The position numbers were made by a program, and so were the translations under genes. Positions 1-64,000 of a stretch of DNA of 64,000 bases are shown in pieces. Each line of letters starts with the position of its first letter. Positions within the stretch are counted from its first letter, which is position 1. Source of the stretch: Pseudoscardovia radai (GTDB taxonomy: Bacteria; Actinomycetota; Actinomycetes; Actinomycetales; Bifidobacteriaceae); the NCBI RefSeq assembly GCF_002259605.1, contig NZ_MWWR01000019.1:21186-85185 (forward strand), read 5' to 3'. The notes below the pieces were generated by a model. That model ran no database searches, was not told the DNA's origin, and was given only the letters and a program-made list of their open reading frames with translations.

Positions 1-854
1 CGAATCCGCCTTGGAATGACCTGAGGCTGATGACGAAATCTCCAGCTCGGACCAGCTTGTACGAACTCAGGTTATCCGTTTTGAATTTAATGTCTCTGCT
101 TTGGTCGTCTCGGTAAACCATGCCTTCGCTTTGCGTCGCCGACAATACCGGGAGATCAGAATGGCCATTCTCCTTGACAGGGACAAACTGTTCCGAAGAC
201 CGTCGCTGCTCCCAGTCTTCGCTGAATCCACTGAACCTCAGCCGTGGCTGTGTTTCACCCTCGCGCGGGAACATGAGCTGCAGGTAGGCTTGTTTCTTCT
301 GCTTGAGGAGGGTCTCCTGTCGCTCGGCGGCGGCGATAAGGCTGTCGAGGGTCGAGAAGAAGACGCCGATGCGGCGTTGCTCGGGGAGAGACGGAATTCC
401 GAAGGCAGCGGAACCGACCAATTCCCAATCCGCACGGGGCATTTTGGAACCGGAGGACTGGTTGGCAATCGTAATAAACCTGGGGCTCTGAATGAGGGAG
501 AACAAGAAAGAGCTGGCAACACTCGAAGGTGCAAGAACCCACCAATCACCAACGGCAACGCCACGAAAACCAGGCTTCAGCCGATTGCCAAGATACGGGC
601 GCAGCTTCCCGTACAGAACGTCACCAGGTTCGAAACAAATACCTCTCTTCCCTTCTTTGGAGGTGAAGTCCCTTGCAAGAGCACCTCTACCAGCTTCCAC
701 ATCTTCATATTCAACAGATGGCATATCCTCCGTGGAAATTGCCTGCGCTGATCGCCGAACGACCACCTCCCCCAACTGTCGCTGCTCCCAAGGGTCAGTG
801 AAGCCGCGGAAACGCAGTTCTGGCACCGTTTTCTTGCTGTTCTTCTTGGCCATT
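1..854 (-). CDS. hsdS: Type I restriction system specificity subunit HsdS (C-terminus outside window)
   Basis: Reads open from an ATG at 854 to the window edge, 284 codons with no stop. The subunit recognises the DNA target and positions HsdM and HsdR. The first target-recognition domain begins near residue 11 (ELRFRGFTDPWEQRQLGEV); a conserved helical spacer follows (SLPEQRRIGVFFSTLDSLI, then Q-rich KQKKQAYLQLMF), and the second domain restarts with RLRFSGFSEDWEQRR, the usual internal duplication of HsdS. The rest of the second domain is outside the window, so completeness cannot be judged. It is the last gene of the minus-strand hsd operon, 43 bp after the Mrr-like gene. Target-recognition domains of this family vary strongly between strains, so the recognition site cannot be inferred. 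Confidence 0.93.
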
Positions 855-897
855 ATTACCTCGTGTTCGTGAAAATCAATGCACATTCTTGGGTGTG

Positions 898-1896
898 CTA
901 AACCCGGTCGGGATGGAAGAAATCGTCATCAAGCACCCATGCCGTGACTTCCTGGGTGTGCAGATGGTAGCGCCTGACGAGTTCGGCGATTTTCGTGCCA
1001 TTGATCAGCGTGACCATCCGTGTGTAGGAGCGAGATGCGCGGACGGCGTCTTGCGAAAAGTCGGACGTGGTGATGAAGATACCGTATTCGGCGTTGAACT
1101 TGTCCATTGCGCCACGGAATCGGTCAATCTCCGGGCTGGACACCGTTCCCTGCCAACGCTTCGCCTGGATGGCAACGCGAGTGGTCCGAAAATCGTCGCC
1201 AGTCACGTAGCCGAAGCCGTCGATTCCGCCATCACCCGTTGCTTTGATACCGAGATCAGGGTCAATGGTGACGCCCATTTCCTTCACCAGCTCGCGGGCG
1301 AATTCCTCAAACCGTATCGGCGTCAGGCCCATGAGCGCGTTGTGCAGCCTAGATTGGAACTCGGTTTCAGGGTCTTCGGATTCGGGAAGCGACATCTCAG
1401 TTTGTTCGATGGCGTCACCCGTGTCTTCCGCCTGTTCCACGGTAGGCACAGGTGCTTCTGTCTCGACAGGTTGCACGGAATTCTCCGAGTTGGCTTCACG
1501 CAATTGCTTGTTGCGTTTCGCACGGCGGTTCCACTCCGCGCGAGCTGGCTTGAACACTTCCTTCGTGAGATCCCATGAATTCATGTCCACTTCACGGCCC
1601 TTATCCGTCAGGGCAACCGTATGCCTGTCTTCGTCAGACAGGTACCCAGTGAAGACCAGATCCTTGATACTCATGTAGAAGGGGAAGTCGAAGGGGCGGA
1701 ACGTCTCGCCGGGCCGGTTCGGGGAGTCCTTCTCCGCAGTGATCGTCTCTACATCAATGACGCGTGAGGAATTCTTCAATTCCTCACGAATCTGGGCACG
1801 CGTTGCGCGTCCGCCCAGCAGACGAACGACGCGGATGATTTCCGGGTAAATCAGTCGGCGTTGCTCGTCTTGTGGCAAATCATGGAATTCGGTCAT
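898..1896 (-). CDS. Mrr-family restriction endonuclease (winged helix plus PD-(D/E)xK)
   Basis: A 332-residue protein with an N-terminal winged-helix-like region (about 10-110; PEIIRVVRLLGG, then LTDKGRE), an acidic low-complexity linker (135-180), and a C-terminal Mrr catalytic domain. The domain shows RFEEFARELVKEMG (195-208), the metal-binding GDGGIDG (221-227) and the QAKRW motif (244-248), followed by EIDRFRGAM. Mrr enzymes cut modified or foreign DNA. The ATG overlaps the hsdM stop as ATGA, so the gene is translationally coupled inside the type I operon, between hsdM and hsdS. It may be a second nuclease that cuts methylated DNA or one that couples to HsdM. The family is clear; the target is not. 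Confidence 0.88.
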   Translation of the reverse strand: MTEFHDLPQDEQRRLIYPEIIRVVRLLGGRATRAQIREELKNSSRVIDVETITAEKDSPNRPGETFRPFDFPFYMSIKDLVFTGYLSDEDRHTVALTDKGREVDMNSWDLTKEVFKPARAEWNRRAKRNKQLREANSENSVQPVETEAPVPTVEQAEDTGDAIEQTEMSLPESEDPETEFQSRLHNALMGLTPIRFEEFARELVKEMGVTIDPDLGIKATGDGGIDGFGYVTGDDFRTTRVAIQAKRWQGTVSSPEIDRFRGAMDKFNAEYGIFITTSDFSQDAVRASRSYTRMVTLINGTKIAELVRRYHLHTQEVTAWVLDDDFFHPDRV

Positions 1897-3632
1897 TCCT
1901 GCGCCTCCGATGTTGCTTCCTTGCCGGCCTGCTTCGACCCATCGCTGTTCATCGCTGACGTGGGCACGAGTTGGTCGATCATGGCCTGGAGCTCCTTCTG
2001 GAGGCGTTCCATCTCCTTGGCATTGCTCTCGAGCTCGCGGTTGACTTCGTCGAGATCGATGGGCGCTTCTTCTTCGAAAGTATCAACGTAACGGGGGATG
2101 TTCAGGTTGTAGTCGTTCTCCTTGATTTCTTCAAGCGTCGCCACATGAGCGTACTTGTCCACGTCTTTGCGGGCGGCATAGGTGTCGATGACCTTCTGGA
2201 TGTCTTCGTCGCGCAGGCGGTTCTGGTTCTTGCCCTTCTCGAAATTTTGGGAGGCGTCGATGAAGAGGATGTCGTTCGTCGTCCTGTCTTTGCGGAATAC
2301 CAGCACGACGGTCGGAATCGACGTGGAGTAGAACAGGTTGCTCGGCATGCCGATCACGGCATCGAGGTAGTTCTTGTCGATGATGGCGCGGCGGATGGTG
2401 CCTTCGGCGGCGCCGCGGAACAGCACGCCGTGGGGGAGCACAATGGCCATGCGCCCGGTGGGCTTGAGATGGTAGAGGCAATGTTCCACGAAGGCGTAGT
2501 CGGCCTTGGACTTGGGTGCGAGCTTGCCGAAGTCCTTGAAACGGGGATCCTTCAGCTTGGATTCCGCGTTGTCCCAATGCTGCGAATACGGCGGGTTAGC
2601 CACCACCGCATCGAAGGAGCGCGGATGGTCGATTCCATTGCTGTCGATGCCGTCCGGCCAATCCTGCTCGAGGGTGTCGGCGTTGCGCAGATCCATCCAC
2701 TGGTAGTCCACGTCGTGCATCATGAGGTTCATGCGCGCGAGGTTGTATGTGGTGCGGTTGAGTTCCTGTCCGTAGAAATGCACATGCTTGTCGGCGGGCA
2801 GCTCACCGTTGTTCGCCTTCCTCAGCTCGCCCTGCACCGTGAGCAGGAGCGACCCCGATCCGCACGTGGGGTCATAGACGTCAAAATCCACGCCGGGAGC
2901 ATGCACCGCAGCCTTCTCCGTGTCGCTCGAATCCTCCGGCACATAGGTGACGAGACCGGCCAGCACACGCGACACTTCGTGCGGGGTGTAGAACTCGCCT
3001 GCCTTTTTGCCGCTGTTGCCGGCGAACTGTGCGATGAGGTACTCGTAGACGTTGCCCAGGATGTCGTGCCCGGATTCATCCAGGAAGTTCACCTCGTCGA
3101 TGCGTTCCACCAGGTCCGCCAGCGCCTTCGTGCGCGCAGCGGTTGAGTTGCCCAGAGACGAGTTCATGAGGTTGATGTCGTCAAACACGTCACGGAAGTC
3201 GCGGCTGGCGTCGGCATTGAGCTGTGCGTTCTGCTTGAAGTGGTCGAAGATGTTGCCGAAGTCCTCGGGGCGCACCTGCTGGTCCTTGACCTTGCGGACG
3301 AGAGTCGCCCACGTGTCTTCCGGATCGATGGCGTAGCCGAGTTCCTCGGAAAGGGCCTGGTGCCATTCATCCAGCCCCTCCTGCTCGACGTCGCGCGCAT
3401 AGGCGTCATTGATGTCTTCGTCGTCCTCCACGGTCAGGAGCCCTGAATTCTTCAGGAAACGCTCCTGCTTGGCGGAGAGATAGCGGTAGAAGATGAAGCC
3501 GAGAATGTAGTCGCGGAACTCGCTGGCATCCATCTTTCCACGCAGTGCGTTCGCCATCGCCCACAGCTGTGACGTGAGGTTCTTCGCGCGCTGCTCGTCG
3601 GAGATATGTTCGGGTTCGTTCTGCTCTGTCAT
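1893..3632 (-). CDS. hsdM: Type I restriction-modification DNA methyltransferase subunit HsdM
   Basis: A 579-residue N6-adenine methyltransferase that, with HsdS, methylates the host target and forms the core of the restriction complex. The helical HsdM N-terminal domain (about 15-150; SQLWAMANALRGKMDASEFR) is followed by the catalytic domain: GEFYTPHEVSRVLAGLV (212-228), the SAM-binding motif DPTCGSGSLLL (254-264), and the catalytic NPPY at 346-349. The C-terminus is a coiled coil rich in Glu/Leu (about 525-560), as usual for the HsdS contact. The start at 3632 has a plausible AGGAACAG site. It lies 47 bp after hsdR and overlaps the Mrr-like gene by 4 bp. Confidence 0.97.
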   Translation of the reverse strand: MTEQNEPEHISDEQRAKNLTSQLWAMANALRGKMDASEFRDYILGFIFYRYLSAKQERFLKNSGLLTVEDDEDINDAYARDVEQEGLDEWHQALSEELGYAIDPEDTWATLVRKVKDQQVRPEDFGNIFDHFKQNAQLNADASRDFRDVFDDINLMNSSLGNSTAARTKALADLVERIDEVNFLDESGHDILGNVYEYLIAQFAGNSGKKAGEFYTPHEVSRVLAGLVTYVPEDSSDTEKAAVHAPGVDFDVYDPTCGSGSLLLTVQGELRKANNGELPADKHVHFYGQELNRTTYNLARMNLMMHDVDYQWMDLRNADTLEQDWPDGIDSNGIDHPRSFDAVVANPPYSQHWDNAESKLKDPRFKDFGKLAPKSKADYAFVEHCLYHLKPTGRMAIVLPHGVLFRGAAEGTIRRAIIDKNYLDAVIGMPSNLFYSTSIPTVVLVFRKDRTTNDILFIDASQNFEKGKNQNRLRDEDIQKVIDTYAARKDVDKYAHVATLEEIKENDYNLNIPRYVDTFEEEAPIDLDEVNRELESNAKEMERLQKELQAMIDQLVPTSAMNSDGSKQAGKEATSEAQE

Positions 3633-3679
3633 GTCTGTTCCTGTTCTTAATGAGTGCTCTTGCGGTTATTGGCCGGCGG

Positions 3680-6600
3680 TCAGTACTTGGTCATCTGGTC
3701 GGCGAAGTTCTGGAGAGCTTCGTGCAGTTTGTTGCGGTACTGCAGTCGGGACATCTCGCGGATCTCGGGATCCTCGGCGTCGCTCTGGTAGTAGCAGGCC
3801 ACTCCGTCGCTCATGATCGCGCCCTTGTACAGACGCTCGAATTCGCTTCCCTGGTTAAGGTCGGACGCTCCCTTGGTATGGCGCCTGATGATTTTCTCGA
3901 TGAGCTCTCGCGCAGTAGTCACTTCAAGCAGACCCCACTTCTTTCTGAAATTAAGAATCTGGCGGCGCTGGCTTGCCTCGGTGTACTTGTCCACGATGTT
4001 GAGGACGTGTTCCGGCTTGACGGGGTAGGTGAGATTCTGCGTCTCTTCGAGCTCGCGGCTCTTCGCGGCATCCGCCGTTCGGATGATCCGGCTGGCCTGC
4101 TTGCGGTTTTCCATGGCGTTGGCATGGTCTTTGAGCACAGTGTACTTTTTCTCCACGTCGTCGGAACCCTCGTGAACGGCGTTGATGAGGTCGGCGAGGA
4201 GTTTCGCGATGTAGTCGAAGTTCACTCGTACATCGGAGATGTGCTCGACCCTGAAGTGAAGCGAGTCCATGTCGAGCAGCGGTTTGTCTTCAGGGTCTGC
4301 GGGGTTAACCGGATTGGCGGGATCGGCCGGCGTGGTATCGATGTAAAGCGTTGTGACGCTCCACTCGTATTCCTTCTGGTTGATGCCAAGGTCGTCATAC
4401 AACTTGTCCGGATTGTCGTAGTCGAATTCGTCGTACTGCTTGAGCCTGCCCACGTTGTCATTGAGCTCCTGGACAAGCTGGTGGATGTGGGCTTGTGTTT
4501 CTTCGCTCTGCGGCGTGCGGGCAAAGCCATCCGTCAGCTCGCGGATCTCGTCAACGATCTTCTTCGTCTTCTCGACGGCCTCATCATACGGCTCCGCGAG
4601 AACCGAAGACAGGTCGTCGGGATCAATCGGCAGCTTTTCCTGGACGTTGGCGGAATCACGATTCGCATACTTGCTGATGGCCTCGTCCATCAGCTTCTTG
4701 GAGATGGTGGGGTAGCGGTAGTTGACGATGCGGCCGAAGGGCTTGGCCTCTGAATCCTCCACGCGGTTCGTGCGCGAATATGCCTGGATGAGGTTCGCGC
4801 CGGCGAGAACTCGGTCGACGTACAGGGTGTTGAGCTTGGGGGCATCGTATCCCGTCAGAAGCTGATCCACCACGATGGCGAGGTCGAGTTTCTCACCCTC
4901 ACGCTGCTTGTCGGCGAGCCTTTCCATCACATCGTTGAAATAGCCATCGACGTTGAGGTCGTCCTGGCACCAGCTGGTGCCGAAGGTCTGGTCGTAGTCC
5001 TTAATTGCGGTACGCAGCCCAAGGTTGTTCGCATACTGATTATCGCCATTGTCAGTGGACCACGAGAACGTCACCGCGACCTTGATCGGTTGCTTGCCTT
5101 CTTCGACCAGCTTGGCGTTTGCCTTCTTGAACTCCTCGTAGTATGCGAGCGCCATCGGGATCGAGGATCCACCCCCGCGCACGTGGGTGGTGAGGATGGC
5201 GTTGTAGCGGAACTCTTTCGAACGGTTGCGCCACTTGGTGACGATGTCTTCCACCACCTTCTCGATATGGTGCGGATTCGAGTCATAGACGCCCGAATCG
5301 ACGAGGCGTTCGGCTTCGTCGCTGGACATGCGGGCGATTTGATCATCGATCTCGCCTTCGCTGAGGTTCGGATTGTGCTCGGCGAGAATGGCGGGGAGCA
5401 CCTTCTCGCGAATCTCATCGTCGGGAAGCGTATGTTCGAAGTCCACCTTAAAGCCCAGCACGTTCTTGTCTGCGATGGCTTCGCGAATGGTGTATGCGTG
5501 GATGAGCGGGCCGAACGCCTTGTAGGTCAGGTCTCCCTCGAAGGCAGGGGTTCCTGTGTAGCCGACCCATGCGGAACGGGGGAACTTGTTCTTGATCACG
5601 CGGATCATCTCGCCGTTCGTGGAGCGGTGCGCCTCGTCGACGATGAACACAGTGTTCTTCTTGTCTTGACGGGGGAATGATGCGCTCGAGGAGAGCTTCG
5701 CGAGCTTCTGGATGGACGTGACGATAATCGAGTCCTTGGTGGAGGTGCTCGACAGCTTGCGCTTGAGATCGCGCACATTGGCGGTGTCTGTGATGATACC
5801 GGCCTTCTTGTCGGAGGTGGATTCCGGGTCATAATCGGGGTCGTAGGCCTGGTAGTCCTCGAAGGTCTGCTTCGTCAGCGCCCTGCGGTCCACGACGAAC
5901 ACGACCTTGTCGACGTTGGGCAGGCGCGCTGCGAGCCATGCTGTCTTGAAGCTGCTGATGGTTTTGCCTGAGCCGGTGGTGTGCCACACATAGCCCACTT
6001 CCTGTGCGTCGGTACCGAAGGTGTGGTTTCGAAGCTTCTCCAGAACACGCTTCGCGGCATACACCTGGTAGGGGCGCATGACGATGAGCTTGTTGTGCTT
6101 GGGGGAATTGTCGAGAATCATATAGTTCGTGGCCATCCGGTGAGCCTGGGGGATGGACAGGAACAGATTGCAGAACTCCTTCCAATCGTAGACAGGGGAG
6201 CTGTCTTTCTCATGCTGCCAGCGGAACGCGAACGCGTTGTTGAAGGAGTCGGCATCGGTGTTCGCCATGTAGTGGACGTCGGTGGGTGTCATTTCGACGA
6301 GAATCTGCAAGGTGGAGAAGATATCGCCGTACATGTCCCAGCTGGCGTACTGCTGCATCTGGTTCATGGCTTCCTTGGGGTCATGGCTCGAAGCCTTCTC
6401 CTCGATCTGGATGATCGGCAGGCCGTTGATGAGGAGAGTGGTGTCGAAACGGCAGTTGGGCGCGCCGGCCTGGACGTGCTCGCGCTTGATTTGGTTGACG
6501 ATTTGATACGTGGTGTTACCTGCGCCTACCTGGTCCTGGTCGAAGACGGTGAGGTATGTGGGTGCTCCGCCGTTGGAATCGTCACGTTGAATCTGCACCT

Positions 6601-6898
6601 GGGTCACGCCGTTGACTCCGTAGATCCACTGCCCAGCCTTGAACGGGGAGGTAAGGGCGCAGATCTCCTTTTGAACCTGCGCGAATTCCTGGTCGCTCAG
6701 CGGCTTGCCCTGCAGTTTGTCCGCGTTGTTGCGCTCGAGGATTGTGCGGAAGTTATCCCACAGTTGCGGAATCGTCTTGATTTCCGGTCGGTATTCCCAC
6801 TGCTTCGTGCCACCGAGATGCTGCAAGTAATCGATGAGCTCATCCTCGAAGGCGAGTTCCGCCTGCGGCTTCTCGATGAATTCCATCTTCGTCTTCAT
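3680..6898 (-). CDS. hsdR: Type I restriction endonuclease subunit HsdR
   Basis: A 1072-residue motor-nuclease that translocates and cuts unmodified DNA. The N-terminal PD-(D/E)xK nuclease shows FDTTLLINGLPIIQIEEKAS (151-170), with Asp152 and the Glu-Glu-Lys at 166-168. The SF2 helicase follows: Walker A TTGSGKT (307-313), the VVDRRALTKQ motif, DEAH (421-424) and YTGTP. The helical C-terminus extends to about 1070. I chose ATG 6898 because AAGGGA lies just upstream; an in-frame start at 6943 is possible but has a weaker site. First gene of the operon hsdR-hsdM-mrr-hsdS. Length is normal for the family and no key motif is missing. Confidence 0.97.
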   Translation of the reverse strand: MKTKMEFIEKPQAELAFEDELIDYLQHLGGTKQWEYRPEIKTIPQLWDNFRTILERNNADKLQGKPLSDQEFAQVQKEICALTSPFKAGQWIYGVNGVTQVQIQRDDSNGGAPTYLTVFDQDQVGAGNTTYQIVNQIKREHVQAGAPNCRFDTTLLINGLPIIQIEEKASSHDPKEAMNQMQQYASWDMYGDIFSTLQILVEMTPTDVHYMANTDADSFNNAFAFRWQHEKDSSPVYDWKEFCNLFLSIPQAHRMATNYMILDNSPKHNKLIVMRPYQVYAAKRVLEKLRNHTFGTDAQEVGYVWHTTGSGKTISSFKTAWLAARLPNVDKVVFVVDRRALTKQTFEDYQAYDPDYDPESTSDKKAGIITDTANVRDLKRKLSSTSTKDSIIVTSIQKLAKLSSSASFPRQDKKNTVFIVDEAHRSTNGEMIRVIKNKFPRSAWVGYTGTPAFEGDLTYKAFGPLIHAYTIREAIADKNVLGFKVDFEHTLPDDEIREKVLPAILAEHNPNLSEGEIDDQIARMSSDEAERLVDSGVYDSNPHHIEKVVEDIVTKWRNRSKEFRYNAILTTHVRGGGSSIPMALAYYEEFKKANAKLVEEGKQPIKVAVTFSWSTDNGDNQYANNLGLRTAIKDYDQTFGTSWCQDDLNVDGYFNDVMERLADKQREGEKLDLAIVVDQLLTGYDAPKLNTLYVDRVLAGANLIQAYSRTNRVEDSEAKPFGRIVNYRYPTISKKLMDEAISKYANRDSANVQEKLPIDPDDLSSVLAEPYDEAVEKTKKIVDEIRELTDGFARTPQSEETQAHIHQLVQELNDNVGRLKQYDEFDYDNPDKLYDDLGINQKEYEWSVTTLYIDTTPADPANPVNPADPEDKPLLDMDSLHFRVEHISDVRVNFDYIAKLLADLINAVHEGSDDVEKKYTVLKDHANAMENRKQASRIIRTADAAKSRELEETQNLTYPVKPEHVLNIVDKYTEASQRRQILNFRKKWGLLEVTTARELIEKIIRRHTKGASDLNQGSEFERLYKGAIMSDGVACYYQSDAEDPEIREMSRLQYRNKLHEALQNFADQMTKY

Positions 6899-7254
6899 TG
6901 AATCCCTTCTTCGCTTCGTTGACGCCATTGTCGCGCACTTCAAGCGACAGTCTCATGAATAGTGTAATACGGCGATGGCTTGGATGCAGCAATCCGTAAC
7001 CCCATAAGCCCCACTTATAAGCCATCATCGGCGAAATTTGTTATCGGAAAGTCTGATGGCTTCATCGAAGATACTTGGAGAACGAGTGCGCGTTTCTTTG
7101 AATGCGGCGCGGGTACATTCATTGACGGTTCCCCGAAAGGCGGCAAGGCCAGCTGCTCCATTGTGCTTCGAGCGTGGCCGGGTTATCGTCATGTTGTCTT
7201 CCCGCCATGCCTTCTTGAGGAGCCTCCAGAACAGATTCGAGAGAAGGATGGATA
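6899..7254. other. Divergent intergenic region between hsdR and the amino-acid ABC operon
   Basis: About 356 bp separating the minus-strand hsdR from the plus-strand transporter operon, so it should hold promoters for both. It is AT-richer near 6950-7060. I see the purine-rich ribosome site GAGAAGGAT at 7240-7248 for the downstream gene. I did not find a convincing -35/-10 pair, riboswitch or coding region. Confidence 0.5.
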
Positions 7255-8115
7255 GTGAGCTTCTACCATAAGGCCGTCTCCACCGCCGCAGCCGCAATCC
7301 TCGTCGGTGTCAGCGCTTTTGCGTTCGCCGGTTGCACCAAGGTGTCCGATTCCCAGTCCGCCGCATCGTCCAACAATGGCGTGACCACCATCAACTTCGT
7401 GCTTGAAAGCAATGACAAGCCGTATTCGTATGCGGACGAGAACGGCGATCCCGCCGGTTTTGACCTCGATGTGCTCAAGGCCATCGATGACAAGCTCGAC
7501 AACTACACCTTCACCTACCAGGTGCAGGATTATGACACCGCACTCGTCGGCGTCAAGCAGGGCAAGTATGACGCGCTCATCGGAGCTTTCTTCGAAACAC
7601 CGGCCCGCGCGGAGGAATACCAGCTGTCCACGCCTTACAACTACTACTTCATGAACCTCATCGTTCCTCAAGACAGCTCCATCAACTCCCTCGAAGACCT
7701 CAATGGCAAGACCATCGCCCCCATCGTGCCCACCGACGGGCGCTATGTGGCGCTCCAGAACTGGCTTCAGCGCCACCCGGATGTGAAGATCGACGTTCCC
7801 ACCGTCTCCAATCAGGAGACGTTCCCGGACATGATCAACTCCGTGCATGACGGCACGTATGCGGCCGTGTATCTGTCGAAGGACCAGTACGACGGTGTCA
7901 AGGACTCGCTGGGGTATGAGATGAAGGTCACCGACGTGGTCGATGGCGCCGGTACCGTCATCCTGTACAACAAGGACAACCAGACGAACCTCAAGAACGA
8001 CATCGATACACAGATCAACGCTCTGATCTCGGATGGCACGTTCTCCGACCTGAGCAACAAATGGTTCAACCAAGACAACTACCAGATTGCGAAGAAGCTG
8101 GGATTGCTGTCCTGA
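7255..8115 (+). CDS. Amino-acid ABC transporter substrate-binding lipoprotein
   Basis: A 286-residue periplasmic-binding-protein family 3 receptor. It starts with GTG at 7255 behind GAGAAGGAT. The signal peptide ends in the lipobox AFAGC, giving lipidated Cys27 on the outer face of the membrane. The mature protein shows the family 3 pattern: FVLESNDKPYSYADENGDPA then GFDLDVLKAID near 60-80, YDALIGAF, and a C-terminal LISDGTFSDLSNKWFNQDN. It delivers a polar amino acid or analogue to the permeases that follow. The ligand cannot be read from sequence, but the ATC-hydrolase-family gene in the same operon hints at a sulfur-containing, cysteine-related compound. Confidence 0.92.
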   Translation: MSFYHKAVSTAAAAILVGVSAFAFAGCTKVSDSQSAASSNNGVTTINFVLESNDKPYSYADENGDPAGFDLDVLKAIDDKLDNYTFTYQVQDYDTALVGVKQGKYDALIGAFFETPARAEEYQLSTPYNYYFMNLIVPQDSSINSLEDLNGKTIAPIVPTDGRYVALQNWLQRHPDVKIDVPTVSNQETFPDMINSVHDGTYAAVYLSKDQYDGVKDSLGYEMKVTDVVDGAGTVILYNKDNQTNLKNDIDTQINALISDGTFSDLSNKWFNQDNYQIAKKLGLLS

Positions 8116-8181
8116 AACGGATGAAGGCGCGGACGAGCGCATACACCGCCCGCGCCTTCGTCAGACTGACAGGAGGTGAAC

Positions 8182-8880
8182 ATGGAAACTCCCTCGCAGA
8201 TAGTGGCGAAGGTATTCCCGGGCATCGTGGCGCATATTCCGCAGACACTGCTGTACTGGTTCCTTCCGTCGGTACTCGCGTTATTTCTCGGCGCCTTGTT
8301 GTGCTGGGCGCGGGTGTCGAGCCGGCGCAATCCCCTGTACTGGATTTGCACAGTCAGCATCTCTTTCTTCCGCGGCACGCCCGGAATCGTGCAGATTTAC
8401 ATCGTGTTCTTCGGCTTGCCCAAGCTCATCTGGGCGATCGGCTATGACGTGAGCGACTGGACCGCAGGCGTGTACTTCATCATCGCCACCACACTGAACC
8501 TGTCATGCTTCATGGCGGAGACCCTGCGCGGGGGCTACCTGGCGCTCGACCGTGGCCAAGTGGAGGCGGGGCTGAGCATCGGATTCAACCGGGCGCAGAA
8601 CTTTATCCATGTCATCGCACCGCAGACCCTCAAGGTTGCTTTGCTCAACATCAAAAACCTTGAGATCGACATGCTCAAGGACACATCGGTGGCGTACACA
8701 ATCGGTGCGGTCGAGATCATGGGCTATGCCAATCGCATGATCTCCCTGAGGTCCGGAGTGGGGCAGCTGTGGATTCTCGGAACGGCCGCCGTGGTGTATT
8801 TCGTGATGTGCGCCGTGCTCGAGGTCGTGTTCAATCTTGCGACGCGCCGCATCTCGCGCTATGAGGAGGCTGCACGATGA
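8182..8880 (+). CDS. Amino-acid ABC transporter permease (HisM/GlnP type), first subunit
   Basis: A 232-residue inner-membrane permease with several hydrophobic segments and the EAA-like coupling loop (ALDRGQVEAGLSIGFNRAQN, about 120-139) that docks to the ATPase. ATG 8182 is preferred over an in-frame GTG at 8176 because the AGGAGG ribosome site (8171-8176) overlaps the GTG and is correctly spaced for the ATG. The typical motif FFRGTPGIVQIYIVFFG is present near residues 60-75. It heterodimerises with the next permease, whose start codon overlaps this stop. Confidence 0.93.
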   Translation: METPSQIVAKVFPGIVAHIPQTLLYWFLPSVLALFLGALLCWARVSSRRNPLYWICTVSISFFRGTPGIVQIYIVFFGLPKLIWAIGYDVSDWTAGVYFIIATTLNLSCFMAETLRGGYLALDRGQVEAGLSIGFNRAQNFIHVIAPQTLKVALLNIKNLEIDMLKDTSVAYTIGAVEIMGYANRMISLRSGVGQLWILGTAAVVYFVMCAVLEVVFNLATRRISRYEEAAR

Positions 8881-9614
8881 ACCTCGACACCGATTTCATG
8901 CTGTCCGACTTTCCGACGGTTTTCGCTGCCTTGCCTAGTACGTTGCTGTTGTCGCTGGATTCCATGCTGTGGGCGTTGGTTTTCGCTCTGATTTGCGGAG
9001 GAGCGCAGCTGGCGAAGATTCCGGTGCTCGACAAGGTCACGCTCGTCATCAATACCTTCATCAAAGGTATTCCGCTCGTCGTGCAGCTGCTGTTCTGCTA
9101 TTACGCGGTTCCGTATGTGGTCAAGTGGTTCGACGGGCTCACCGGCCGTGCGTACGATCCGCGTCACCTGCCGTATTTCGGAGCGGCGGTTCTGGCGCTG
9201 GCCTTGAATTTCGGCGCATACATCACGGACGTGGTCATATCCTCCGCCCGCGCGGTCGACAAAGGCCAATGGGAATCCGCGTACGCCTGCGGAATGACGC
9301 GCTTCCAGGCGCTGCGCCGGATCGTGGCTCCCCAGATTGCCGTCATCTCCCTGCCGAACATGACGAATTACTTCATCTGGCTGCTCAAGGGCACAAGCCT
9401 CGCGTCCATCGTGAATGTCACGGAGATGCTCACGACGGCGCGACTCAGCGCCTCGGACGGCTACCAATTCCTCGAAGCCTACATTGATGCAGCCGTCATC
9501 TACTGGATCGTGTGCGCGTGCATCGAATGGGCGTCGGGCAGACTCTACCGTTCGGCGGGGCGTTACCTTGCATCGCCCAGCGGCGGCGCGTTGCAACACA
9601 GCAATCGTTCGTAA
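8877..9614 (+). CDS. Amino-acid ABC transporter permease, second subunit
   Basis: A 245-residue polytopic permease of the His/Glu/Gln/Arg family. It shows FIKGIPLVVQLLFCYYAVPY near 60-79 and the coupling loop AVDKGQWESAYACGMTRFQA near 125-144. ATG overlaps the preceding permease stop as ATGA, implying coupled translation and equal stoichiometry. Together with the neighbouring receptor, first permease and ATPase it completes a canonical importer. Confidence 0.93.
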   Translation: MNLDTDFMLSDFPTVFAALPSTLLLSLDSMLWALVFALICGGAQLAKIPVLDKVTLVINTFIKGIPLVVQLLFCYYAVPYVVKWFDGLTGRAYDPRHLPYFGAAVLALALNFGAYITDVVISSARAVDKGQWESAYACGMTRFQALRRIVAPQIAVISLPNMTNYFIWLLKGTSLASIVNVTEMLTTARLSASDGYQFLEAYIDAAVIYWIVCACIEWASGRLYRSAGRYLASPSGGALQHSNRS

Positions 9615-9635
9615 TTTTGTAATAAGGAGGCCATC

Positions 9636-10151
9636 ATGGCATACGAAAACAACATCCCGACCCTTCGAGGCGCAACTGTTGACGCGGCGCGCGAAATCTC
9701 CGAAAGGCGCGCCACCACCATCTCCCGCATGGTCGACGAGGCGGCCAAGCATGGTCTCGACGACCAGTTCGCATACGATGCCATCGCCGACTACGGCGCA
9801 GACAACGCCAAGGAATTCCGCAAGACGATGCACGACCCGACGTCGTTCAAGGAATTCACCGATCTGTTCGGCACCGACCACAACCGTCAGATCTACGAGA
9901 TGGAGACCGTGAAGAAAACCGATGACGAGCTCATCATCGACTTCCACTACTGCCCGTACGTCACCGCATGGGTCCGCCAGGGCAAGACGCCGGATCAAAT
10001 CGCACGACTGTGCGAGATTGCCATGGCGGGGGACCACGAATTCGCAAAATCCTTCCCCCAGCTGGAGTTCCGTCTGGAACGCACCATCGCCGACGGCGAA
10101 CCCCGCTGCCGTCTGCATTTCATCCGCAAGGGTGCCGCCGTGAACATCTGA
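9636..10151 (+). CDS. L-2-amino-thiazoline-4-carboxylic acid (ATC) hydrolase family protein
   Basis: A 171-residue soluble protein. The C-terminal half carries the pattern I associate with the ATC hydrolase family: FHYCPYVTAWVRQG, then ARLCEIAMAGDHEFA, then LEFRLERTIADGEPRCRLHF, i.e. a conserved Cys in HYCP, an acidic GD and a closing Arg-Cys strand. Characterised relatives open the thiazoline ring of ATC on the way to L-cysteine. It has a good AAGGAGG site and sits inside the ABC importer operon, between the second permease and the ATPase, so it probably acts on the imported solute. The family assignment is from memory of the motif; the substrate is inference. Confidence 0.72.
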   Translation: MAYENNIPTLRGATVDAAREISERRATTISRMVDEAAKHGLDDQFAYDAIADYGADNAKEFRKTMHDPTSFKEFTDLFGTDHNRQIYEMETVKKTDDELIIDFHYCPYVTAWVRQGKTPDQIARLCEIAMAGDHEFAKSFPQLEFRLERTIADGEPRCRLHFIRKGAAVNI

Positions 10152-10199
10152 AGCGGCTTCGACGCCACAAACCATCAATCGAACAAAAGGCAGGCCATT

Positions 10200-11000
10200 A
10201 TGACAGAGTTGAGCGCGGCAGCCGGAACAACGCCAGCGGATGCCCCCGTGGTATCCGTCAACGGGCTGAAAAAATCCTTCGGGAACGTGGAAGTCATCAA
10301 AGACGTGTCCTTCGATGTGTCACAAGGGCAGGTTCTCAGCATCCTGGGACCTTCCGGCTCAGGCAAGACCACGATGCTCCGCTGCATCAACGCGCTTGAA
10401 CGGCCCGACTCGGGTGTGATATCGGTCGGTGGCGTCTCGCTTGATTACGGGAAGGGCAAGCCGCGGTTCCGTGATGCTCTCGCGCAGCGCAGGCACACAG
10501 CCATGGTGTTCCAGCACTACAACCTGTTCAAGAACAAGACGGTGCTGCGCAACGTGACCGAAGGCCTCACCGTGGTCCAGCGCAAGAATGGCAAAGAGGC
10601 GGAAGAGATCGCTAGGAATGCGCTCGAGGCAGTGGGCATGGCGGGATTCGAAGACAGATACCCCAACAACCTCTCGGGAGGGCAGCAGCAACGTGTCTCC
10701 ATCGCACGGGCGCTCGCGCTGAACCCCTCGGTGATTCTGTTCGATGAACCGACGTCCGCGCTGGATCCGGAACGCGTCAATGAGGTTCTGAAGACAATGA
10801 AGGATATCGCGGCGCGTGGCGTGACGATGATCGTGGTGACGCATGAGATTCGATTCGCCCGCGCGGTGTCAGACTCGGTTATCTTCATGGACGGCGGGAA
10901 AATCGTGGAGCAGGGGGCACCCCAGCAGGTGATTGACCATCCCCAGACGGAAAGGCTGCAGGAGTTTCTCAATTCTCTTGCACCGGGGGAATTCGAGTGA
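10200..11000 (+). CDS. Amino-acid ABC transporter ATP-binding protein (GlnQ/HisP type)
   Basis: A 266-residue ATPase that drives the importer. Walker A GPSGSGKT (50-57), Q-loop VFQHYNLF, signature LSGGQQQR (158-165), Walker B VILFDEPTSALDP (178-190) and the H-loop VVTHE are all intact. The N-terminal 15 residues are a variable Ala/Pro-rich extension. It is the last gene of the operon; a long stem-loop follows at 11013-11065. Confidence 0.95.
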   Translation: MTELSAAAGTTPADAPVVSVNGLKKSFGNVEVIKDVSFDVSQGQVLSILGPSGSGKTTMLRCINALERPDSGVISVGGVSLDYGKGKPRFRDALAQRRHTAMVFQHYNLFKNKTVLRNVTEGLTVVQRKNGKEAEEIARNALEAVGMAGFEDRYPNNLSGGQQQRVSIARALALNPSVILFDEPTSALDPERVNEVLKTMKDIAARGVTMIVVTHEIRFARAVSDSVIFMDGGKIVEQGAPQQVIDHPQTERLQEFLNSLAPGEFE

Positions 11001-11012
11001 AGATGAAAACCA

Positions 11013-11065
11013 AATGAAGTCTCGCGAGGTTCCCGCCACGGCGGTGATTGTCGCGAGACTTCATT
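11013..11065. terminator. Bidirectional stem-loop terminator
   Basis: A perfect 15-bp inverted repeat, AATGAAGTCTCGCGA at 11013-11027 against TCGCGAGACTTCATT at 11051-11065, with an inner CCGC/GCGG pair. It lies between the convergent ABC operon and the minus-strand nuclease gene and can serve both. There is no long T-tract. Confidence 0.75.
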
Positions 11066-11109
11066 CATCTAGGCTGGTCGTTTATGATGGGGCCTGTCGG
11101 TTTGTCACC

Positions 11110-12213
11110 TCAGTCCTTCGCCACGAGGCGGCGAACTTCGTCGCGAATCGGGTCGGCGAACCGGTAGATGTCGTTGAGATTCTCAATCGGCTCGCGCGTG
11201 CAGTTCTTGTTCTCGTCAAAGAGCCCGAGGTATTTCTGGCGGGTGTTGAAGAACAGTCGGCAGACGGGCTTGCGGTTGTTATCGTCAAGGAAGATGGAGC
11301 AATACGATTTCGCATCTCGCATCGTGATGCGAGCGGGATCGACGTCGCTGCATGCGATGGCCTTGACGATGCGGTAGGCTGCGATCTCCTCCTCGGTGGT
11401 GACGATGCCGTCGTCGGTTTCGTTCTCGGTATCGGCATCGTCCGAGTCCGTGGGGTTTTCGCCTTCGGCATCGGAATCGCTCACGATGCGGATGTCATCA
11501 GCGCCAAGTGCCGTCTTGAGCCTGTCATTGACCTGGTCGGAGAGGAACTGCTTAATCGCCTTGGCCACGAGCGGGCGGAACTTGTCCATGACCGACGCAT
11601 AGAAGGAGCCATCGTAGACGTGACCCGCCAGCAGCTTGACGAAATCGTCGGTCGGCTCGGCGAACTCCGCGGCAACCGCACGCTTGAGCGCACCCACATA
11701 CTTCAGCTCCTCCGCGCTGCTGGCGATGGAGTCGAGGTCGAAGGCTGGCTTCGTCAGCTTCTGAAGGGCGGGGAGCACCGTGTCATCGATGTCGAGCAGA
11801 TCCAGGACGAGGAAGGGCTTGGAATCCATCTTGTTGGGCTCGTCGATGTCCATGTAGAAGTTCCACACCTGACCGTTCGTGAGCACGCCGATGCGTGCCT
11901 TCGTGCAGGCGAAATAGCGGTAGAGCTGGCTGGCATTCTCGAGGCTCAGCGGCTGCCCGATCTTCTTGCATTCGATGAGGATCTGAACCTGGCCGTCCTG
12001 CACCAGGGCATAGTCGATCTTCTCGCCCTTTTTCACGCCGACGTCGGCGGTGAACTCGGGGATGACCTCGTTCGGATTGAAGACGTCGTAGCCAAGCACC
12101 TGTCCGATAAACGGCATGATGAAGGCGTTCTTCGTGGCCTCTTCCGTCTCGATGCCGTCCTTCAGATCGTGGACCTTGGCGGCGAGTTGCCCCAAGCTTT
12201 CGGCGAATTCCAT
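11110..12213 (-). CDS. Stand-alone HsdR-N-type nuclease domain protein
   Basis: A 367-residue protein of the type I restriction enzyme R N-terminal (HSDR_N_2) family without any helicase. The nuclease-like core shows FIMPFIGQVLGYDVFNPNEV (31-50), KKGEKIDYAL (61-70) and ILIECKK (78-84), giving Asp67 and Glu81-x-Lys83 of a PD-(D/E)xK site. The middle is helical; the C-terminus is very acidic (about 255-290) and then has a beta-rich tail (ITMRDAKSYCSIFLDD). I chose ATG 12213 because AAGGAGAAG precedes it; a longer frame upstream lacks a good site. Lone members occur in defence regions. Role unknown. Confidence 0.78.
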   Translation of the reverse strand: MEFAESLGQLAAKVHDLKDGIETEEATKNAFIMPFIGQVLGYDVFNPNEVIPEFTADVGVKKGEKIDYALVQDGQVQILIECKKIGQPLSLENASQLYRYFACTKARIGVLTNGQVWNFYMDIDEPNKMDSKPFLVLDLLDIDDTVLPALQKLTKPAFDLDSIASSAEELKYVGALKRAVAAEFAEPTDDFVKLLAGHVYDGSFYASVMDKFRPLVAKAIKQFLSDQVNDRLKTALGADDIRIVSDSDAEGENPTDSDDADTENETDDGIVTTEEEIAAYRIVKAIACSDVDPARITMRDAKSYCSIFLDDNNRKPVCRLFFNTRQKYLGLFDENKNCTREPIENLNDIYRFADPIRDEVRRLVAKD

Positions 12214-12650
12214 TGGTTCTTCTCCTTGGTGTGCAATGTGTCCTGTGCAAAGAGCCCGTCGCTGGTCCTTCTTCACCCTGGGATTGTAACTCCACGCTGC
12301 ACCGTCGGTGTGGCGAAGATGTGATAGCGGTGGGGTCGCATGCAGGGGCTGAGCGGTACACGAGAATGGAGTTCGACTCCATTCTGTAACAGTGTGATGG
12401 CCTGCGGACAAAAATCGTGTAAAAACCGCATCGAACACCTCGAAAATGTCCGCAAAGCATCACATTGTTATTGTGGCAGTGCCGAATCGGATGCGGCGGC
12501 CATATCGATTTCGCGGTTATTCCACCATTGACGTCCGCTGGAGCCCACTGACCCCTACTGACTCCGCGGTGATTAAGTTCGTCATGGCATGGTACTGTCT
12601 CGAATAGGCGGTCCCGCCACCACAAAAACAGCAGGGGAGAAGGGTGCACC
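12214..12650. other. Intergenic region carrying palindromic repeat copy A
   Basis: About 437 bp between divergent genes. It contains a perfect small hairpin at 12364-12384 (GAATGGAGT, loop TCG, ACTCCATTC), then the 84-bp palindromic element at 12387-12470, then about 180 bp leading to the DUF4236 gene with a ribosome site AGGGGAGAAGG at 12632-12642. I see no gene in it. Confidence 0.6.
12387..12470. repeat. 84-bp palindromic intergenic repeat, copy A
   Basis: Outer 24-base arms 12387-12410 and 12447-12470 are inverted repeats, 20 of 24 identical, sharing TAACA-TGTGATG and TGCGGACA. The 36-base centre contains AAAATCGTG and a TCGAACACCTCGAAAA stretch also found in copy B. Copies B, C, D lie at 29260, 49391 and 55089. 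A and B share one orientation of the centre; C and D the other. Confidence 0.85.
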
Positions 12651-13718
12651 ATGGGAATACGTTTTCGGAAAAGCTTCAATCTGGGCGGAGGATTCCGGGT
12701 GAACGTCAGCAAAAGCGGCATCGGATACAGCTGGGGCACGAAAGGCTTCCGCTACACGAAAACGGCCAGGGGATCGAAGCGAAAGACGTTCTTCATACCT
12801 GGCACCGGGTTCTCGTACGTTTCGGAAAGCGGGAAGAAGCGCTCGAACAAATCGGGTCGTGCCCGCGGCTCGAACACGGCGAGCCGATCCCAGCGCACGT
12901 ACCCGAACCAGCAGGTGCTCACGGAGAACGCCACCAGCACCGAGAGCGTGAACGCGGCCGACTATCAGCCGGCTGAATACGAGGAGCTGCTCGGTCAGAT
13001 GAAGAAGGCATTGAGGCTCGACTATCTCAGCACTTGGCTGATTGCGACGGTCATCCTTGCTGCGTATCCCGTTTTCATCGTCACGGCAATCGTGGGTGTT
13101 GTGCTCAAGGTCGTCGTTCGCCTGACGATGAAGGTCCCGATGGAGTACTCGTTCGATGACGAGGCGCGTGCTGCCTATGACGACCTTTCCGCAATCTGGA
13201 TGAGTCTGAACAACAACAAGAAGTTCTGGCAGGCGGTGTCTGAGAGCGATCTGGACGGCAAGGCGAGAGGCGGGGCGTCGCATGCGCTCAAGAGGATCCC
13301 GGTCAGGGCGACCAGCGCGATGCCATTCTTCGTGGAGTCCAACGTCCGCCCGTTCGGTTTGCGGCTTCGCAAGCAGCGGGTCTATTTCCTGCCTGACAAG
13401 ATTCTCGTCGTCAGCAGGACGAATGTGGGCGCCATCAGCTACGAGGACGCAGACATGGACTTTGACACAATCGAGTTTGTGGAAACCGATCAGGTTCCCA
13501 GCGACGCGAAAGTCGTGGACCAGACGTGGCTCCGGGTGAATAAGAACGGGACTCCTGACCGGCGATTCAAAGACAACAAACAGGTTCCGGTTTGCGAATA
13601 CGGCCATGTGGCAGTGACTTCTGACATGGGGCTGCACATCGAGCTGATGTGCTCTAACAGCGAGACCGCCAAGGAGATGCGTGCGTCTGCGAAGCGGTTT
13701 GAGGAATTCATCAGATAA
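12651..13718 (+). CDS. DUF4236 domain membrane protein
   Basis: A 355-residue protein. The N-terminus is the DUF4236 domain (1-60: MGIRFRKSFNLGGGFRVNVS, KSGIGYSWGTKGFRYTKTARG, IPGTGFSY). A disordered Ser/Asn/Thr-rich linker follows, then one or two membrane segments (about 125-155, LIATVILAAYPVFIVTAIVG). The C-terminal cytoplasmic half (about 230-350) contains RVYFLPDKILV, a Tyr-Glu-Asp motif and VNKNGTPDRRF, a conserved block in this family. No biochemical role is known. It lies between repeat copy A and the Hsp70/GTPase island and is followed by its own terminator, so it is probably a separate transcript. Confidence 0.85.
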   Translation: MGIRFRKSFNLGGGFRVNVSKSGIGYSWGTKGFRYTKTARGSKRKTFFIPGTGFSYVSESGKKRSNKSGRARGSNTASRSQRTYPNQQVLTENATSTESVNAADYQPAEYEELLGQMKKALRLDYLSTWLIATVILAAYPVFIVTAIVGVVLKVVVRLTMKVPMEYSFDDEARAAYDDLSAIWMSLNNNKKFWQAVSESDLDGKARGGASHALKRIPVRATSAMPFFVESNVRPFGLRLRKQRVYFLPDKILVVSRTNVGAISYEDADMDFDTIEFVETDQVPSDAKVVDQTWLRVNKNGTPDRRFKDNKQVPVCEYGHVAVTSDMGLHIELMCSNSETAKEMRASAKRFEEFIR

Positions 13719-13750
13719 CCCGATCGCAGTCTGTGTATGAAAAGGCTGAT

Positions 13751-13797
13751 TGCGTGCAGGCCCGTCTTGGAACGATTCCGAGACGGGCCTGCACGCA
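13751..13797 (+). terminator. Strong stem-loop terminator after the DUF4236 gene
   Basis: A perfect 17-bp inverted repeat, TGCGTGCAGGCCCGTCT (13751-13767) against 13781-13797; the loop itself can pair GGAA with TTCC. There is no T-run after it. Confidence 0.75.
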
Positions 13798-13936
13798 CTG
13801 GGGCGCACCTTGAGTGACAAGGTGCCTTGTTTTCCTCCAGCGTCTCTCATGCCCTCATTCTGCCGGAAGGCACATGTGGGATTGGTGTGGAAATATGGTG
13901 CAGAATTGGCCTAAATCCAGTCGGAATCGTGCCGAT

Positions 13937-13965
13937 TTGAGATGGAAACGGATTGCGTCTATTCT
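13937..13965 (+). promoter_or_regulatory. Candidate promoter of the Hsp70/GTPase island
   Basis: TTGAGA (13937-13942), a 17-base spacer, and TATTCT (13960-13965), 75 bp before the first gene of the island. 5/6 and 4/6 matches to the housekeeping consensus. Not tested. Confidence 0.4.
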
Positions 13966-14040
13966 TTCTTCAGGAAGACAGGCGCACGCCTGTATGGAAG
14001 TGGCTGTGTTGAAGGAGCAGCCTGAAGGGCATAGGGGGGT

Positions 14041-16011
14041 ATGGCAATGGGGCTATTCCGCGATGCGTTCTCTAAAATGATGACGCCATCAGGCTTCGGG
14101 GGGGGGTATTCCTCTGACGCCGTAATCCCCTACGCTCCGTGCAGCGATGACGCTGGCGAAGAGTTCTGGGATGCCGTTCGCAAGCCGACGGATGATGACA
14201 TCAGCGAAGGATGGCACGACGCCATCGAGCAGTACGGTCTCCAGCACGATGACTCGTATTCGCCCGTCATCGATGATGGGCTCGTTCCCAAGGCATCACG
14301 AGAGGTCAAGGCGGCCTATGCGGAAACATGGCGCCATGATGTCGACGGCGCCAGGATCTATGGCATGCCGGGATCCGGATTGCACCAGAGCCAGTTCGGA
14401 AAGAAGGAAGTGCATTCCGGAGCGACAGGCGAGCTCATCTTTGCGAAACTGCTTTCGTGGGACCATTTCCTCGACCATTGCGTTTCTTTCTGGTCGCTGT
14501 GGAATCCCGAGGAAGATGGAACCCGCAATGACATGGGCAATGACATCGACTGCGTCCTGAAGTTCGGCGATCACATTCTTCTCGTTGATGTTAAGAACTA
14601 CAGGGCCGGGCTCGAGTATCACTCGCTTATACCTGGCAAGGCGATGTTCTGCATGTACCAGAAGGCGCGTGTGGTGGCCCATGAACCGTATATCTTCAGC
14701 GCGAACATGGCCTTTGCGCAGAAGAACCTTTCCGAATACCTCGCTTCCGAAGGCAGCCGGTGCACGGTGGAGTCCTTCGTGGTTCTTGTCCCCGGCGAAC
14801 TGGGGGAGGCGACCCTCGACCCCGATATCTACTGGCCGGGCAATATCCCCGCCATGGGATACGGACAGTTCAAAGACATGCTCATCGAGCGTGGCCAGCA
14901 TGATTCGTCGTATTGCACGTTCGATCCGACGAAAACAGCCGAGGAAGGCTATCTCGCGACGCTCGTCAAAGGCTACGACGGCGCGTTGTCCCTGTTGGAT
15001 TCGCCCATGCCCGTGGCCGAATGGCCCGCCCCAACATGGGATCGCCTCGCAGGTATCAAGCCGGCACCGTCGAAGAAAGGCGGCGATGCCTCGAACCGGT
15101 GGAAGAACGGCAGGAACACGCATTCCAGCTCGAACTCGACGCCGAAGCGCGAGAGCAATGCCGCATCCTGGAAAGCCGCTGACCTCGACGATTTTGCTGA
15201 GTTCAGAAACGGGGCCGACCTTGACATCCTTCGGGACGCTGATGGCCAGAGCGTGCCTCTGTCTTTCCGCAACGTGTCGGGTGTTGTTGTGGCGGGTGAG
15301 CAAGGCTCCGGTTCCGTCATGCGCATGCAATCCGTCGTCGCGTCGCTTCTCGCATCATCCCAGGCGGAAGTGCGGATAGTCGACTGCAATGGACAGAACT
15401 CATCGTGCTTCAGTTGTTTCGAAAACTCCTGCCATTCCTATTCCAGGCTGATTGACGGGCTGGATGTTGTGGCTGGAGAAATTGAAAGCGCGTATGTCTC
15501 GCTTTCCGCTCGCAAGTCGCGGCTGCGGAAGAAAGGCCTGCAGTCATTCTGGGAAGACGATTCTCACGGTGGCGAAAAACTGGAAATTCTCACCATTCAC
15601 GAAAGCTCGAATCTGTTCGGGTTCCAAGACCTGGATTCCGGCGCATCACCCGCCGATAGGCCGCAGGAACTGGATGACATCGACAGATATCTGCGGACGA
15701 TTCTCAAGGACGGGCAGCGAATGGGCGTCTGCGTCATCCTTATGACCCAGCGTCCGTCGACAGTATCCCTGCCGGCCTATTTCGTGGATGCGGCGCAGAT
15801 TCATGTGTGCTTCCACGTTTCTTCGCCGGAGACGATCGCGACGGTGATGGGTGCGACTGGTTCCTCCGGTGTCGGCTTTGCCGGGAAGCCGGTGATTGCA
15901 CAGGCGTTCGTGTCCGATCATGGGGCGCCGGCACGGAAGGTCCTGTTCCGGCGCGTCGCGCCGTCCGTCATCGACGCACGGTTCCCGAACGGATTGTCCA
16001 ACGTTCAGTAA
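14041..16011 (+). CDS. NERD-type nuclease fused to a degenerate FtsK/HerA-like ATPase
   Basis: A 656-residue protein. Residues about 123-300 fit the nuclease-related NERD domain: SGATGELIFAKLL (127-138), then DIDCVLKFGDHILLVDVKNY (168-187) with Asp170, Asp183 and Lys185 as the likely metal site. A Ser/Lys-rich linker (340-380) leads to an FtsK-like domain (about 395-650) ending in VILMTQRPSTVSLP and SVIDARFPNGLS. The P-loop reads GEQGSGSV (419-426): the ATP-binding Lys is Ser, and the Walker B strand reads ILTIHE, so this ATPase is probably inactive or altered. A run of nine G at codons 20-22 could slip. First gene of the island; ATG 14041 follows GGGGGG. A second ATG at 14047 is possible. 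Confidence 0.72.
   Translation: MAMGLFRDAFSKMMTPSGFGGGYSSDAVIPYAPCSDDAGEEFWDAVRKPTDDDISEGWHDAIEQYGLQHDDSYSPVIDDGLVPKASREVKAAYAETWRHDVDGARIYGMPGSGLHQSQFGKKEVHSGATGELIFAKLLSWDHFLDHCVSFWSLWNPEEDGTRNDMGNDIDCVLKFGDHILLVDVKNYRAGLEYHSLIPGKAMFCMYQKARVVAHEPYIFSANMAFAQKNLSEYLASEGSRCTVESFVVLVPGELGEATLDPDIYWPGNIPAMGYGQFKDMLIERGQHDSSYCTFDPTKTAEEGYLATLVKGYDGALSLLDSPMPVAEWPAPTWDRLAGIKPAPSKKGGDASNRWKNGRNTHSSSNSTPKRESNAASWKAADLDDFAEFRNGADLDILRDADGQSVPLSFRNVSGVVVAGEQGSGSVMRMQSVVASLLASSQAEVRIVDCNGQNSSCFSCFENSCHSYSRLIDGLDVVAGEIESAYVSLSARKSRLRKKGLQSFWEDDSHGGEKLEILTIHESSNLFGFQDLDSGASPADRPQELDDIDRYLRTILKDGQRMGVCVILMTQRPSTVSLPAYFVDAAQIHVCFHVSSPETIATVMGATGSSGVGFAGKPVIAQAFVSDHGAPARKVLFRRVAPSVIDARFPNGLSNVQ
14098..14106 (+). 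repeat. Nine-G homopolymer tract near the start of the NERD-FtsK gene
   Basis: Nine consecutive G encode Gly-Gly-Gly at residues 20-22. A gain or loss of one G would frameshift the gene about 20 codons in, so it could act as a phase-variation switch. A second run of six G (14034-14039) lies in the ribosome site. Confidence 0.7.
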
Positions 16012-16045
16012 GTGATACCTAACAGAAAATCGAAGGGAGAGAAAT

Positions 16046-16444
16046 ATGTGGACCGCAATATTGGTGATTATCGGAATTTGGCTTCTTTGCGAGTTTATCA
16101 ACCACATTCTCGTGCCGTTCTTCAGCAACACGCTCCTTCCCGCACTTGGAGTAACCTTCCATGCCGCCGGCACAGGAATCTCCGTCATCGTGCGCTACGG
16201 GGTAGCGGTGATTGCGATTTTGGCACTTCTGGCGGGGCTTTGGAGCGTTATCAAGGGCTATTACCACGTCATCAACGAAGTGTACGAGGCGCGATTCGGA
16301 AAATCGGCCGGTATCGTGGTCGGCATTGCGTCGACCATTCTGTCCGTCGCCGTCATCGTCGCCATCGTGTTGCTCGTTCCGCCGCAGGCAGCTCATCAGT
16401 TTTCCGAACTCATGTCGTTCCTGCTCTCAGGCCCCGTCAAGTGA
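16046..16444 (+). CDS. Small integral membrane protein of the Hsp70/GTPase island
   Basis: A 132-residue hydrophobic protein with three to four predicted membrane helices: 3-30, about 42-72 (ISVIVRYGVAVIAILALLAG) and about 92-115 (AGIVVGIASTILSVAVIVAI). A good AAGGGAGAGAAAT ribosome site precedes ATG 16046. I do not recognise a family. Its place between the NERD protein and a membrane GTPase suggests a membrane partner of one of these. Confidence 0.75.
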   Translation: MWTAILVIIGIWLLCEFINHILVPFFSNTLLPALGVTFHAAGTGISVIVRYGVAVIAILALLAGLWSVIKGYYHVINEVYEARFGKSAGIVVGIASTILSVAVIVAIVLLVPPQAAHQFSELMSFLLSGPVK

Positions 16445-16462
16445 AAGCGCAGAGGTGAAGCT

Positions 16463-18094
16463 ATGACTGAGAAAGCCCAGACCAAGACCGTGAAACTGTG
16501 GTCGGTCGAGAATTCCGAGACGGCATATTACTGCGGGCCATGCTATGAGGATATCCGGAAGGTGGTCGCGAAAACACTCGACTCCATCCGTTCGAAGATA
16601 GCCGGCATGACCTGGAGTTTTGCGGTATCCGACAATAATCCGGACAAAGCCAAAGGTCGAACTCCTTTCGGCTGGATTCTCCGATGGATCGTCCAGTATA
16701 TCTTCTGGATTTGCTACTCGGCGGTCCTGGTGATTGCCGGTGTGGTTTTCTGTCTCTTCATGTTGCTGCCGCATGTGGTGGTATCTTTCGCCATGCAGTT
16801 CTTCGGCATCATCGGGCTGGGTATTGCCAGGTTGATTGACGACCTGAGCCTGAGGCTGCGTCGAGTCTCCCTTGTATGCGACCGTTGCCATTCCCGTTTC
16901 AAAAGGCCGGTCTATGTGTGCCCGAGCTGTGGCGCCATGCATGCACTTCTGTTCCCGAACAAATATGGAGCGCTGCACCACACCTGCACTTGTGGAATGA
17001 AGCTTGCCTCAAGCGTTCTCGTTGCGAAGGACCCCCGAAGGAATCTGACCGGTGTTTGCCCGGAATGTTTGAAGTCCGGCCACAAGGAGCTTGTTGCCGG
17101 CGCCGGAAGCCGTACGATTTGTGTTCCAGTGGTGGGCGGTGCGTCATCCGGCAAGACGGCGTTGATCACCGCCTACGTCAATGGCCTGATGCGCAATCGT
17201 GCATCCGCCAATGACCTGACGATCCAATTCGATAACGAGAATGCGGACAAAGTGATGCAAATCGACCGGATGGCCAGCGATTACGCGAATGGAGTGGTGG
17301 CGAAAACTGCCACGGTGACCACGAACGATCGGTCGAGCGCCTTCGCCACGAGCATTTTCATCCAAGGCAAAGATCTGAAACCCAGGCGCTTGCTGCAGAT
17401 GTACGATATCGCCGGCGAGACATTCGTTGACAATAACGTCCATGAACAGCAGCGCCAGTATGAGCACTGCGACGGAATCATCCTCGTCATCGACCCCATG
17501 ACGGTGGGACAGGCGCAGGCACGCTTCGGCGGCCAGCTCTCCCTTGGCGATTGGGGTGCCGCGAGCACGGCTCCATTGCAGAATGTTCTCGATGCCTTGA
17601 ACAATACCGTCAACGAGGTAACGAATATCGCGAGGTCTGGTTCCAAGGTGCGCATACCGCTTGCCGTCGTTCTTAACAAGGTCGATGAGGCGCCCGCTCT
17701 CGAGACACGAATCGGGCAGACCGCGGTCCGACTCATGCAGGCGAGTGCCGTGCGGAATCAGTTCGCCGATGATTGCGACACGATGGATTTTCTGTGCCGT
17801 CAGTTCTTCGCCGATATGGATGAGATGAGCTTCGTTGCCAATCTTGATGCGAATTTCGCTCATTGCCGCTACTTCTCCGTCAGCGCCATCGGTCATACCG
17901 CAGGAGCGGGTACAGGGCCTTTCATGCCGCGGAACGTGGACCTGGTCATGGATTGGATCATCGACCAAAGCGATCCGAAACTCGCTCAGGCCCTGAACTG
18001 CAGAAAGTTCTCCAAGGCGAAGCTTCCGGTGATTCAGCCGTATCCGGGCATCTACGACAATCTCGTCGGACAGATCAACAGAACGCAGGTATGA
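16463..18094 (+). CDS. Membrane-anchored zinc-ribbon GTPase (DO-GTPase-like)
   Basis: A 543-residue protein. A soluble N-terminus (1-70) is followed by a two-helix membrane hairpin (about 74-125), a double zinc ribbon with Cys pairs at 139/142, 153/156, 175/177 and 199/202, and a TRAFAC-like GTPase. The GTPase shows P-loop GGASSGKT (225-232), a switch II DIAGE (315-319) and the guanine motif NKVD (405-408). This layout resembles the double-GTPase (DO-GTPase) families described in NTP-dependent conflict systems. The active site faces the cytoplasm next to an Hsp70 pair and a GAP1-like protein, so it may act as a membrane sensor or threshold switch. Family by motif; function inferred. Confidence 0.78.
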   Translation: MTEKAQTKTVKLWSVENSETAYYCGPCYEDIRKVVAKTLDSIRSKIAGMTWSFAVSDNNPDKAKGRTPFGWILRWIVQYIFWICYSAVLVIAGVVFCLFMLLPHVVVSFAMQFFGIIGLGIARLIDDLSLRLRRVSLVCDRCHSRFKRPVYVCPSCGAMHALLFPNKYGALHHTCTCGMKLASSVLVAKDPRRNLTGVCPECLKSGHKELVAGAGSRTICVPVVGGASSGKTALITAYVNGLMRNRASANDLTIQFDNENADKVMQIDRMASDYANGVVAKTATVTTNDRSSAFATSIFIQGKDLKPRRLLQMYDIAGETFVDNNVHEQQRQYEHCDGIILVIDPMTVGQAQARFGGQLSLGDWGAASTAPLQNVLDALNNTVNEVTNIARSGSKVRIPLAVVLNKVDEAPALETRIGQTAVRLMQASAVRNQFADDCDTMDFLCRQFFADMDEMSFVANLDANFAHCRYFSVSAIGHTAGAGTGPFMPRNVDLVMDWIIDQSDPKLAQALNCRKFSKAKLPVIQPYPGIYDNLVGQINRTQV

Positions 18095-18099
18095 GATTG

Positions 18100-18133
18100 C
18101 GCATATGCTGCGTCACCTCGCGCAGCATATGCG
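18100..18133 (+). terminator. Intercistronic hairpin between GTPase and GrpE-like gene
   Basis: A perfect 13-bp stem, CGCATATGCTGCG (18100-18112) against CGCAGCATATGCG (18121-18133), loop of 8. No T-run: attenuator or RNA-stability element as likely as a terminator. Confidence 0.6.
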
Positions 18134-18188
18134 AACGGCGTCGCAATGCAATGGATGAACAGCAATGTACAACCAGAAAGGAACACAC

Positions 18189-19178
18189 ATGGAAGAACAG
18201 CCGATCGTGCCTCCGAACGGCCAGCAGGGCGTTCCCGTTCCTCTTCCTCCGCGAGATGACGAGGATCGGGAAAACACGCGGTTCGGATGGGACTTTGCAC
18301 AGAATTTTGCGCAAGCAGGAGCGCAAGCGGGAGCACAGAGTGCACGTGCGGCGGCCGGCGCCCCGGCTCAGGCACCGACCGGCGTCCAGCAGCCGGTGGC
18401 TCCCGACAATGCGGTGCCGGCGTTCGGACAGCCAGCTCCTGTGCCGGATGCCGCAGGCGGTGAAGCCGGCAACAATGCCGCCGATGCCGGCATTCCACAT
18501 CCCGAGACTGTTCCTGCCGTTGTTCCCACGAATGCAGGTGTTGCGTCTGCAGTGCCCAGCGAGGACTCGGATGCCGCTGACGAGACATCCAAGGCGCTCG
18601 CGGCTCAGGTCCAGGCGATGGAGGCTTTCCGCGCCGAGTTCGCCGAATCGATCAGCGCCGTCTCGCAATCTCTGGCCGGTCTTCAGGAACAGTTCCGCCA
18701 GCGCATGCAGTACGACGAGGCGAAGGAGACGATCATCACCCGTCAGCATGCCGAATTGCAGGAGCTGAGGGATGGGCTCAAGCAGGATCTGCTCCGTCCG
18801 GTTCTCTACGACATCGTCGACGCCCTTGACGACATACGGAAGTCGAAGCAGAGCTACGAGTCCATCGATGGCGGTGAGAAGGCGGTCGAAGCCCTTGAAG
18901 GGGTCGAGGAATCCCTTGAGTACGTGCTCGAGAAAAACGATGTGGAACGCATCGAGACCGAACCGGGCGAGCGTTTCGTGGCTACTCGCCAGCGTGCCGT
19001 GAAATACGAGGATGTCGACGATGCCGCCAGGAAAGGCACCGTCCTGCGCTCCCTTGCACCGGGCTATGCCCTGGGGGCGAACGTTCTGTACAAGGAGAAG
19101 GTCGTGGTGTGCAAGTTGCGCCCGCGGCCCGCTGCCGATGCCACGGCCCAGCCTGTGCAGGACTCCCCGCAAGAGTAG
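18189..19178 (+). CDS. GrpE-like nucleotide exchange factor with long low-complexity N-terminus
   Basis: A 329-residue protein. The first 125 residues are Ala/Pro/Gln-rich and probably disordered. About 130-320 is GrpE-like: a long helix (VQAMEAFRAEFAESISAV to ELQELRDGL), LLRPVLYDIVDALDDIR, and a C-terminal beta domain with KGTVLRSLAPGYALG and LYKEKVVVCKLRP. GrpE swaps ADP for ATP on Hsp70. ATG 18189 is preferred over 18165 because AAAGGA (18177-18182) precedes it. It is directly upstream of the Hsp70 gene, so it is presumably the dedicated partner. It is much longer than housekeeping GrpE (about 200) because of the tail. Confidence 0.85.
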   Translation: MEEQPIVPPNGQQGVPVPLPPRDDEDRENTRFGWDFAQNFAQAGAQAGAQSARAAAGAPAQAPTGVQQPVAPDNAVPAFGQPAPVPDAAGGEAGNNAADAGIPHPETVPAVVPTNAGVASAVPSEDSDAADETSKALAAQVQAMEAFRAEFAESISAVSQSLAGLQEQFRQRMQYDEAKETIITRQHAELQELRDGLKQDLLRPVLYDIVDALDDIRKSKQSYESIDGGEKAVEALEGVEESLEYVLEKNDVERIETEPGERFVATRQRAVKYEDVDDAARKGTVLRSLAPGYALGANVLYKEKVVVCKLRPRPAADATAQPVQDSPQE

Positions 19179-19210
19179 GCGTACGGGAATCCCGATACGC
19201 CGCGACTCTT
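19171..19210 (+). terminator. Intercistronic hairpin between GrpE-like and Hsp70 genes
   Basis: AAGAGT (19171) pairs with ACTCTT (19205-19210); inside, GGCGTA pairs with TACGCC and CGGG with CCCG. It begins inside the last codons of the upstream gene. Confidence 0.55.
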
Positions 19211-19266
19211 CGCGCCCATCATGATTTGAAAAACCAGCTAATCATCGGCATATGAAAGGACAAGCA

Positions 19267-20937
19267 ATGTCGAAATACGTCTACGGTATCGATCTGGGTA
19301 CCACATACTCCTGCATCGCCTATCAGGGCGAGGACGGCCTGCCGTACGTCATCAAGAACGTCGACACGAATTCGGACACCACTCCGTCGGTTGTACAGTG
19401 GGATGACGACGGCACCGTCGTGGTCGGCCAGCAGGCCAAGGACTCCGCCGTGATGTCCCCGGAAAGGACAATCGCTTTCGTCAAGCAGCTCATGGGCAAG
19501 ACCGATATCGCCATCCAGATCGATGGTCGTGACATCTCCCCGGTGGAGGTGTCCTCCTACATTCTCAAGGAGCTTGCCCGCTACGCGAGCCAGCAGCTCG
19601 ATGACGAGGTCAAGAACGTCATCATCACCTGCCCCGCGTACTTCGGCGAGGCGGAACGCACCGCCACCAAGCAGGCCGGGGAGATCGCCGGCCTCAATGT
19701 GCTCGCCGTCATCGAGGAGCCGACGGCCGCGGCCATCTGCTATGGCGTCACGCGGTCCGATTCGAACCAGAACGTGATGGTCTACGATCTGGGAGGCGGC
19801 ACCTTCGATATCACCATCATGAACATCAATAACGGAACCATTCGCGTCATCACCACGGAAGGCGACCACGACCTCGGTGGAAAGAAGTGGGACGCTGTCA
19901 TGAGCCAGCTTCTCGTCGACAAATTCATCGAGGCCTCCGGCTACCCGGGCAATCCCCTCGAGGACGATGACAACGAGGAATTCCTACAGGACCTCGCTAT
20001 CAAGGCGGAGAAGGCCAAGCAGGCGCTGACCAACCGTCAGGAGGCTAAGCAGGTTCTGAATTTCAACGGCTCTCGTGCCCAAGTCAAGGTCACGCGTGAG
20101 GAATTCGACGAAGCCACAAGCTACCTTGCCGAGAGCGCCCTCGAGCTTGCAGACAAGGCTGTCGCGACCGCCAAGGAGCAGGGCATCTCCATCGACCAGA
20201 TTCTGCTCGTCGGCGGATCGACCAAGATGCCCCAGATTCAGAACGGCGTCAGGGAGCATTTCGGCATCGAACCGAAGATCTTCGACCCTGACGAGGCCGT
20301 CGCCAAGGGTGCCGCCATCTATGCCATGCTCCAGGCTGATGAGCAGTCGAAGCTGCGCGAAGGTGAGGTCAGGCAGACGGACGAGCAGGGCAATGATTAT
20401 GCCGTCGATCAGGAAACCGGTGAGAAGCGTGCCCTGCCGATGCTGGGCGGCGGCGGATCCGCCCTGCCGATGCTGGGCGGCGGCACGGCTCCGATCAAGG
20501 TGGTGTCGGTCTCCACAAAGAGTTTCGGTGTTAGGGCGGTTGATCCCGCGGATGGGAAGAAGTACATCTACAACGTCATTATGAAGGATGATGAGTTGCC
20601 GGCGAACTCCACAAGAGGCTTCATGACTCTTGAGGATGACCAGGATTATGTTGAGCTTGCCGTGTACCAGACGCCGGACAAGGTCGACAAGTATGCCGTG
20701 GATGAGGATCGTTTCCTTGGCAATGCCGAGTTGACGCTGAATCCCCATACTCCTAAGGATTCCGAAATCTCCGTCACTCTGGAACTGACGGAGGACGGAA
20801 CCGTGTCGCTGCACGCCAAGGACGAGACCTCGGGTAGGACCGTCGATGCGCAGTGGCATGCCGAGAATGTCCTCAGCCAGAAGGAAGTCGAGGAGACCAA
20901 GAAGCGCGTGGCCAGCACCGCCCTAGCGTCGGAGTGA
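19267..20937 (+). CDS. Hsp70 (DnaK-like) chaperone lacking the C-terminal lid
   Basis: A 556-residue Hsp70. The ATPase domain is intact: YGIDLGTTYSCIAY (6-19), VIEEPTAAAICYG, YDLGGGTFDITIM and LLVGGSTKMPQIQNGV. In place of the usual hydrophobic linker there is a duplicated ALPMLGGG segment (about 389-408). A beta-type substrate-binding domain (about 410-530) remains, but the sequence ends soon after (LSQKEVEETKKRVAS), so the helical lid is missing. ATG 19267 is chosen because AAAGGA (19254-19259) lies just upstream and inside the longer frame from 19252. Housekeeping DnaK is about 620 residues; this is a specialised paralogue serving the island, with its own GrpE. Confidence 0.92.
   Translation: MSKYVYGIDLGTTYSCIAYQGEDGLPYVIKNVDTNSDTTPSVVQWDDDGTVVVGQQAKDSAVMSPERTIAFVKQLMGKTDIAIQIDGRDISPVEVSSYILKELARYASQQLDDEVKNVIITCPAYFGEAERTATKQAGEIAGLNVLAVIEEPTAAAICYGVTRSDSNQNVMVYDLGGGTFDITIMNINNGTIRVITTEGDHDLGGKKWDAVMSQLLVDKFIEASGYPGNPLEDDDNEEFLQDLAIKAEKAKQALTNRQEAKQVLNFNGSRAQVKVTREEFDEATSYLAESALELADKAVATAKEQGISIDQILLVGGSTKMPQIQNGVREHFGIEPKIFDPDEAVAKGAAIYAMLQADEQSKLREGEVRQTDEQGNDYAVDQETGEKRALPMLGGGGSALPMLGGGTAPIKVVSVSTKSFGVRAVDPADGKKYIYNVIMKDDELPANSTRGFMTLEDDQDYVELAVYQTPDKVDKYAVDEDRFLGNAELTLNPHTPKDSEISVTLELTEDGTVSLHAKDETSGRTVDAQWHAENVLSQKEVEETKKRVASTALASE
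20431..20484 (+). repeat. Exact 24-bp duplication in the Hsp70 linker
   Basis: The 24 bases at 20431-20454 recur exactly at 20461-20484 (30-bp step), encoding ALPMLGGG twice in the interdomain linker. Copy number could change by slippage without frameshift. Confidence 0.85.
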
Positions 20938-20941
20938 GACA

Positions 20942-21007
20942 CAGCCGCTGATCTGCCGGCCGGGGTGCAGAAGTTCTCCAAGCCCCGGTCGGCAGGTATT
21001 GCGGCTG
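20942..21007 (+). terminator. Large stem-loop after the Hsp70 gene
   Basis: Two coaxial stems: CAGCCGC (20942-20948) with GCGGCTG (21001-21007), and CTGCCGGCCGGGG (20953-20965) with CCCCGGTCGGCAG (20983-20995), 12 of 13 paired plus one G-T. No T-run; may attenuate or protect the Hsp70 message. Confidence 0.6.
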
Positions 21008-21156
21008 GCGGGTTCGCGTGTCTTCTGGAAACCCGGGAGCAGCCGGCGCGGAGCGGTTCGCGGCATCGCCGTTTGTCGGCCGGCCTGCGTCTCGTTCGAC
21101 ACACATGTATCCGCCGCCGTCATGCTGTGGCGGAAGCGGAACATAGAGAAACGGAA

Positions 21157-24100
21157 ATGAGTATGGACAAGCTGAAGAATCCCTATCTTCTTTTTGGGAT
21201 TTTCGATTTCCACAATGATCTTGTCGGCACCTCCGATAATGATCCGGCCGTTCGGAAAACAATCGATGCCGCCATCAAGGGCAAGAAGGCACAGTGGTCG
21301 CATGATGCGTTGAAGAACGCTGCGAAGGCCTCCGCGGCGAGCCGTAATCAGGAATTGGCCAAGGATGCCCAGAAACGGTTGGAGACCCGCGAGGAACGGC
21401 GGAAGGCCTGGGACGAAGCTAGGCGTATCGTAGAGAAATCATTCAGAGACGAGCTGCGCATCTTCGCCATCAAGGGGTATGTTCTCGATGGCGAGATTGA
21501 GAAAACTGCGGAAATCGTGCAGAAGAAGCTGGGTGTTTCCATCCCCGCTAGCGAAGCTCGCGCGCTTGTTCCCAAGGAAACCCAGATTCGCAAGGACGAG
21601 ACGCCGCAGCAGCATGAGCTGTCCAAACCGAAGGGATGGTCCCGTTTCCATACGCATGAGTCGGCGCTCGCCGCGAACGGCTATTCCTCGCTCTACGATC
21701 TGCTTGGCGGAGAGAATCCCCATTCCGTCGGCGGGCGCGAGGTTGGCGGACGCCATGTCTCCAAGCTGAAGGGTACGTCGACCGCGCAATGGAGAGCATG
21801 GGCGGAGGAAGACCGCAAGAAGCTGCCGAGCAAGGCATCCGCCGAGGTGAGCGACCACAAGAAGCTGTACCAACTGTGCGCGGAGGTTTTCAAAACGGAT
21901 GCCTCGCGCAAGGAATACGACGAATACGTCAGCTACCAGTCCATCCAGAAGCTGTTCGAAGAAGTCAAGCTGGCATGCTCGGTGACGCATCGGCTAGATA
22001 TGTCGCTCGGCGACCAATACGCCAGGCGCATCGTTGAGATCGCCTCCCGCTATGGGAGCAAGTTGACGCTAGCCGAGGCGACCGGCTACCTGTCCGGGTA
22101 CTGCACGCAAGTCGGCATCGCCTATGCCGCGGCGAGCCATGATGACCCACATGAGCAGACACTCGAATTCTGCCCATGGTGCGGGGCCCTTGTCTCGCAC
22201 GACATCGCTTTCTGCACTTCATGCGGCGGCAGGCTCACCATGCCTTGCCCCCAGTGCGGGACCATCAATCGTGCCGATACGAAATTCTGCACCAACTGTT
22301 CCTACAACTATGGCCAACTTGCACAGGCTTCATCGCTGTGCGATGAAGCGCAGAGGCTCCTCGAAGCGCTTCGCTTCAGCGAGGCATCCGCCTTGCTTGA
22401 CGATGCTGGCAGACTGTGGAAGGACCTTCCCGGAATCTCTGATGCGAGGAACGACCTCGCATCGAGACGCAAGACCTTCGGGCCGGATCTCGAGAGACTG
22501 AAACAGGCCGTTTCCGACCATCGCATGATCGAAGCGCGCAAACTATACGGTCTCTTGAAAAGCCGGGCGAAGGGCTACCAGGACATCCAGACGGAAGAGC
22601 TCATCTCGTCAGGTATCGAAACGGCCGAGATGTTCATGAGCCAAGCCGGCGAGGGTGCTCAGAAGCGTAGCTCCCTTGCCCATGCATGGCAGGCCTGCCG
22701 TGATTACCCGGGGCTGTTGTCCGCGATGGCGACGTACCGTCTGGACTCCGTCACGAATCTGGCAGCGAGTGTGTCTCCGGACGGCAGACGTGTGGTGCTG
22801 CGGTGGAGTGCGAAGCCTGGGGAAACGGGAACCTATACCGTTGTGCGCAAGAAGTACTCGCGCCCCATCGGGCCGTCCGATGGGGATATCCTTGCCGAGA
22901 ATATCCCGGCCACGGATTTCAGGGACGATGCCCTCGAGCCCAACGTGCCCTACTACTACGCTGTGGTGTCCCAGCTGGGGCCTCGTTGCTCTGATGTGGT
23001 CGCAATCGGCCCTGTGTCGGTGCTGTTCGACGTATGCGGTGTGAAGTTGACGAGCGACGATTCGTCGATCCGCATCGCGTGGTCGGGCGTGCCCGCGAAT
23101 GCCGAAGTGGAGGCATGGCGCAGTTCCGATCATGCCCCTGTGCGTCCCGGCGACGGCACGATGGTCGCGAATGTCGTTCTCGAAGGTCTGCAGGATTCGG
23201 GATTGACGAATGGAATCACGTACTATTACACCATTTTCCTTCGTTACCATGACCGAGACACGGGCAAGACCTTCTATTCCAGAGGTGTGTCGGTGTCGGG
23301 CATCTCCAGCGCTCCGCCCGAGCCGGTCACCTATCTGTTCCCCCAGCTGCAGCCGGATGGCTCCTTCGTCATGGAATGGGACCAGCCCGAGCAGGGGGAG
23401 GTGAGGTTCTATTACAGTGCGCAGAAGCCGAGCTTTCCCAAGGAAAGCATCGTTCCCGTCCGAGACATGAACGAGAGGTGCATGCCACTGCAGGTGATGG
23501 TCACGCGTCCTGGGATGGGTGTCTTTGCGCTTCCCGACGATGGCATCTATCACGTTTTCGCCGCCACGGTCAACGGAAACTCCGCCATCATGGGGGCCCG
23601 GACCGTCGTGACGAGAAAACAGGCGGTTGTCATCAGGAACATCGTTCCGACAGGCGCCAACGCCTTCGTGATGTTTGACTGGCCGGCGGATTGCGAACAC
23701 GTCGTTCTCGTATGGCGCACCGACAGGTATCCCATGTCCGCCGAGGAAAGGGGTTGCGCCCGCCAGATCGTGAACAGGAATCTGTACGACATGCACAAGG
23801 GCATTCTCGTGGAAGGACTGAATCCTGGGGCGCTCTACTACTTTGCGCTGTACGCGCAGTTCGGATCAGGCGACGCCATGTCTTATTCCGCAGGGAGCAT
23901 GGCGACGTTCGGTTTCACGAAGAGCCAGAAGATCAGGTACCGGGTGGATTCGAAATCGTTCCTTGGCAAGCTGCATTCGGCGAAGCTCGTTCTGAGCGCC
24001 AACTGCGTGATTCCGGCGTGCGAACTGCGCGTTATGTCATACGCGGCGCCTGTATTCCGCAACCAAGGGATTGTTGCCGTATCCGTTCCTCCGCAGAACG

Positions 24101-24243
24101 CCCCAGGAGGCGCCGAATTCGAGATTCCGCCCCGGATTCTCGAACGTGGCCTTCAGTACAAGCTGTTTTTCGTCAACGAGGCGGATTACGACAGGATCGA
24201 TCTTGAACGCGAGCCGGGAGCAAGCCCGGAGATTGGTAGGTAA
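21157..24243 (+). CDS. Large zinc-ribbon protein with FN3-like repeats; putative Hsp70 co-factor
   Basis: A 1028-residue protein. Two N-terminal helical segments look faintly J-domain-like but lack HPD: NPYLLFGIFD with a later REERRKAWDEAR (8-95), and SSLYDLLGG with VFKTDASRKEYDEY (about 170-260). Two to three zinc ribbons follow at about 338-385 (FCPWCG, FCTSCGG, CPQCG, FCTNC). A helical stretch (390-500) leads to a long beta-rich region (about 515-1020) with repeating FN3-like strands such as VVLRWSAKPGETGTYTVVR and VPYYYAVVSQLG. ATG 21157 follows AGAAACGGA; the frame is open upstream but has no good site. Probably a scaffold or client-recognition protein in the Hsp70 island. Function inferred from position. 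Confidence 0.72.
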   Translation: MSMDKLKNPYLLFGIFDFHNDLVGTSDNDPAVRKTIDAAIKGKKAQWSHDALKNAAKASAASRNQELAKDAQKRLETREERRKAWDEARRIVEKSFRDELRIFAIKGYVLDGEIEKTAEIVQKKLGVSIPASEARALVPKETQIRKDETPQQHELSKPKGWSRFHTHESALAANGYSSLYDLLGGENPHSVGGREVGGRHVSKLKGTSTAQWRAWAEEDRKKLPSKASAEVSDHKKLYQLCAEVFKTDASRKEYDEYVSYQSIQKLFEEVKLACSVTHRLDMSLGDQYARRIVEIASRYGSKLTLAEATGYLSGYCTQVGIAYAAASHDDPHEQTLEFCPWCGALVSHDIAFCTSCGGRLTMPCPQCGTINRADTKFCTNCSYNYGQLAQASSLCDEAQRLLEALRFSEASALLDDAGRLWKDLPGISDARNDLASRRKTFGPDLERLKQAVSDHRMIEARKLYGLLKSRAKGYQDIQTEELISSGIETAEMFMSQAGEGAQKRSSLAHAWQACRDYPGLLSAMATYRLDSVTNLAASVSPDGRRVVLRWSAKPGETGTYTVVRKKYSRPIGPSDGDILAENIPATDFRDDALEPNVPYYYAVVSQLGPRCSDVVAIGPVSVLFDVCGVKLTSDDSSIRIAWSGVPANAEVEAWRSSDHAPVRPGDGTMVANVVLEGLQDSGLTNGITYYYTIFLRYHDRDTGKTFYSRGVSVSGISSAPPEPVTYLFPQLQPDGSFVMEWDQPEQGEVRFYYSAQKPSFPKESIVPVRDMNERCMPLQVMVTRPGMGVFALPDDGIYHVFAATVNGNSAIMGARTVVTRKQAVVIRNIVPTGANAFVMFDWPADCEHVVLVWRTDRYPMSAEERGCARQIVNRNLYDMHKGILVEGLNPGALYYFALYAQFGSGDAMSYSAGSMATFGFTKSQKIRYRVDSKSFLGKLHSAKLVLSANCVIPACELRVMSYAAPVFRNQGIVAVSVPPQNAPGGAEFEIPPRILERGLQYKLFFVNEADYDRIDLEREPGASPEIGR

Positions 24244-24245
24244 CG

Positions 24246-25460
24246 ATGAGGAAACAGTATGTCTGCCCCTTCTGTTTTGAGCAGCATGACATGAACGATG
24301 TCGAATTCGCATGCGAGCAGCGTTTCGCATGCACGCCGGAGCAGGACAACGAGTATTCCCGGTGGGCGGGGGTCAAGGCCCAGCTCAGGCCTCACCATTT
24401 CCGTGCGAAGGCTGTGAAAGGGCCCTTGGCGAAGTGGTGGTCGATGCCCGACAGCGCCGTGTGCGACAAATGCAACCATACGAGCCACACAAGGGTGTGC
24501 CCGTCATGCCACAATGAGCTGCCGCGGACGATTGATACGGACGAGCAGATCATCGTGGCTCTTGTCGGAACGCGAGGCTCCGGCAAGAGCACCTATATCG
24601 GCGTGCTCATCCACGAGATGATCAAGCATATGTTCCTGCCTTTCGGCGGAACGTTCCAGCTGTACGGCGACGAGGACCAGAGGCAGTACCGAGACCGGTT
24701 CGAACGCAGCCTATATATAGACCACACTCCGATTCCGCAGACCCAGCGCCATGTTACGACGGGAAGCGGCCGAGGAAAGGACGATCGCCCCATCTTGGGA
24801 ATGCTCAAGATGCAATCCGGCGGCATGATGAAGAAGATGAAGATCCAGACACTGGTCTTCTTCGATTCCGCAGGCGAGGATTGGGTGGATCAGACGGCGC
24901 TGAATGTCGTCGCCAACTACCTGGAGCACGCCGCGGGCATCATCTTCCTCATCGACCCGCTGGCGAACGCGAATGTGCTTGGGCGGATCGGAGACATGTC
25001 GAAAGTGGCAGGTTCCATCGGCGCCAACGACACCGATAACGACAGCCTGCAAGCAGAGGTCCTCGTTCGTGCCGCGAACTGCATCCGCGTCGGGAAAGGG
25101 CTTAAGGAGAATCAGAAAATCGACATCCCGGTGGCGGTAGCGTTTTCCAAACTCGACGCGCTCGAGGAGAACAATATGCTTCCGCGCGGTTCTCAAATTA
25201 CGAAGCCGTCGCCGCATGTCCAGTTCCGCCATTTCGATGACAACGATCGGCTGGCGGTGGACGGCGAGATGAGGGGGCTGCTCAGTTCGTGGGGCGAGGC
25301 CGATTTCCTTGCCGTTCTGGACCAGAACTTTTCGCATACCTCCTGCTTCGCGTTCTCGGCCCTCGGCCGCCAGCCGGAGAACGGCATGATCCAGCCGCCG
25401 GCTCCCCGAAGGATCGAAGACGCCATGCTGTGGATCCTGCATGAGCGCGGGATTCTGTGA
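24246..25460 (+). CDS. Zinc-ribbon TRAFAC-like GTPase (second GTPase of the island)
   Basis: A 404-residue soluble protein. N-terminal zinc-binding Cys pairs at 7/10, 73/76 and 85/88 flank an insert. The NTPase has P-loop GTRGSGKST (108-116), a DSAGED switch motif (207-212) and LIDPLA (235-240). The guanine motif position reads SKLD instead of NKxD, so base specificity may be relaxed. It starts 2 bp after the previous stop, with the ribosome site inside that gene, so it is coupled. It is clearly related in layout to the membrane GTPase at 16463. Two GTPases of this type in one operon fit a double-GTPase conflict system. Confidence 0.76.
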   Translation: MRKQYVCPFCFEQHDMNDVEFACEQRFACTPEQDNEYSRWAGVKAQLRPHHFRAKAVKGPLAKWWSMPDSAVCDKCNHTSHTRVCPSCHNELPRTIDTDEQIIVALVGTRGSGKSTYIGVLIHEMIKHMFLPFGGTFQLYGDEDQRQYRDRFERSLYIDHTPIPQTQRHVTTGSGRGKDDRPILGMLKMQSGGMMKKMKIQTLVFFDSAGEDWVDQTALNVVANYLEHAAGIIFLIDPLANANVLGRIGDMSKVAGSIGANDTDNDSLQAEVLVRAANCIRVGKGLKENQKIDIPVAVAFSKLDALEENNMLPRGSQITKPSPHVQFRHFDDNDRLAVDGEMRGLLSSWGEADFLAVLDQNFSHTSCFAFSALGRQPENGMIQPPAPRRIEDAMLWILHERGIL

Positions 25461-25530
25461 CCGCATGGTGTGAATACCGAAGCACCGTGCGAATACCGAA
25501 AGAGACAGTGGACGAAAGCGTAGGAATGTT

Positions 25531-28332
25531 ATGAAGGCGCAGCAGATAATCTATACATCCTGCAGGCGGGGAATCGACGGGGGATCGTCGGGATTCCAGA
25601 ACTACTCGTATTCGCCGCAGACCAAGGAATGGCTCGACGCTGGGGACGCGATAGGGACCCTGCAATCGTACCAGCCGCCCCGTCTGCCAGGGCTCCCCGC
25701 CTTGCCGACAGCGCAGGAGGCACAGACACTGTTCCCGAGACGCGAATGCTTCGGAAGACTCGACGGGCCCGACGGGCTGTACGGCATGGCGATCTGCTCG
25801 TACATCGGGCGCGATTATCCCGAAGGATCCGTGCGCGGCGGCAACTTCCTAAGCCACGCGCTTCTTGTGCCGGTGGAATCGATAACCGAATATCCGTGCG
25901 TTTTCATCGACTCGCCGTCGTTCGTGACGTGGATTGACGAGAATCGGGTCCGTTCGGATGTCAGGCCGGAGTATCTGCCCGAGGTCAACGTTGAGAAAAA
26001 TGGCGAGATCTCCCTGGAATCCGTCAGGAGCTTCCTCTCGGAGGGCGATAATGCGGGACTCTTCGCCCTGATGCTCAGATGTCTGCTCGTCAGGGCGAAG
26101 AACGGCGCGGTGCGAAGCATCATCATTCGTGATTCGGCGGAGAACTTCACAGTGTGGGTTTCTGCTCTCGAATACGCTCTTCCTGTGAAACAGGCCCTGG
26201 ACTGGGGGTTCTCTTTCTACGAATACGCGCCTTCCCAATCCTCCGCCGATGTCATCAGGGCGGTCGACGGTATGGCGGAGACGCTTGACGCCTTTCCGTA
26301 TGATTTTGTCTTCGATCCGGACAACGGCGTGATGCCGGTGCTCGAGGGGGAGGACGATGACGAAACGATTGCGTTGTTTGCTGAATTCGTCGCGACCGCC
26401 ATGCAGTATTCGCCTGACAGTATGAGGGTTTTCCATGATTTTCTAGGAAGGACCTCATATACCGCGTCAGGAAAGGGTGTTGCCTCCGCATATCTGGCGT
26501 GCCAGCTTGATTCCGGAGCGATGACGCTGGCCGATTGCGATGAAACCGAAATCAAGGATTGCGGACGGTTCCTCAGCAATTACGGAACGGCCGACCAGCG
26601 ACGCGTTCTCTTTGATACCTGTCTGTCGACGCTGCGTGAAGACGAGCTTCCTGATGAGACGAGAGAAGCCATCGTTGAATGCGTGGCGGAGCTCATCTCC
26701 GGAGACGACAAGCTCCGGGGATATGCATTCCAAGAGGTTCGCGATATTCTCGCCGCACTTCTGACGACGCGAGGAGTATCCGAGGTGCTGTACCGACAGG
26801 TACATGACGTTGCCGGGGTGCTTCCCAAAGCCGCCGCGGCATCCTTGGATTCCGCTGTTTTTGCAGAGGTGACGGCGAATCCGGGCCTTTCTCTCGATGT
26901 CACGACGAGCGGTTCCGGTGTGCCGTGGTCGGTGTCGGAGTATGCCGCGTTGGCGTCCTCGGTTATCGCAGCTGAGGTTGTGCGGGGCGTGAACCTGCCT
27001 GCGGGGGCTTCAGGAAAGCAGATGCTCGCGGCATTCTCGCCGCAATCGTCGGCCGCGGTTCGAAAACTCACCGACGCTATCGTCGCGGCATCCCTGCCTT
27101 CGACGGGCATGGATGTGGCTTCGCAACTCGGTCGGCAATGGGGCGGCGATTCGTCTCTCGCTCTTATGCTTGACCTGCTGATTCTGCAGCATCCTTCCGC
27201 GTCACAGGAGCTTCGCGAGTACGTGATTCGCCAGATCGCCGACATGCTGTTCTCAGGTGATGACCGGCGGAAGACGGAGATTCTCCAGTCCCTTGTTGGC
27301 AGTGGGCTGAGCGAGGATGCTTTTCGATTCCTTCAGGAGATGGGCAACCGTTCCGAGAATGACATGGTGGGCTTCGCGCATCTTCTTGCCACGATTCTGC
27401 CAGCGCTCCCCGCAGGATTCGGTGCAGCTTATGGCCAGGCTCTCGTTGATTGGTGCTGGGAGGGATGCGTCTCTTCGCTTTCGTGGGCGCAGAGCGTCGC
27501 GGTGTTCGAACAGCTCGCCAAGATGCCTGTGGTGTCGCCGCAATGGCGAATCGATGCCCTCGCCGGCCTGACATCCGGCATCCCCATCGTGAACGTCGAA
27601 AAGGCCCGCGACGAGATCGATCGGCTTGACCGGCTCTATGGCATGCTGTCGGTTCCGGTCCCTGGGCGCTTTTTGCTGGCAGCCCAGCAGCTGACGATTC
27701 ATTCGATCGGTGTGCTGTGGTCCAAATCCGACGCTCTTAGAGCGCGGCAATGGACCGAGACCGCCACCCGTCAGGGAGGAACGCTGCCCATGCAGGTGTT
27801 GCAGGAAGCGGAACAACACAGGTATGTGCAGGAGATGGCGTCGTCGCTCGCGGAATACGTGACAGCGGACGGCATGTTCTTGCGATTGCAGCTTCACGCA
27901 CTGCCGATGCCGTTCACCGGTGCATTGACGCGCTTCGTGCTGAATGACATCATCCGTGCCGGAAATGTTGACACCGCCATGCTGCTGGTGCTCGTCGACT
28001 ATCTGCTGATTCGTTACCCCGAAGAGATTGGATATCCCGAGGCGCGTGGTCTGGGCATCGATGAGGTGTCTTTTGTCAATGACGTGACGCGTTGTCTGAT
28101 CGATGCGGGGGTTAAATCATCGGTGTTGGAGAAGTATGTCCCCAGCGATGACGGGAAGCAGAGCCGGCAATACAAGCGACTGGCGGAGATATTTGTCAAA
28201 TACATGGGACGGAATCTTCCGAACCAGGAGTTGAAGACGCTGATGATTCGAATATTGCCCGGCATAAGTCAGCATGACCAGGCGAACCGAGGGTTCTTTG
28301 GATCCCTGGCTCGCAGGTTCGGCAGGAAGTGA
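25531..28332 (+). CDS. GTPase-associated protein 1 (GAP1)-like protein
   Basis: A 933-residue protein. The first 200 residues match my memory of the GAP1 N-terminal domain: IYTSCRRGIDGGSSGFQNYS (7-26), then YGMAICSYIGRDY and GGNFLSHALLVP with the invariant FxSHALL-like motif. The rest is helical, probably alpha-solenoid, to 930. Members of this family are encoded beside double-GTPases in conflict systems and are thought to regulate or bridge them. It follows the second GTPase after 70 bp that contain a short repeated GAATACCGAA. Good evidence for the family from the N-terminus; enzymatic role unknown. Confidence 0.72.
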   Translation: MKAQQIIYTSCRRGIDGGSSGFQNYSYSPQTKEWLDAGDAIGTLQSYQPPRLPGLPALPTAQEAQTLFPRRECFGRLDGPDGLYGMAICSYIGRDYPEGSVRGGNFLSHALLVPVESITEYPCVFIDSPSFVTWIDENRVRSDVRPEYLPEVNVEKNGEISLESVRSFLSEGDNAGLFALMLRCLLVRAKNGAVRSIIIRDSAENFTVWVSALEYALPVKQALDWGFSFYEYAPSQSSADVIRAVDGMAETLDAFPYDFVFDPDNGVMPVLEGEDDDETIALFAEFVATAMQYSPDSMRVFHDFLGRTSYTASGKGVASAYLACQLDSGAMTLADCDETEIKDCGRFLSNYGTADQRRVLFDTCLSTLREDELPDETREAIVECVAELISGDDKLRGYAFQEVRDILAALLTTRGVSEVLYRQVHDVAGVLPKAAAASLDSAVFAEVTANPGLSLDVTTSGSGVPWSVSEYAALASSVIAAEVVRGVNLPAGASGKQMLAAFSPQSSAAVRKLTDAIVAASLPSTGMDVASQLGRQWGGDSSLALMLDLLILQHPSASQELREYVIRQIADMLFSGDDRRKTEILQSLVGSGLSEDAFRFLQEMGNRSENDMVGFAHLLATILPALPAGFGAAYGQALVDWCWEGCVSSLSWAQSVAVFEQLAKMPVVSPQWRIDALAGLTSGIPIVNVEKARDEIDRLDRLYGMLSVPVPGRFLLAAQQLTIHSIGVLWSKSDALRARQWTETATRQGGTLPMQVLQEAEQHRYVQEMASSLAEYVTADGMFLRLQLHALPMPFTGALTRFVLNDIIRAGNVDTAMLLVLVDYLLIRYPEEIGYPEARGLGIDEVSFVNDVTRCLIDAGVKSSVLEKYVPSDDGKQSRQYKRLAEIFVKYMGRNLPNQELKTLMIRILPGISQHDQANRGFFGSLARRFGRK

Positions 28333-28437
28333 GTGCGGTATGCCGTGCGGGTGCATTGGAAGAGCATTTCGCAGCGGCGGCATCGCAGACGATACGAGGC
28401 TACGTGAAGCACGTAAGGAAAGCAGAAAGGGTTAATC

Positions 28438-29220
28438 GTGGCTGATAACAATTCGCATAACAAGAGGTATACGTCATCTGAATCGCCGTACGGCGGTTCG
28501 AATTCCGGCTCGGGTTCGAGCAGGAACTCCTCCAACAGTGGTTCCTCGGATTCGGATTCGCCGAAGAAGGAACGAAAAGCTCTTACCGTTCTGACGAGGG
28601 AGCTGACCCGTGGAGTGTCGTTCGTTTCGCTGGCAGTCATGGTTCTTGCATTGGTCGCAGGGAACGTGATCTTTGGGCAGTTCGCCAGCAGTCAGCGCCA
28701 GGAGGTGGAATCCCATCCCGCCACGATTGGCCAGCCTTTCGGCACGGCGGTGATGCATAACTACAGGGGCATGGCAATCGTTATGTCAATCGGCGTTCTG
28801 CTGGCTTTCATCGTGCTGTATCTGACGTTCATGTATTTCGAGCACTTCGTATCTCCTATGTCTGCGATGATCTTGTGTTTTGTCGTCGGAGTAATTCTGG
28901 TTCTCCTGATTTATTCGTTCACGTCTAATGCCGTCGGCTCATATGTGGAATTCCATATGTCATCGGGGGCGCTGTGGGAGTTGAGGATGAACGGAGTGCA
29001 GTTCGATGCACCTCATCGGTTGAATTTCGGGTTGGTGCTGGTATCTGCCGTGTGCCTGCTTGCGGGATCCGCAGTGGCACCGTATAAAAAGATCAAGGAC
29101 GGCGAGAAGCAGGAGAAAGATCCGAACGGATGGGCATTCTTTTTTGTAGAGTTCGCCGGGGTGACGGCATCGCTGGTGTGTGTGATGCTGCCGTATCTGA
29201 CGTATATGTCCGCAGTCTAG
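28438..29220 (+). CDS. Integral membrane protein ending the Hsp70/GTPase island
   Basis: A 260-residue protein with GTG start behind GAAAGGG. The first 45 residues are Ser/Asn/Gly-rich and disordered. Four to five membrane helices follow: about 60-78 (VSLAVMVLALVAGNVIFG), 110-130, 135-160, 198-213 and 236-256. No catalytic motif is visible and I do not recognise the family. It closes the island, 40 bp before palindromic repeat copy B. Confidence 0.7.
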   Translation: MADNNSHNKRYTSSESPYGGSNSGSGSSRNSSNSGSSDSDSPKKERKALTVLTRELTRGVSFVSLAVMVLALVAGNVIFGQFASSQRQEVESHPATIGQPFGTAVMHNYRGMAIVMSIGVLLAFIVLYLTFMYFEHFVSPMSAMILCFVVGVILVLLIYSFTSNAVGSYVEFHMSSGALWELRMNGVQFDAPHRLNFGLVLVSAVCLLAGSAVAPYKKIKDGEKQEKDPNGWAFFFVEFAGVTASLVCVMLPYLTYMSAV

Positions 29221-29566
29221 TGATTGTGTGAAGCACGAATGGAGCCCGACTCTATTCTGTAACAGTGTGATGGCTTACGGACAAAAATCGTGTAAAAACC
29301 AGCATCGAACACCTCGAAAATGTCCGCAAAGCATCACAGTGTTATGGAGCGACGCCCGATGCCGGCGGAGGGATGTCAATGGCCACCATCACGTGGCGTA
29401 GACTGAATCGTGGTGCTTGTGCGCGCCCGCGGCACCGCTGCCGCGAGCCCGCACGCCGCGCCACACCAGTACCCGCGCCGCGCGCCGCAAGCGAACGCGC
29501 CGTGCACCACACGCCAGCGTCCGCGCGTCACAACCCGCGCACCGCACATACCGAAGGGGGATTCGC
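29221..29566. other. Intergenic region with repeat copy B and a GC-rich leader
   Basis: About 346 bp. Copy B of the palindromic repeat is at 29260-29344, preceded by an imperfect version of the copy A hairpin (29238-29258). From 29410 to 29550 the sequence is very C/G-rich (runs of CGCGCC), resembling the leader before the SPFH gene at 36240-36300. The ribosome site GAAGGGGG lies at 29553-29560. No gene seen. Confidence 0.55.
29260..29344. repeat. 85-bp palindromic intergenic repeat, copy B
   Basis: Arms 29260-29283 and 29321-29344, same orientation and nearly the same centre as copy A (AAAATCGTGTAAAAACC, one base longer). It separates the Hsp70/GTPase island from the coiled-coil/SPFH block. 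Confidence 0.85.
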
Positions 29567-31576
29567 ATGCTGCTGTTTTCCGCATTCCTGGAAGCGAACG
29601 AAAAGCTGGACGCCGACGCGTTCATCGAGCTGGCCATCCGCTGCAACCAGGAGAACCAGTACGACTTCAACCGCGTCCGCGGCATCGATTGGAAGCCGGG
29701 CGTGCGCACCGCGCGCTACGGAACGCCGGATCTGTCGCTGACCATCTGCGAATACGGCGATGATTCGCTCGACCGCAACTTCCCCGCCGCATGGCTCGAA
29801 AGTTACAAGGAGGCTCGTCGTCGCAACCCGCGCACCATCGTCAGCCTGCAGGAGGCGGTCGGCAAGCACGCCGGTTCGAAAAGCCAGAAGAACCGCAAGA
29901 ACAGGAAGGGTGGCAAGAAAGGCCGCGGTCAGGCCTCCTCTTCGCGAGGCGCCGATGTGGGCGCCACCCAGCTTGCCGCCATCCGCGCGAGGCTGAGGAA
30001 ATCGCATATCGTCGCCATCCGCCAGGAGAAAGTCGACAAGGGCATCCACTGGCAGACCGACTATATCCTCAACCTCTCGCAGCGCAGCCTGCAGATCCAG
30101 CTGAGCCGCACTTTCCGCAGTGGCACGATGGATTTCGACCGCGATTTCTCCACGCCGTGGTTCATCTCGTTCCTCATCGACGGCGGCTACCTCGAGCCCG
30201 ACGGCGAGATGCCGATCCGCAAGCGCCCGACCGCCGTCACCGCCGACACGCTCGACATGTTCGGCGGCATCGTGCAGGGGCGCCACGCCACGCGCCTGCC
30301 GCTCGTCTACGTCTCGCGCACCGCCGACGGCGACCTGGCGGTGAACGCGGATCTGCTCGCCTCGCAGCTCAAGGGCGTGGCGCATGTGTTCACGGAGGAG
30401 TCCCACGATATGGACGCCGCGGTGGCGCAGGTGTGCGGCGAACAGCTTGCAACCGACGGCGCGCTGACGATTCTGTGGCCGCGCGGCGATACCGGCTACG
30501 AGGTGGAGGAGCGCCCCGTTCCGCGCCATGTGGCGGATGACGTTCGCGGCGGATTCCTAGCCGATACGGTGCGCCGCCGCATCTTCGCCGTCCTGCGGCA
30601 GGAGGATGTGTTCGACGAATTCACGTGGGACGGCGTCAACGCGCTGATTGCGCAGACGTCCACCGAGAGGCTCGAAAAGCAGTACGATTCTGCCTCGAAC
30701 GAGCTCGAACAGGCCCGGCGCCGGCTGGATGCGTCGAGCGAGAAGCTGCGCCAGCAGAGGGACGCGACCTCACGCCTGAGCGCCGACCTTGCCGAAAGCC
30801 GTGACAAGCTCGACCGCCTCTCCGAACGCGTGAGCCGCCAGGAGGGTGAGCTTGACGAGCAGAAGCGGCAGAACGCGGAGAAAGACGAGAAACTGCGCCG
30901 GATCAACCAGGAAACGCGCCGCGACGACGACGAGCGGCGCAAGCTGCTGGCGAAGGCTGAGGCGGAGCAGCAGGAGCTGATAGACAACGCTGACGAATCC
31001 CTGGCGCAGCAGAAGGAGCTGCTCGAGCAAGAGCGCGAGAGGGCGGACCGCCAGAACGAGCTGGTGGAACAGCTGCGCCGCCGCGTGAGGCAGCTGACGC
31101 AGCAGGTGGAGGGCCTTCGGGACGAGAACGAGCGGATGGCGCGTCGGTTTGCGAACGGCGCGGTATCGACGCCGCTGGTGTATGCGGGCGGCGAGCACGA
31201 CCTCTTCGACCGCGAGATGCGCGACTACGTGCTCGAGGCGGTGAAGCATGAGCTGGACGGCTGCGGGCACGGCGACAGCAAGCAGAGCTGGCGCAAGGTG
31301 GATGTGCTGAGCGACGTGCTGGAGTCGAACGATTACGAGGGCCTGCACGAGCAGCGGCGCGAGGAGCTGCGGCGCGCGCTGGTGGGGTACCGCGGGATGA
31401 CGGCGCAGCTCGAGGCGACGCTGGATGACCTGGGGTACAAGGTGATCCGCGGCGATCGGCATTACATACTCGAGTACTGCGGCGACGCGCGGTATCGGTT
31501 CACGCTGGCCAAGACGCCGAGCGACGTCCACGCGGGGGATAACTCGGCGACGAAGATCGCGCGGTTGACGCAGTAG
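29567..31576 (+). CDS. Coiled-coil protein with possible HicA-like C-terminal domain
   Basis: A 669-residue protein. The N-terminal region (1-330) is a mixed alpha/beta globular part with a basic Lys/Asn-rich insert (about 105-125). A long charged coiled coil spans about 365-520 (repeated Glu-Gln-Leu-Arg heptads). The last 55 residues (LGYKVIRGDRHYILEY, then TLAKTPSDVHAG) resemble in pattern the small HicA mRNA-interferase fold, including a His after a Gly-Asp-Arg turn; this is a weak, motif-level resemblance. ATG 29567 has the good site GAAGGGGG. The longer frame from 29417 has none. First gene after repeat B; function unknown. Confidence 0.65.
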   Translation: MLLFSAFLEANEKLDADAFIELAIRCNQENQYDFNRVRGIDWKPGVRTARYGTPDLSLTICEYGDDSLDRNFPAAWLESYKEARRRNPRTIVSLQEAVGKHAGSKSQKNRKNRKGGKKGRGQASSSRGADVGATQLAAIRARLRKSHIVAIRQEKVDKGIHWQTDYILNLSQRSLQIQLSRTFRSGTMDFDRDFSTPWFISFLIDGGYLEPDGEMPIRKRPTAVTADTLDMFGGIVQGRHATRLPLVYVSRTADGDLAVNADLLASQLKGVAHVFTEESHDMDAAVAQVCGEQLATDGALTILWPRGDTGYEVEERPVPRHVADDVRGGFLADTVRRRIFAVLRQEDVFDEFTWDGVNALIAQTSTERLEKQYDSASNELEQARRRLDASSEKLRQQRDATSRLSADLAESRDKLDRLSERVSRQEGELDEQKRQNAEKDEKLRRINQETRRDDDERRKLLAKAEAEQQELIDNADESLAQQKELLEQERERADRQNELVEQLRRRVRQLTQQVEGLRDENERMARRFANGAVSTPLVYAGGEHDLFDREMRDYVLEAVKHELDGCGHGDSKQSWRKVDVLSDVLESNDYEGLHEQRREELRRALVGYRGMTAQLEATLDDLGYKVIRGDRHYILEYCGDARYRFTLAKTPSDVHAGDNSATKIARLTQ

Positions 31577-31788
31577 GTTGTGCGAGGGGCGTGTGTGGGC
31601 AAATCGTGGGAAAGCCTTGCAATTCCAACGATTTGCCTTGCCTTGCATAACGTAGTAGAGTGTGACTACATTCGAATTTTACAACGGACGTGGGATTTGG
31701 AAGGCGAGGGGGGTCGCCAGCCGCGAGGGGAGCCGCGCGGAATACACCGGCAAACATCAAACAACGAAGTGAAAGGGATGGGATTGAC

Positions 31789-32697
31789 ATGGATGATTCA
31801 GATGATGACGAGGAGATGTCCTTCGAGGAGTCTCTGCAGTATGACAAACTCGGCGAGGTGACCGTCGACGAGCTGCAGTCCATTGAGAAGCAGATCGCCG
31901 AGCAGGCCGACATGCCGGAATGGGCCGTGGTGCAGCAGTTCTTCGTCGACACGGCGAAGAGGATCATGACCGGCTCGGGGAGCGTGATCGGCCGGCGCGC
32001 GTCGAGCTTCGTGCGCGGGGCCCTCGAGGAGGTTATCCGCACGGCGCCCAACGGCGAGGACCTGCCGCAGATGCAGGTGGACCCGACCACGGCCATGACG
32101 CTGCTCGGCTCGTATTACTACGATGGCACGCTGGGGGAGCAGGACTACCGCAGGGCCTTCGAATACTACGAGCGCGCCGCGTCACGCGGCGGAGTACGCG
32201 CCATGCTCAATCTCGGATACTGCTATCAGTATGGGCACGGCACCGAGCGCGACAGGGAGAAGGCGTGCGACTGCTACAACGTGGTGTATCTGGCGGAACC
32301 GTCGGATCCCGAGGCGCGCTACAAGATGGCGGATATGTTCTTCAACGGGTACGGCGTGCCGCGCAACGAGCGTGTTGCCGTGCGGGCGTATCTCGAGATC
32401 CTCCATGCCGTGACGATGGCGGAGGACGAGGAATCGAATTCGTGGTTCGAGGCGAACAAGGAGTCGCTGTACCGCCGGCTCGCCCTGGCCTACCGTGACG
32501 GCAGGGGCGTCAAGCGCAGTCCGCTCAAGGCGCTCGGGTACTACGAGAAGCTTGAGGTGATCCATTACCGCGACCTCGCGCAGGGTCGCCGTGACACTCC
32601 GTATTACAGTACGGCGAAGCACCTTGATGACGTGCAGAAGGAGATCGCCAAGCTGCGCAAGGAGCTCGACGAGGATCCGACCGCCGCGGCGCTGTGA
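31789..32697 (+). CDS. Sel1-repeat protein
   Basis: A 302-residue acidic protein. After an Asp/Glu-rich N-terminus, the part from about 100 to 260 holds three to four Sel1-like helical repeats, e.g. AMTLLGSYYYDGTLGEQDYR, ALNLGY-type GYCYQYGHGTERDREKACD and YKMADMFFNGYGVPRNERVA. Sel1 repeats mediate protein contacts in signalling and quality control. ATG 31789 is chosen since AAAGGGATGGG precedes it and the upstream in-frame extension is Arg/Gly-rich junk. It lies immediately upstream of the IS607-type element. Confidence 0.82.
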   Translation: MDDSDDDEEMSFEESLQYDKLGEVTVDELQSIEKQIAEQADMPEWAVVQQFFVDTAKRIMTGSGSVIGRRASSFVRGALEEVIRTAPNGEDLPQMQVDPTTAMTLLGSYYYDGTLGEQDYRRAFEYYERAASRGGVRAMLNLGYCYQYGHGTERDREKACDCYNVVYLAEPSDPEARYKMADMFFNGYGVPRNERVAVRAYLEILHAVTMAEDEESNSWFEANKESLYRRLALAYRDGRGVKRSPLKALGYYEKLEVIHYRDLAQGRRDTPYYSTAKHLDDVQKEIAKLRKELDEDPTAAAL

Positions 32698-32813
32698 CGC
32701 CGGGCTGCGGACGAAATTTGAGGGTGGTTTGTGGAGGGTGGTGTATTGGGGGGGGTTAGGCTGGTGGCTTATTTCGTGTTTTTTCTTGGTTTCCTTATGG
32801 TATCGTTAATCCC

Positions 32814-33398
32814 ATGCAAGTTCGTGAATGGGCGGAACGGGAGGGCCTGAACCCGTATACCGTATGGAAGTGGTGCCGGGACGGCACCATGCCCGTGCCG
32901 GTGGAGAAAACCCCGACGGGCATGTGGCTGATACACGACCCGCGCTACGAGAAGCCCGCGGACACCGTGCGCGAGGGGCGCACCGTGTGCTACGCGCGCG
33001 TCGGCTCCGACGACCGGAAGGCCGACCTGCAACGTCAGGCCGACCGCCTGAAGGCGTTCGCCGTCGGCCTCGGCGTGGACTCCCCGGAAACGGTCATGGA
33101 AGTCGGCGGCGGCATGGACGACGGGCGGCGCAAGCTCAGCCGTCTGCTCTCCGACCCCACGGTGACCACGCTCATCGTGGAACACCGCGACAGGCTCGCC
33201 CGCGTGAACGCGGGACTCGTGGAAAGCGCGCTGAAGGCGGCGGGGCGACGCCTGGTCGTGGTGGACGATACGGAGTTTGACGACGACTTGGTGGGGGACG
33301 TGACGGAGGTCCTCGTCTCGTTGTGCGCGCGCCTGTACGGGCGCCGGGCCGCGAAGGACAAGGCGGCGGCGGCTTTGAAGGCGGCCGAGGATGCGTAG
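32814..33398 (+). CDS. tnpA: IS607-family serine recombinase (TnpA), catalytic Ser position altered
   Basis: A 194-residue protein. The N-terminal MerR-like helix-turn-helix (1-45; VREWAEREGLNPYTVWKWCR) is followed by the resolvase domain: CYARVGSDDRKADLQRQ (62-78) and EHRDRLARVN (about 123-132). In serine recombinases the catalytic Ser follows ARV; here that position is Gly and Ser comes one residue later. The Arg residues in the second motif are conserved. The enzyme may be inactive or may use the shifted Ser. It should mediate excision and insertion of the element. Confidence 0.88.
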   Translation: MQVREWAEREGLNPYTVWKWCRDGTMPVPVEKTPTGMWLIHDPRYEKPADTVREGRTVCYARVGSDDRKADLQRQADRLKAFAVGLGVDSPETVMEVGGGMDDGRRKLSRLLSDPTVTTLIVEHRDRLARVNAGLVESALKAAGRRLVVVDDTEFDDDLVGDVTEVLVSLCARLYGRRAAKDKAAAALKAAEDA

Positions 33399-34668
33399 GC
33401 GGAGTGTGGCGGGCGGGTGCGCGGCGGTGCGGGTGGCGCTCGACCCCACGCCGCGGCAGGCCGGGCTGCTGAGAAGCCACGCGGGCGGGGCGCGCACCGC
33501 CTATAACGCGGGTCTGGCGCATGTCAGGGAGCTGCTCGACGCCGGGGGGAGGCCCGAGTGGGGCATGTACGCGCTGCGCAGGTGGTGGAACGGGGCGAAG
33601 GATTCGATCGCCCCGTGGTGGGCCGAGAACAGCAAGGAATGCTACTCGTACGGCCTGGAGTGCCTTGCCGGGGCGCTGAAAAACTGGTCGGACTCCAGGC
33701 ACGGCAGACGCAAGGGACGGAGAGTCGGGTTCCCGCGGTTCAAGTCGCGTCGCGCGTCCCGTCCGGCGTTCGCGTATACGACGGGCTCGTTCGGCCTTGT
33801 TCCGGGGGATCCGCGCGCGTTGAGGCTGCCGCGTATCGGGCGCGTCCACTGCATGGAGGACGTGACCGCCCGCGTGGGCGGGAGGCGCGTCCTGCGCATG
33901 ACCGTCAGCGAGCGGTCCGGACGCTGGTATGCGTCGCTCACGGTGGAGGAGCCGCCCGCGAAGCCCGCGCCCGTGCCGCCGAAAAAGGGGACCGTGGGCG
34001 TGGACCTGGGAATCAAGACGCTGGCCACCCTGTCGGACGGCACCGTGGTGGGGAACGGGAAGCCGCTGGGACACGCCATGCGCCGTTTGAAGAAGGCGCA
34101 GCGCCGCCTGGGCCGGATGACGAAAGGCTCCGGGAGGCGGGAGAGACAGCGCCGGAGGGTCGCGCGGCTCCACGGGCGGGTGGCCGACGTCAGGCGCGAC
34201 GCCATGCACAAGCTCACCACGCGCCTGCCCTCGTCCTATTCGGAAATCCATATCGAGGATTTGAACGTGCAGGGCATGATGGCCAACCATCGTCTCGCGA
34301 TGGCGGTGGCGGACGCGGGCTTCCACGAGCTGCGCCGCCAGCTCGGATACAAGTGCAGGCGCACGGGCGCCAGGCTCGTCATCGTGGACCGATGGTACCC
34401 GAGCTCGAAGAGATGCTCCAACTGCGGGTCGGTGAAAGCCAAGCTGGCCCTCGGGGAGCGCACCTACAGGTGCGACGGGTGCGGGTACGTGGCCGACCGT
34501 GACCTGAACGCGGCCGTCAATCTCAGGGATTGGAATCCCCCGGTCGCCGGGAGTGCCCCGGAGACCCTAAACGCGCGCGGAGGGGACGTAAGACGGGCCG
34601 ACGCCAAGCGTCGGGCAACGCGGACCCCTGTGAAACGCGAACCAAGCGACCGGACCCGTCCGGCATGA
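33391..34668 (+). CDS. tnpB: TnpB RNA-guided endonuclease of the IS607 element
   Basis: A 425-residue TnpB with an apparently intact nuclease: RuvC-I GVDLGIKTLA (around 205, Asp), RuvC-II SEIHIEDLNVQGM (Glu), a zinc finger with CSNCGS and CDGCGY, and RuvC-III ADRDLNAAVN (Asp). TnpB is guided by an RNA encoded at the right end of its element and promotes retention of the element by cutting the empty site. The C-terminal tail after RuvC-III (about 40 residues, Arg/Pro-rich) is typical where the guide RNA overlaps the gene end. The ATG overlaps tnpA by 8 bp. Confidence 0.93.
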   Translation: MRRRSVAGGCAAVRVALDPTPRQAGLLRSHAGGARTAYNAGLAHVRELLDAGGRPEWGMYALRRWWNGAKDSIAPWWAENSKECYSYGLECLAGALKNWSDSRHGRRKGRRVGFPRFKSRRASRPAFAYTTGSFGLVPGDPRALRLPRIGRVHCMEDVTARVGGRRVLRMTVSERSGRWYASLTVEEPPAKPAPVPPKKGTVGVDLGIKTLATLSDGTVVGNGKPLGHAMRRLKKAQRRLGRMTKGSGRRERQRRRVARLHGRVADVRRDAMHKLTTRLPSSYSEIHIEDLNVQGMMANHRLAMAVADAGFHELRRQLGYKCRRTGARLVIVDRWYPSSKRCSNCGSVKAKLALGERTYRCDGCGYVADRDLNAAVNLRDWNPPVAGSAPETLNARGGDVRRADAKRRATRTPVKREPSDRTRPA

Positions 34669-34931
34669 GACTTGGAGCTGCCCCGGGCAACCGGGACATG
34701 CAAGCCGGTCGGTTCACAATAACCAACCGACTTACAACGGATTCGGTGACATCGCGGCAATGTCGCCGGCGGGCGGATATCGCCAACGCTTATAGGTGGT
34801 GCGAGCGAAAGACGATAGCGGGGCCGCGATTCGGCGGCGCCGTGTGCATATTCTCGCAATCAGATTCATCCCGCGGATGTGCTTGGCTTGCAGGTCCGCG
34901 GGTCTCGTACGTTACGAGACAAGGAGGAGAC
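34560..34931 (+). ncRNA. Likely tnpB guide RNA (reRNA) region and element right end
   Basis: The last part of tnpB and the non-coding stretch after it hold several hairpins, including one with GTCGGTT and AACCGAC arms near 34708-34732. Guide RNAs of TnpB systems come from exactly this position. The 3' end of the RNA, and hence the guide and element boundary, cannot be fixed by eye. The last bases, AAGGAGGA at 34921-34928, are the ribosome site of the next gene. Confidence 0.4.
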
Positions 34932-35951
34932 ATGTGCACGGCAATAACCATCAAATCGCGCCAGGGCGACTACTTCTTCGGCCGCACGCTTGATTTCATC
35001 ACCGACATCTTCAAAGAGGCGGATCCGCTGCACCCCGTCGTCGGCATCTGGCCGGCGGGCGCCACCGTGGACGGGCAGATCGAATCGTGGACCGCACGCT
35101 ACGCCTTCGGGGGAGTGGCGCCGCGCGGCACCGTCGCGCTGTTCGACGGCGTGAACGAGGCCGGCCTCGCGGGGGAACTCAACGCGCTCGACGAGCAGAC
35201 CTGGGCGCCGGTCGACGCCATCCGCGCCGACGGCCGCACGCCGCTGCTCACCGAGGAGGTCGTATCGTATTTCCTGTCGCGCTACGCCACGGTGCGCGAA
35301 GTGCGCGACCACGCCGACGAATACGCCTGCGCCGATGTGGATTTCGCGCCGCTTGCCGACGCCGGCCCCTTCTCGCGGGTGCCGTCGCATTTCATCTTCA
35401 CCGATGCCTCCGGCGACTCGGTGGTGCTCGAACCTCTGCACGACGGCCGCTTCACGGTCCTTGACAGCATCGGTGTGCTCACGAACTCGCCCACCTACGA
35501 CTGGCAGGTCACGAATCTGCGCAACTACGTGCAGCTGCAGGGCTTCAACGCCGGCCACACGCAGCTTGGCGAGACCACATCCGGCAGCGGCGTGCTATTA
35601 CGCCAGATCGGGTACGGCTCGGGCCTGCTCGGTATCCCCGGCGACTACACGTCCACGTCGCGTTTCGTGCGCGCCGCGTTTCTCTCGAGGTATATCGACG
35701 ATTTCGACAGCGCCGAGGGCATCGGGGCCCTGCGCGACGTGTTCGCCAGCGTGGTGGTGCCGCGCGGCATCGAGAAATCCGACCCGTCCGGCACGTACCG
35801 CGACAGCACGCAGTACTGGTCGGGCTACGACCTGACGAATCGCGCGATCTATGTGAGCGCGCACGGCACGAATGCCACGATCCGCCGCACGGTTTCCGAT
35901 GTCACCGAGCCCGCCGTGTACGACATCCCCCTCGCCCCCGTGTACGCGTGA
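34932..35951 (+). CDS. Choloylglycine hydrolase family enzyme (bile salt hydrolase/penicillin V acylase type)
   Basis: A 339-residue Ntn-hydrolase. Removal of Met exposes the nucleophile Cys2 (MCTAITIKS). Other active-site residues are in place: Arg18 and Asp21 (FFGRTLDF), Asn75 in FDGVNEAGLAG, Asn185 in LTNSP and Arg244 in TSTSRFVRA. Family members cleave amide bonds of conjugated bile salts, penicillin V or acyl-homoserine lactones; classic bifidobacterial bile salt hydrolases start differently after Cys2 (MCTGVRF), so bile salts are likely but not certain here. ATG 34932 sits 3 bp after AAGGAGGA. No signal peptide, so cytoplasmic. It lies just right of the IS607 element and is followed by a stem-loop. 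Confidence 0.88.
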   Translation: MCTAITIKSRQGDYFFGRTLDFITDIFKEADPLHPVVGIWPAGATVDGQIESWTARYAFGGVAPRGTVALFDGVNEAGLAGELNALDEQTWAPVDAIRADGRTPLLTEEVVSYFLSRYATVREVRDHADEYACADVDFAPLADAGPFSRVPSHFIFTDASGDSVVLEPLHDGRFTVLDSIGVLTNSPTYDWQVTNLRNYVQLQGFNAGHTQLGETTSGSGVLLRQIGYGSGLLGIPGDYTSTSRFVRAAFLSRYIDDFDSAEGIGALRDVFASVVVPRGIEKSDPSGTYRDSTQYWSGYDLTNRAIYVSAHGTNATIRRTVSDVTEPAVYDIPLAPVYA

Positions 35952-35975
35952 CGCGCCTGCGCCCTGGTGCGCGGC

Positions 35976-36022
35976 AACGGTGGCCTTCGCTGGCACTGGG
36001 GTGACCAGTGAAGGCGACCGTT
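35976..36022 (+). terminator. Stem-loop terminator after the choloylglycine hydrolase gene
   Basis: An 18-base arm (35976-35993, AACGGTGGCCTTCGCTGG) pairs with 36005-36022 with two mismatches; loop of 11. No T-run. Confidence 0.7.
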
Positions 36023-36209
36023 GGCGAGAAAACCGGTGCTGTGGTCCGGAACCCGTACCACCGTTCCAGGGCGGGATGGTGCGCGCCGTGTTCGGACGCG
36101 CTGTGATGGTTCGGTGATAGTATGTGAGCGAAGTAGCTCGACGGGGGTGCAATATGTTCCGGGGCTCGCGTCAACGCCGCGTCGCGTCCTGCCATATCGT
36201 ATGCCCGTC

Positions 36210-36245
36210 GCGCCAACGCGCTGTTACGCGCCAACGCGTTGATAC
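36210..36245 (+). repeat. Tandem 18-bp direct repeat upstream of the SPFH gene
   Basis: GCGCCAACGCGCTGTTAC (36210-36227) followed directly by GCGCCAACGCGTTGATAC (36228-36245). Could be operator half-sites about two helical turns apart. Confidence 0.5.
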
Positions 36246-36353
36246 GCGCTGATGCCCGCGCCGCGCGCCACGCACCGCAGCCGGCGTCCGGGACGGAGCC
36301 GGCGGCCGCGCAGACACCAGAGGGATACAGCCACCAAGTCAGGAGAAAGACAT

Positions 36354-37742
36354 ATGGCCGTTTTCGACGTCATCCAGTTCGAGGGCAATCCGAGCGCCGT
36401 CGTGTGGCAGAGCCCGTACACGGACTTCCACTACGGCAGCCAGCTCATCGTCGACGAGAACCACTACGCGGTGCTGCTCATCGAGGGCCTCACCGAGGTG
36501 TTCGGCCCCGGCCCGCACACGCTCGAGACGCAGAACTACCCGTTCCTTGAGAAGATCCAGCAGATGTTCACGGGCGGCAAGACGGCCTTCCCGTGCAAGG
36601 TGTACTTCATCAACAAGGTCCAGACGATGGACATGCTGTGGGGCACCGACAGCAAGCTGCAGGTGATGGACCCGGTCTACGGTCTCCTGCTGAACCTGCG
36701 CCTGCACGGAAACCTCAGCTATTGCGTGGGTGACACGCCGATCGACGTGAAGAAGCTCATGGAGAAGTTCTCCGGTTTCGTCACGAACTTCGGCTCCGAC
36801 CAGGTGCTCAAGAACATGCGCGGCATCATCTCCGCGCGCGTGTCCGACACGGTGGCGAAGTTCTTTGCCACGTCGGGAGTCGATATTTTCACGGCGAATG
36901 CGCATCTGCTCGAGCTGAGCGAGGCCATCGAGAAGCCGCTGTCCGAGAAGTTCGCGGAGTATGGCCTGAAGCTCACGCAGTTCTTCATGGAGACCATCAC
37001 CACCGACCAGGACGACACGCAGGAGTTCAAGGAGGCCCGCAGCAAGGCCATGCGCACCATCACGGATGCGCAGGCTGCGGCCGCATCGCGTGCGATCCAG
37101 GGCTTCACGTGGCAGGAGCAGCGCCAGATGGACACGCTCCAGACGCTTGCGGGCAACCAGGGCACGCCCGGCACCTTCATGGGCGGCATGCTGGGACTGA
37201 ACCTCTCGGGTCCGATGACGCAGCCGTTCAACTCCATGATCGGCAACAACATCACGAATCCGATGAACAGCATGAGCCAGGCGATGAACAACATGGGCGG
37301 CGTGCCCATGCAGAACGGCGCTACGCAGGGTGCCGGCGCGCAGGCCGGCGCTGCGGGCTTCCCCCAGAACGCGGCGGTGAACAATCCCGCGGCTGCTGCT
37401 GCCGCTGCTGCGGCAGGCAATACGATGGGCCAGCAGCCCGGTGCAAACGGTCAGGGTGCGCCGAATGGTGCGGCTGGCGCGAACGGGCAGACGATGAACC
37501 CGCCGGCGCAGCAAGCGGCACCGAACCAGGCCACGTCCAACCAACAGCCCGCGCCGAACCAGCCGAACCAGCAGCAGCCGGCCGCGGCGACGTGCCCGAA
37601 CTGCAGCCAGCCGGTGCAGCCGGGCTGGAAGATGTGCCCGTTCTGCGGCACCCAGCTCGTCAAGCCCACCTGCCCGAACTGCGGCCAGGAGACCCAGCCG
37701 GGCTGGAAGATGTGCCCGTTCTGCGGCACCCAGCTGAACTGA
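36354..37742 (+). CDS. SPFH-domain protein with C-terminal double zinc ribbon
   Basis: A 462-residue protein. The N-terminal 260 residues form an SPFH/band-7-like domain of the soluble type annotated as virion-core-like (VIQFEGNPSAVVWQSPYTDF, then HYAVLLIEGLTEVFGPGPHT). A Met/Gln/Asn-rich disordered linker (about 265-410) carries MNNMGG and poly-Ala runs. Two zinc ribbons end the protein (about 414-461), each with CPNC and WKMCPFCGTQL. Such proteins form oligomers that can organise membranes or stress complexes. ATG 36354 follows AGGAGAAAG. It leads a nine-gene co-directional block ending at 49104. Confidence 0.85.
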   Translation: MAVFDVIQFEGNPSAVVWQSPYTDFHYGSQLIVDENHYAVLLIEGLTEVFGPGPHTLETQNYPFLEKIQQMFTGGKTAFPCKVYFINKVQTMDMLWGTDSKLQVMDPVYGLLLNLRLHGNLSYCVGDTPIDVKKLMEKFSGFVTNFGSDQVLKNMRGIISARVSDTVAKFFATSGVDIFTANAHLLELSEAIEKPLSEKFAEYGLKLTQFFMETITTDQDDTQEFKEARSKAMRTITDAQAAAASRAIQGFTWQEQRQMDTLQTLAGNQGTPGTFMGGMLGLNLSGPMTQPFNSMIGNNITNPMNSMSQAMNNMGGVPMQNGATQGAGAQAGAAGFPQNAAVNNPAAAAAAAAAGNTMGQQPGANGQGAPNGAAGANGQTMNPPAQQAAPNQATSNQQPAPNQPNQQQPAAATCPNCSQPVQPGWKMCPFCGTQLVKPTCPNCGQETQPGWKMCPFCGTQLN

Positions 37743-37820
37743 CGCTCGCCGCGTGACGGCTCGGGCACATAAGCCACACAAGGCATACCCACGCATAACC
37801 CACAGACCCAAGGGGACACC

Positions 37821-38552
37821 ATGAACAACAACAAAGACATCGACGCGCAGCGCAAGCTCAACATCGCCATCTGCGCCATCGGCGGCATCATCTTCCTCGT
37901 GTACGCGGCCGTGCTCATCACCTTCGTCAGGGAGCTGCACCCGGCGGGCGTCATCGGCATCATCTTCACGGTGATCGCCTTCATCCTCGCCTTCGCCACG
38001 CCCGCTTTCGCGGTGAAGCGTCCGAACGCCGAGGCCCTGTTCTTTGGCCTGCCGCTCATCGCCTTCGCCTCGCGCTACTTCATCGTGCAGGTCGTGGTCG
38101 GCGCCATCCTGCTCGCGGCCCAGCGGGTCCTGGGCGCGGGCATCGCCTTCTGCATCGAGCTCATCATCCTGGCCGTGTTCCTCATCGCCATGATCGTGGG
38201 CTACTTCACGCAGAGCGCGAGCCTGGGCCAGCGCGAGGAGCGCCGCCAGCAGCAGGTGACGTGGACCTTCCGCGTCACCGATGTGGACGGCACCATGCGT
38301 CTGGCGCAGAGCAAGGGCGCGCCGCAGGAGGTGGTGAGCCAGCTGCAGCATCTCGTGGAGACCGTGCGCTACTCCGACGCCTTCTCCCATCAGAACCCCA
38401 TGATCATGCAGATGGAGCGCCAGATCAGCGACGAAACCGCGCAGCTGCGCCAGTGCGTGGCGGCAGGCGACTGGATGACCACGGCCGCGCTGTGTCGCGA
38501 TCTGGAGTTGCGCTACACGGACCGCGCCAACCAGCTGCTGGCCATTAAGTGA
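37821..38552 (+). CDS. Four-helix membrane protein of the SPFH/AAA island
   Basis: A 243-residue protein with four predicted membrane helices (about 15-35, 43-65, 72-95, 103-133) and a cytoplasmic helical tail of about 110 residues (REERRQQQVTWTFRVTDVDG, later MIMQMERQISDETAQLRQ). I do not recognise the family. It lies 78 bp after the SPFH gene and would give the SPFH protein a membrane partner. No catalytic motif. Confidence 0.72.
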   Translation: MNNNKDIDAQRKLNIAICAIGGIIFLVYAAVLITFVRELHPAGVIGIIFTVIAFILAFATPAFAVKRPNAEALFFGLPLIAFASRYFIVQVVVGAILLAAQRVLGAGIAFCIELIILAVFLIAMIVGYFTQSASLGQREERRQQQVTWTFRVTDVDGTMRLAQSKGAPQEVVSQLQHLVETVRYSDAFSHQNPMIMQMERQISDETAQLRQCVAAGDWMTTAALCRDLELRYTDRANQLLAIK

Positions 38553-38623
38553 GGGCGGGCGGCGATACGCGGGAGACGCGCCGGCCATGATGCCGCCGGC
38601 GCTTAGGAATCCAAGGAGAAGCG

Positions 38624-40720
38624 ATGGCCATCTCATTCAAGCAGCGTGTCTGCGAGACCTGCGGCGGCGACCTCGTGCTCGACCAGGCGCGGTGCTGCTA
38701 CATCTGCATGTACTGCGGCAACACGTACGAGCGCAGCGAAAGCTACGACGGCAACCTGTCCGTGCGCAACGCCGCGCTCCAGGCGCTGAACAGCGTCGCG
38801 TCGCTCGGCGGCAGCCTTGACAAATGGGACACCGTGGAGGACAACCTCAACGACTGCCTCAAAATCGACCCGTCCTACGCGGGCACCGTCGTGGCGCAGC
38901 TGGCGGCAGCGTTCACGCGCGTGCGCGTTCTGGGGCGCACCGATCCCAACGCGGCGAAGGCTGAGCTGTCGAAGGTGAGCGGGGCCTACGCCAAGCTCGG
39001 CAAGGGCTTCGACCCCTCGACCCACGGCGACGAGGCCGATTTCTACGACGCCATCGAATCCGCCGACGCGCGTACCCTGCTGGCCGGCGTGTTCACCGCC
39101 TTCCATGACGATGCGCGCGCCTCCTACCTCGAAAACGGCATCCATTCCTCCGACCTGCATTCGAGCGAGGCCGCCATGATGCTTATCACGCGCGCCTTCG
39201 AGCAGAAGGACTGGGACAAGCTGGATGACACGCTCACGTCCCCGGCCGTCATCGACGCGAACGCCGTGTTCGCGCGCCTCCTGACCGAATACCCCGACCG
39301 CGAGGGCAAGGCCCAGGACGCCGAGCTCCTGCTGGGCAAAGGCGTCGACGCGCAGGCCGCGCGCGAGGCGGCGTCCGCGTATCTGCGCAGTTCCGACGAC
39401 GCCCCTGACACGAAGGTGGCGGTTCTTCAGCGCTGCACGGCTCACGGCGTCGCGCCGACCGGCGAGGCGATGGCGAAGCTGCTGGGCGAGGCGGGGCCTA
39501 AGTCCTGCTCCACGATTTTCGAGAAGCTTCCCGGAGGCGTACTGACCGACGATGACGTCGCCCAGCTGACGCGTGCCCTTCAGGCGAACGAACCCGTGGA
39601 CGTGATGGGCACGTGCCTCGCGGCGCTCGCCGCGGCGGGTTACTTTGTGGATCTGCGCGCCGACGACGCCCTCGCCTTCATGGAGCGCGCTGACCTTTCG
39701 GTGGCCGACCGCGTGTCGGGCTGGAAGACGTTGTGCGACGCGGGCCTCGAACCACGCCGCCGCCAAAGCGTTTTTGACGATATTCTGCTCAAGCTCCCCG
39801 CCGCGGATGCCGCGAAAGGCGTCGCGGATGCCGCGAAGGACGCGGCGCAGGAATCGTCCGACACCGCGGATTCGGCAGCGGCGCAGGAATCGGCGCCCGC
39901 GCAGGAGTCGTCCGCCGCAGTGGATCCGGCGGCCGCCAAGCCCACGCTTCTCGCGGCCATCGCCGCCACGCTGCCGGATGGTCCCAGCCCCTTCACGGTG
40001 CGCACATACCTAGGCGAGTCCACCATCGATGGAACCGCCAAGCCGCAGGTGCTCGCCTCGTTCCTCGGCACGCTCGGCTCCGCGCCGGTGATTCGCACGG
40101 CCGCCTCGGACTACGAGCACACGCATCCGGACGATTCCGACACCGCCCTCGCCGTGCTGCGCGTCCTTGCCGAGGCGGGCATCATCGACTCCATCGGCGG
40201 CAGCATGGGCTCGGCCGGTTTCCAGGCCGTCGGCTCCGGCGTTCAGGCCTCGCCCCACGCACTCGACGAATACCTGACGCTCACCCTGAAGCCCAATGCC
40301 TCAGAGCCCTTCAACCCCACCACCGCGCAGGGCCTCGTGGTACCCGGACTGCAGGTGAGCCCCGGCAACGCCATGTCGTTCCTCTTCGCCACGCCCGACT
40401 TCCCGGGCAAAGGCGATATGTTCGCCCACATGCTGCACGGCACCGTGCTGGACGCCGACGCCCCGGTGCAGGTCTATACGCAGCCGACGGGCGCGCTTCT
40501 CATCGCCCCGCTCCTACAGTGCTACCTTCTGGCCAGCACCGACGGGCCCGACACGGCGCAGAGCGTCATCGCCGCGCTGCAGCCGGTGACGTCCCAGCTC
40601 AACTGCGACGTCACCTTCGCCGGCACACCGACGCGCTTCCGCAAACTCGTGCGCTCCGGGCAGGTGACGGTGCCGCAGTCCACGGCCGCCTTCTGCGAGG
40701 GGATAGGCATGTTCCAGTAG
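38624..40720 (+). CDS. Zinc-ribbon helical-repeat protein, function unknown
   Basis: A 698-residue protein. The N-terminus is a zinc ribbon (CETCGG at 10-15 and CMYCGN at 27-32). Residues 50-400 are Ala-rich helices in a repeat-like pattern, suggesting a TPR-like solenoid. A disordered Ala/Gln/Ser stretch lies at about 395-435. The last 240 residues are a mixed alpha/beta domain (GLVVPGLQVSPGNAMSFLFA, then PDFPGKGDM). The ATG follows AAGGAG. No family recognised. It is part of the SPFH/AAA island. Confidence 0.7.
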   Translation: MAISFKQRVCETCGGDLVLDQARCCYICMYCGNTYERSESYDGNLSVRNAALQALNSVASLGGSLDKWDTVEDNLNDCLKIDPSYAGTVVAQLAAAFTRVRVLGRTDPNAAKAELSKVSGAYAKLGKGFDPSTHGDEADFYDAIESADARTLLAGVFTAFHDDARASYLENGIHSSDLHSSEAAMMLITRAFEQKDWDKLDDTLTSPAVIDANAVFARLLTEYPDREGKAQDAELLLGKGVDAQAAREAASAYLRSSDDAPDTKVAVLQRCTAHGVAPTGEAMAKLLGEAGPKSCSTIFEKLPGGVLTDDDVAQLTRALQANEPVDVMGTCLAALAAAGYFVDLRADDALAFMERADLSVADRVSGWKTLCDAGLEPRRRQSVFDDILLKLPAADAAKGVADAAKDAAQESSDTADSAAAQESAPAQESSAAVDPAAAKPTLLAAIAATLPDGPSPFTVRTYLGESTIDGTAKPQVLASFLGTLGSAPVIRTAASDYEHTHPDDSDTALAVLRVLAEAGIIDSIGGSMGSAGFQAVGSGVQASPHALDEYLTLTLKPNASEPFNPTTAQGLVVPGLQVSPGNAMSFLFATPDFPGKGDMFAHMLHGTVLDADAPVQVYTQPTGALLIAPLLQCYLLASTDGPDTAQSVIAALQPVTSQLNCDVTFAGTPTRFRKLVRSGQVTVPQSTAAFCEGIGMFQ

Positions 40721-40739
40721 GCCCGCGCTCCGATGCCGG

Positions 40740-40830
40740 AAGGCATTGGAGTCACACCACACCGGCACAACCACACCGCTAGAACATAACCACACAGGTA
40801 CACAACCACAACAGCACCACACTCAAGGGG
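40740..40830 (+). other. CA-rich leader before the first coiled-coil paralogue
   Basis: A purine-poor stretch made of repeated CACAACCACACC-like units that ends in AAGGGGAAGGAGG, the ribosome site of the next gene. Probably an unstructured mRNA leader. Confidence 0.4.
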
Positions 40831-40842
40831 AAGGAGGACGAG

Positions 40843-42753
40843 ATGTCCGCTTACGATGATGACGACGACAGCGCTGTCCTCGAGGCGCAGATCGCCCACC
40901 TGCGGAGCCAGATCAGCTCCTGCCAGTGGGATATCCAGGAGCTCAACGGCGAGATCGACTACGCCGTGGCGGCCCTGAACGAATTGCGCGGCCGGGCCGC
41001 GGACATGTCGCGGCTGGTCACAGGCGACCTCAAGGGTCTTAACGGCCGTCTGAACGGAAACGCCGTCGACACGCGCGACGTACATATGGCCATCGACAAC
41101 GTCTCGCGCCGCTACTTCCGGTACCGCAGCGAGGCGCAGGCCACGCGCGCCCTGACGCATGACACGGCCCGCTACTACGAGCAGTTCGGCTTCTACAACA
41201 GGCTGCGCCGCGTCTCCCTGGGCTCCGTCATGGCCGTGGACTCGCATCTGATCGTGCAGGATACGGCGCGGAAAATCGTGGAGAAGGAATACCTGAAGAA
41301 CACCGATTACTGGCTCGCCTACGCCACGATGGCCGTGATGCTGTGGTGGACCGACGAGCGTGAGGCGGCGGAACGCGCGCGTGACCGTGCGCTGCAGCTT
41401 TCCCAGACCAAGGCCTCGCTGTTCTTCCTCTTCGTGTGCCTGCGCTTCGGCCGCACCAAGCCGGCAGCGCAATGGTACGACTTCTACCTGCGCTTCGTGC
41501 AGGTCAACGATGTGGGTGACGAATTCCAGTACCTGCTCGAGGCGCAGCTGAGTGGCGCGTTCGACGCGGACGCCACCCTCGCCGCCTCGCTCAGGCGCCG
41601 CATGAAGGACCTCAACCACCAGCTGAGGGACTCCGACCCGACCTTCGACTCGCGCGTGGCGCGCAGAACCTGCGAGGACATGCGTGCTCGCGCGCATGTG
41701 ACGGAATTCGACTTCTACTACCTCGCGCAGTACTGCCCGGCCGTGCCCGACCTCAAGCGCATCCTCTCGGACGCCGAGAAGAACGAAGTGGCGGCGCAGG
41801 ACTACGACGCCCTCTCGAAAATTCGGCCCGCGCGCGGCAACACCGCGGAGAAGCTCGAGGACTCCATCTATAACGTCATCAACTCCATGGACGAGCCGGA
41901 GGAGGAGCTGTACCGGCGCATCCGCCGCAACGAGCTCATCGTCAAGGCCCGTGGCGACGTGGCGCAGGCGCAGAAGGCCTATGACGAGCGCTACCCGAAG
42001 GATCGCGGCACGTCCTACGCCGACCTGCTGCTGCGCTGGGCGTTCGCCGAGGACGACCGCCGCATCCTGCCCCAGGCGCGGCGCTGGGCCATCGAGCAGG
42101 TGGGCGGCGGCATCCGCCAGGGAATGGACGATTTCGCCGCCGGCTACCGCGGCGAGGTTCGGGAGCGCTACGAGATCGACGTGGACGGTTGGAAAGGCGA
42201 GTTCGCCGAATACGAACGCGACCAGGCCGTGCAGAGCTTCGCGGCGTACTTCGAGAAGAACCGCACGTCCATGTACCTCAAAGACACCTATGTGCGCCTG
42301 CTCATCGCCATCACCGTGATCGGCGTGGCGCTGCTGCTCCTGTCGATCCTGGCGCCGCTTGTACCCGTCATCGTCATCGGGGCGCTCGAACTCGTCTTCG
42401 GCGGCATGGGCACGTGGCTTCGCATCGTGTCTCTGCGCGACCGCGTGGAGCACCGCCGGCTCAAGGACATCGAGATCATCTCGAACACGCTGGCGGAGCT
42501 CGGCACGTGGCGCCGCGCCTACCAGCAGGCGGACGCGCAGTTTGCCGATCTCGACGCGGCGCTCGACATCCTGCTCGGCCCCGACGCCAGGCGCACGCAG
42601 CCGACGGGGCAGGAGGGCCAGCCGATGGCGCCGCCGCAGCCGATGGCCGTTGCACAGCCGATGGCTCCACCGCAGCCCATGGCACCGCCGCAGCCGGCGC
42701 AGCCCGTCCAGTCCACGCAGCCCGTACAATCCGCATATCCGACGCAGGCCTGA
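40843..42753 (+). CDS. Coiled-coil membrane protein, paralogue 1 of 3
   Basis: A 636-residue protein. An N-terminal coiled coil (10-60; LEAQIAHLRSQISSCQWDIQ) is followed by a helical core with the family signature YWLAYATMAVMLWWTDEREA and KASLFFLFVCLRF (about 160-210), and later RIRRNELIVKARGDVAQAQK (about 352-371). Two membrane helices lie at about 484-525 (LIAITVIGVALLLLSILAPL). The tail is Pro/Gln-rich. The same signatures recur in the genes at 42763 and 47242, so the three form one paralogous set, probably a hetero-oligomeric membrane complex. ATG has the site AAGGAGG. Family not recognised. Confidence 0.75.
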   Translation: MSAYDDDDDSAVLEAQIAHLRSQISSCQWDIQELNGEIDYAVAALNELRGRAADMSRLVTGDLKGLNGRLNGNAVDTRDVHMAIDNVSRRYFRYRSEAQATRALTHDTARYYEQFGFYNRLRRVSLGSVMAVDSHLIVQDTARKIVEKEYLKNTDYWLAYATMAVMLWWTDEREAAERARDRALQLSQTKASLFFLFVCLRFGRTKPAAQWYDFYLRFVQVNDVGDEFQYLLEAQLSGAFDADATLAASLRRRMKDLNHQLRDSDPTFDSRVARRTCEDMRARAHVTEFDFYYLAQYCPAVPDLKRILSDAEKNEVAAQDYDALSKIRPARGNTAEKLEDSIYNVINSMDEPEEELYRRIRRNELIVKARGDVAQAQKAYDERYPKDRGTSYADLLLRWAFAEDDRRILPQARRWAIEQVGGGIRQGMDDFAAGYRGEVRERYEIDVDGWKGEFAEYERDQAVQSFAAYFEKNRTSMYLKDTYVRLLIAITVIGVALLLLSILAPLVPVIVIGALELVFGGMGTWLRIVSLRDRVEHRRLKDIEIISNTLAELGTWRRAYQQADAQFADLDAALDILLGPDARRTQPTGQEGQPMAPPQPMAVAQPMAPPQPMAPPQPAQPVQSTQPVQSAYPTQA

Positions 42754-42762
42754 GGAGGAACC

Positions 42763-44388
42763 ATGAACCTAGGGCAATCGTCCATCGACGAACTCCAGCA
42801 AACCGTCGACACCTTCCGCAGCCATGTCGACCAGCACATCACCGCCATCGACGGCGTCTCCACGAATATCCAGACCACCACGGCGCAGGTTGCCGCGGAG
42901 GTGGAGGAATTCAAGAAGAACATGACGATGAGCGAGGAGATGGGCCTCGCCTCCGAGAACATCATGCGCCTCGACCAGATAGCCCGCGAGCAGTTCGGCG
43001 GCTACGAGGAGGTGCGCCGCACCGTCATCGGCATCGTGCGCGACTACGACATCAACCTCGTGCGCGGCAAAACCATCGACGAGCTCTCGCAGGAGCTGTG
43101 GGTGTCGAATTCGCGCTACTGGCTGTCGTATGCGCTTATCGCGCTGGCCGCGTGGGTCAACGATTACCCGGAGCTCGCCGCGAACGCCGTCTCGGAATGC
43201 ATGCACCGAGACAAGATCAAGGCCACGCTGTTCTTCACGCTGCTCAACCTGCGCTTCGACCGCATCCCCGCCGCGCGCGAATGGTTCGGCATCTACCTGT
43301 CCGCGCTCGACCCCGCCGACCTGCCGCTCGAAAGCGCCGTCATGCTCCAGGCCTACCTGGCCGGCGCCTTCGGCCGCGACAAGAAGATGCAGGACGAGGT
43401 CTCCCGCCGCATCGACGACTGGATAGCCCAGGTGGCCGCCGACGAGGCGTCCCGCAAGGAGTTCGTCGGCTCGTACCGCCGCTACATCGAGGAGCGCAGG
43501 CCGTCGAAGCAGTTCCAGTACCCGGCGCTGCAGCAGGTGTGCTCCAACGTGGCGCAGGCGCAGGCCATGCACGACGGTTACTCGCGCTACGCGCTGCTGC
43601 TCCAGATGGTCAATGAGCTCGATGTGCCCGCCGTGGAACAGACCGACGGGAACTTCAAGGCGCGCATCGACAAGGTGCTCTCCGATCTCATCTCCAACTA
43701 CGACCGCGACGAGCGCGAGGTGCGCGACCAGAAGGCGTACTACGAGTTCGTGGTGAAGAACGACGGCGACACGCAGGCCGCGCAAACCCAGTACAAGACC
43801 ATGCTCGAGCAGCGCCAGAAGGGCTCGAATATCGGCCGCACCTTCCTCGACTGGGTGCTGTACCGCTCGAGCAGCCAGATCGACGTGCACGTGCGCCGCT
43901 TCGCGCTGTCGCGCACGAAGCGATGGCTGCTGTCGGCCATCGACGAATACGATGACGCGCTGCGCCAGGCCAGGCCCGACGCCTACGCACTGGAGTTGCA
44001 GATCCAGCCGGGGCTCACGTGGACCGGCACCATCGACCAGACGGGCTCGAACGGGCAGGCGCTGTGCGGCGAGGTCTCCGCTTTCGTGCGCGACCACCGC
44101 ACATCCATCGTGTTCTTCAACAAGCCCAATATCGTGGCCGGCGTCATCGGCATCGTGTGCATCGGCCTGGCGTTCCTCTCGCCGTTCACGCTGATCGGCT
44201 CTCTGGCGGCGACCCTCTTCATCGTGTGGAACATCCTGTCGAAGTCGAAGACCTTTGACCAGATCGTGGCATCCAGCGTGAACTCGGTGGCGACGGCCTC
44301 CAATGAGGCGGCGATGCTCCACCAGTACACGCTTGACTGCGGCAGGGTGCGCGACGAGGTGAAGGCGCGGCTGCAGCATAATTTCTAA
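42763..44388 (+). CDS. Coiled-coil membrane protein, paralogue 2 of 3
   Basis: A 541-residue paralogue, 9 bp after the previous gene and so coupled. A coiled coil occupies about 5-50. The family core is present: YWLSYALIALAAWVNDYPEL, KATLFFTLLNLRF (about 155-180), then YEFVVKNDGDTQAAQTQY and FLDWVLYRSSSQID at about 360. Membrane helices lie at about 455-490 (GVIGIVCIGLAFLSPFTLIG). Function unknown. It lacks the Pro/Gln tail of paralogue 1. Confidence 0.75.
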   Translation: MNLGQSSIDELQQTVDTFRSHVDQHITAIDGVSTNIQTTTAQVAAEVEEFKKNMTMSEEMGLASENIMRLDQIAREQFGGYEEVRRTVIGIVRDYDINLVRGKTIDELSQELWVSNSRYWLSYALIALAAWVNDYPELAANAVSECMHRDKIKATLFFTLLNLRFDRIPAAREWFGIYLSALDPADLPLESAVMLQAYLAGAFGRDKKMQDEVSRRIDDWIAQVAADEASRKEFVGSYRRYIEERRPSKQFQYPALQQVCSNVAQAQAMHDGYSRYALLLQMVNELDVPAVEQTDGNFKARIDKVLSDLISNYDRDEREVRDQKAYYEFVVKNDGDTQAAQTQYKTMLEQRQKGSNIGRTFLDWVLYRSSSQIDVHVRRFALSRTKRWLLSAIDEYDDALRQARPDAYALELQIQPGLTWTGTIDQTGSNGQALCGEVSAFVRDHRTSIVFFNKPNIVAGVIGIVCIGLAFLSPFTLIGSLAATLFIVWNILSKSKTFDQIVASSVNSVATASNEAAMLHQYTLDCGRVRDEVKARLQHNF

Positions 44389-44450
44389 ACACGATGCACG
44401 CGACGCATAAACATGACGACGCATAAACACGACGCAAAAGGAGACAGACC

Positions 44451-44885
44451 ATGAGCAATGTGGACCCGACGATGAACTTCGATCCGTTCACGGGCCAGCC
44501 GCTGCAGGCCCCGCAGCCCGCACCAGCGCAGCAGCCCCAGGCACCGCAGCAGCCGATGCCGGTGGAGCAGGAGCCCGCGCAGCCCGCGCCGGCCATGCCG
44601 CAGTCGGACCCTTCGGCCGATCCGGGCACGGCCGGCTCCGGCGTCGACGCACCGACGGACCCGCAGGCGAATCCGGACGCCTTCGGAGCCCAGGTGGGCG
44701 ACGCGCAGCAGGCAGAGCCGCAGGCCGATCCCAACGCCACGCCGGAGGACCTGTTCAGCTCCATCATGGGGTTGGACTCCACAAGCCAGCCCGGCCCGGC
44801 GAAAGCGAAGAACGAGGCGCTGCGCGAGGCCGAGAAGAAGCTTCCCACTTGGAGCCTTGAGCCCCCGGCGCAGTACCTGGATTAA
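44451..44885 (+). CDS. Short Pro/Gln/Ala-rich acidic protein
   Basis: A 144-residue protein, largely disordered: residues 15-95 are dominated by Pro, Gln and Ala. The C-terminal 40 residues are more ordered (EDLFSSIMGLDSTSQPG, then KNEALREAEKKLPTWSLEPP). A good AAAGGAGA site precedes ATG 44451. The upstream 60 bp contain three short ACGACGCATAAACA-like repeats. Probably a linker or adaptor for the neighbouring membrane proteins; no family recognised. Confidence 0.7.
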   Translation: MSNVDPTMNFDPFTGQPLQAPQPAPAQQPQAPQQPMPVEQEPAQPAPAMPQSDPSADPGTAGSGVDAPTDPQANPDAFGAQVGDAQQAEPQADPNATPEDLFSSIMGLDSTSQPGPAKAKNEALREAEKKLPTWSLEPPAQYLD

Positions 44886-44895
44886 GCGGTCCGCC

Positions 44896-45594
44896 ATGTT
44901 CTCCCTGCGTTCGCTCGCCTCGCTTTTCGGCAGACGGCGCTCCCGCTCAGACGCCTCGGAGCCGGATGCCATCCTGTGTGGTCCGGCTACATTGGATGGC
45001 GCGTTGCCGCCGTGCGATGTACCAGTGCCCTTCAACCCGCCGCATGACTTCGCGTCCTGGCGCGCCGCACTGGCCCTGCTCGGTGGCGACGAGGCGGGCG
45101 AGAGCGCGGACCACCGCACAAGCGAGAGCGGCGACAGCAGCGGAAACACTGAGGCCGGCGCAGGCTGGGAGAGCGGTGCCATCGTGGTGCTGCGACGCGG
45201 AAGCGTCGATGACCCGGCTTTCGCCGGCGCGGTGATGACGCTTATCGAACGCTTCTGTACTGCGCGCCTGACGGAGACGACGCGGCGCTTCCTGTGGGAC
45301 GCGTCCGACGCGCGTGACACCGATTCGCTGGCGCTGCTGGCGGAACGCTATGTGCGCTCCTGCGAGTCGCTTCTGTTCTTCGACGATGTTCGTGGTCTGC
45401 CGACACAGGAGTGCTCGCGACTACGCGAGACGCTGCGCAACGGGTACCGCAGGGTGATCGACGCGCCCGTCGCTCCGGACGGAGCGCTGGCGGAGGAGAA
45501 CCTCGCATACGGCCGCCTGCGCATCCGCCGCATGATCGACGATGTGATGGCCGATGATAATGCAAACAACAAGGGTGGAGGATCCCATGAATGA
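44896..45594 (+). CDS. Adaptor-like protein upstream of the AAA ATPase
   Basis: A 232-residue protein. Residues 1-20 are basic and amphipathic (MFSLRSLASLFGRRRSRS). The middle is acidic, and the C-terminal 110 residues are helical (FAGAVMTLIERFCTARLTET, then LRETLRNGYRRVID). ATG 44896 is preferred; a TTG at 44857 is possible. The end overlaps the AAA gene by 8 bp, so the two are coupled. Possible substrate adaptor or regulator of the ATPase; no family recognised. Confidence 0.65.
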   Translation: MFSLRSLASLFGRRRSRSDASEPDAILCGPATLDGALPPCDVPVPFNPPHDFASWRAALALLGGDEAGESADHRTSESGDSSGNTEAGAGWESGAIVVLRRGSVDDPAFAGAVMTLIERFCTARLTETTRRFLWDASDARDTDSLALLAERYVRSCESLLFFDDVRGLPTQECSRLRETLRNGYRRVIDAPVAPDGALAEENLAYGRLRIRRMIDDVMADDNANNKGGGSHE

Positions 45595-47239
45595 CGCGGC
45601 ACCGGCCCCGATGGCCGCAACTCCTGAGACGCCCCAACGGTCGTCGTCCTCGGATTTCGCCGAGCTTACGCGCCGCCTCGAGGTGTATATGCGCTCGCTG
45701 TGCCCGCTCGTCATCGTGCGCACCGCCGAACGCCACCGCGTGGAGCGCGCACTTGCCGACATCGTGGGACGCAGCAACCTCAACGCGTGGAGCTACAGCG
45801 ACTCGCGGCAGGTCGTGCGCCTGAGCCAGGACGCCGCCCCGCACGACGTGCACTCCGACCCGCTGCCTTTCGTGCGCGAAACCTTCCTGCGCACGCGCCG
45901 CACGGCCTTCCTCCTGGCCGACACGCGCCGCATGGACCAGGACACCCTGTACACACGCGAACTCGTCTCCACCGCCTACCTCGCGCAGGAAACCCACAAC
46001 ACGCTGATCGTGGTGACTGCGGACGACGTGTGGCAGCGCCTCGCCGGCATGGGCATGGTGGTTGACCTGGGCACCCCGACCTTCGAGGAACGCTGCGCGC
46101 TGATTACGGATTTCGCCTCGCGCAACCCCGAAGATGTGCGATTGGGGCCTGACTCCACGGCGCATCTGTCGGTGATGCTGCGCGGCCTGAGCGAAATGCA
46201 GATCACGAATCTTCTGCGTGCCTCGCTCGTGGCACAGGGCCGCCTTGGCGACTCGTCCATCGATTCGGTCAGCGCCCGCAAGGACCGTCTGTTCACGTCG
46301 GTTCCGAACGTCATGCCCGTGGATTGCTCGCAGCCTATGCTGGTGGTCGGGCTCGCGGGGCTGCGATCGTGGCTCGAACGCAAGCGCCGCGTGTTCTTCG
46401 CCAGCCGCGAGCAACTCGACGCGCACCATCTGGAGCCCCCGCGCGGCATCCTTCTCATGGGCGTGCCCGGATGCGGAAAATCGTATTCCGCGCGCATGGT
46501 GGCGCACGAATGGCGCCTGCCGCTGTTCCGCTTCGACCTCGGCTCCGTGTATGACAAATACGTAGGCGAGACCGAGCGGCGCATGCAGGAGGCGCTCGAC
46601 TACATCGACAACGTGGCGCCGTGCGTGCTGTGGATCGACGAGATCGACAAGGCGCTGTCGGTGCGCTCGGGCGAAAGCGACGTGGCCAACAGGGTGCTGG
46701 GGCAGTTCCTTTTCTGGCTCCAAGAGTCCGACGCCAAGGTGTTCCTCGTGGCGACCGCCAACAATGTGGCGGATATGCCGCCGGAGCTGTTCCGCAAGGG
46801 ACGCTTCTCCGAAACCTTCTTCGTCGACCTTCCCACACGCGCCGAACGCCACGATGCCATCGGCGCCTACGTGGCCTCGTGCCTCGGCACGCCGCTGGAC
46901 GACGCCGCGCTGGGCCGTCTGGCCGACGAATGCGCCGGATTCTCGTATTCGGATATCGAGCAGTGCGTCAAGGACGTGGCCGAGGGCTGCTGGTTCGGCG
47001 GGCCCGAGGGCGCCGGCGTCGCCGCCGACCCGACGGCCGTCGAGGCGCGCCTTGCGCAGGCCATGCGGCAGGCCGCGCCGATCGATCCCGAGGCGATCGG
47101 GAAGATTCGCGAATGGGGCGCGCGCAATGCCAGGCCTGCGTCCGGCGAAGGCGGGGCGCCGACCTGTGGATCGGCGCCAACCCTTGCAGCGCCGTCAACT
47201 GTTGCAGCGCCGTCAATTCCCACCGGGGGACAGGAGTAG
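45587..47239 (+). CDS. AAA ATPase of the Ycf46 type
   Basis: A 550-residue protein. The N-terminal half (30-240) is a degenerate AAA-like region (PLVIVRTAERHRVERAL, later TRRTAFLLADTRRMD). The link GLAGLRSWLERKRRVFF (255-271) and catalytic domain follow: Walker A GVPGCGKSYS (292-301), YVGETERRM, Walker B CVLWIDEIDKALS (346-358), sensor ATANN and the arginine-finger region FRKGRFSE. This is the layout of Ycf46/YjoB-like AAA proteins, which remodel client complexes. ATG 45587 follows GGGTGGAGGA. It is the only intact ATPase in the SPFH island and probably its motor. Confidence 0.9.
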   Translation: MNDAAPAPMAATPETPQRSSSSDFAELTRRLEVYMRSLCPLVIVRTAERHRVERALADIVGRSNLNAWSYSDSRQVVRLSQDAAPHDVHSDPLPFVRETFLRTRRTAFLLADTRRMDQDTLYTRELVSTAYLAQETHNTLIVVTADDVWQRLAGMGMVVDLGTPTFEERCALITDFASRNPEDVRLGPDSTAHLSVMLRGLSEMQITNLLRASLVAQGRLGDSSIDSVSARKDRLFTSVPNVMPVDCSQPMLVVGLAGLRSWLERKRRVFFASREQLDAHHLEPPRGILLMGVPGCGKSYSARMVAHEWRLPLFRFDLGSVYDKYVGETERRMQEALDYIDNVAPCVLWIDEIDKALSVRSGESDVANRVLGQFLFWLQESDAKVFLVATANNVADMPPELFRKGRFSETFFVDLPTRAERHDAIGAYVASCLGTPLDDAALGRLADECAGFSYSDIEQCVKDVAEGCWFGGPEGAGVAADPTAVEARLAQAMRQAAPIDPEAIGKIREWGARNARPASGEGGAPTCGSAPTLAAPSTVAAPSIPTGGQE

Positions 47240-47241
47240 AC

Positions 47242-49104
47242 ATGAGTCTTGAGAGCGAACTGAGCTATCTGCAGTCACGCTATGCCGAGCTCGAGGCCGA
47301 GCGCGCGGAGCTCCAGGCCGAGCTGAACCATCTGTACCGGGCGGCGCAGGATACGAATGACGCCCTGCTCCTGGAGCGCCAGCGCATCGACGGCGAGCTG
47401 GGCGTCGTCATGCAGCGCATGACGACGTCCGACGCCGACATGCGGCGCGCGCTGCAGACGCAGAATGAGATCGGCGAGCTCTACGGCCGCCTCAAGGCCA
47501 TGGAGCAGGCCAACAAGGCCATCCGCAAGTGCAACGACCGAAAGTACTACGATTTCGCGGTCTACCGCCAGGTACGCAAAATCGTGCAGGGCATGATGGA
47601 CGACCTCGATTTCTCCATGATTTCCATGGACGTCATCGACAAGGCCGTGCAGCGCGAGCAGCTCAAGGACCCGGATTTCTGGCTGACCAGCGCCATGCTC
47701 GCCATCGTGGCGTGGTGCGACGACGACCGCGAGGGCGCCGAGAAGGCGCTGCGCAACGCCATGCGCCTCGACGACCGCAAGACAGCCGCCTTCTTCATGG
47801 TGTTCAACCTGCGTCTGGCGTCTGAGAAAAGCTTCACGCCCGGCATGAGCGACCAGCGCGAGCTCGCCGCGCTCAAATGGCTGGCGTATCTCGCCGGCGG
47901 TCGGTTGGATGCCGCGGTGAAGCCGACGGGCGCGCAGGGCGGTGCGGTTTCCGGCGCTCAGACGACGGGTGCATCGTCGCAATCGTCGCAGCCGGCGCCC
48001 ACGGCACCGCAGGGCCCGGCGCTGCGCGGATCGGAGCAATCGTTGCTCCTCCTGTTCGTCTCCATGATGTCGCGCGCCCTGTCCGACAAAGTGTCGGACC
48101 GCACGCGGCAGATCGTGACGAACTACGTCAACTCCCTTATCGACGAAGACCTCGCCAGGCACGGCGACACCCGCGCACAGGCCGTCGGCCGCATCGCCGA
48201 CAAATGGCAGGGCATCGCCGGCACGCAACCGTTCCCGTATGACGCCATCGTCAGCCATGTGCCCGGCTGGAAGGACCTCTCGCTCGCCATGAGCATGGCC
48301 CGGGGGCAGCAGGCGATTCTCGAATTCGTGGACCGCACCCTCACGGTGCCCGTCGAGCAGCGCAACCTGTTCCTCAAGGACTATATCGACGGCATTGCGC
48401 AGGAGCCCGGCAAGCAGGAGCGCGACACCTACGACGAGATTCGCCGCAACGAGCTCATCATCGAGTGCAAGGGCGATGTGGACGAGGCGCGCGGGCGCTT
48501 CGCCAAGGAGAAGGCGTTCGAGAACGCCGAGCTTAACATCGTGGGCGACATGATCGACTGGGTCTACGGAGATCGCTCGAGCGAGGAAGTCAACCCGCAG
48601 ATGGTGCGCAATATGTTCGTGGCCACCAAGCCGCTGGAGCTCGAGGCGTGCGGGCTGTACCGCGACCGCTATACGAGCCTCGTCAGGCCCGTGCAGACCG
48701 TGACGATCGACGATTTCACCACGCAGATGCCGATGCAGGACGCGACACCGGCCAAACAGGCGGTGGGGCAGCACTACGCGCAGCTTGAGGCGGACGCGGT
48801 CTCGCGCGTGTCGAACACCTTCGCGGTGGTGCTTATCGTGCTTGGCGTGGCGCTGGGCGTGGGCATGGCGTTCGTCGCGCCGCCCGCCATCCTGGCCGGC
48901 GTGGTGGTGGCCGCGCTCGGCGGGATCACGCTCTATATGAACGGGCGGCGCCGCGACGCGATCCACCGCCAGTTCGCCGCGTCCACCCAGCGCGCCTTCG
49001 AGCAGCTCGACGGGCTCCAGTCCGCGTTCGCCTCCTACCTGCGCGACTTCTCCGACGCCGACTCCCTCTCCGTTCCCCTCTCCCAACGCATCGACGCAGC
49101 GTGA
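47242..49104 (+). CDS. Coiled-coil membrane protein, paralogue 3 of 3
   Basis: A 620-residue paralogue, 2 bp after the AAA gene. A long coiled coil (1-100; LQSRYAELEAERAELQAELN) is followed by FWLTSAMLAIVAWCDDDREG and KTAAFFMVFNLRL (about 145-195), a Gln/Ser/Ala insert (about 230-255), the shared YDEIRRNELIIECKGDVDEA (about 395-414) and two membrane helices (about 525-560; FAVVLIVLGVALGVGMAFVA). ATG 47242 has the site GGGACAGGAG. Last gene of the SPFH/AAA block before repeats E and C. Confidence 0.75.
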   Translation: MSLESELSYLQSRYAELEAERAELQAELNHLYRAAQDTNDALLLERQRIDGELGVVMQRMTTSDADMRRALQTQNEIGELYGRLKAMEQANKAIRKCNDRKYYDFAVYRQVRKIVQGMMDDLDFSMISMDVIDKAVQREQLKDPDFWLTSAMLAIVAWCDDDREGAEKALRNAMRLDDRKTAAFFMVFNLRLASEKSFTPGMSDQRELAALKWLAYLAGGRLDAAVKPTGAQGGAVSGAQTTGASSQSSQPAPTAPQGPALRGSEQSLLLLFVSMMSRALSDKVSDRTRQIVTNYVNSLIDEDLARHGDTRAQAVGRIADKWQGIAGTQPFPYDAIVSHVPGWKDLSLAMSMARGQQAILEFVDRTLTVPVEQRNLFLKDYIDGIAQEPGKQERDTYDEIRRNELIIECKGDVDEARGRFAKEKAFENAELNIVGDMIDWVYGDRSSEEVNPQMVRNMFVATKPLELEACGLYRDRYTSLVRPVQTVTIDDFTTQMPMQDATPAKQAVGQHYAQLEADAVSRVSNTFAVVLIVLGVALGVGMAFVAPPAILAGVVVAALGGITLYMNGRRRDAIHRQFAASTQRAFEQLDGLQSAFASYLRDFSDADSLSVPLSQRIDAA

Positions 49105-49121
49105 GGAGGTGCGTGCTTACA

Positions 49122-49204
49122 TAACGCTGGTACGGCTTGCAGACAGAATTCCACGATTTTGCGGTCGTTTTACCCCGATTCGTCCGTACACCGTACCACT
49201 GTTA
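49122..49204. repeat. Divergent palindromic repeat, copy E
   Basis: 83 bp, same length and layout as copies A-D, beginning TAAC and ending GTTA. The arms read TGGTACGG instead of TGTGATGG, but both arms changed together, so the stem is kept. Confidence 0.65.
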
Positions 49205-49238
49205 AAAAGGAAACGACCCAGTCTCCGCATACCCATCG

Positions 49239-49282
49239 AAATGGCGTTAGGCGGGTGCCGTCGCACCCGCCTAACGCCATTT
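49239..49282. terminator. Hairpin H1, perfect 20-bp stem
   Basis: Bases 49239-49258 pair perfectly with 49263-49282 around loop CGTC. The core is GCGGGTGCCGTCGCACCCGC; a short T-run follows the second arm (TTTTG). It can terminate the SPFH operon and, from the other strand, the creatininase operon. Confidence 0.7.
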
Positions 49283-49323
49283 TGACCACCGAACCGACCC
49301 CGAACCCTCCGAAATCGTTTTAA

Positions 49324-49343
49324 GCGGGTGCCGTCGCACCCGC
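49324..49343. repeat. Hairpin H2 of the tandem hairpin family
   Basis: Same 20-base core as H1 (8-bp stem, loop CGTC), with more weakly paired flanks; the flanking GAAATCG and CGCCAAAATGG also resemble H1, H3 and H4. Confidence 0.65.
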
Positions 49344-49390
49344 CGAACGCCAAAATGGGCGGGAGCGCAGCCAGGCGCCGTCACCCTCCG

Positions 49391-49474
49391 TAACAATGTG
49401 ATGGGAAACGGGCACGGAACGGGCTCCGAAGGGCGAAATCGTATGATTTCTGTCCGCAAGCCATCACATTGTTA
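49391..49474. repeat. 84-bp palindromic intergenic repeat, copy C
   Basis: Arms 49391-49414 and 49451-49474; the right arm contains TGTCCGCAAGCCATCACA, identical to copy D. The left arm has decayed in its inner third (ATGGGAAACGGGCA). The centre ends in CGAAATCGTATGATTTC. It lies between the SPFH/AAA block and the creatinine module. Confidence 0.82.
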
Positions 49475-49545
49475 GTGGGGGAGGGTGTTATTGGGGGAGA
49501 ATTACTGGAGAAGATACTGGTGCGGTGTGGAGGGGCGACGATGGG

Positions 49546-50313
49546 TTACCGCTCCGTGCCGAACTCTTCAGCACAGATCTTCACCATTTCGCTCACGCAG
49601 CCTTCGGCGATGAGCCTGCCGCGTTCCGCGCTCGAACCCGTCGCGTCGGCGAGCCCGCCGTAGTCCGGAACGTCGCCCTTGCGCACGGGGTACCGCACAT
49701 ACGCCTTCGGCTCCACCTTCTGCTTGTACACCATGCGGTCCATGTGCACGAGCTGCGGTTCGTAGTGAAGCATCAGCGAGGTCTCGGTGATGGCGGCGTG
49801 TTCCAACGCCCAGCCCGGGAAATCAAGTCCCTCGAACACCTTCTCGACCACGTCCGGAGTCAGGGGATCCCACCAGTTGGACTCCACGATCGTGGCCTTC
49901 CCGCCCGTCTCTCGCGTCACGAGGTCGATGGCTTCGATGACGAAGGGCTCGTTTTCGAAATGCCCGTTCATCACCACGATTTTCGTGAAGCCGTCCGCGA
50001 TGATTTCGCTCAGGACATCATGCACGAGGTTGATGACAGTCACTCCGTTGAGGTCGATGGTTCCTGGAAACAGCGGACCGCCTCCGGACAGCGGCTTGGA
50101 TTTGTAGCCGTAGCACAGCGTCGGCATGACGGTTCCGTCGAGCGCCGCGGCGAGGTCCTCGGAGATATGCTCGGCGATGCGGGCGTCCACCCCCATCGGC
50201 AGGTGCTGGCTGTGTTGCTCGGTCGAGCCAATCGGGAGAATGACGGGCCTGTCCGTGCGCGCGGCGAATTCGGGCCATGTCATCTGGTCCATGCGGTATG
50301 TCGTGGTAGTCAT
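49546..50313 (-). CDS. Creatininase (creatinine amidohydrolase)
   Basis: A 255-residue metal-dependent hydrolase that interconverts creatinine and creatine. It matches Pseudomonas creatininase closely with a two-residue offset: Glu32 and His34 in GSTEQHSQHLP, Asp43 in GVDA, CYGYKSKPLSGGGPLFPGT (67-85), His118 and Glu120 in NGHFEN, Trp148 and FPGWALEH (165-172). All metal ligands and the Trp residues lining the creatinine pocket are present. ATG 50313 has the site GGAAAGGAAAA. It follows the MHS transporter by 89 bp in the same operon. Other members of the family act on related amides, so activity is probable rather than proven. Confidence 0.87.
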   Translation of the reverse strand: MTTTTYRMDQMTWPEFAARTDRPVILPIGSTEQHSQHLPMGVDARIAEHISEDLAAALDGTVMPTLCYGYKSKPLSGGGPLFPGTIDLNGVTVINLVHDVLSEIIADGFTKIVVMNGHFENEPFVIEAIDLVTRETGGKATIVESNWWDPLTPDVVEKVFEGLDFPGWALEHAAITETSLMLHYEPQLVHMDRMVYKQKVEPKAYVRYPVRKGDVPDYGGLADATGSSAERGRLIAEGCVSEMVKICAEEFGTER

Positions 50314-50402
50314 GGTGTTTTCCTTTCCGTGCCCCAGGGGCACACGATTGCGGTGGACGGTCCGCCCGGTCGGATGGATCGCCCACCGCGGTGAATCGAC
50401 AT

Positions 50403-51758
50403 TCAGATATGTTCGAGATCCTTGTCGGCGTTCTCGTGCGACATGATCATGGCGACAAGTGCGATAGCCGCGATGGCGACCATGTACCAAGCCGGGGCGA
50501 GAGCGGAGCCGCTGACGTAGATGAGCCACGTGGCGATGAACGACGCGGTGCCGCCGAAGATGGCGTTCGCCATGTTGAAGGAGAAGGCGAAGCCGGTGAA
50601 GCGCACGTCGGTGGGGAATGTCTCCGTCAGGTAGCTCGACAGCGTGCCGTCGTTCGCCGTGAGGGTGGCGCACATGGCGAGCTCCACGAGAAGCACGGGC
50701 AGGAACAGGCCGGTGTTGAGAATCATGAACGCGGGCACGGTGAGCGCAATGAAGGCGACGCATGCGGCGATGAGCATCTTCTTGCGGCCCACGCGATCCG
50801 ACACATGTCCCATGAGGAACACGAGGCCTACGTAGAGCACAAGGCAGATGGTCGTGATGGTGTTGGCCTGGGTGGCGTCCATGTTCACGGTTTCCGTCAG
50901 GTAGTTCGGCAGGTAGGTGAGCACGGTGTAGAAGCCGACGGCGTTGAGCATGGAGGCGCCGAAGCTGATGAGAAGCTCGCGGCGGTGGTATGTGAAGAGC
51001 ATGCGCAGCGGCGACTGGCCTTTGCCCGTCTTCTTTTCGGCGGAGGCGAGGGCCTCGGTCATGCGGTTATACACCGGCGAATCCGCGAGCTGCGTGCGGA
51101 TATAATGCACGATGAGTCCGAGCGGGCCGGCAAGGAGGAACGGCACGCGCCAGCCCCAGGATGCCATGGCCTCGGAGCTCAGCACGCTTGTCATGACCGT
51201 CGCCATGAGGGATCCGCACAGCAGGCCGATGGCGGTGGATGCCGGAATCAGCGAGCAGTAGATGCCGCGCTTCTTCGTCGGCGCGTATTCGCCGAGGAAC
51301 GTGGCGGCGCCCGCATATTCGCCGGAGGCGGAGAAGCCCTGGACCATGCGCAGCAGCAGGAGCAGCGCAGGTGCCGCGATTCCAATCGTGGCGTATCCGG
51401 GCAGGCATCCGATGAGGAACGACGCGCCGCTCATCAGAAGCACGGACAGCGACAGCGCCGCCTTGCGGCCGTGGCGGTCGCCGAAGCTTCCCCAGAACAG
51501 GGCGCCGATCGGGCGCAGTACGAAGGACAGCGCGAAAACCGCGAAGGTCTCGAGGAGTGCGACCGTGTGGTTGGAGTTGGAGAAGAACACCACGGCGATG
51601 ACCGTGGCGAAATAGGAGTACGACGCGTAGTCGAACCATTCGATGAAGTTGCCGAGGAAGGAGGAGACGGCGACCTTGCGGACCATCTCCTGCTGTTCGT
51701 CGGCTTCTGTGCCTTCGTCCTTCGTGACGAAGGCCGTGCCATTGAGTGCGGTTGTCAT
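50403..51758 (-). CDS. MFS transporter of the metabolite:H+ symporter (MHS) family
   Basis: A 451-residue, 12-helix proton symporter. Family signatures: GNFIEWFDYASYSYF near 35-49, RPIGALFWGSFGDRHGRKAA near 82-101 and LLRMVQGFSASGEYAGAATF near 135-155. MHS members carry citrate, betaine, alpha-ketoglutarate and similar zwitterions. In front of the creatininase gene, it is the likely importer of creatinine or creatine. The start at 51758 has only a weak purine-rich site. Confidence 0.9.
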   Translation of the reverse strand: MTTALNGTAFVTKDEGTEADEQQEMVRKVAVSSFLGNFIEWFDYASYSYFATVIAVVFFSNSNHTVALLETFAVFALSFVLRPIGALFWGSFGDRHGRKAALSLSVLLMSGASFLIGCLPGYATIGIAAPALLLLLRMVQGFSASGEYAGAATFLGEYAPTKKRGIYCSLIPASTAIGLLCGSLMATVMTSVLSSEAMASWGWRVPFLLAGPLGLIVHYIRTQLADSPVYNRMTEALASAEKKTGKGQSPLRMLFTYHRRELLISFGASMLNAVGFYTVLTYLPNYLTETVNMDATQANTITTICLVLYVGLVFLMGHVSDRVGRKKMLIAACVAFIALTVPAFMILNTGLFLPVLLVELAMCATLTANDGTLSSYLTETFPTDVRFTGFAFSFNMANAIFGGTASFIATWLIYVSGSALAPAWYMVAIAAIALVAMIMSHENADKDLEHI

Positions 51759-51998
51759 GTCGGTCTCTTTCGTTCGGGCTATTCGATGCAGTGTGCGGGA
51801 CAGGAACGCGAAGGGGATGGAAGCTGCGCGTTCCGTGGACCGGAAAGACTCGAGGCATCTGGGCCGTTCGTGACGTCCCGCGCCTGATGACCCTTACTGT
51901 GGCCGCACGGATTTGCCGCGTCATGAACGCGTTGTTAATCGGTTTTCCGCGAGACTGGACATGGTGTCATACCGCGTTGGATGCTTATTGCTTGGACA

Positions 51999-53525
51999 TC
52001 ACGATGGAAGGTGACGCGTCGGGAGGGAAGACAGCATCTTGGCGCAGGTCGTGACAACCGCCCATGTCTGTGCGTCGTCGATATCACAGCCGGATATGCG
52101 GCACAGTCTGTCAAGACGGCCGTACAGGGTCTGCCGGCGGATGCCGAGCAGATCCGCCGCGGCGCTTTTACTGGATGCGGCATCGAAGCAGGCGCACAGA
52201 GTGTCCATGAGCTGCTGGTCGTTCATCGCGGATTCCCCGAGACAACGGCGTGACATGGTCTGTACTCCGCGTCTCACGTCGTCCGAGAGCATCAGACACC
52301 GGAGGGCGTCTTCGTAATACGACCTCACGCAGCCATTGGACGTCCCGCGTTCCTCGATCGGTGGCATGGCCGCGAGCGCGCCGAATGCAGTCACCAGTGC
52401 CTCGGCGGAATCCACGAGGCGCACCACATCCACTTTCGCGCCGGATTCGGTTGCGCATCTTTCCATCACATCGTGGCATGAGCGCAGGAACCCAATCGGA
52501 TCGGCCATCGCATCGCGTCCGCCGAGAAAACCGAGAAGCACGTCGCCATGCAACACTTCGCAGACGATGCACGCGTCGTCGGTTTCGAAATCGTCCAGTA
52601 CGCGCAACACGGCGTCGAGCTGGCCGACGGGGGAGCGCAGCCGTACGGCGAAAGGGTAGAAGGCATACGATGCGTCCACTCCGAGAGCCGACAGGGCGGC
52701 CGCCGTGTCCCGTGTCTCGTCGGGCGTGGCCGCCAGGTCGTCTGCGGGGCCGGCCATGACGAGGTTGAGCAGGTTCACGCCCATGTCGGTGCCTCTCAAT
52801 CCCGACAGGAGTGCGGCGGCCGACCGGCACACCTCCCGCGCCACCTCATCCGAGAGGGCACCCCGTGTATTGGAGATCTCGATCGTGCCCAGGCACATGC
52901 CGTCCGAATCCACTTCCAGTACCCGGGAGGAGCCGCCGTTCTTCGGTCCGGCTGGCGTGCATGACGCGACCAGGTCGCCCAGCGGGTCGAAAATGGCCAC
53001 GTTCTCCCGGAAGACCCCCGACAATGCCGATGCCAGGGCCGAAGGGGTGCGCGCGCTCGCCAACGCCTCATGCAGTGCGGCCGACACGCTGTCCGCCTGC
53101 ATGCGGACGCTGATCTCATCCTGCACAATGCGCGTATTGATGCGCTCGCAGATATTCACGAACGGCACACGGGCGAACAGCCCCACCACAATGAAACCAC
53201 GTGCCTCGGCGTGCTCCAGCATGGATGACGGAACCTCAGTGACGCCCTGCACCAGCTCGATGACGAGCGCACTGACCCCCGCATCGCACAGATCGTCAAT
53301 ATACGTGGGCAGAGCCGTGTCGCCGCGCCGGCCTATCGCCTGCAGCGCGTTCCCCTCGATGACCAGCATCTCGCCGCCTGACAGGAACGTGGCGATATCC
53401 GCCCGTTCGTTCGTGTACACCCATCGCACGCGTTTGTCCAAGGCCTCGTCGTCGCCTGAGAGGATCTGTGCCCGCGCTGTGCGGAAAATGTCGTCGGACA
53501 GAGCATCGCGAACCATCATGACCAT
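51999..53525 (-). CDS. PucR-family transcriptional regulator
   Basis: A 508-residue regulator. The N-terminal PucR sensor domain (1-130; ARAQILSGDDEALDKRVRWV, FLSGGEMLVIEGNAL) is followed by a GAF-like middle and a C-terminal helix-turn-helix (about 440-500; SKSAAADLLGIRRQTLYGRL). PucR-type factors control purine, allantoin and related nitrogen catabolism. Start codon is uncertain among ATGs at 53525, 53519 and 53516. Divergent from the CodA-like gene and upstream of the transporter-creatininase operon, it is the natural local regulator of all three. Confidence 0.88.
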   Translation of the reverse strand: MVMMVRDALSDDIFRTARAQILSGDDEALDKRVRWVYTNERADIATFLSGGEMLVIEGNALQAIGRRGDTALPTYIDDLCDAGVSALVIELVQGVTEVPSSMLEHAEARGFIVVGLFARVPFVNICERINTRIVQDEISVRMQADSVSAALHEALASARTPSALASALSGVFRENVAIFDPLGDLVASCTPAGPKNGGSSRVLEVDSDGMCLGTIEISNTRGALSDEVAREVCRSAAALLSGLRGTDMGVNLLNLVMAGPADDLAATPDETRDTAAALSALGVDASYAFYPFAVRLRSPVGQLDAVLRVLDDFETDDACIVCEVLHGDVLLGFLGGRDAMADPIGFLRSCHDVMERCATESGAKVDVVRLVDSAEALVTAFGALAAMPPIEERGTSNGCVRSYYEDALRCLMLSDDVRRGVQTMSRRCLGESAMNDQQLMDTLCACFDAASSKSAAADLLGIRRQTLYGRLDRLCRISGCDIDDAQTWAVVTTCAKMLSSLPTRHLPS

Positions 53526-53550
53526 ACAGAGTGTCCAATCGTCGTAACAC

Positions 53551-53571
53551 GTTGCGCCATCGTGGCGTAAC
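53551..53571. promoter_or_regulatory. Candidate operator in the pucR/codA divergent region
   Basis: GTTGCGCCA, spacer TCG, TGGCGTAAC: an interrupted palindrome with 8 of 9 pairs, 26 bp upstream of the PucR start. A plausible binding site for the regulator. The rest of the 208-bp region holds the codA ribosome site AAGGAGG (53720-53726). Confidence 0.4.
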
Positions 53572-53733
53572 TGGGCGGAAAACCATTGCCCAGACACTAC
53601 GTCATGTATGTTGCGTTTCGTCGCGCGGCGCCGGCACTCTGCCGTGCGGCCGCGGAACGCCGCAATCGTCGCGGACGGCCCGCGCCGCCGTAGAGCAAAA
53701 GCCCGGAGGAACCGGAGCGTAAGGAGGACAACC

Positions 53734-55053
53734 ATGACACGAACCCTGTTCACCAACGCACATATCGCAACCGGGGAATCCGGCAGCACCGCCGCGCAGA
53801 CGGCGTCGTTGCAGGACATCCTTGTCGAGGACGGACGCTTCGCCGCCATCGGGGAAGGGCTGGCAGCCAGCCTGCCCGCCCAGGGGTATGACACGACCGG
53901 GCTTGACGTCGTGGACCTTGGCGGCAAACTCGTGACCCCGCCTTTCTGCGACACCCATCTGCACCTAGATTACGTGTTCACCGCACGCAAGCCCGGAGCC
54001 GTCAACGAAAGCGGCACGCTGTTCGAAGGCATCCAGCGCTGGAGCGACACCAAGTCCGACCTCACCATCGATGACATCAAGACGCGCGCCCGCACCGCCA
54101 TCGGCATGGAGCTGCGCCACGGCGTCCAGTTCATCCGCTCCCATGCCGATGTCACGGACCCCAATCTCACATCCCTCAAGGCACTCCTTGAGCTCAAGGA
54201 GGAGCTCAAGGATACGGTGACTATCCAGATCGTCTCGTTCCCGCAGGAAGGCATGTACTCGTACGTGGGGCCCCATGGCGAGAGCGGCGCCGACCTCGTG
54301 GAGGAAGGCCTGCGCATGGGCGCCGACTGCGTGGGCGGCATCCCGCATTTCGAACAGTGCCGCGAATTCGGCGAACGCTCCATGCACACGGTGGTCGAGC
54401 TGGCCTCGAAATACGATCGACTCATCGACGTGCACTGCGACGAAACCGACGATCCGAATTCACGCTACGTGGAGCTGCTCGCCGCGCTCGCGTACCGCGC
54501 CGGCATCGGCGAGCGCACCACCGCGAGCCACACATGCTCCCTCGGGTCCGCCGACAACGCGTACTTCTTCCACCTGACCAAGCTGCTCAAAGCCGCTCAT
54601 GTGAACTTCGCCTGCGCGCCCACCGAGAACCTCTATCTGCAGGGCCGTCAGGACACCTTCCCCAAGCGCCGCGGCATCACGCGCGTCAAGGAGCTCACCG
54701 ATGCGGGCATCAATGTTTCTCTGGGGCAGGACTCCATGCAGGATCCGTGGTATCCGCTGGGCAACGGCAATATGATGATCATCCTCGACTACGTGCTCCA
54801 CGTGGCCCAGATGATGAGCTTCCCGGAGATCGACGACGCCATGAAGTTCCTCACCGTGAACGGTGCGACCACGCTCGGCATGCGCGATTCCTACGGTCTT
54901 GAGGCCGGCAGGCCGGCGAATTTCGTGGTGCTTGACGCTGACAGTGTGTTCGACGCCGTGTACCAGCGCTGCGACGTGCTGCGCTCCGTGCGTGAGGGGC
55001 GCACTCTCTTCACCGCCGCCACCACGGTGGAATCCTCCACCGATTTGCTGTGA
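53734..55053 (+). CDS. CodA-like amidohydrolase (cytosine/creatinine deaminase type)
   Basis: A 439-residue metal-dependent deaminase. It aligns along its whole length with E. coli cytosine deaminase: His75 and His77 (DTHLHLD), Gln171 (VSFPQEG), His234 and Glu237 (HCDETDD), His266 (ASHT) and the metal Asp333. The E. coli GHDD becomes GQDS (331-334), so the residue equal to substrate-specificity Asp314 is Ser and His312 is Gln. Some bacterial members deaminate creatinine to N-methylhydantoin; the creatininase and PucR neighbours favour that over cytosine. ATG has a strong AAGGAGG. Divergent from pucR. Confidence 0.85.
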   Translation: MTRTLFTNAHIATGESGSTAAQTASLQDILVEDGRFAAIGEGLAASLPAQGYDTTGLDVVDLGGKLVTPPFCDTHLHLDYVFTARKPGAVNESGTLFEGIQRWSDTKSDLTIDDIKTRARTAIGMELRHGVQFIRSHADVTDPNLTSLKALLELKEELKDTVTIQIVSFPQEGMYSYVGPHGESGADLVEEGLRMGADCVGGIPHFEQCREFGERSMHTVVELASKYDRLIDVHCDETDDPNSRYVELLAALAYRAGIGERTTASHTCSLGSADNAYFFHLTKLLKAAHVNFACAPTENLYLQGRQDTFPKRRGITRVKELTDAGINVSLGQDSMQDPWYPLGNGNMMIILDYVLHVAQMMSFPEIDDAMKFLTVNGATTLGMRDSYGLEAGRPANFVVLDADSVFDAVYQRCDVLRSVREGRTLFTAATTVESSTDLL

Positions 55054-55088
55054 GGTTGCCCGGGAACCGTGGGATGGGTATGGCGGGG

Positions 55089-55172
55089 AAACAGTGGGAT
55101 GACTTGCGGACATTTTTCGACGATTTTTGGCCTTCAAGGCACGATTTCTGTCCGCAAGCCATCACATTGTTA
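55089..55172. repeat. 84-bp palindromic intergenic repeat, copy D
   Basis: Arms near 55089-55112 and 55149-55172. Right arm identical to copy C. Its centre (ACATTTTTCGACGATTTTT) matches copies A and B read on the opposite strand, so D is inverted relative to them. It lies at the end of the creatinine module. Confidence 0.83.
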
Positions 55173-55218
55173 GAAGGAAGCGGATCCCGCTTCCGCACGC
55201 CCGTCGAAATCGCCTTCG

Positions 55219-55238
55219 GCGGGTGCCGTCGCACCCGC
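55219..55238. repeat. Hairpin H3 of the tandem hairpin family
   Basis: GCGGGTGCCGTCGCACCCGC, identical core to H1 and H2, flanked by CGAAATCGCC and TTAGCGCCATTTTG. Confidence 0.65.
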
Positions 55239-55286
55239 TTAGCGCCATTTTGACCCCGAAACGCCCGCTCACGGCCCGAAATCGTC

Positions 55287-55314
55287 TTAGACGGGTGCCG
55301 TCGCACCCGTCTAA
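55287..55314. repeat. Hairpin H4 of the tandem hairpin family
   Basis: TTAGACGGGTGC, loop CGTC, GCACCCGTCTAA: a perfect 12-bp stem. Compared with H1-H3 one stem pair is changed on both sides (G-C to A-T), keeping the fold. Confidence 0.65.
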
Positions 55315-55434
55315 CGGCATTTTGGCGGGGAAAATCGTCTGTTGGAACCCTAAAACCGCCTTAAACGGGTGTTCCCGCATCCGTCGAACGCCAAAATGGG
55401 CGGGACGCAGATGGGACGAGGCTAGAATAGATAT

Positions 55435-56184
55435 ATGTTGAGAGAAGAGAAAGCGTGCGGGACGCGCCAGATGTCCCATCGTTCCAGCATTTCCGCCCAA
55501 CCGGCAGGCACCCGATCCGCCGCCGCCGTCCGGCCGATCCTGGCACGCGCGTGCGCCGTCATCGCCGCCTGCGCCATGCTCGCGGGCACCGCGGCCTGCG
55601 GCGGCACGTCCGGCGCCTCGCCGTCCAACACGGCATCGACGACCGAATCATCGTCAGCCAGCCCCAGCGCATCCGAGAGCAGCGCCTCATCCTCGTCCGA
55701 CGAGACGGCGTCTGCTTCACAAAGCGCCTCGGCGAGCGCCGCCGCTGCATCGTCCACCTGCGCGGCATCCTCGCTGTCGGCCACGCTCACGCAGGGCGAC
55801 GGCGGCGGTGCGGGCAGCTCCTACCCGTACCTCGTTCTCACGAACACGGGAAGCGCGGATTGCACGGTCTACGGCTATCCGGGCGTGTCGCTGCGCGCGG
55901 GAGGCCAGCAGATTGGCGCGGCTGCCGAGCGCGACGATTCGGTCACGCCCACCACGATCACGCTCAAGCCCGGCGACTCCGCGCACAGCCAGCTGCGCAT
56001 CACGAACGCGGGCGCGTTCGACGAATCCGCGTGCGGGCCGACGCAGGCCGACGAGATCCTCGTGTACCCGCCGGACCAGACCGACTCGCTGCCAATCACG
56101 ACCAGCGACTACACGGGCTGCTCGGTGGCCGACACGCCGATCATGACGGTGCGAGCGCTCGAACCCGGCGACGGGGCGCAGTGA
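55435..56184 (+). CDS. DUF4232 lipoprotein
   Basis: A 249-residue secreted lipoprotein. A basic N-region and hydrophobic stretch (about 34-54; RACAVIAACAMLAGTAACGG) end in a lipobox LAGTAAC, so the mature protein is lipid-anchored. A Ser/Ala-rich stalk (about 58-108) leads to a DUF4232 beta domain (about 109-245; YLVLTNTGSADCTVYGYPGV with paired Cys). Function of this domain is not known. ATG 55435 gives a long N-region; ATG 55471 is an alternative. Followed by a perfect 16-bp-stem terminator. Confidence 0.86.
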   Translation: MLREEKACGTRQMSHRSSISAQPAGTRSAAAVRPILARACAVIAACAMLAGTAACGGTSGASPSNTASTTESSSASPSASESSASSSSDETASASQSASASAAAASSTCAASSLSATLTQGDGGGAGSSYPYLVLTNTGSADCTVYGYPGVSLRAGGQQIGAAAERDDSVTPTTITLKPGDSAHSQLRITNAGAFDESACGPTQADEILVYPPDQTDSLPITTSDYTGCSVADTPIMTVRALEPGDGAQ

Positions 56185-56210
56185 CCGCGCAGTGACGGAA
56201 TTCCCAGCCC

Positions 56211-56253
56211 CACGGGGTAACCCATACGGATAATCTATATGGGTTACCCCGTG
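56211..56253 (+). terminator. Perfect 16-bp stem-loop terminator
   Basis: CACGGGGTAACCCATA (56211-56226) pairs perfectly with 56238-56253, loop of 11, then CTTTTG. Terminates the DUF4232 gene. Confidence 0.8.
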
Positions 56254-56353
56254 CTTTTGCCGACCCGTGCTGTTGCCGAGGGGACGAATGCCCAGGGGCG
56301 AAAGCTTGGTCGAAGGCTTTTCGAATGTTTCATTGATTTCTGGAAAGGAACAC

Positions 56354-57436
56354 ATGTCACAAGACCAAAACAAGGACGCAGCGCGCCGCCAGACCGCCGG
56401 CAACGCCGCGATGAACCACGACCTCGCGCCCGACGGCACCGAGAAGCACAGCACGAAGATAGGCATCGCCGTCATCGCTGCGCTTCTGGCGAACGTCATG
56501 GTCGCCGTCGTGAAGTTCGTGGTCTACATGATCACGCATTCGGCCTCGATGCTGTCGGAAAGCGTGCACAGCCTCGCGGACAGCGGCAACGAGCTCATGC
56601 TCATCATCGGCAACAAGCTCTCGCACCGTCCGCCGAGCCGCACGCATCCGCTCGGCTGGTCGCGCGCCCGGTACCTTGCGTCCTTCGTCGTCGCCGTGTC
56701 CCTGTTCGCCATCGGCGGCGTGTACTCCGCCAGCGAATCCATCGCGAAGATCCGCGCCGTGGCCACCGGCGGCCCCGAGGCGCACGCGGTGGACGCGCAA
56801 AAGATGGGCATCGTGCTCATCGTGACCCTTATCTGCGCCGCCATCGAGGGCTGGAGCCTGCACAACGGCATCAAGGAGGCCAAGGAACGCTTCCACGAGA
56901 CGCATGACCCGGGCCGTTTCAGCCTCATCAAGTTCTGGAAGGGCACGAAGTCCAGCGACCTCGCCGTCGTGCTCGCCGAGGATTCCCTCGCGGTGATCGG
57001 CCTGGCGCTCGCCTTCCTCGGTACGCTCGCGGCCATCCTCACGGGCGACGAGATCTGGGACGCGATCGGCGGCACCAGCATCGGCGTCCTGCTGATCGTG
57101 GGCGCGCTGTTCCTCGGCTGGCAGGTGGCGTCGCTGCTGATCGGTGAAGGTGCGAGCGAGCACACCTACCGCATCATCAACGAGGTGCTGGCGGCGAACG
57201 AGGACGTCGAGCGCGTGCTCGCGGACCCGGCCGCGCTGCACCTGTCGGAGAAGCGCATCCTCGTGCTGCTCAAGGTGCAGTTCCGCAACGAGACGGAGCT
57301 CGACGACACCATCGCCATCAACCGTCTCGAGGAGCAGCTGCGTGCCGCGATTCCGTATTACACGCTCGACATCGTGGTGGAGCCCGATACGTATGACCCG
57401 GCGAAGGCCGCGAAGGTCGAGGACTGGGTGGACTGA
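56354..57436 (+). CDS. Cation diffusion facilitator (CDF) metal efflux protein
   Basis: A 360-residue inner-membrane antiporter that exports divalent metals. Six membrane helices lie between about 33 and 260. Metal-site motifs: SVHSLADSGNELML in helix 2 (about 72-85) and AEDSLAVIGLALAF in helix 5. The C-terminal cytoplasmic domain (about 265-350) has the CDF ferredoxin-like pattern (HLSEKRILVLLKVQF). ATG 56354 follows GAAAGGAA. An insert of about 45 residues (ATGGPEAHAVDAQ, HNGIKEAKERFHETHD) is longer than in small CDF proteins. Metal specificity cannot be read. Confidence 0.9.
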   Translation: MSQDQNKDAARRQTAGNAAMNHDLAPDGTEKHSTKIGIAVIAALLANVMVAVVKFVVYMITHSASMLSESVHSLADSGNELMLIIGNKLSHRPPSRTHPLGWSRARYLASFVVAVSLFAIGGVYSASESIAKIRAVATGGPEAHAVDAQKMGIVLIVTLICAAIEGWSLHNGIKEAKERFHETHDPGRFSLIKFWKGTKSSDLAVVLAEDSLAVIGLALAFLGTLAAILTGDEIWDAIGGTSIGVLLIVGALFLGWQVASLLIGEGASEHTYRIINEVLAANEDVERVLADPAALHLSEKRILVLLKVQFRNETELDDTIAINRLEEQLRAAIPYYTLDIVVEPDTYDPAKAAKVEDWVD

Positions 57437-57498
57437 CGGCGCCGTGCGTGCGGTGCCGTCGGGGATGCCGTAGGGCATACGATGGCACCATACGATGA

Positions 57499-57536
57499 AA
57501 GGCCGGGAGGGGACCGTGACGCCCCTTCCCGGCCTT
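57499..57536. terminator. Bidirectional terminator between CDF and PASTA-like gene
   Basis: AAGGCCGGGA (57499-57508) pairs with TCCCGGCCTT (57527-57536), with an inner GGGG/CCCC. It lies between convergent genes and can serve both. Confidence 0.75.
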
Positions 57537-57568
57537 CTGCATATGAGCCGCATGCGCCTCGCAAGCGG

Positions 57569-60088
57569 TTATTTCACTCTGCAGTACCCGTCGCCGTCGC
57601 TTGTGAGCAGGCACGGGTATGGCAGCGATGCGGCGGAGCTGAGGTCCGTCCCGCCGAGGACGAGCATCCCGAGCGTGCTGAGCCTGTCCGATCCCAGCAC
57701 GCTCACGGATGTCCCCTCGGGGTAGAAGGTCAGGTCCTGCGTGGTGTCGGTTCCCCATTCCGGCGTGTAATCCGCGGAACGCCCATAGGGCAGATACGGG
57801 GAGCCGGAAACCACCATGACACCGCCCTCGCCTCCGAAGGCATCCACCGACGCGTATCCCGTCGGCAGGCCGAGCGAGGCCTGGCTCGGGGCGAGGCGCG
57901 CCGTCGTGTTCCCGGAGGAATCGGTGCCCGTGACGTTCAGCGTATCCGTGGTGTCGCCGACGAGCCGGATGTCCCTGACCGTCATGCCGGTGTACAGGCC
58001 GTACGATTCGCCGCCTTCCCCGTTCCAGTCACTGGAATACCTGCGCACGGTGCCGTTCTGGGCGACGATGATTCCCCGGTACGCAGCACCGGCGCCGCCG
58101 GACGCCATATAGGAGCCGGCGAGCCTCGACATATCCTGTGACTGGTCGCCGCCCTGAGGCAGCGCGTCGGCCGAATCCATGGCGGGGTAGGAGTCGAGAA
58201 GGGACGGGGAGAAGGGATCCTCCACCAAGTAGTACACGGAGCTGTCGCTCGGAGCCGGCTTCATGCCCACGCGGTTTGGATTGCCGAGGAACTCCACGAA
58301 GGGGCTCTTGAAATACCACGCCACGGAGTCGGAGGAGCTCTGTGAGTAGTTCGACAGCGGGTCGCTCGTCGAGTCATACTGCGAGGAATCCCGGACAACG
58401 ATATACGGCGTCGAATCGTCGGGCGCCTGCTCGCCCTTGGCCTGCTGGAGGGCGGCGGAATCGAAGTAGCCGGCATCCTCCACCGCCTGGATGTCCGCGC
58501 CGACCGGCACATACACGTACCAATCGTCGTTCATGTCGAAAGTGCCGGACGAGGGGCAGGAGGCGTCCAGCGATGGCGACGGAAAGAGCGGTGTGGTCAT
58601 GTATGTGGTGAGGAACTTGTTCCGCCAGTCGTAATACGCGAGGTCCTTGTTCCACGTGCCGCGTCCGTTGCACGACACCGTCGACAGCTGGCGGTACTCG
58701 GTGATCTCGAACGCGCCGGTGTCACCGTAGACAAGGGGCTTGAGGTCGTCGCCGGTTCCGTACTGCTCCTCGCCCAGGCACGGGTAGTTCGTCTGCACGG
58801 AGGCGCAGACGAACAGCGCCGGCAGGTCGCTGCGCTGGTACGTCACGGCGTACTTTGCGTCGGTTCCGCTGTCGCTCAGATACCCGTGGTAATCCTCCAT
58901 GCTGGAGAAGCGGTTGCCCAGCGTCTTGCAGTCCGAACCGTCCTTCTTGCAATACACGCCGTACGCGGCCTCCACGCCATCGATGCCGAAATACCCCGCC
59001 TTGTTGCTCAGCGTGGTCGGGTCGGTTTCCTCAGGCGTTTCGGAGAAGACGTTCGGGTCGGTGAACACATCCTTGGTACTCGACGAATCGACGCCGTAGA
59101 ACAGGATCACGCTTTCGCTCGTCGGCACGTCGGCGGTGCCGAGCGCCGGGTACGAGGCCACCACCTTGCCCACGTTCGCCTTCGTGCTGAACTTCGCCTT
59201 GAGCGCCACCGTGTACCCGCGCGATTCGAGATCGGACTGCACGGTGCTCGGATCCTGCCCGTAGTAGTCCACGGGGATGCCCGAGCCCTGGGTGGTGGCG
59301 ACAGCCACGGTGATGCCGGACTTCGCGTCCGTCACGGGCTGCCCGTCCGCCGGGTAGGTTCCGGCGATGACGCCGTCTGACAGCGTCACCGTCTGACCAG
59401 AGGCGGAGGATGCGTCGGAGGCGGAGCTGGAGGCGGTGGAGGCGCTCGCAGGAAGCGTGACCGACGCGCCGCTCGTGTACACGGCGCGGTAAGTGACCGG
59501 CACGTTCATATCCGTCAGGGTCTGTTCGCTGTCGGTGGCGTTGGTGCCGACGGTGCCGGAGGGCACGCCGGGGCCGAGGGACTCGACGATGCCGATGGTG
59601 TCTCCGCGGTGGATCACCTGCCCCTCCTTGACATTCGAGAAAGACAGGAACGCGCCTGCGCTTTTGCCCGAGTACTGCTGGCTGCGGCTGGTCTGGAAGC
59701 CCTCGGACCTGAGCTCGGCCTCCACTTGGTTGGCGGTCAGGGAGTCGACGGTGGCGCCTTGCTTGCCCGCCACCTGATCGAGGGTGGGGACCGGCGCCTT
59801 CTGCCACGGCAGGAGGCCGCGCGTGCCGAGGACGGCTGCGGTTCCGGCCAGGATGACGAGAAGGGCGACGATGACGGCCGCCACGATGCGCACGGTGTAC
59901 CGACGATGCGGCTTCACGACGGTGGCGGCGGCAGCGGTCGGAGTGGTTGCCCCGGGCGCCGGGGCAGGTGCCCCGGGCGCCGGAGAGAACGCGGCGTGGG
60001 TGGGCGCGGCCTGTGGCATAAGGGTGCCGCAGTTCGTGCAGAATGTCAGATCGGGAGCGACTTTCTCCCCGCATTGCGGACAATACAT
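57569..60088 (-). CDS. Zinc-ribbon, single-pass, PASTA-like envelope protein, paralogue 1
   Basis: An 839-residue protein. N-terminal zinc ribbon (MYCPQCGEKVAPDLTFCTNC), a Pro/Ala linker, one membrane helix at about 70-95 (IVAAVIVALLVILAGTAAVL), then two PASTA-like repeats (VPTLDQVAGKQGATVDSL onward, and VDYYGQDPSTVQSDLESRGY). The large extracellular part (about 300-835) contains several Cys and Trp/Tyr-rich segments (DDWYVYVPVGADIQAVEDAG). Zinc ribbon inside, PASTA outside. ATG 60088 is chosen by alignment with the next paralogue; a GTG at 60100 is possible. Function unknown; PASTA modules often bind cell-wall fragments. Confidence 0.8.
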   Translation of the reverse strand: MYCPQCGEKVAPDLTFCTNCGTLMPQAAPTHAAFSPAPGAPAPAPGATTPTAAAATVVKPHRRYTVRIVAAVIVALLVILAGTAAVLGTRGLLPWQKAPVPTLDQVAGKQGATVDSLTANQVEAELRSEGFQTSRSQQYSGKSAGAFLSFSNVKEGQVIHRGDTIGIVESLGPGVPSGTVGTNATDSEQTLTDMNVPVTYRAVYTSGASVTLPASASTASSSASDASSASGQTVTLSDGVIAGTYPADGQPVTDAKSGITVAVATTQGSGIPVDYYGQDPSTVQSDLESRGYTVALKAKFSTKANVGKVVASYPALGTADVPTSESVILFYGVDSSSTKDVFTDPNVFSETPEETDPTTLSNKAGYFGIDGVEAAYGVYCKKDGSDCKTLGNRFSSMEDYHGYLSDSGTDAKYAVTYQRSDLPALFVCASVQTNYPCLGEEQYGTGDDLKPLVYGDTGAFEITEYRQLSTVSCNGRGTWNKDLAYYDWRNKFLTTYMTTPLFPSPSLDASCPSSGTFDMNDDWYVYVPVGADIQAVEDAGYFDSAALQQAKGEQAPDDSTPYIVVRDSSQYDSTSDPLSNYSQSSSDSVAWYFKSPFVEFLGNPNRVGMKPAPSDSSVYYLVEDPFSPSLLDSYPAMDSADALPQGGDQSQDMSRLAGSYMASGGAGAAYRGIIVAQNGTVRRYSSDWNGEGGESYGLYTGMTVRDIRLVGDTTDTLNVTGTDSSGNTTARLAPSQASLGLPTGYASVDAFGGEGGVMVVSGSPYLPYGRSADYTPEWGTDTTQDLTFYPEGTSVSVLGSDRLSTLGMLVLGGTDLSSAASLPYPCLLTSDGDGYCRVK

Positions 60089-60165
60089 GGATTTCCCCAC
60101 TTCTCTCAGATGATGACGCCCCCAAACGGCCCCATCGTGTTCTCGATACGGCCTTATTCTACGAA

Positions 60166-60193
60166 GACGCCGCTACCGGAAGGCAGCGGCGTC
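60166..60193 (-). terminator. Terminator between tandem PASTA-like paralogues
   Basis: GACGCCGCT (60166-60174) pairs with AGCGGCGTC (60185-60193). On the minus strand it is followed by TTCGTAGAATAAGG, a possible -10 (TAGAAT) for the gene downstream. The same arrangement occurs at 62914-62941. Confidence 0.7.
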
Positions 60194-60283
60194 AATGATG
60201 CGGGAACGGGGACGGCGGCAGGCCATGGTCAGACCGCCGTCGAACCACCGTGGAGTGAGCTCACCGTGCGGTGAACTGTGTGG

Positions 60284-62836
60284 TCAGCTCACCTTGTAAT
60301 AGGCGTAGTTGAAGTAGTCGCCCCAATTGGTGTAGTCCTGGCTTGCCCCCTGGGGCGCCGGACGGACGAACGGCACGTTCTCCTTCGGCGTCGACATGGC
60401 CCCCAGCGAAGTCCAGTCGATGGCAGCGGGGTCGGGGCAGTAGAGGATCTGGTACGGCCACACCGTATTCGCATTGGAGCAATCGAAATTCGAATGGTCC
60501 ACGCCGCTGCTCGTCTTGCACCCGCCGTAGGAATCGAGCCCCGAGAGATACAGCATGGTGCTGTTGCCGCTCATGTCCTGCCAGTCGTCGACGGTTGTCT
60601 TCAGCTGCTCGGTGCCGCGGTTGTCGTAGTCGTCGCTCAGCGTGATGTTGCCGGAGGCGTCAATCGTATAGCACGAACCGGGCGTCTGGGAATACTTGGC
60701 GCAGTAGGTTCCGGCGATGGGGGTGAAGTCTCCCGACCCCACGGCGGCCTTGACCTCGTCGGGCGTGTAGGTTTTCGGTGTTGCGCTCGGCGACGCGCTC
60801 GGTGAGGCGGACGATTCGCTGCTTGTCGCGGACGGCGACGGCTGCGCGGACTCGGACGGCTCCGAAGTGCTTTCGTCCGACGAGTTCAGATCGTCGATAT
60901 CCGTCTCGGGGAAGGCGCCGAGGTTGTTCGGATCCACCGGGTTCTCGACGAGGTAGTAGGCGCTCTGGTCGGACGGGGCGGGCTTGACCGTGAGACGGGA
61001 CGAGTTGCCGAGGAACGGGACGAACGGACCCTGCTTGTATTCGTCGAGGTTCGTCACGTCCGCCATGTGGATCTTCGTTTCGTCGTACAGGCTCGGGTCG
61101 CGCGCGACGAGATACGGCGTATCGGCGTTCGGGTCGCCCTGCGAGGCCGCCTCGTTCATGGCGTCGGCATCGAAGTAGCCGGCTTTCGCCACCGAGGCGA
61201 TATCCGCTCCGACGGGCACGTAGACATACCACACGTCATCCATCTGGTAGGAGGGGTTGTCCGCCGGAATCTGGGACTGGGAGGAGGAATAGGTCTGGAG
61301 CTTGTCATCGACGCAGCGGGTCACGGTGTCGCCGGGGCCCGACCCTCCGATCTGCGTATCCCAGTCCGTTTCGCATGTGGCGTCGCGGAGCTGGCGGTCC
61401 GTCGTCAGCTCGAAGGTGCCGGTCGATCCATAGATGAGGTCCTGGGCCTGGTAGGAATATGTGCTGGTGATTGTCTGCCACTCGTCCTTGGTGCTCGGCA
61501 GGCATGATGCCTGCGCTCCGAAGCATGTCTGGAGCGCGGTGCTGGCGCCCGTGGTGCTGCTGGACTTGGGCGCCTGGCTGGAGTACAGCTCGCAGTAGGA
61601 GCCGCTGCAGTCCTTGCTGAGGGTGATGCAGTTGCCGTCCTTGCGGCAGTACGTGCCTTGTGCGGCTTCCGGACCGTCGCTGGCCCCCGTGGTGGGCTGG
61701 TAGATGTTGGTGAAGACGTCGTGCGTGCTGGACGAGTCGACGCCGTAGTACAGCGTGACCTTGGCTCCGGTGGCGGCCGCGGTTCCCAGCGCGGGGTCGC
61801 TGGCGACGACCTTGCCCACGTTCGCCTTCGTGGAGAACTTGGCCTTGCGCGTCACCGTGTAGCCGCGGGACTCGAGGTCGGCCTGCACGGCGTCGGGGTC
61901 CTGGCCGTAGTAGTCGATGGGGATGCCGGTGTCGCTCTGCGTGGCGACGGCCACCGTGATGCCCTTGTCGGTGTCGGTGACGGGCTGGCCGTCGGCCGGG
62001 TACGTGGCGACGACGGTACCCGGGGTCGCGGCGGACGAGCTGGTGGAACCTGCGTCCGTGCCGGTGGAACCGGAGTCCGTGCCGGCGGGGCTGAAGGACG
62101 AGCCGGGAACGCTGGTGACGACGGCCTTGTAGGTGACGGGCACGTTCATGTCGGCCAGCGCCTGCTTGCTGTCCGTGGCCTGGGTGCCGACGGTGCCCTG
62201 GGGTACGCCGGGGCCGAGGGATTCGATGATGTCGATGAGGGATCCGTGCTTGAGCTGCTGGCCCTCGGACACGTTGGAGAACGCGAGGAACGCCCCGGCG
62301 CTCTTGCCGGAGTACTGCTGGCTGCGGCTGGTCTGGAAGCCCTCGGACTTGAGCTCCTGTTCCACCTGATCCGCGGTCAGGGAGTCGACGGAGGTGCCCT
62401 GCTTGCTGGCGAGCTGGTCGAGGGTGGGGACGGGGATGCTTTGCCACGGCAGCATGCGATGCATGCCCAGGAACGTGGCGGTGCCGGCCACAAGCACGAG
62501 AACGACCACGACGATAGCGGCCACAATGCGCTTGGTGTGTCGACGATGCGGCTGCGCGACGGCGGTTGCCATGGTTGCCGCGGCGGGTGTGGCTGGTGCG
62601 CTGGACGTAGCGGATGCCACGCTGGGCATCTCGGCGTCGGCAGCCGGCGGTTGCGCCACGGTGCTCGTAGGCGTCGGTGTGGTGGACGCCGGTGCTGTGG
62701 GTGACGGCGATGTGGACGCCGGCGCTGGCATCGGCGCTGCGTTTGCTGCGGGCGCCGCCTGCGACACCGGTGCGCCGCAGTTCGTGCAGAATTTCAGCTC
62801 CGGGGCGATTGGCTCCCCGCATTGCGGACAATTCAT
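60284..62836 (-). CDS. Zinc-ribbon, single-pass, PASTA-like envelope protein, paralogue 2
   Basis: An 850-residue paralogue of the previous gene with the same order: zinc ribbon (MNCPQCGEPIAPELKFCTNC), Ala/Pro/Thr linker, membrane helix at about 108-130 (IVAAIVVVVLVLVAGTATFL), PASTA-like repeats (VPTLDQLASKQGTSVDSLTA; IPIDYYGQDPDAVQADLESR), then a Cys-rich extracellular region with VWYVYVPVGADIASVAKAG and a Ser/Pro-rich spacer (about 660-700). The close match across the first 370 residues and the upstream DNA shows tandem duplication. ATG 62836 follows CAGGGA. Confidence 0.82.
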   Translation of the reverse strand: MNCPQCGEPIAPELKFCTNCGAPVSQAAPAANAAPMPAPASTSPSPTAPASTTPTPTSTVAQPPAADAEMPSVASATSSAPATPAAATMATAVAQPHRRHTKRIVAAIVVVVLVLVAGTATFLGMHRMLPWQSIPVPTLDQLASKQGTSVDSLTADQVEQELKSEGFQTSRSQQYSGKSAGAFLAFSNVSEGQQLKHGSLIDIIESLGPGVPQGTVGTQATDSKQALADMNVPVTYKAVVTSVPGSSFSPAGTDSGSTGTDAGSTSSSAATPGTVVATYPADGQPVTDTDKGITVAVATQSDTGIPIDYYGQDPDAVQADLESRGYTVTRKAKFSTKANVGKVVASDPALGTAAATGAKVTLYYGVDSSSTHDVFTNIYQPTTGASDGPEAAQGTYCRKDGNCITLSKDCSGSYCELYSSQAPKSSSTTGASTALQTCFGAQASCLPSTKDEWQTITSTYSYQAQDLIYGSTGTFELTTDRQLRDATCETDWDTQIGGSGPGDTVTRCVDDKLQTYSSSQSQIPADNPSYQMDDVWYVYVPVGADIASVAKAGYFDADAMNEAASQGDPNADTPYLVARDPSLYDETKIHMADVTNLDEYKQGPFVPFLGNSSRLTVKPAPSDQSAYYLVENPVDPNNLGAFPETDIDDLNSSDESTSEPSESAQPSPSATSSESSASPSASPSATPKTYTPDEVKAAVGSGDFTPIAGTYCAKYSQTPGSCYTIDASGNITLSDDYDNRGTEQLKTTVDDWQDMSGNSTMLYLSGLDSYGGCKTSSGVDHSNFDCSNANTVWPYQILYCPDPAAIDWTSLGAMSTPKENVPFVRPAPQGASQDYTNWGDYFNYAYYKVS

Positions 62837-62913
62837 GGATATCCCTGCTTCTCTCAGATGATGAAGCCTGAAAACGGCCCCATCGTGTTCTCGGTTCGGC
62901 CTTATTCTACGAA

Positions 62914-62941
62914 GACGCCGCTACCAAGCGGCAGCGGCGTC
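62914..62941 (-). terminator. Terminator upstream of PASTA-like paralogue 2
   Basis: GACGCCGCT (62914-62922) pairs with AGCGGCGTC (62933-62941), 41 bp after the stop of the third paralogue. A TAGAAT box follows on the minus strand. About 110 bp around it are nearly identical to the region at 60089-60200. Confidence 0.7.
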
Positions 62942-62981
62942 AACATGCGAAACGGCGAATGCTTATTCTGTTCCTATTTCT

Positions 62982-64000
62982 CTACTCTTGGTAGGAAATC
63001 GAATCAGAAGCGATGGCGGCGTTCTTTTCAAGATGTCCGCTGTCATCTACGATTTCGGATATCGTGTGGCATTCGAGGGATGGATAGGAATCCAGATTGG
63101 TCATCTGTTCTTGCGTACAGATGGGATATTCGGTTACGGTTCGCCCTGCCAGCCAGACTTGTACGTTTCCCAAGGAGGGCAGGGGGTTGGTTCCCATTGT
63201 GCTTTCCCCTGTCGCAGTGGGAGTGAGTGTCAGGTTGTAGGTGTGGTCGTCCACGGCGCTGATGGAAGTTATCGAGCCTGAATATGTGGTGTAGTCCGCA
63301 CACGTGGCCGATCGTTCCGTGTAGGTGCCATCGCTGTTCAGCTTCACCGTGTGCATTGGATAGCACCCGACCATGGCATCCCCTGCGGTTAGCGTGTGGG
63401 GAACGATGAATTGACGGTAATCTCCCGCAACGGCGTTCAATGCGGCTTGGCGTTCGGCAGCCTCCTGCTGTTGGCGTGCGGCTTCCTCGGCGGCCGCTTG
63501 GTCGGCTTGTTGCTGGTAGGAGCTCTTGGAGTCCGGGACGCTTGGGTTTTCAATCTGGTTGTCGGGGATCTGCGGGAAGGAGGCGAGGTTGTTCGGGTCC
63601 GTCGGGTTTTCGACGAGGTAGTAGGTGCTCTGGGCGGAGGGTGCGGGCTTGACGGCGTAGCGGGCATGGTTCCCCAGGAACGCGATGCTCGGGTTGACGT
63701 TGGTCGTCATGTCCACCGACGCCAGGTCCGGGAACACGTCGTGCTTGTACTGTCGGCGCTGCTGGTCGGTGTACAGGCCCGGGTCGCGCGCGATCAGATA
63801 CGGCGTGCCGGAGTCCGGCTCGCCCTGCGAGGCGGCCTGGCTCATGGCGTCGGCGTCGAAATACCCCATGTCCTCCACGGCCTTGATGTCCGCGCCGACC
63901 GGCACGTACACATACCACGCGTCATCCATCTGGTAACCCGGGTCATCGAGTGAACTGTCAACACCAGGGTCTTGGCGAATCTGCCCGTCCACGCAGACCT
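62982..64000 (-). CDS. Zinc-ribbon/PASTA-like paralogue 3, C-terminal part (start outside window)
   Basis: Open to the right edge without a start; about 339 codons to the stop at 62982. It shares with paralogues 1 and 2 the segment GYQMDDAWYVYVPVGADIKA and, further on, PSAQSTYYLVENPTDPNNLA. A Gln/Ala-rich coiled stretch (QQQADQAAAEEAARQQQEAA) leads to a unique C-terminal beta domain with Cys pairs (MVGCYPMHTVKLNSDGTY). The N-terminal zinc ribbon and membrane helix should lie outside the window. Confidence 0.8.
   Translation of the reverse strand, partial: VCVDGQIRQDPGVDSSLDDPGYQMDDAWYVYVPVGADIKAVEDMGYFDADAMSQAASQGEPDSGTPYLIARDPGLYTDQQRRQYKHDVFPDLASVDMTTNVNPSIAFLGNHARYAVKPAPSAQSTYYLVENPTDPNNLASFPQIPDNQIENPSVPDSKSSYQQQADQAAAEEAARQQQEAAERQAALNAVAGDYRQFIVPHTLTAGDAMVGCYPMHTVKLNSDGTYTERSATCADYTTYSGSITSISAVDDHTYNLTLTPTATGESTMGTNPLPSLGNVQVWLAGRTVTEYPICTQEQMTNLDSYPSLECHTISEIVDDSGHLEKNAAIASDSISYQE

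What the first reader, a model, noticed from the sequence alone, without database searches (positions are those of the whole stretch)
12387..55172. An 84-bp palindromic repeat marks the borders of three functional blocks
Copies A (12387-12470), B (29260-29344), C (49391-49474) and D (55089-55172) have the same length and arms built on TAACAATGTGATG and TGTCCGCAAGC. A-B enclose the DUF4236 gene and Hsp70/GTPase island, B-C the coiled-coil/SPFH/AAA block, C-D the creatinine module. None interrupts a gene. A non-autonomous mobile element, a recombination hot spot for cassette exchange, or a chromosome-domain or RNA element would all be new here.
Basis: partly seen in the sequence, partly recalled or inferred. 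Interest (0 to 1): 0.8.

Follow-up and report, generated by a model that had tools for sequence, protein, structure and literature searches.

The report
Palindrome family used as transposon landing-pad
The 84-base mirror-image repeat is one of at least 85 copies scattered between the genes of this Bifidobacteriaceae genome; a resident jumping element has inserted at one exact spot in several of them, and the repeat itself likely spreads with the help of an enzyme that has not been identified, rather than marking the borders of gene blocks.

Summary
The four copies are real (A, C, D 84 nt; B 85 nt), and the window holds a fifth at 49122-49204. They belong to a family of at least 85 full-length copies in this 2.44-Mb genome, a genus-mate of Bifidobacteriaceae bacterium UBA2724. 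Of 151 sampled family genomes only these two match. Copies are pairs of inverted 23-nt half-sites with two fixed spacings: 36 nt inside a copy, 11 nt between neighbours. 60 of 60 examined copies are intergenic. A resident 1.88-kb IS3-family element, with no match in three genus-mates, has entered copies repeatedly: 7 of 11 readable IS junctions lie in an arm, all at the same position. Matched ends show a 3-bp duplication at one palindrome and two other sites. This resembles ISPsy8 and IS1397 in REPs. The repeat behaves like a REPIN/BIME but lacks a self-palindromic unit, a GTAG/CGTC tag, and a RAYT transposase in the assembly. Block borders fail as a rule: where relatives align, copies sit at disturbed gene neighbourhoods no more often than other gaps (p = 0.81), although A and D flank a segment mostly missing from one relative's locus. 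New variant of a known kind; the mover is inferred, not found.

The parts
12387..12470 (-). Copy A of the 84-nt palindrome (P1)
   Evidence: R1 79.5 bits
29260..29344 (-). Copy B of P1 (85 nt)
   Evidence: 77.4 bits
49122..49204 (+).
   Evidence: (38.2 bits)
49391..49474 (-). Copy C of P1
   Evidence: 61.4 bits
55089..55172 (+). Copy D of P1
   Evidence: 85.4 bits
12364..12384 (.). 21-nt hairpin GAATGGAGTTCGACTCCATTC beside A, shared with B
29237..29257 (.). the same hairpin beside B
49216..49364 (.). two units of a second palindromic repeat (P2, GGCGGGTGCCGTCGCACCCGCC, 73-nt period), between the fifth copy and C
55184..55405. P2-like units beside D (three, one of them found by the stricter pattern)

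Best explanation
The 84-bp repeat is one unit of a dispersed intergenic family of paired inverted half-sites (at least 85 places in this genome) that a resident IS3-family insertion sequence has entered repeatedly at one exact arm position, and it likely spreads as a REPIN-like non-autonomous element moved by an enzyme not yet identified. Shown: half-sites alternate in direction with fixed spacers of 36 nt (within a copy) and 11 nt (between neighbours); the examined copies are intergenic and mostly nearer a stop codon than a start; the family is far more numerous in this species than in its three genus-mates; the IS sits in at least five different copies at the same arm position, and matched ends show a 3-bp duplication (arm positions 16-18) at one of them and at two sites outside palindromes. 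Inferred: the half-site is the recognition sequence of a protein that copies or moves the hairpin; the IS transposase recognises that sequence; the present role is mainly that of a mobile parasite and landing pad, not a block border.
For: Copy number and specificity. Fixed architecture on one 318-kb contig: 34 of 43 facing half-site pairs within 20-160 nt are exactly 59 nt apart start to start (36-nt core), and 23 of 25 back-to-back pairs within 60 nt have an 11-nt gap; one search repeats this with a weight matrix. With core lengths of 32-42 nt allowed, 41 of 46 strict-arm copies have a 36-nt core. Intergenic: 60 of 60, of which 30 of 37 in same-direction gaps lie nearer the upstream stop codon. 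Lineage amplification: none of the 11 gaps that carry a copy here and keep their gene neighbours in UBA2724 has an R1 match there (one of these gaps contains masked bases in UBA2724); UBA2724 has 4 places in the 380 kb scanned. IS targeting: left ends 4 of 6 and right ends 3 of 5 readable lie in a P1 arm at the same point. With copies covering 0.3-0.5% of the genome, chance gives P of about 1e-8 to 1e-9 for the left ends alone. Three left/right pairs share a unique 3-bp duplication (CAA, CAT, TAC); joining the CAA pair gives back an unbroken palindrome. No target duplication flanks the palindromes themselves (40 copies). 33 of 40 copies on that contig share one chromosomal polarity, in gaps of either gene direction, as would be expected of some single-strand movers.
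Against: No mobiliser was found. The Y1 transposase family of RAYTs has no match in this assembly, which is 91.5% complete. No clean empty site for a palindrome could be shown, because the matching intergenic DNA in UBA2724 is diverged throughout. The IS also sits outside palindromes (2 of 6 left ends, 2 of 5 readable right ends). The right end in C18 has no left partner with the same duplication, and the three TTG left ends cannot be paired with certainty. Polarity is less one-sided outside that contig (12 to 8 among the other 20 copies), and neighbouring copies are not independent.
Confidence: 0.67

Rival explanations
1. An ordinary MITE: a deletion derivative of a DDE transposon, with 23-nt terminal inverted repeats, moved by that transposon's enzyme.
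For: Inverted arms, and larger arm-bounded variants with about 220-510 nt between the arms.
Against: No excess of matching flanks at any length from 2 to 9 among 40 isolated copies. Arms repeat in arrays at an exact 11-nt gap. The larger variants I read hold other repeats or a nested palindrome, not a transposase gene.
Confidence: 0.15
2. A fixed DNA site for a chromosome-organising or other binding protein, kept by selection, not by mobility.
For: Arm letters are conserved while paired variable positions do not co-vary. Exact spacings. Strong regional clustering: 40 places in a 318-kb contig, 6 in 300 kb of another, 0 in the first 90 kb and 9 in the last 55 kb of a third. One polarity dominates on the densest contig.
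Against: No match in G002 and G003 and few in UBA2724, and none in the 11 matching gaps of UBA2724, which is unlike a conserved housekeeping site.
Confidence: 0.1
3. An RNA hairpin at gene ends (terminator, mRNA stabiliser or small RNA).
For: Folds strongly, -27 to -47 kcal/mol in the 16 copies folded. 30 of 37 copies in same-direction gaps lie nearer the upstream stop codon.
Against: Changes at variable arm positions break pairs more often than shuffling would (500 of 500 shuffles pair at least as well). No Rfam match on the copies. I saw no T-run next to the arms in the flanks printed (by eye).
Confidence: 0.05
4. A border or recombination site for cassette exchange.
For: A and D flank a 43-kb segment whose flanks, but mostly not its contents, are found at one locus of G003.
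Against: No enrichment at disturbed gene neighbourhoods: 11 of 22 palindrome gaps conserved against 40 of 73 others.
Confidence: 0.04

Closest known systems
REPINs and BIMEs (paired or arrayed REP sequences; passages, with parts of the abstracts, of PMC3116915 and PMC2817692)
   Same: High-copy intergenic palindromes; inverted doublets with preferred spacing predicted to form hairpins; alternating orientation in regular arrays; solitary half-sites.
   Different: The unit arm is not itself a palindrome, carries no GTAG or CGTC tag, shows no complementary changes, and no RAYT-family gene is in the assembly. Its phylum is not among those listed in the survey passages that I read (PMC3733652).
ISPsy8, IS1397 and ISKpn1 (IS3-family elements inserting into REPs; PMC1525189 abstract, first part of the Discussion, and passages)
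   Same: IS3-family transposase; breaks the repeat at exactly one point; 3-bp direct repeat (as stated there for ISPsy8).
   Different: Single 597-aa transposase frame with a lysine-rich segment; the target is a non-REP half-site; targeting is strong but not exclusive (7 of 11 readable junctions).
MITEs (general knowledge, and a remark in PMC3116915)
   Same: Short, non-coding, inverted termini, dispersed.
   Different: No target duplication and strict array spacing; no parent transposon found.

Membership tests
REP / REPIN / BIME | High copy number, intergenic | tested here: met
   85 listed full-length places (hand count); 60 of 60 examined are intergenic
REP / REPIN / BIME | Inverted doublets and regular arrays in alternating orientation | tested here: met
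   a few chains have longer or irregular interiors
REP / REPIN / BIME | Each unit contains its own imperfect palindrome | tested here: not met
   Arm folds at -0.4 kcal/mol against -20.9 for an E. coli REP typed from recall
REP / REPIN / BIME | GTAG or CGTC tag | tested here: not met
   Neither occurs in the consensus arm on either strand (direct reading)
REP / REPIN / BIME | Cognate RAYT (Y1_Tnp) in the genome | tested here: not met
   0 matches in own genome, 91.5% complete; of three genus-mates only G003 has one
REP / REPIN / BIME | Complementary changes that keep the palindrome | tested here: not met
   1 of 23 pairs has a change on both sides; shuffles average 3.7
REP-targeting IS3-family element (ISPsy8 type) | Same insertion point in the repeat and 3-bp direct repeat | tested here: met
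   7 junctions at one point; the direct repeat itself is shown for one palindrome, whose CAA pair rejoins to an unbroken copy
REP-targeting IS3-family element (ISPsy8 type) | All copies in the repeat | tested here: not met
   2 of 6 left ends and 2 of 5 readable right ends lie elsewhere
IS3 family | rve integrase core, HTH domains, 3-4 bp duplication (the duplication size is recalled) | tested here: met
   rve, HTH_21, rve_2 and HTH_Tnp_1 above their Pfam cut-offs; 3-bp duplications; some homologues named IS3 family transposase
MITE | Target-site duplication | tested here: not met
MITE | Parent transposon with the same termini | tested here: inconclusive
   None noticed in the roughly 0.9 Mb scanned; arms more than 450 nt apart were not paired systematically, and the rest of the genome was not scanned for termini

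The most novel reading that the evidence does not exclude
A REPIN-like class of mobile palindrome that evolved without RAYTs: a two-spacing half-site code (36 and 11 nt) moved through single-stranded DNA by an enzyme of unknown family, in a phylum not listed in the REP survey passages that I read, with its own site-specific IS3 parasite and companion palindrome families (P2, P3) building mosaic arrays.
Probability: 0.3. Interest if true: 0.72.

Novelty: new variant of a known kind. Interest (0 to 1): 0.5.

Why it matters
REPINs are proposed to spread with the help of RAYT transposases. A high-copy, strictly spaced palindrome family with no RAYT in the assembly suggests that the same genomic niche can be filled by another mover, and gives a defined sequence with which to look for it. 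The IS3-family element adds a further case of palindrome targeting, with insertion coordinates precise enough for a simple plasmid assay.

Tried and rejected
Block borders: tested on the stretches aligned to UBA2724 and rejected as a rule. Conserved RNA: Rfam and pair counts gave nothing on the copies. RAYT: none in own genome. IS terminal repeat: the arm beside the IS looked at first like the IS's own end; two of six left ends lack any arm and one sits in the opposite arm, so it is target DNA. Clean empty sites for the palindrome: eight matched gaps read side by side, none clean; one of them has a copy in both species and one holds masked bases. Similarity against distance between copies: no overall trend (Spearman about -0.05; 103 of 500 permutations as low), although 12 of the 15 most similar pairs lie within 31 kb. 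G-U wobble bias between strands as a sign of RNA: 38 against 28, not convincing. Replication origin: dnaA is on another contig, so the position of the dense contig relative to the origin is unknown. Paper searches for such repeats in Bifidobacteriaceae; no title or abstract start listed described one.
Full report
OBSERVATION. A search of the window's own genome with copy A gave 47 BLAST rows. From 41 copies I built a covariance model, R1. It lists 85 full-length places in the genome by my hand count, plus two cut by an insertion sequence; the table is capped at 150 rows, so this is a lower bound. Local scans add a few, among them a fifth copy in the window at 49122-49204.

ORGANISM AND RANGE. 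An exact search for one arm in a collection of 84,980 species genomes found a single record, Bifidobacteriaceae bacterium UBA2724 (the window's own genome may be left out there). That record has the same length as contig C10 of the genus-mate G001, so I take G001 to be UBA2724. Of 151 sampled genomes of the family, 2 match at 1e-5: the window's own and G001 (stricter filters). G002 and G003, of the same genus, have no match at 1e-3. G001 has 4 places in the 380 kb that I scanned. One of these is at the matching site of a copy here and has the same arms (C30:181039); another is at a matching site with different outer arm letters.

ANATOMY. A copy is two inverted 23-nt half-sites, consensus AACAATGTGATGGCTTGCGGACA, around a 36-nt core. 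On contig C30, 34 of 43 facing pairs within 20-160 nt have exactly that spacing, and 23 of 25 back-to-back neighbours within 60 nt are 11 nt apart. Extra single half-sites mostly sit at the 11-nt gap; some chains have longer interiors (219-311 nt) or irregular gaps. The core differs widely between copies but its length hardly does: 35 of 40 copies are 84 nt in a scan that allowed 82-87, and 41 of 46 strict-arm copies have a 36-nt core in a scan that allowed 32-42. Positions 6, 15 and 18 of the arm vary, yet the two arms do not change together: 1 of 23 pairs shows a change on both sides, against a shuffled mean of 3.7, and every shuffle pairs at least as well as the real alignment. The arm therefore looks like a recognition sequence, not a paired RNA stem. 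The copy ends carry no target duplication (40 copies); the flanks are lopsided, pyrimidine-rich on one side and purine-rich on the other.

PLACE. By my own gene caller, trained on this genome, 60 of 60 copies on four stretches are intergenic. In same-direction gaps 30 of 37 lie closer to the upstream stop codon. Copies are regional: 40 in the 318-kb contig C30 and 9 in the last 55 kb of C34, but none in the first 90 kb of C34 and 6 in 300 kb of C23. On C30, 33 of 40 have the same polarity, 13 of 16 in forward-gene gaps and 7 of 9 in reverse-gene gaps; outside C30 it is 12 of 20. I cannot place C30 relative to the origin.

INSERTION SEQUENCE. Two arms near contig ends continued into a transposase gene. 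The IS is about 1880 bp (1859 on contig C11, the window's own contig, plus 21 seen at other ends). It encodes a 597-aa protein with IS3-family domains, is 67-69% identical over residues 300-597 to proteins named IS3 family transposase in Bifidobacterium, and has no match in the three genus-mates. Its ends are read in pieces because the assembly breaks at it. Left ends: C15, C1 and C6 follow GGCTTG in a left arm, C9 follows GTCCGCAA in a right arm, C10 and C11 lie outside palindromes. Right ends: C18, C6 and C4 lie in arms, C34 and C35 elsewhere, and contig C11 starts inside the IS. All seven arm junctions are at the same place, arm positions 16-18. Three left/right pairs share a unique 3-bp duplication: C9-C4 (CAA), C11-C34 (CAT), C10-C35 (TAC). 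Joined without the IS, the first is an unbroken 84-nt palindrome and the other two are unbroken open frames. The three TTG left ends and the C6 right end cannot be paired with certainty, and the C18 right end has no partner, so the count is five palindromes of seven sites, or six of eight.

MOBILITY. Eleven gaps keep the same gene neighbours in UBA2724 and carry a copy here; none has an R1 match there, with the caution that one holds masked bases. Side-by-side reading shows the whole intergenic DNA diverged, so no clean empty site was seen. Of the 15 most similar pairs of copies on C30, 12 lie within 31 kb, without an overall trend. I infer movement by an enzyme acting in trans. The RAYT family (Pfam Y1_Tnp) has no match in the assembly.

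BLOCK BORDERS. Gaps with palindromes keep their neighbours in 11 of 22 cases, other gaps in 40 of 73 (Fisher p = 0.81), so palindromes do not mark disturbed neighbourhoods in general. In the window, aligned DNA at one G003 locus ends 98 bp before A and resumes 601 bp after D. Of what lies between, the gene at 53734-55053 is found elsewhere in G003, and a distant relative (40% amino-acid identity) of the gene at 29567-31576 lies further along the same G003 contig. This is one case in a rearranged region, and B and C cannot be judged.

COMPARISON. It works like a REPIN/BIME system (passages of PMC3116915 and PMC2817692) and its IS works like ISPsy8 or IS1397 (PMC1525189: abstract, first part of the Discussion, passages), for which that paper reports insertion at one point of a REP with a 3-base direct repeat (ISPsy8). 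It fails the REP membership tests of self-palindromic unit, GTAG/CGTC tag (PMC3733652 passages; PMC8266576 passages) and cognate RAYT. The text of PMC3733652 holds no word beginning with Bifidobacter, Actinomyce or Corynebacter.

COMPANIONS. Two further intergenic palindrome families occur: P2 (73-nt period, 81 units) and P3 (84-nt period, 83 units) on C30, C34, C23 and the window, all intergenic by my caller. P3 shares gaps with P1 far more often than expected (15 of 21 P3 gaps hold P1, against 47 of 342 gaps overall; Fisher p = 4e-10), with the caution that both are concentrated on C30.

Noticed in passing
window 49216-49364 and 55184-55405; C23, C30 and C34 of the same genome: Second intergenic palindrome family (P2, GGCGGGTGCCGTCGCACCCGCC) in tandem arrays, nearly always at a 73-nt period; 81 units in C30, C34, C23 and the window, all intergenic by my caller.
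   Followed up: partly
C30, C34, C23 of the same genome (for example C34:53501-54303): Third family (P3, about 47-nt palindrome AACGGTGCCTCTCACTG...CAGTGAGACCGACCGTT) in arrays at an 84-nt period or its double; often shares a gap with, or lies inside a split copy of, the 84-nt palindrome.
   Followed up: partly
C30:8301, 10711 and 35141 (loci L080, L081): Three copies of a longer arm-bounded unit (about 265-290 nt) with a nested palindrome, each between two 84-nt copies.
   Followed up: partly
window 12364-12384 and 29237-29257: A and B share a 21-nt hairpin just outside the arm, not found elsewhere in C30, C34, C23 and 380 kb of UBA2724; the two copies are 95% identical, so they look like a recent pair.
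   Followed up: partly
window 34632-34702: Rfam match RF03015 (Transposase-2 RNA, 67 bits), unexplained here.
   Followed up: no
G003:C1:292085-292447 (locus L181): A 157-aa Y1 transposase-family gene, the only one found in the four genus genomes, in a genome without a match to the palindrome.
   Followed up: no
C6:30376 and C30:147857 of the same genome; window 49122: Arm subfamily with GGTACG in place of TGATGG; UBA2724 has a further arm version (CATCAGG). The outer arm letters differ by subfamily while the inner CGGAC stays.
   Followed up: partly
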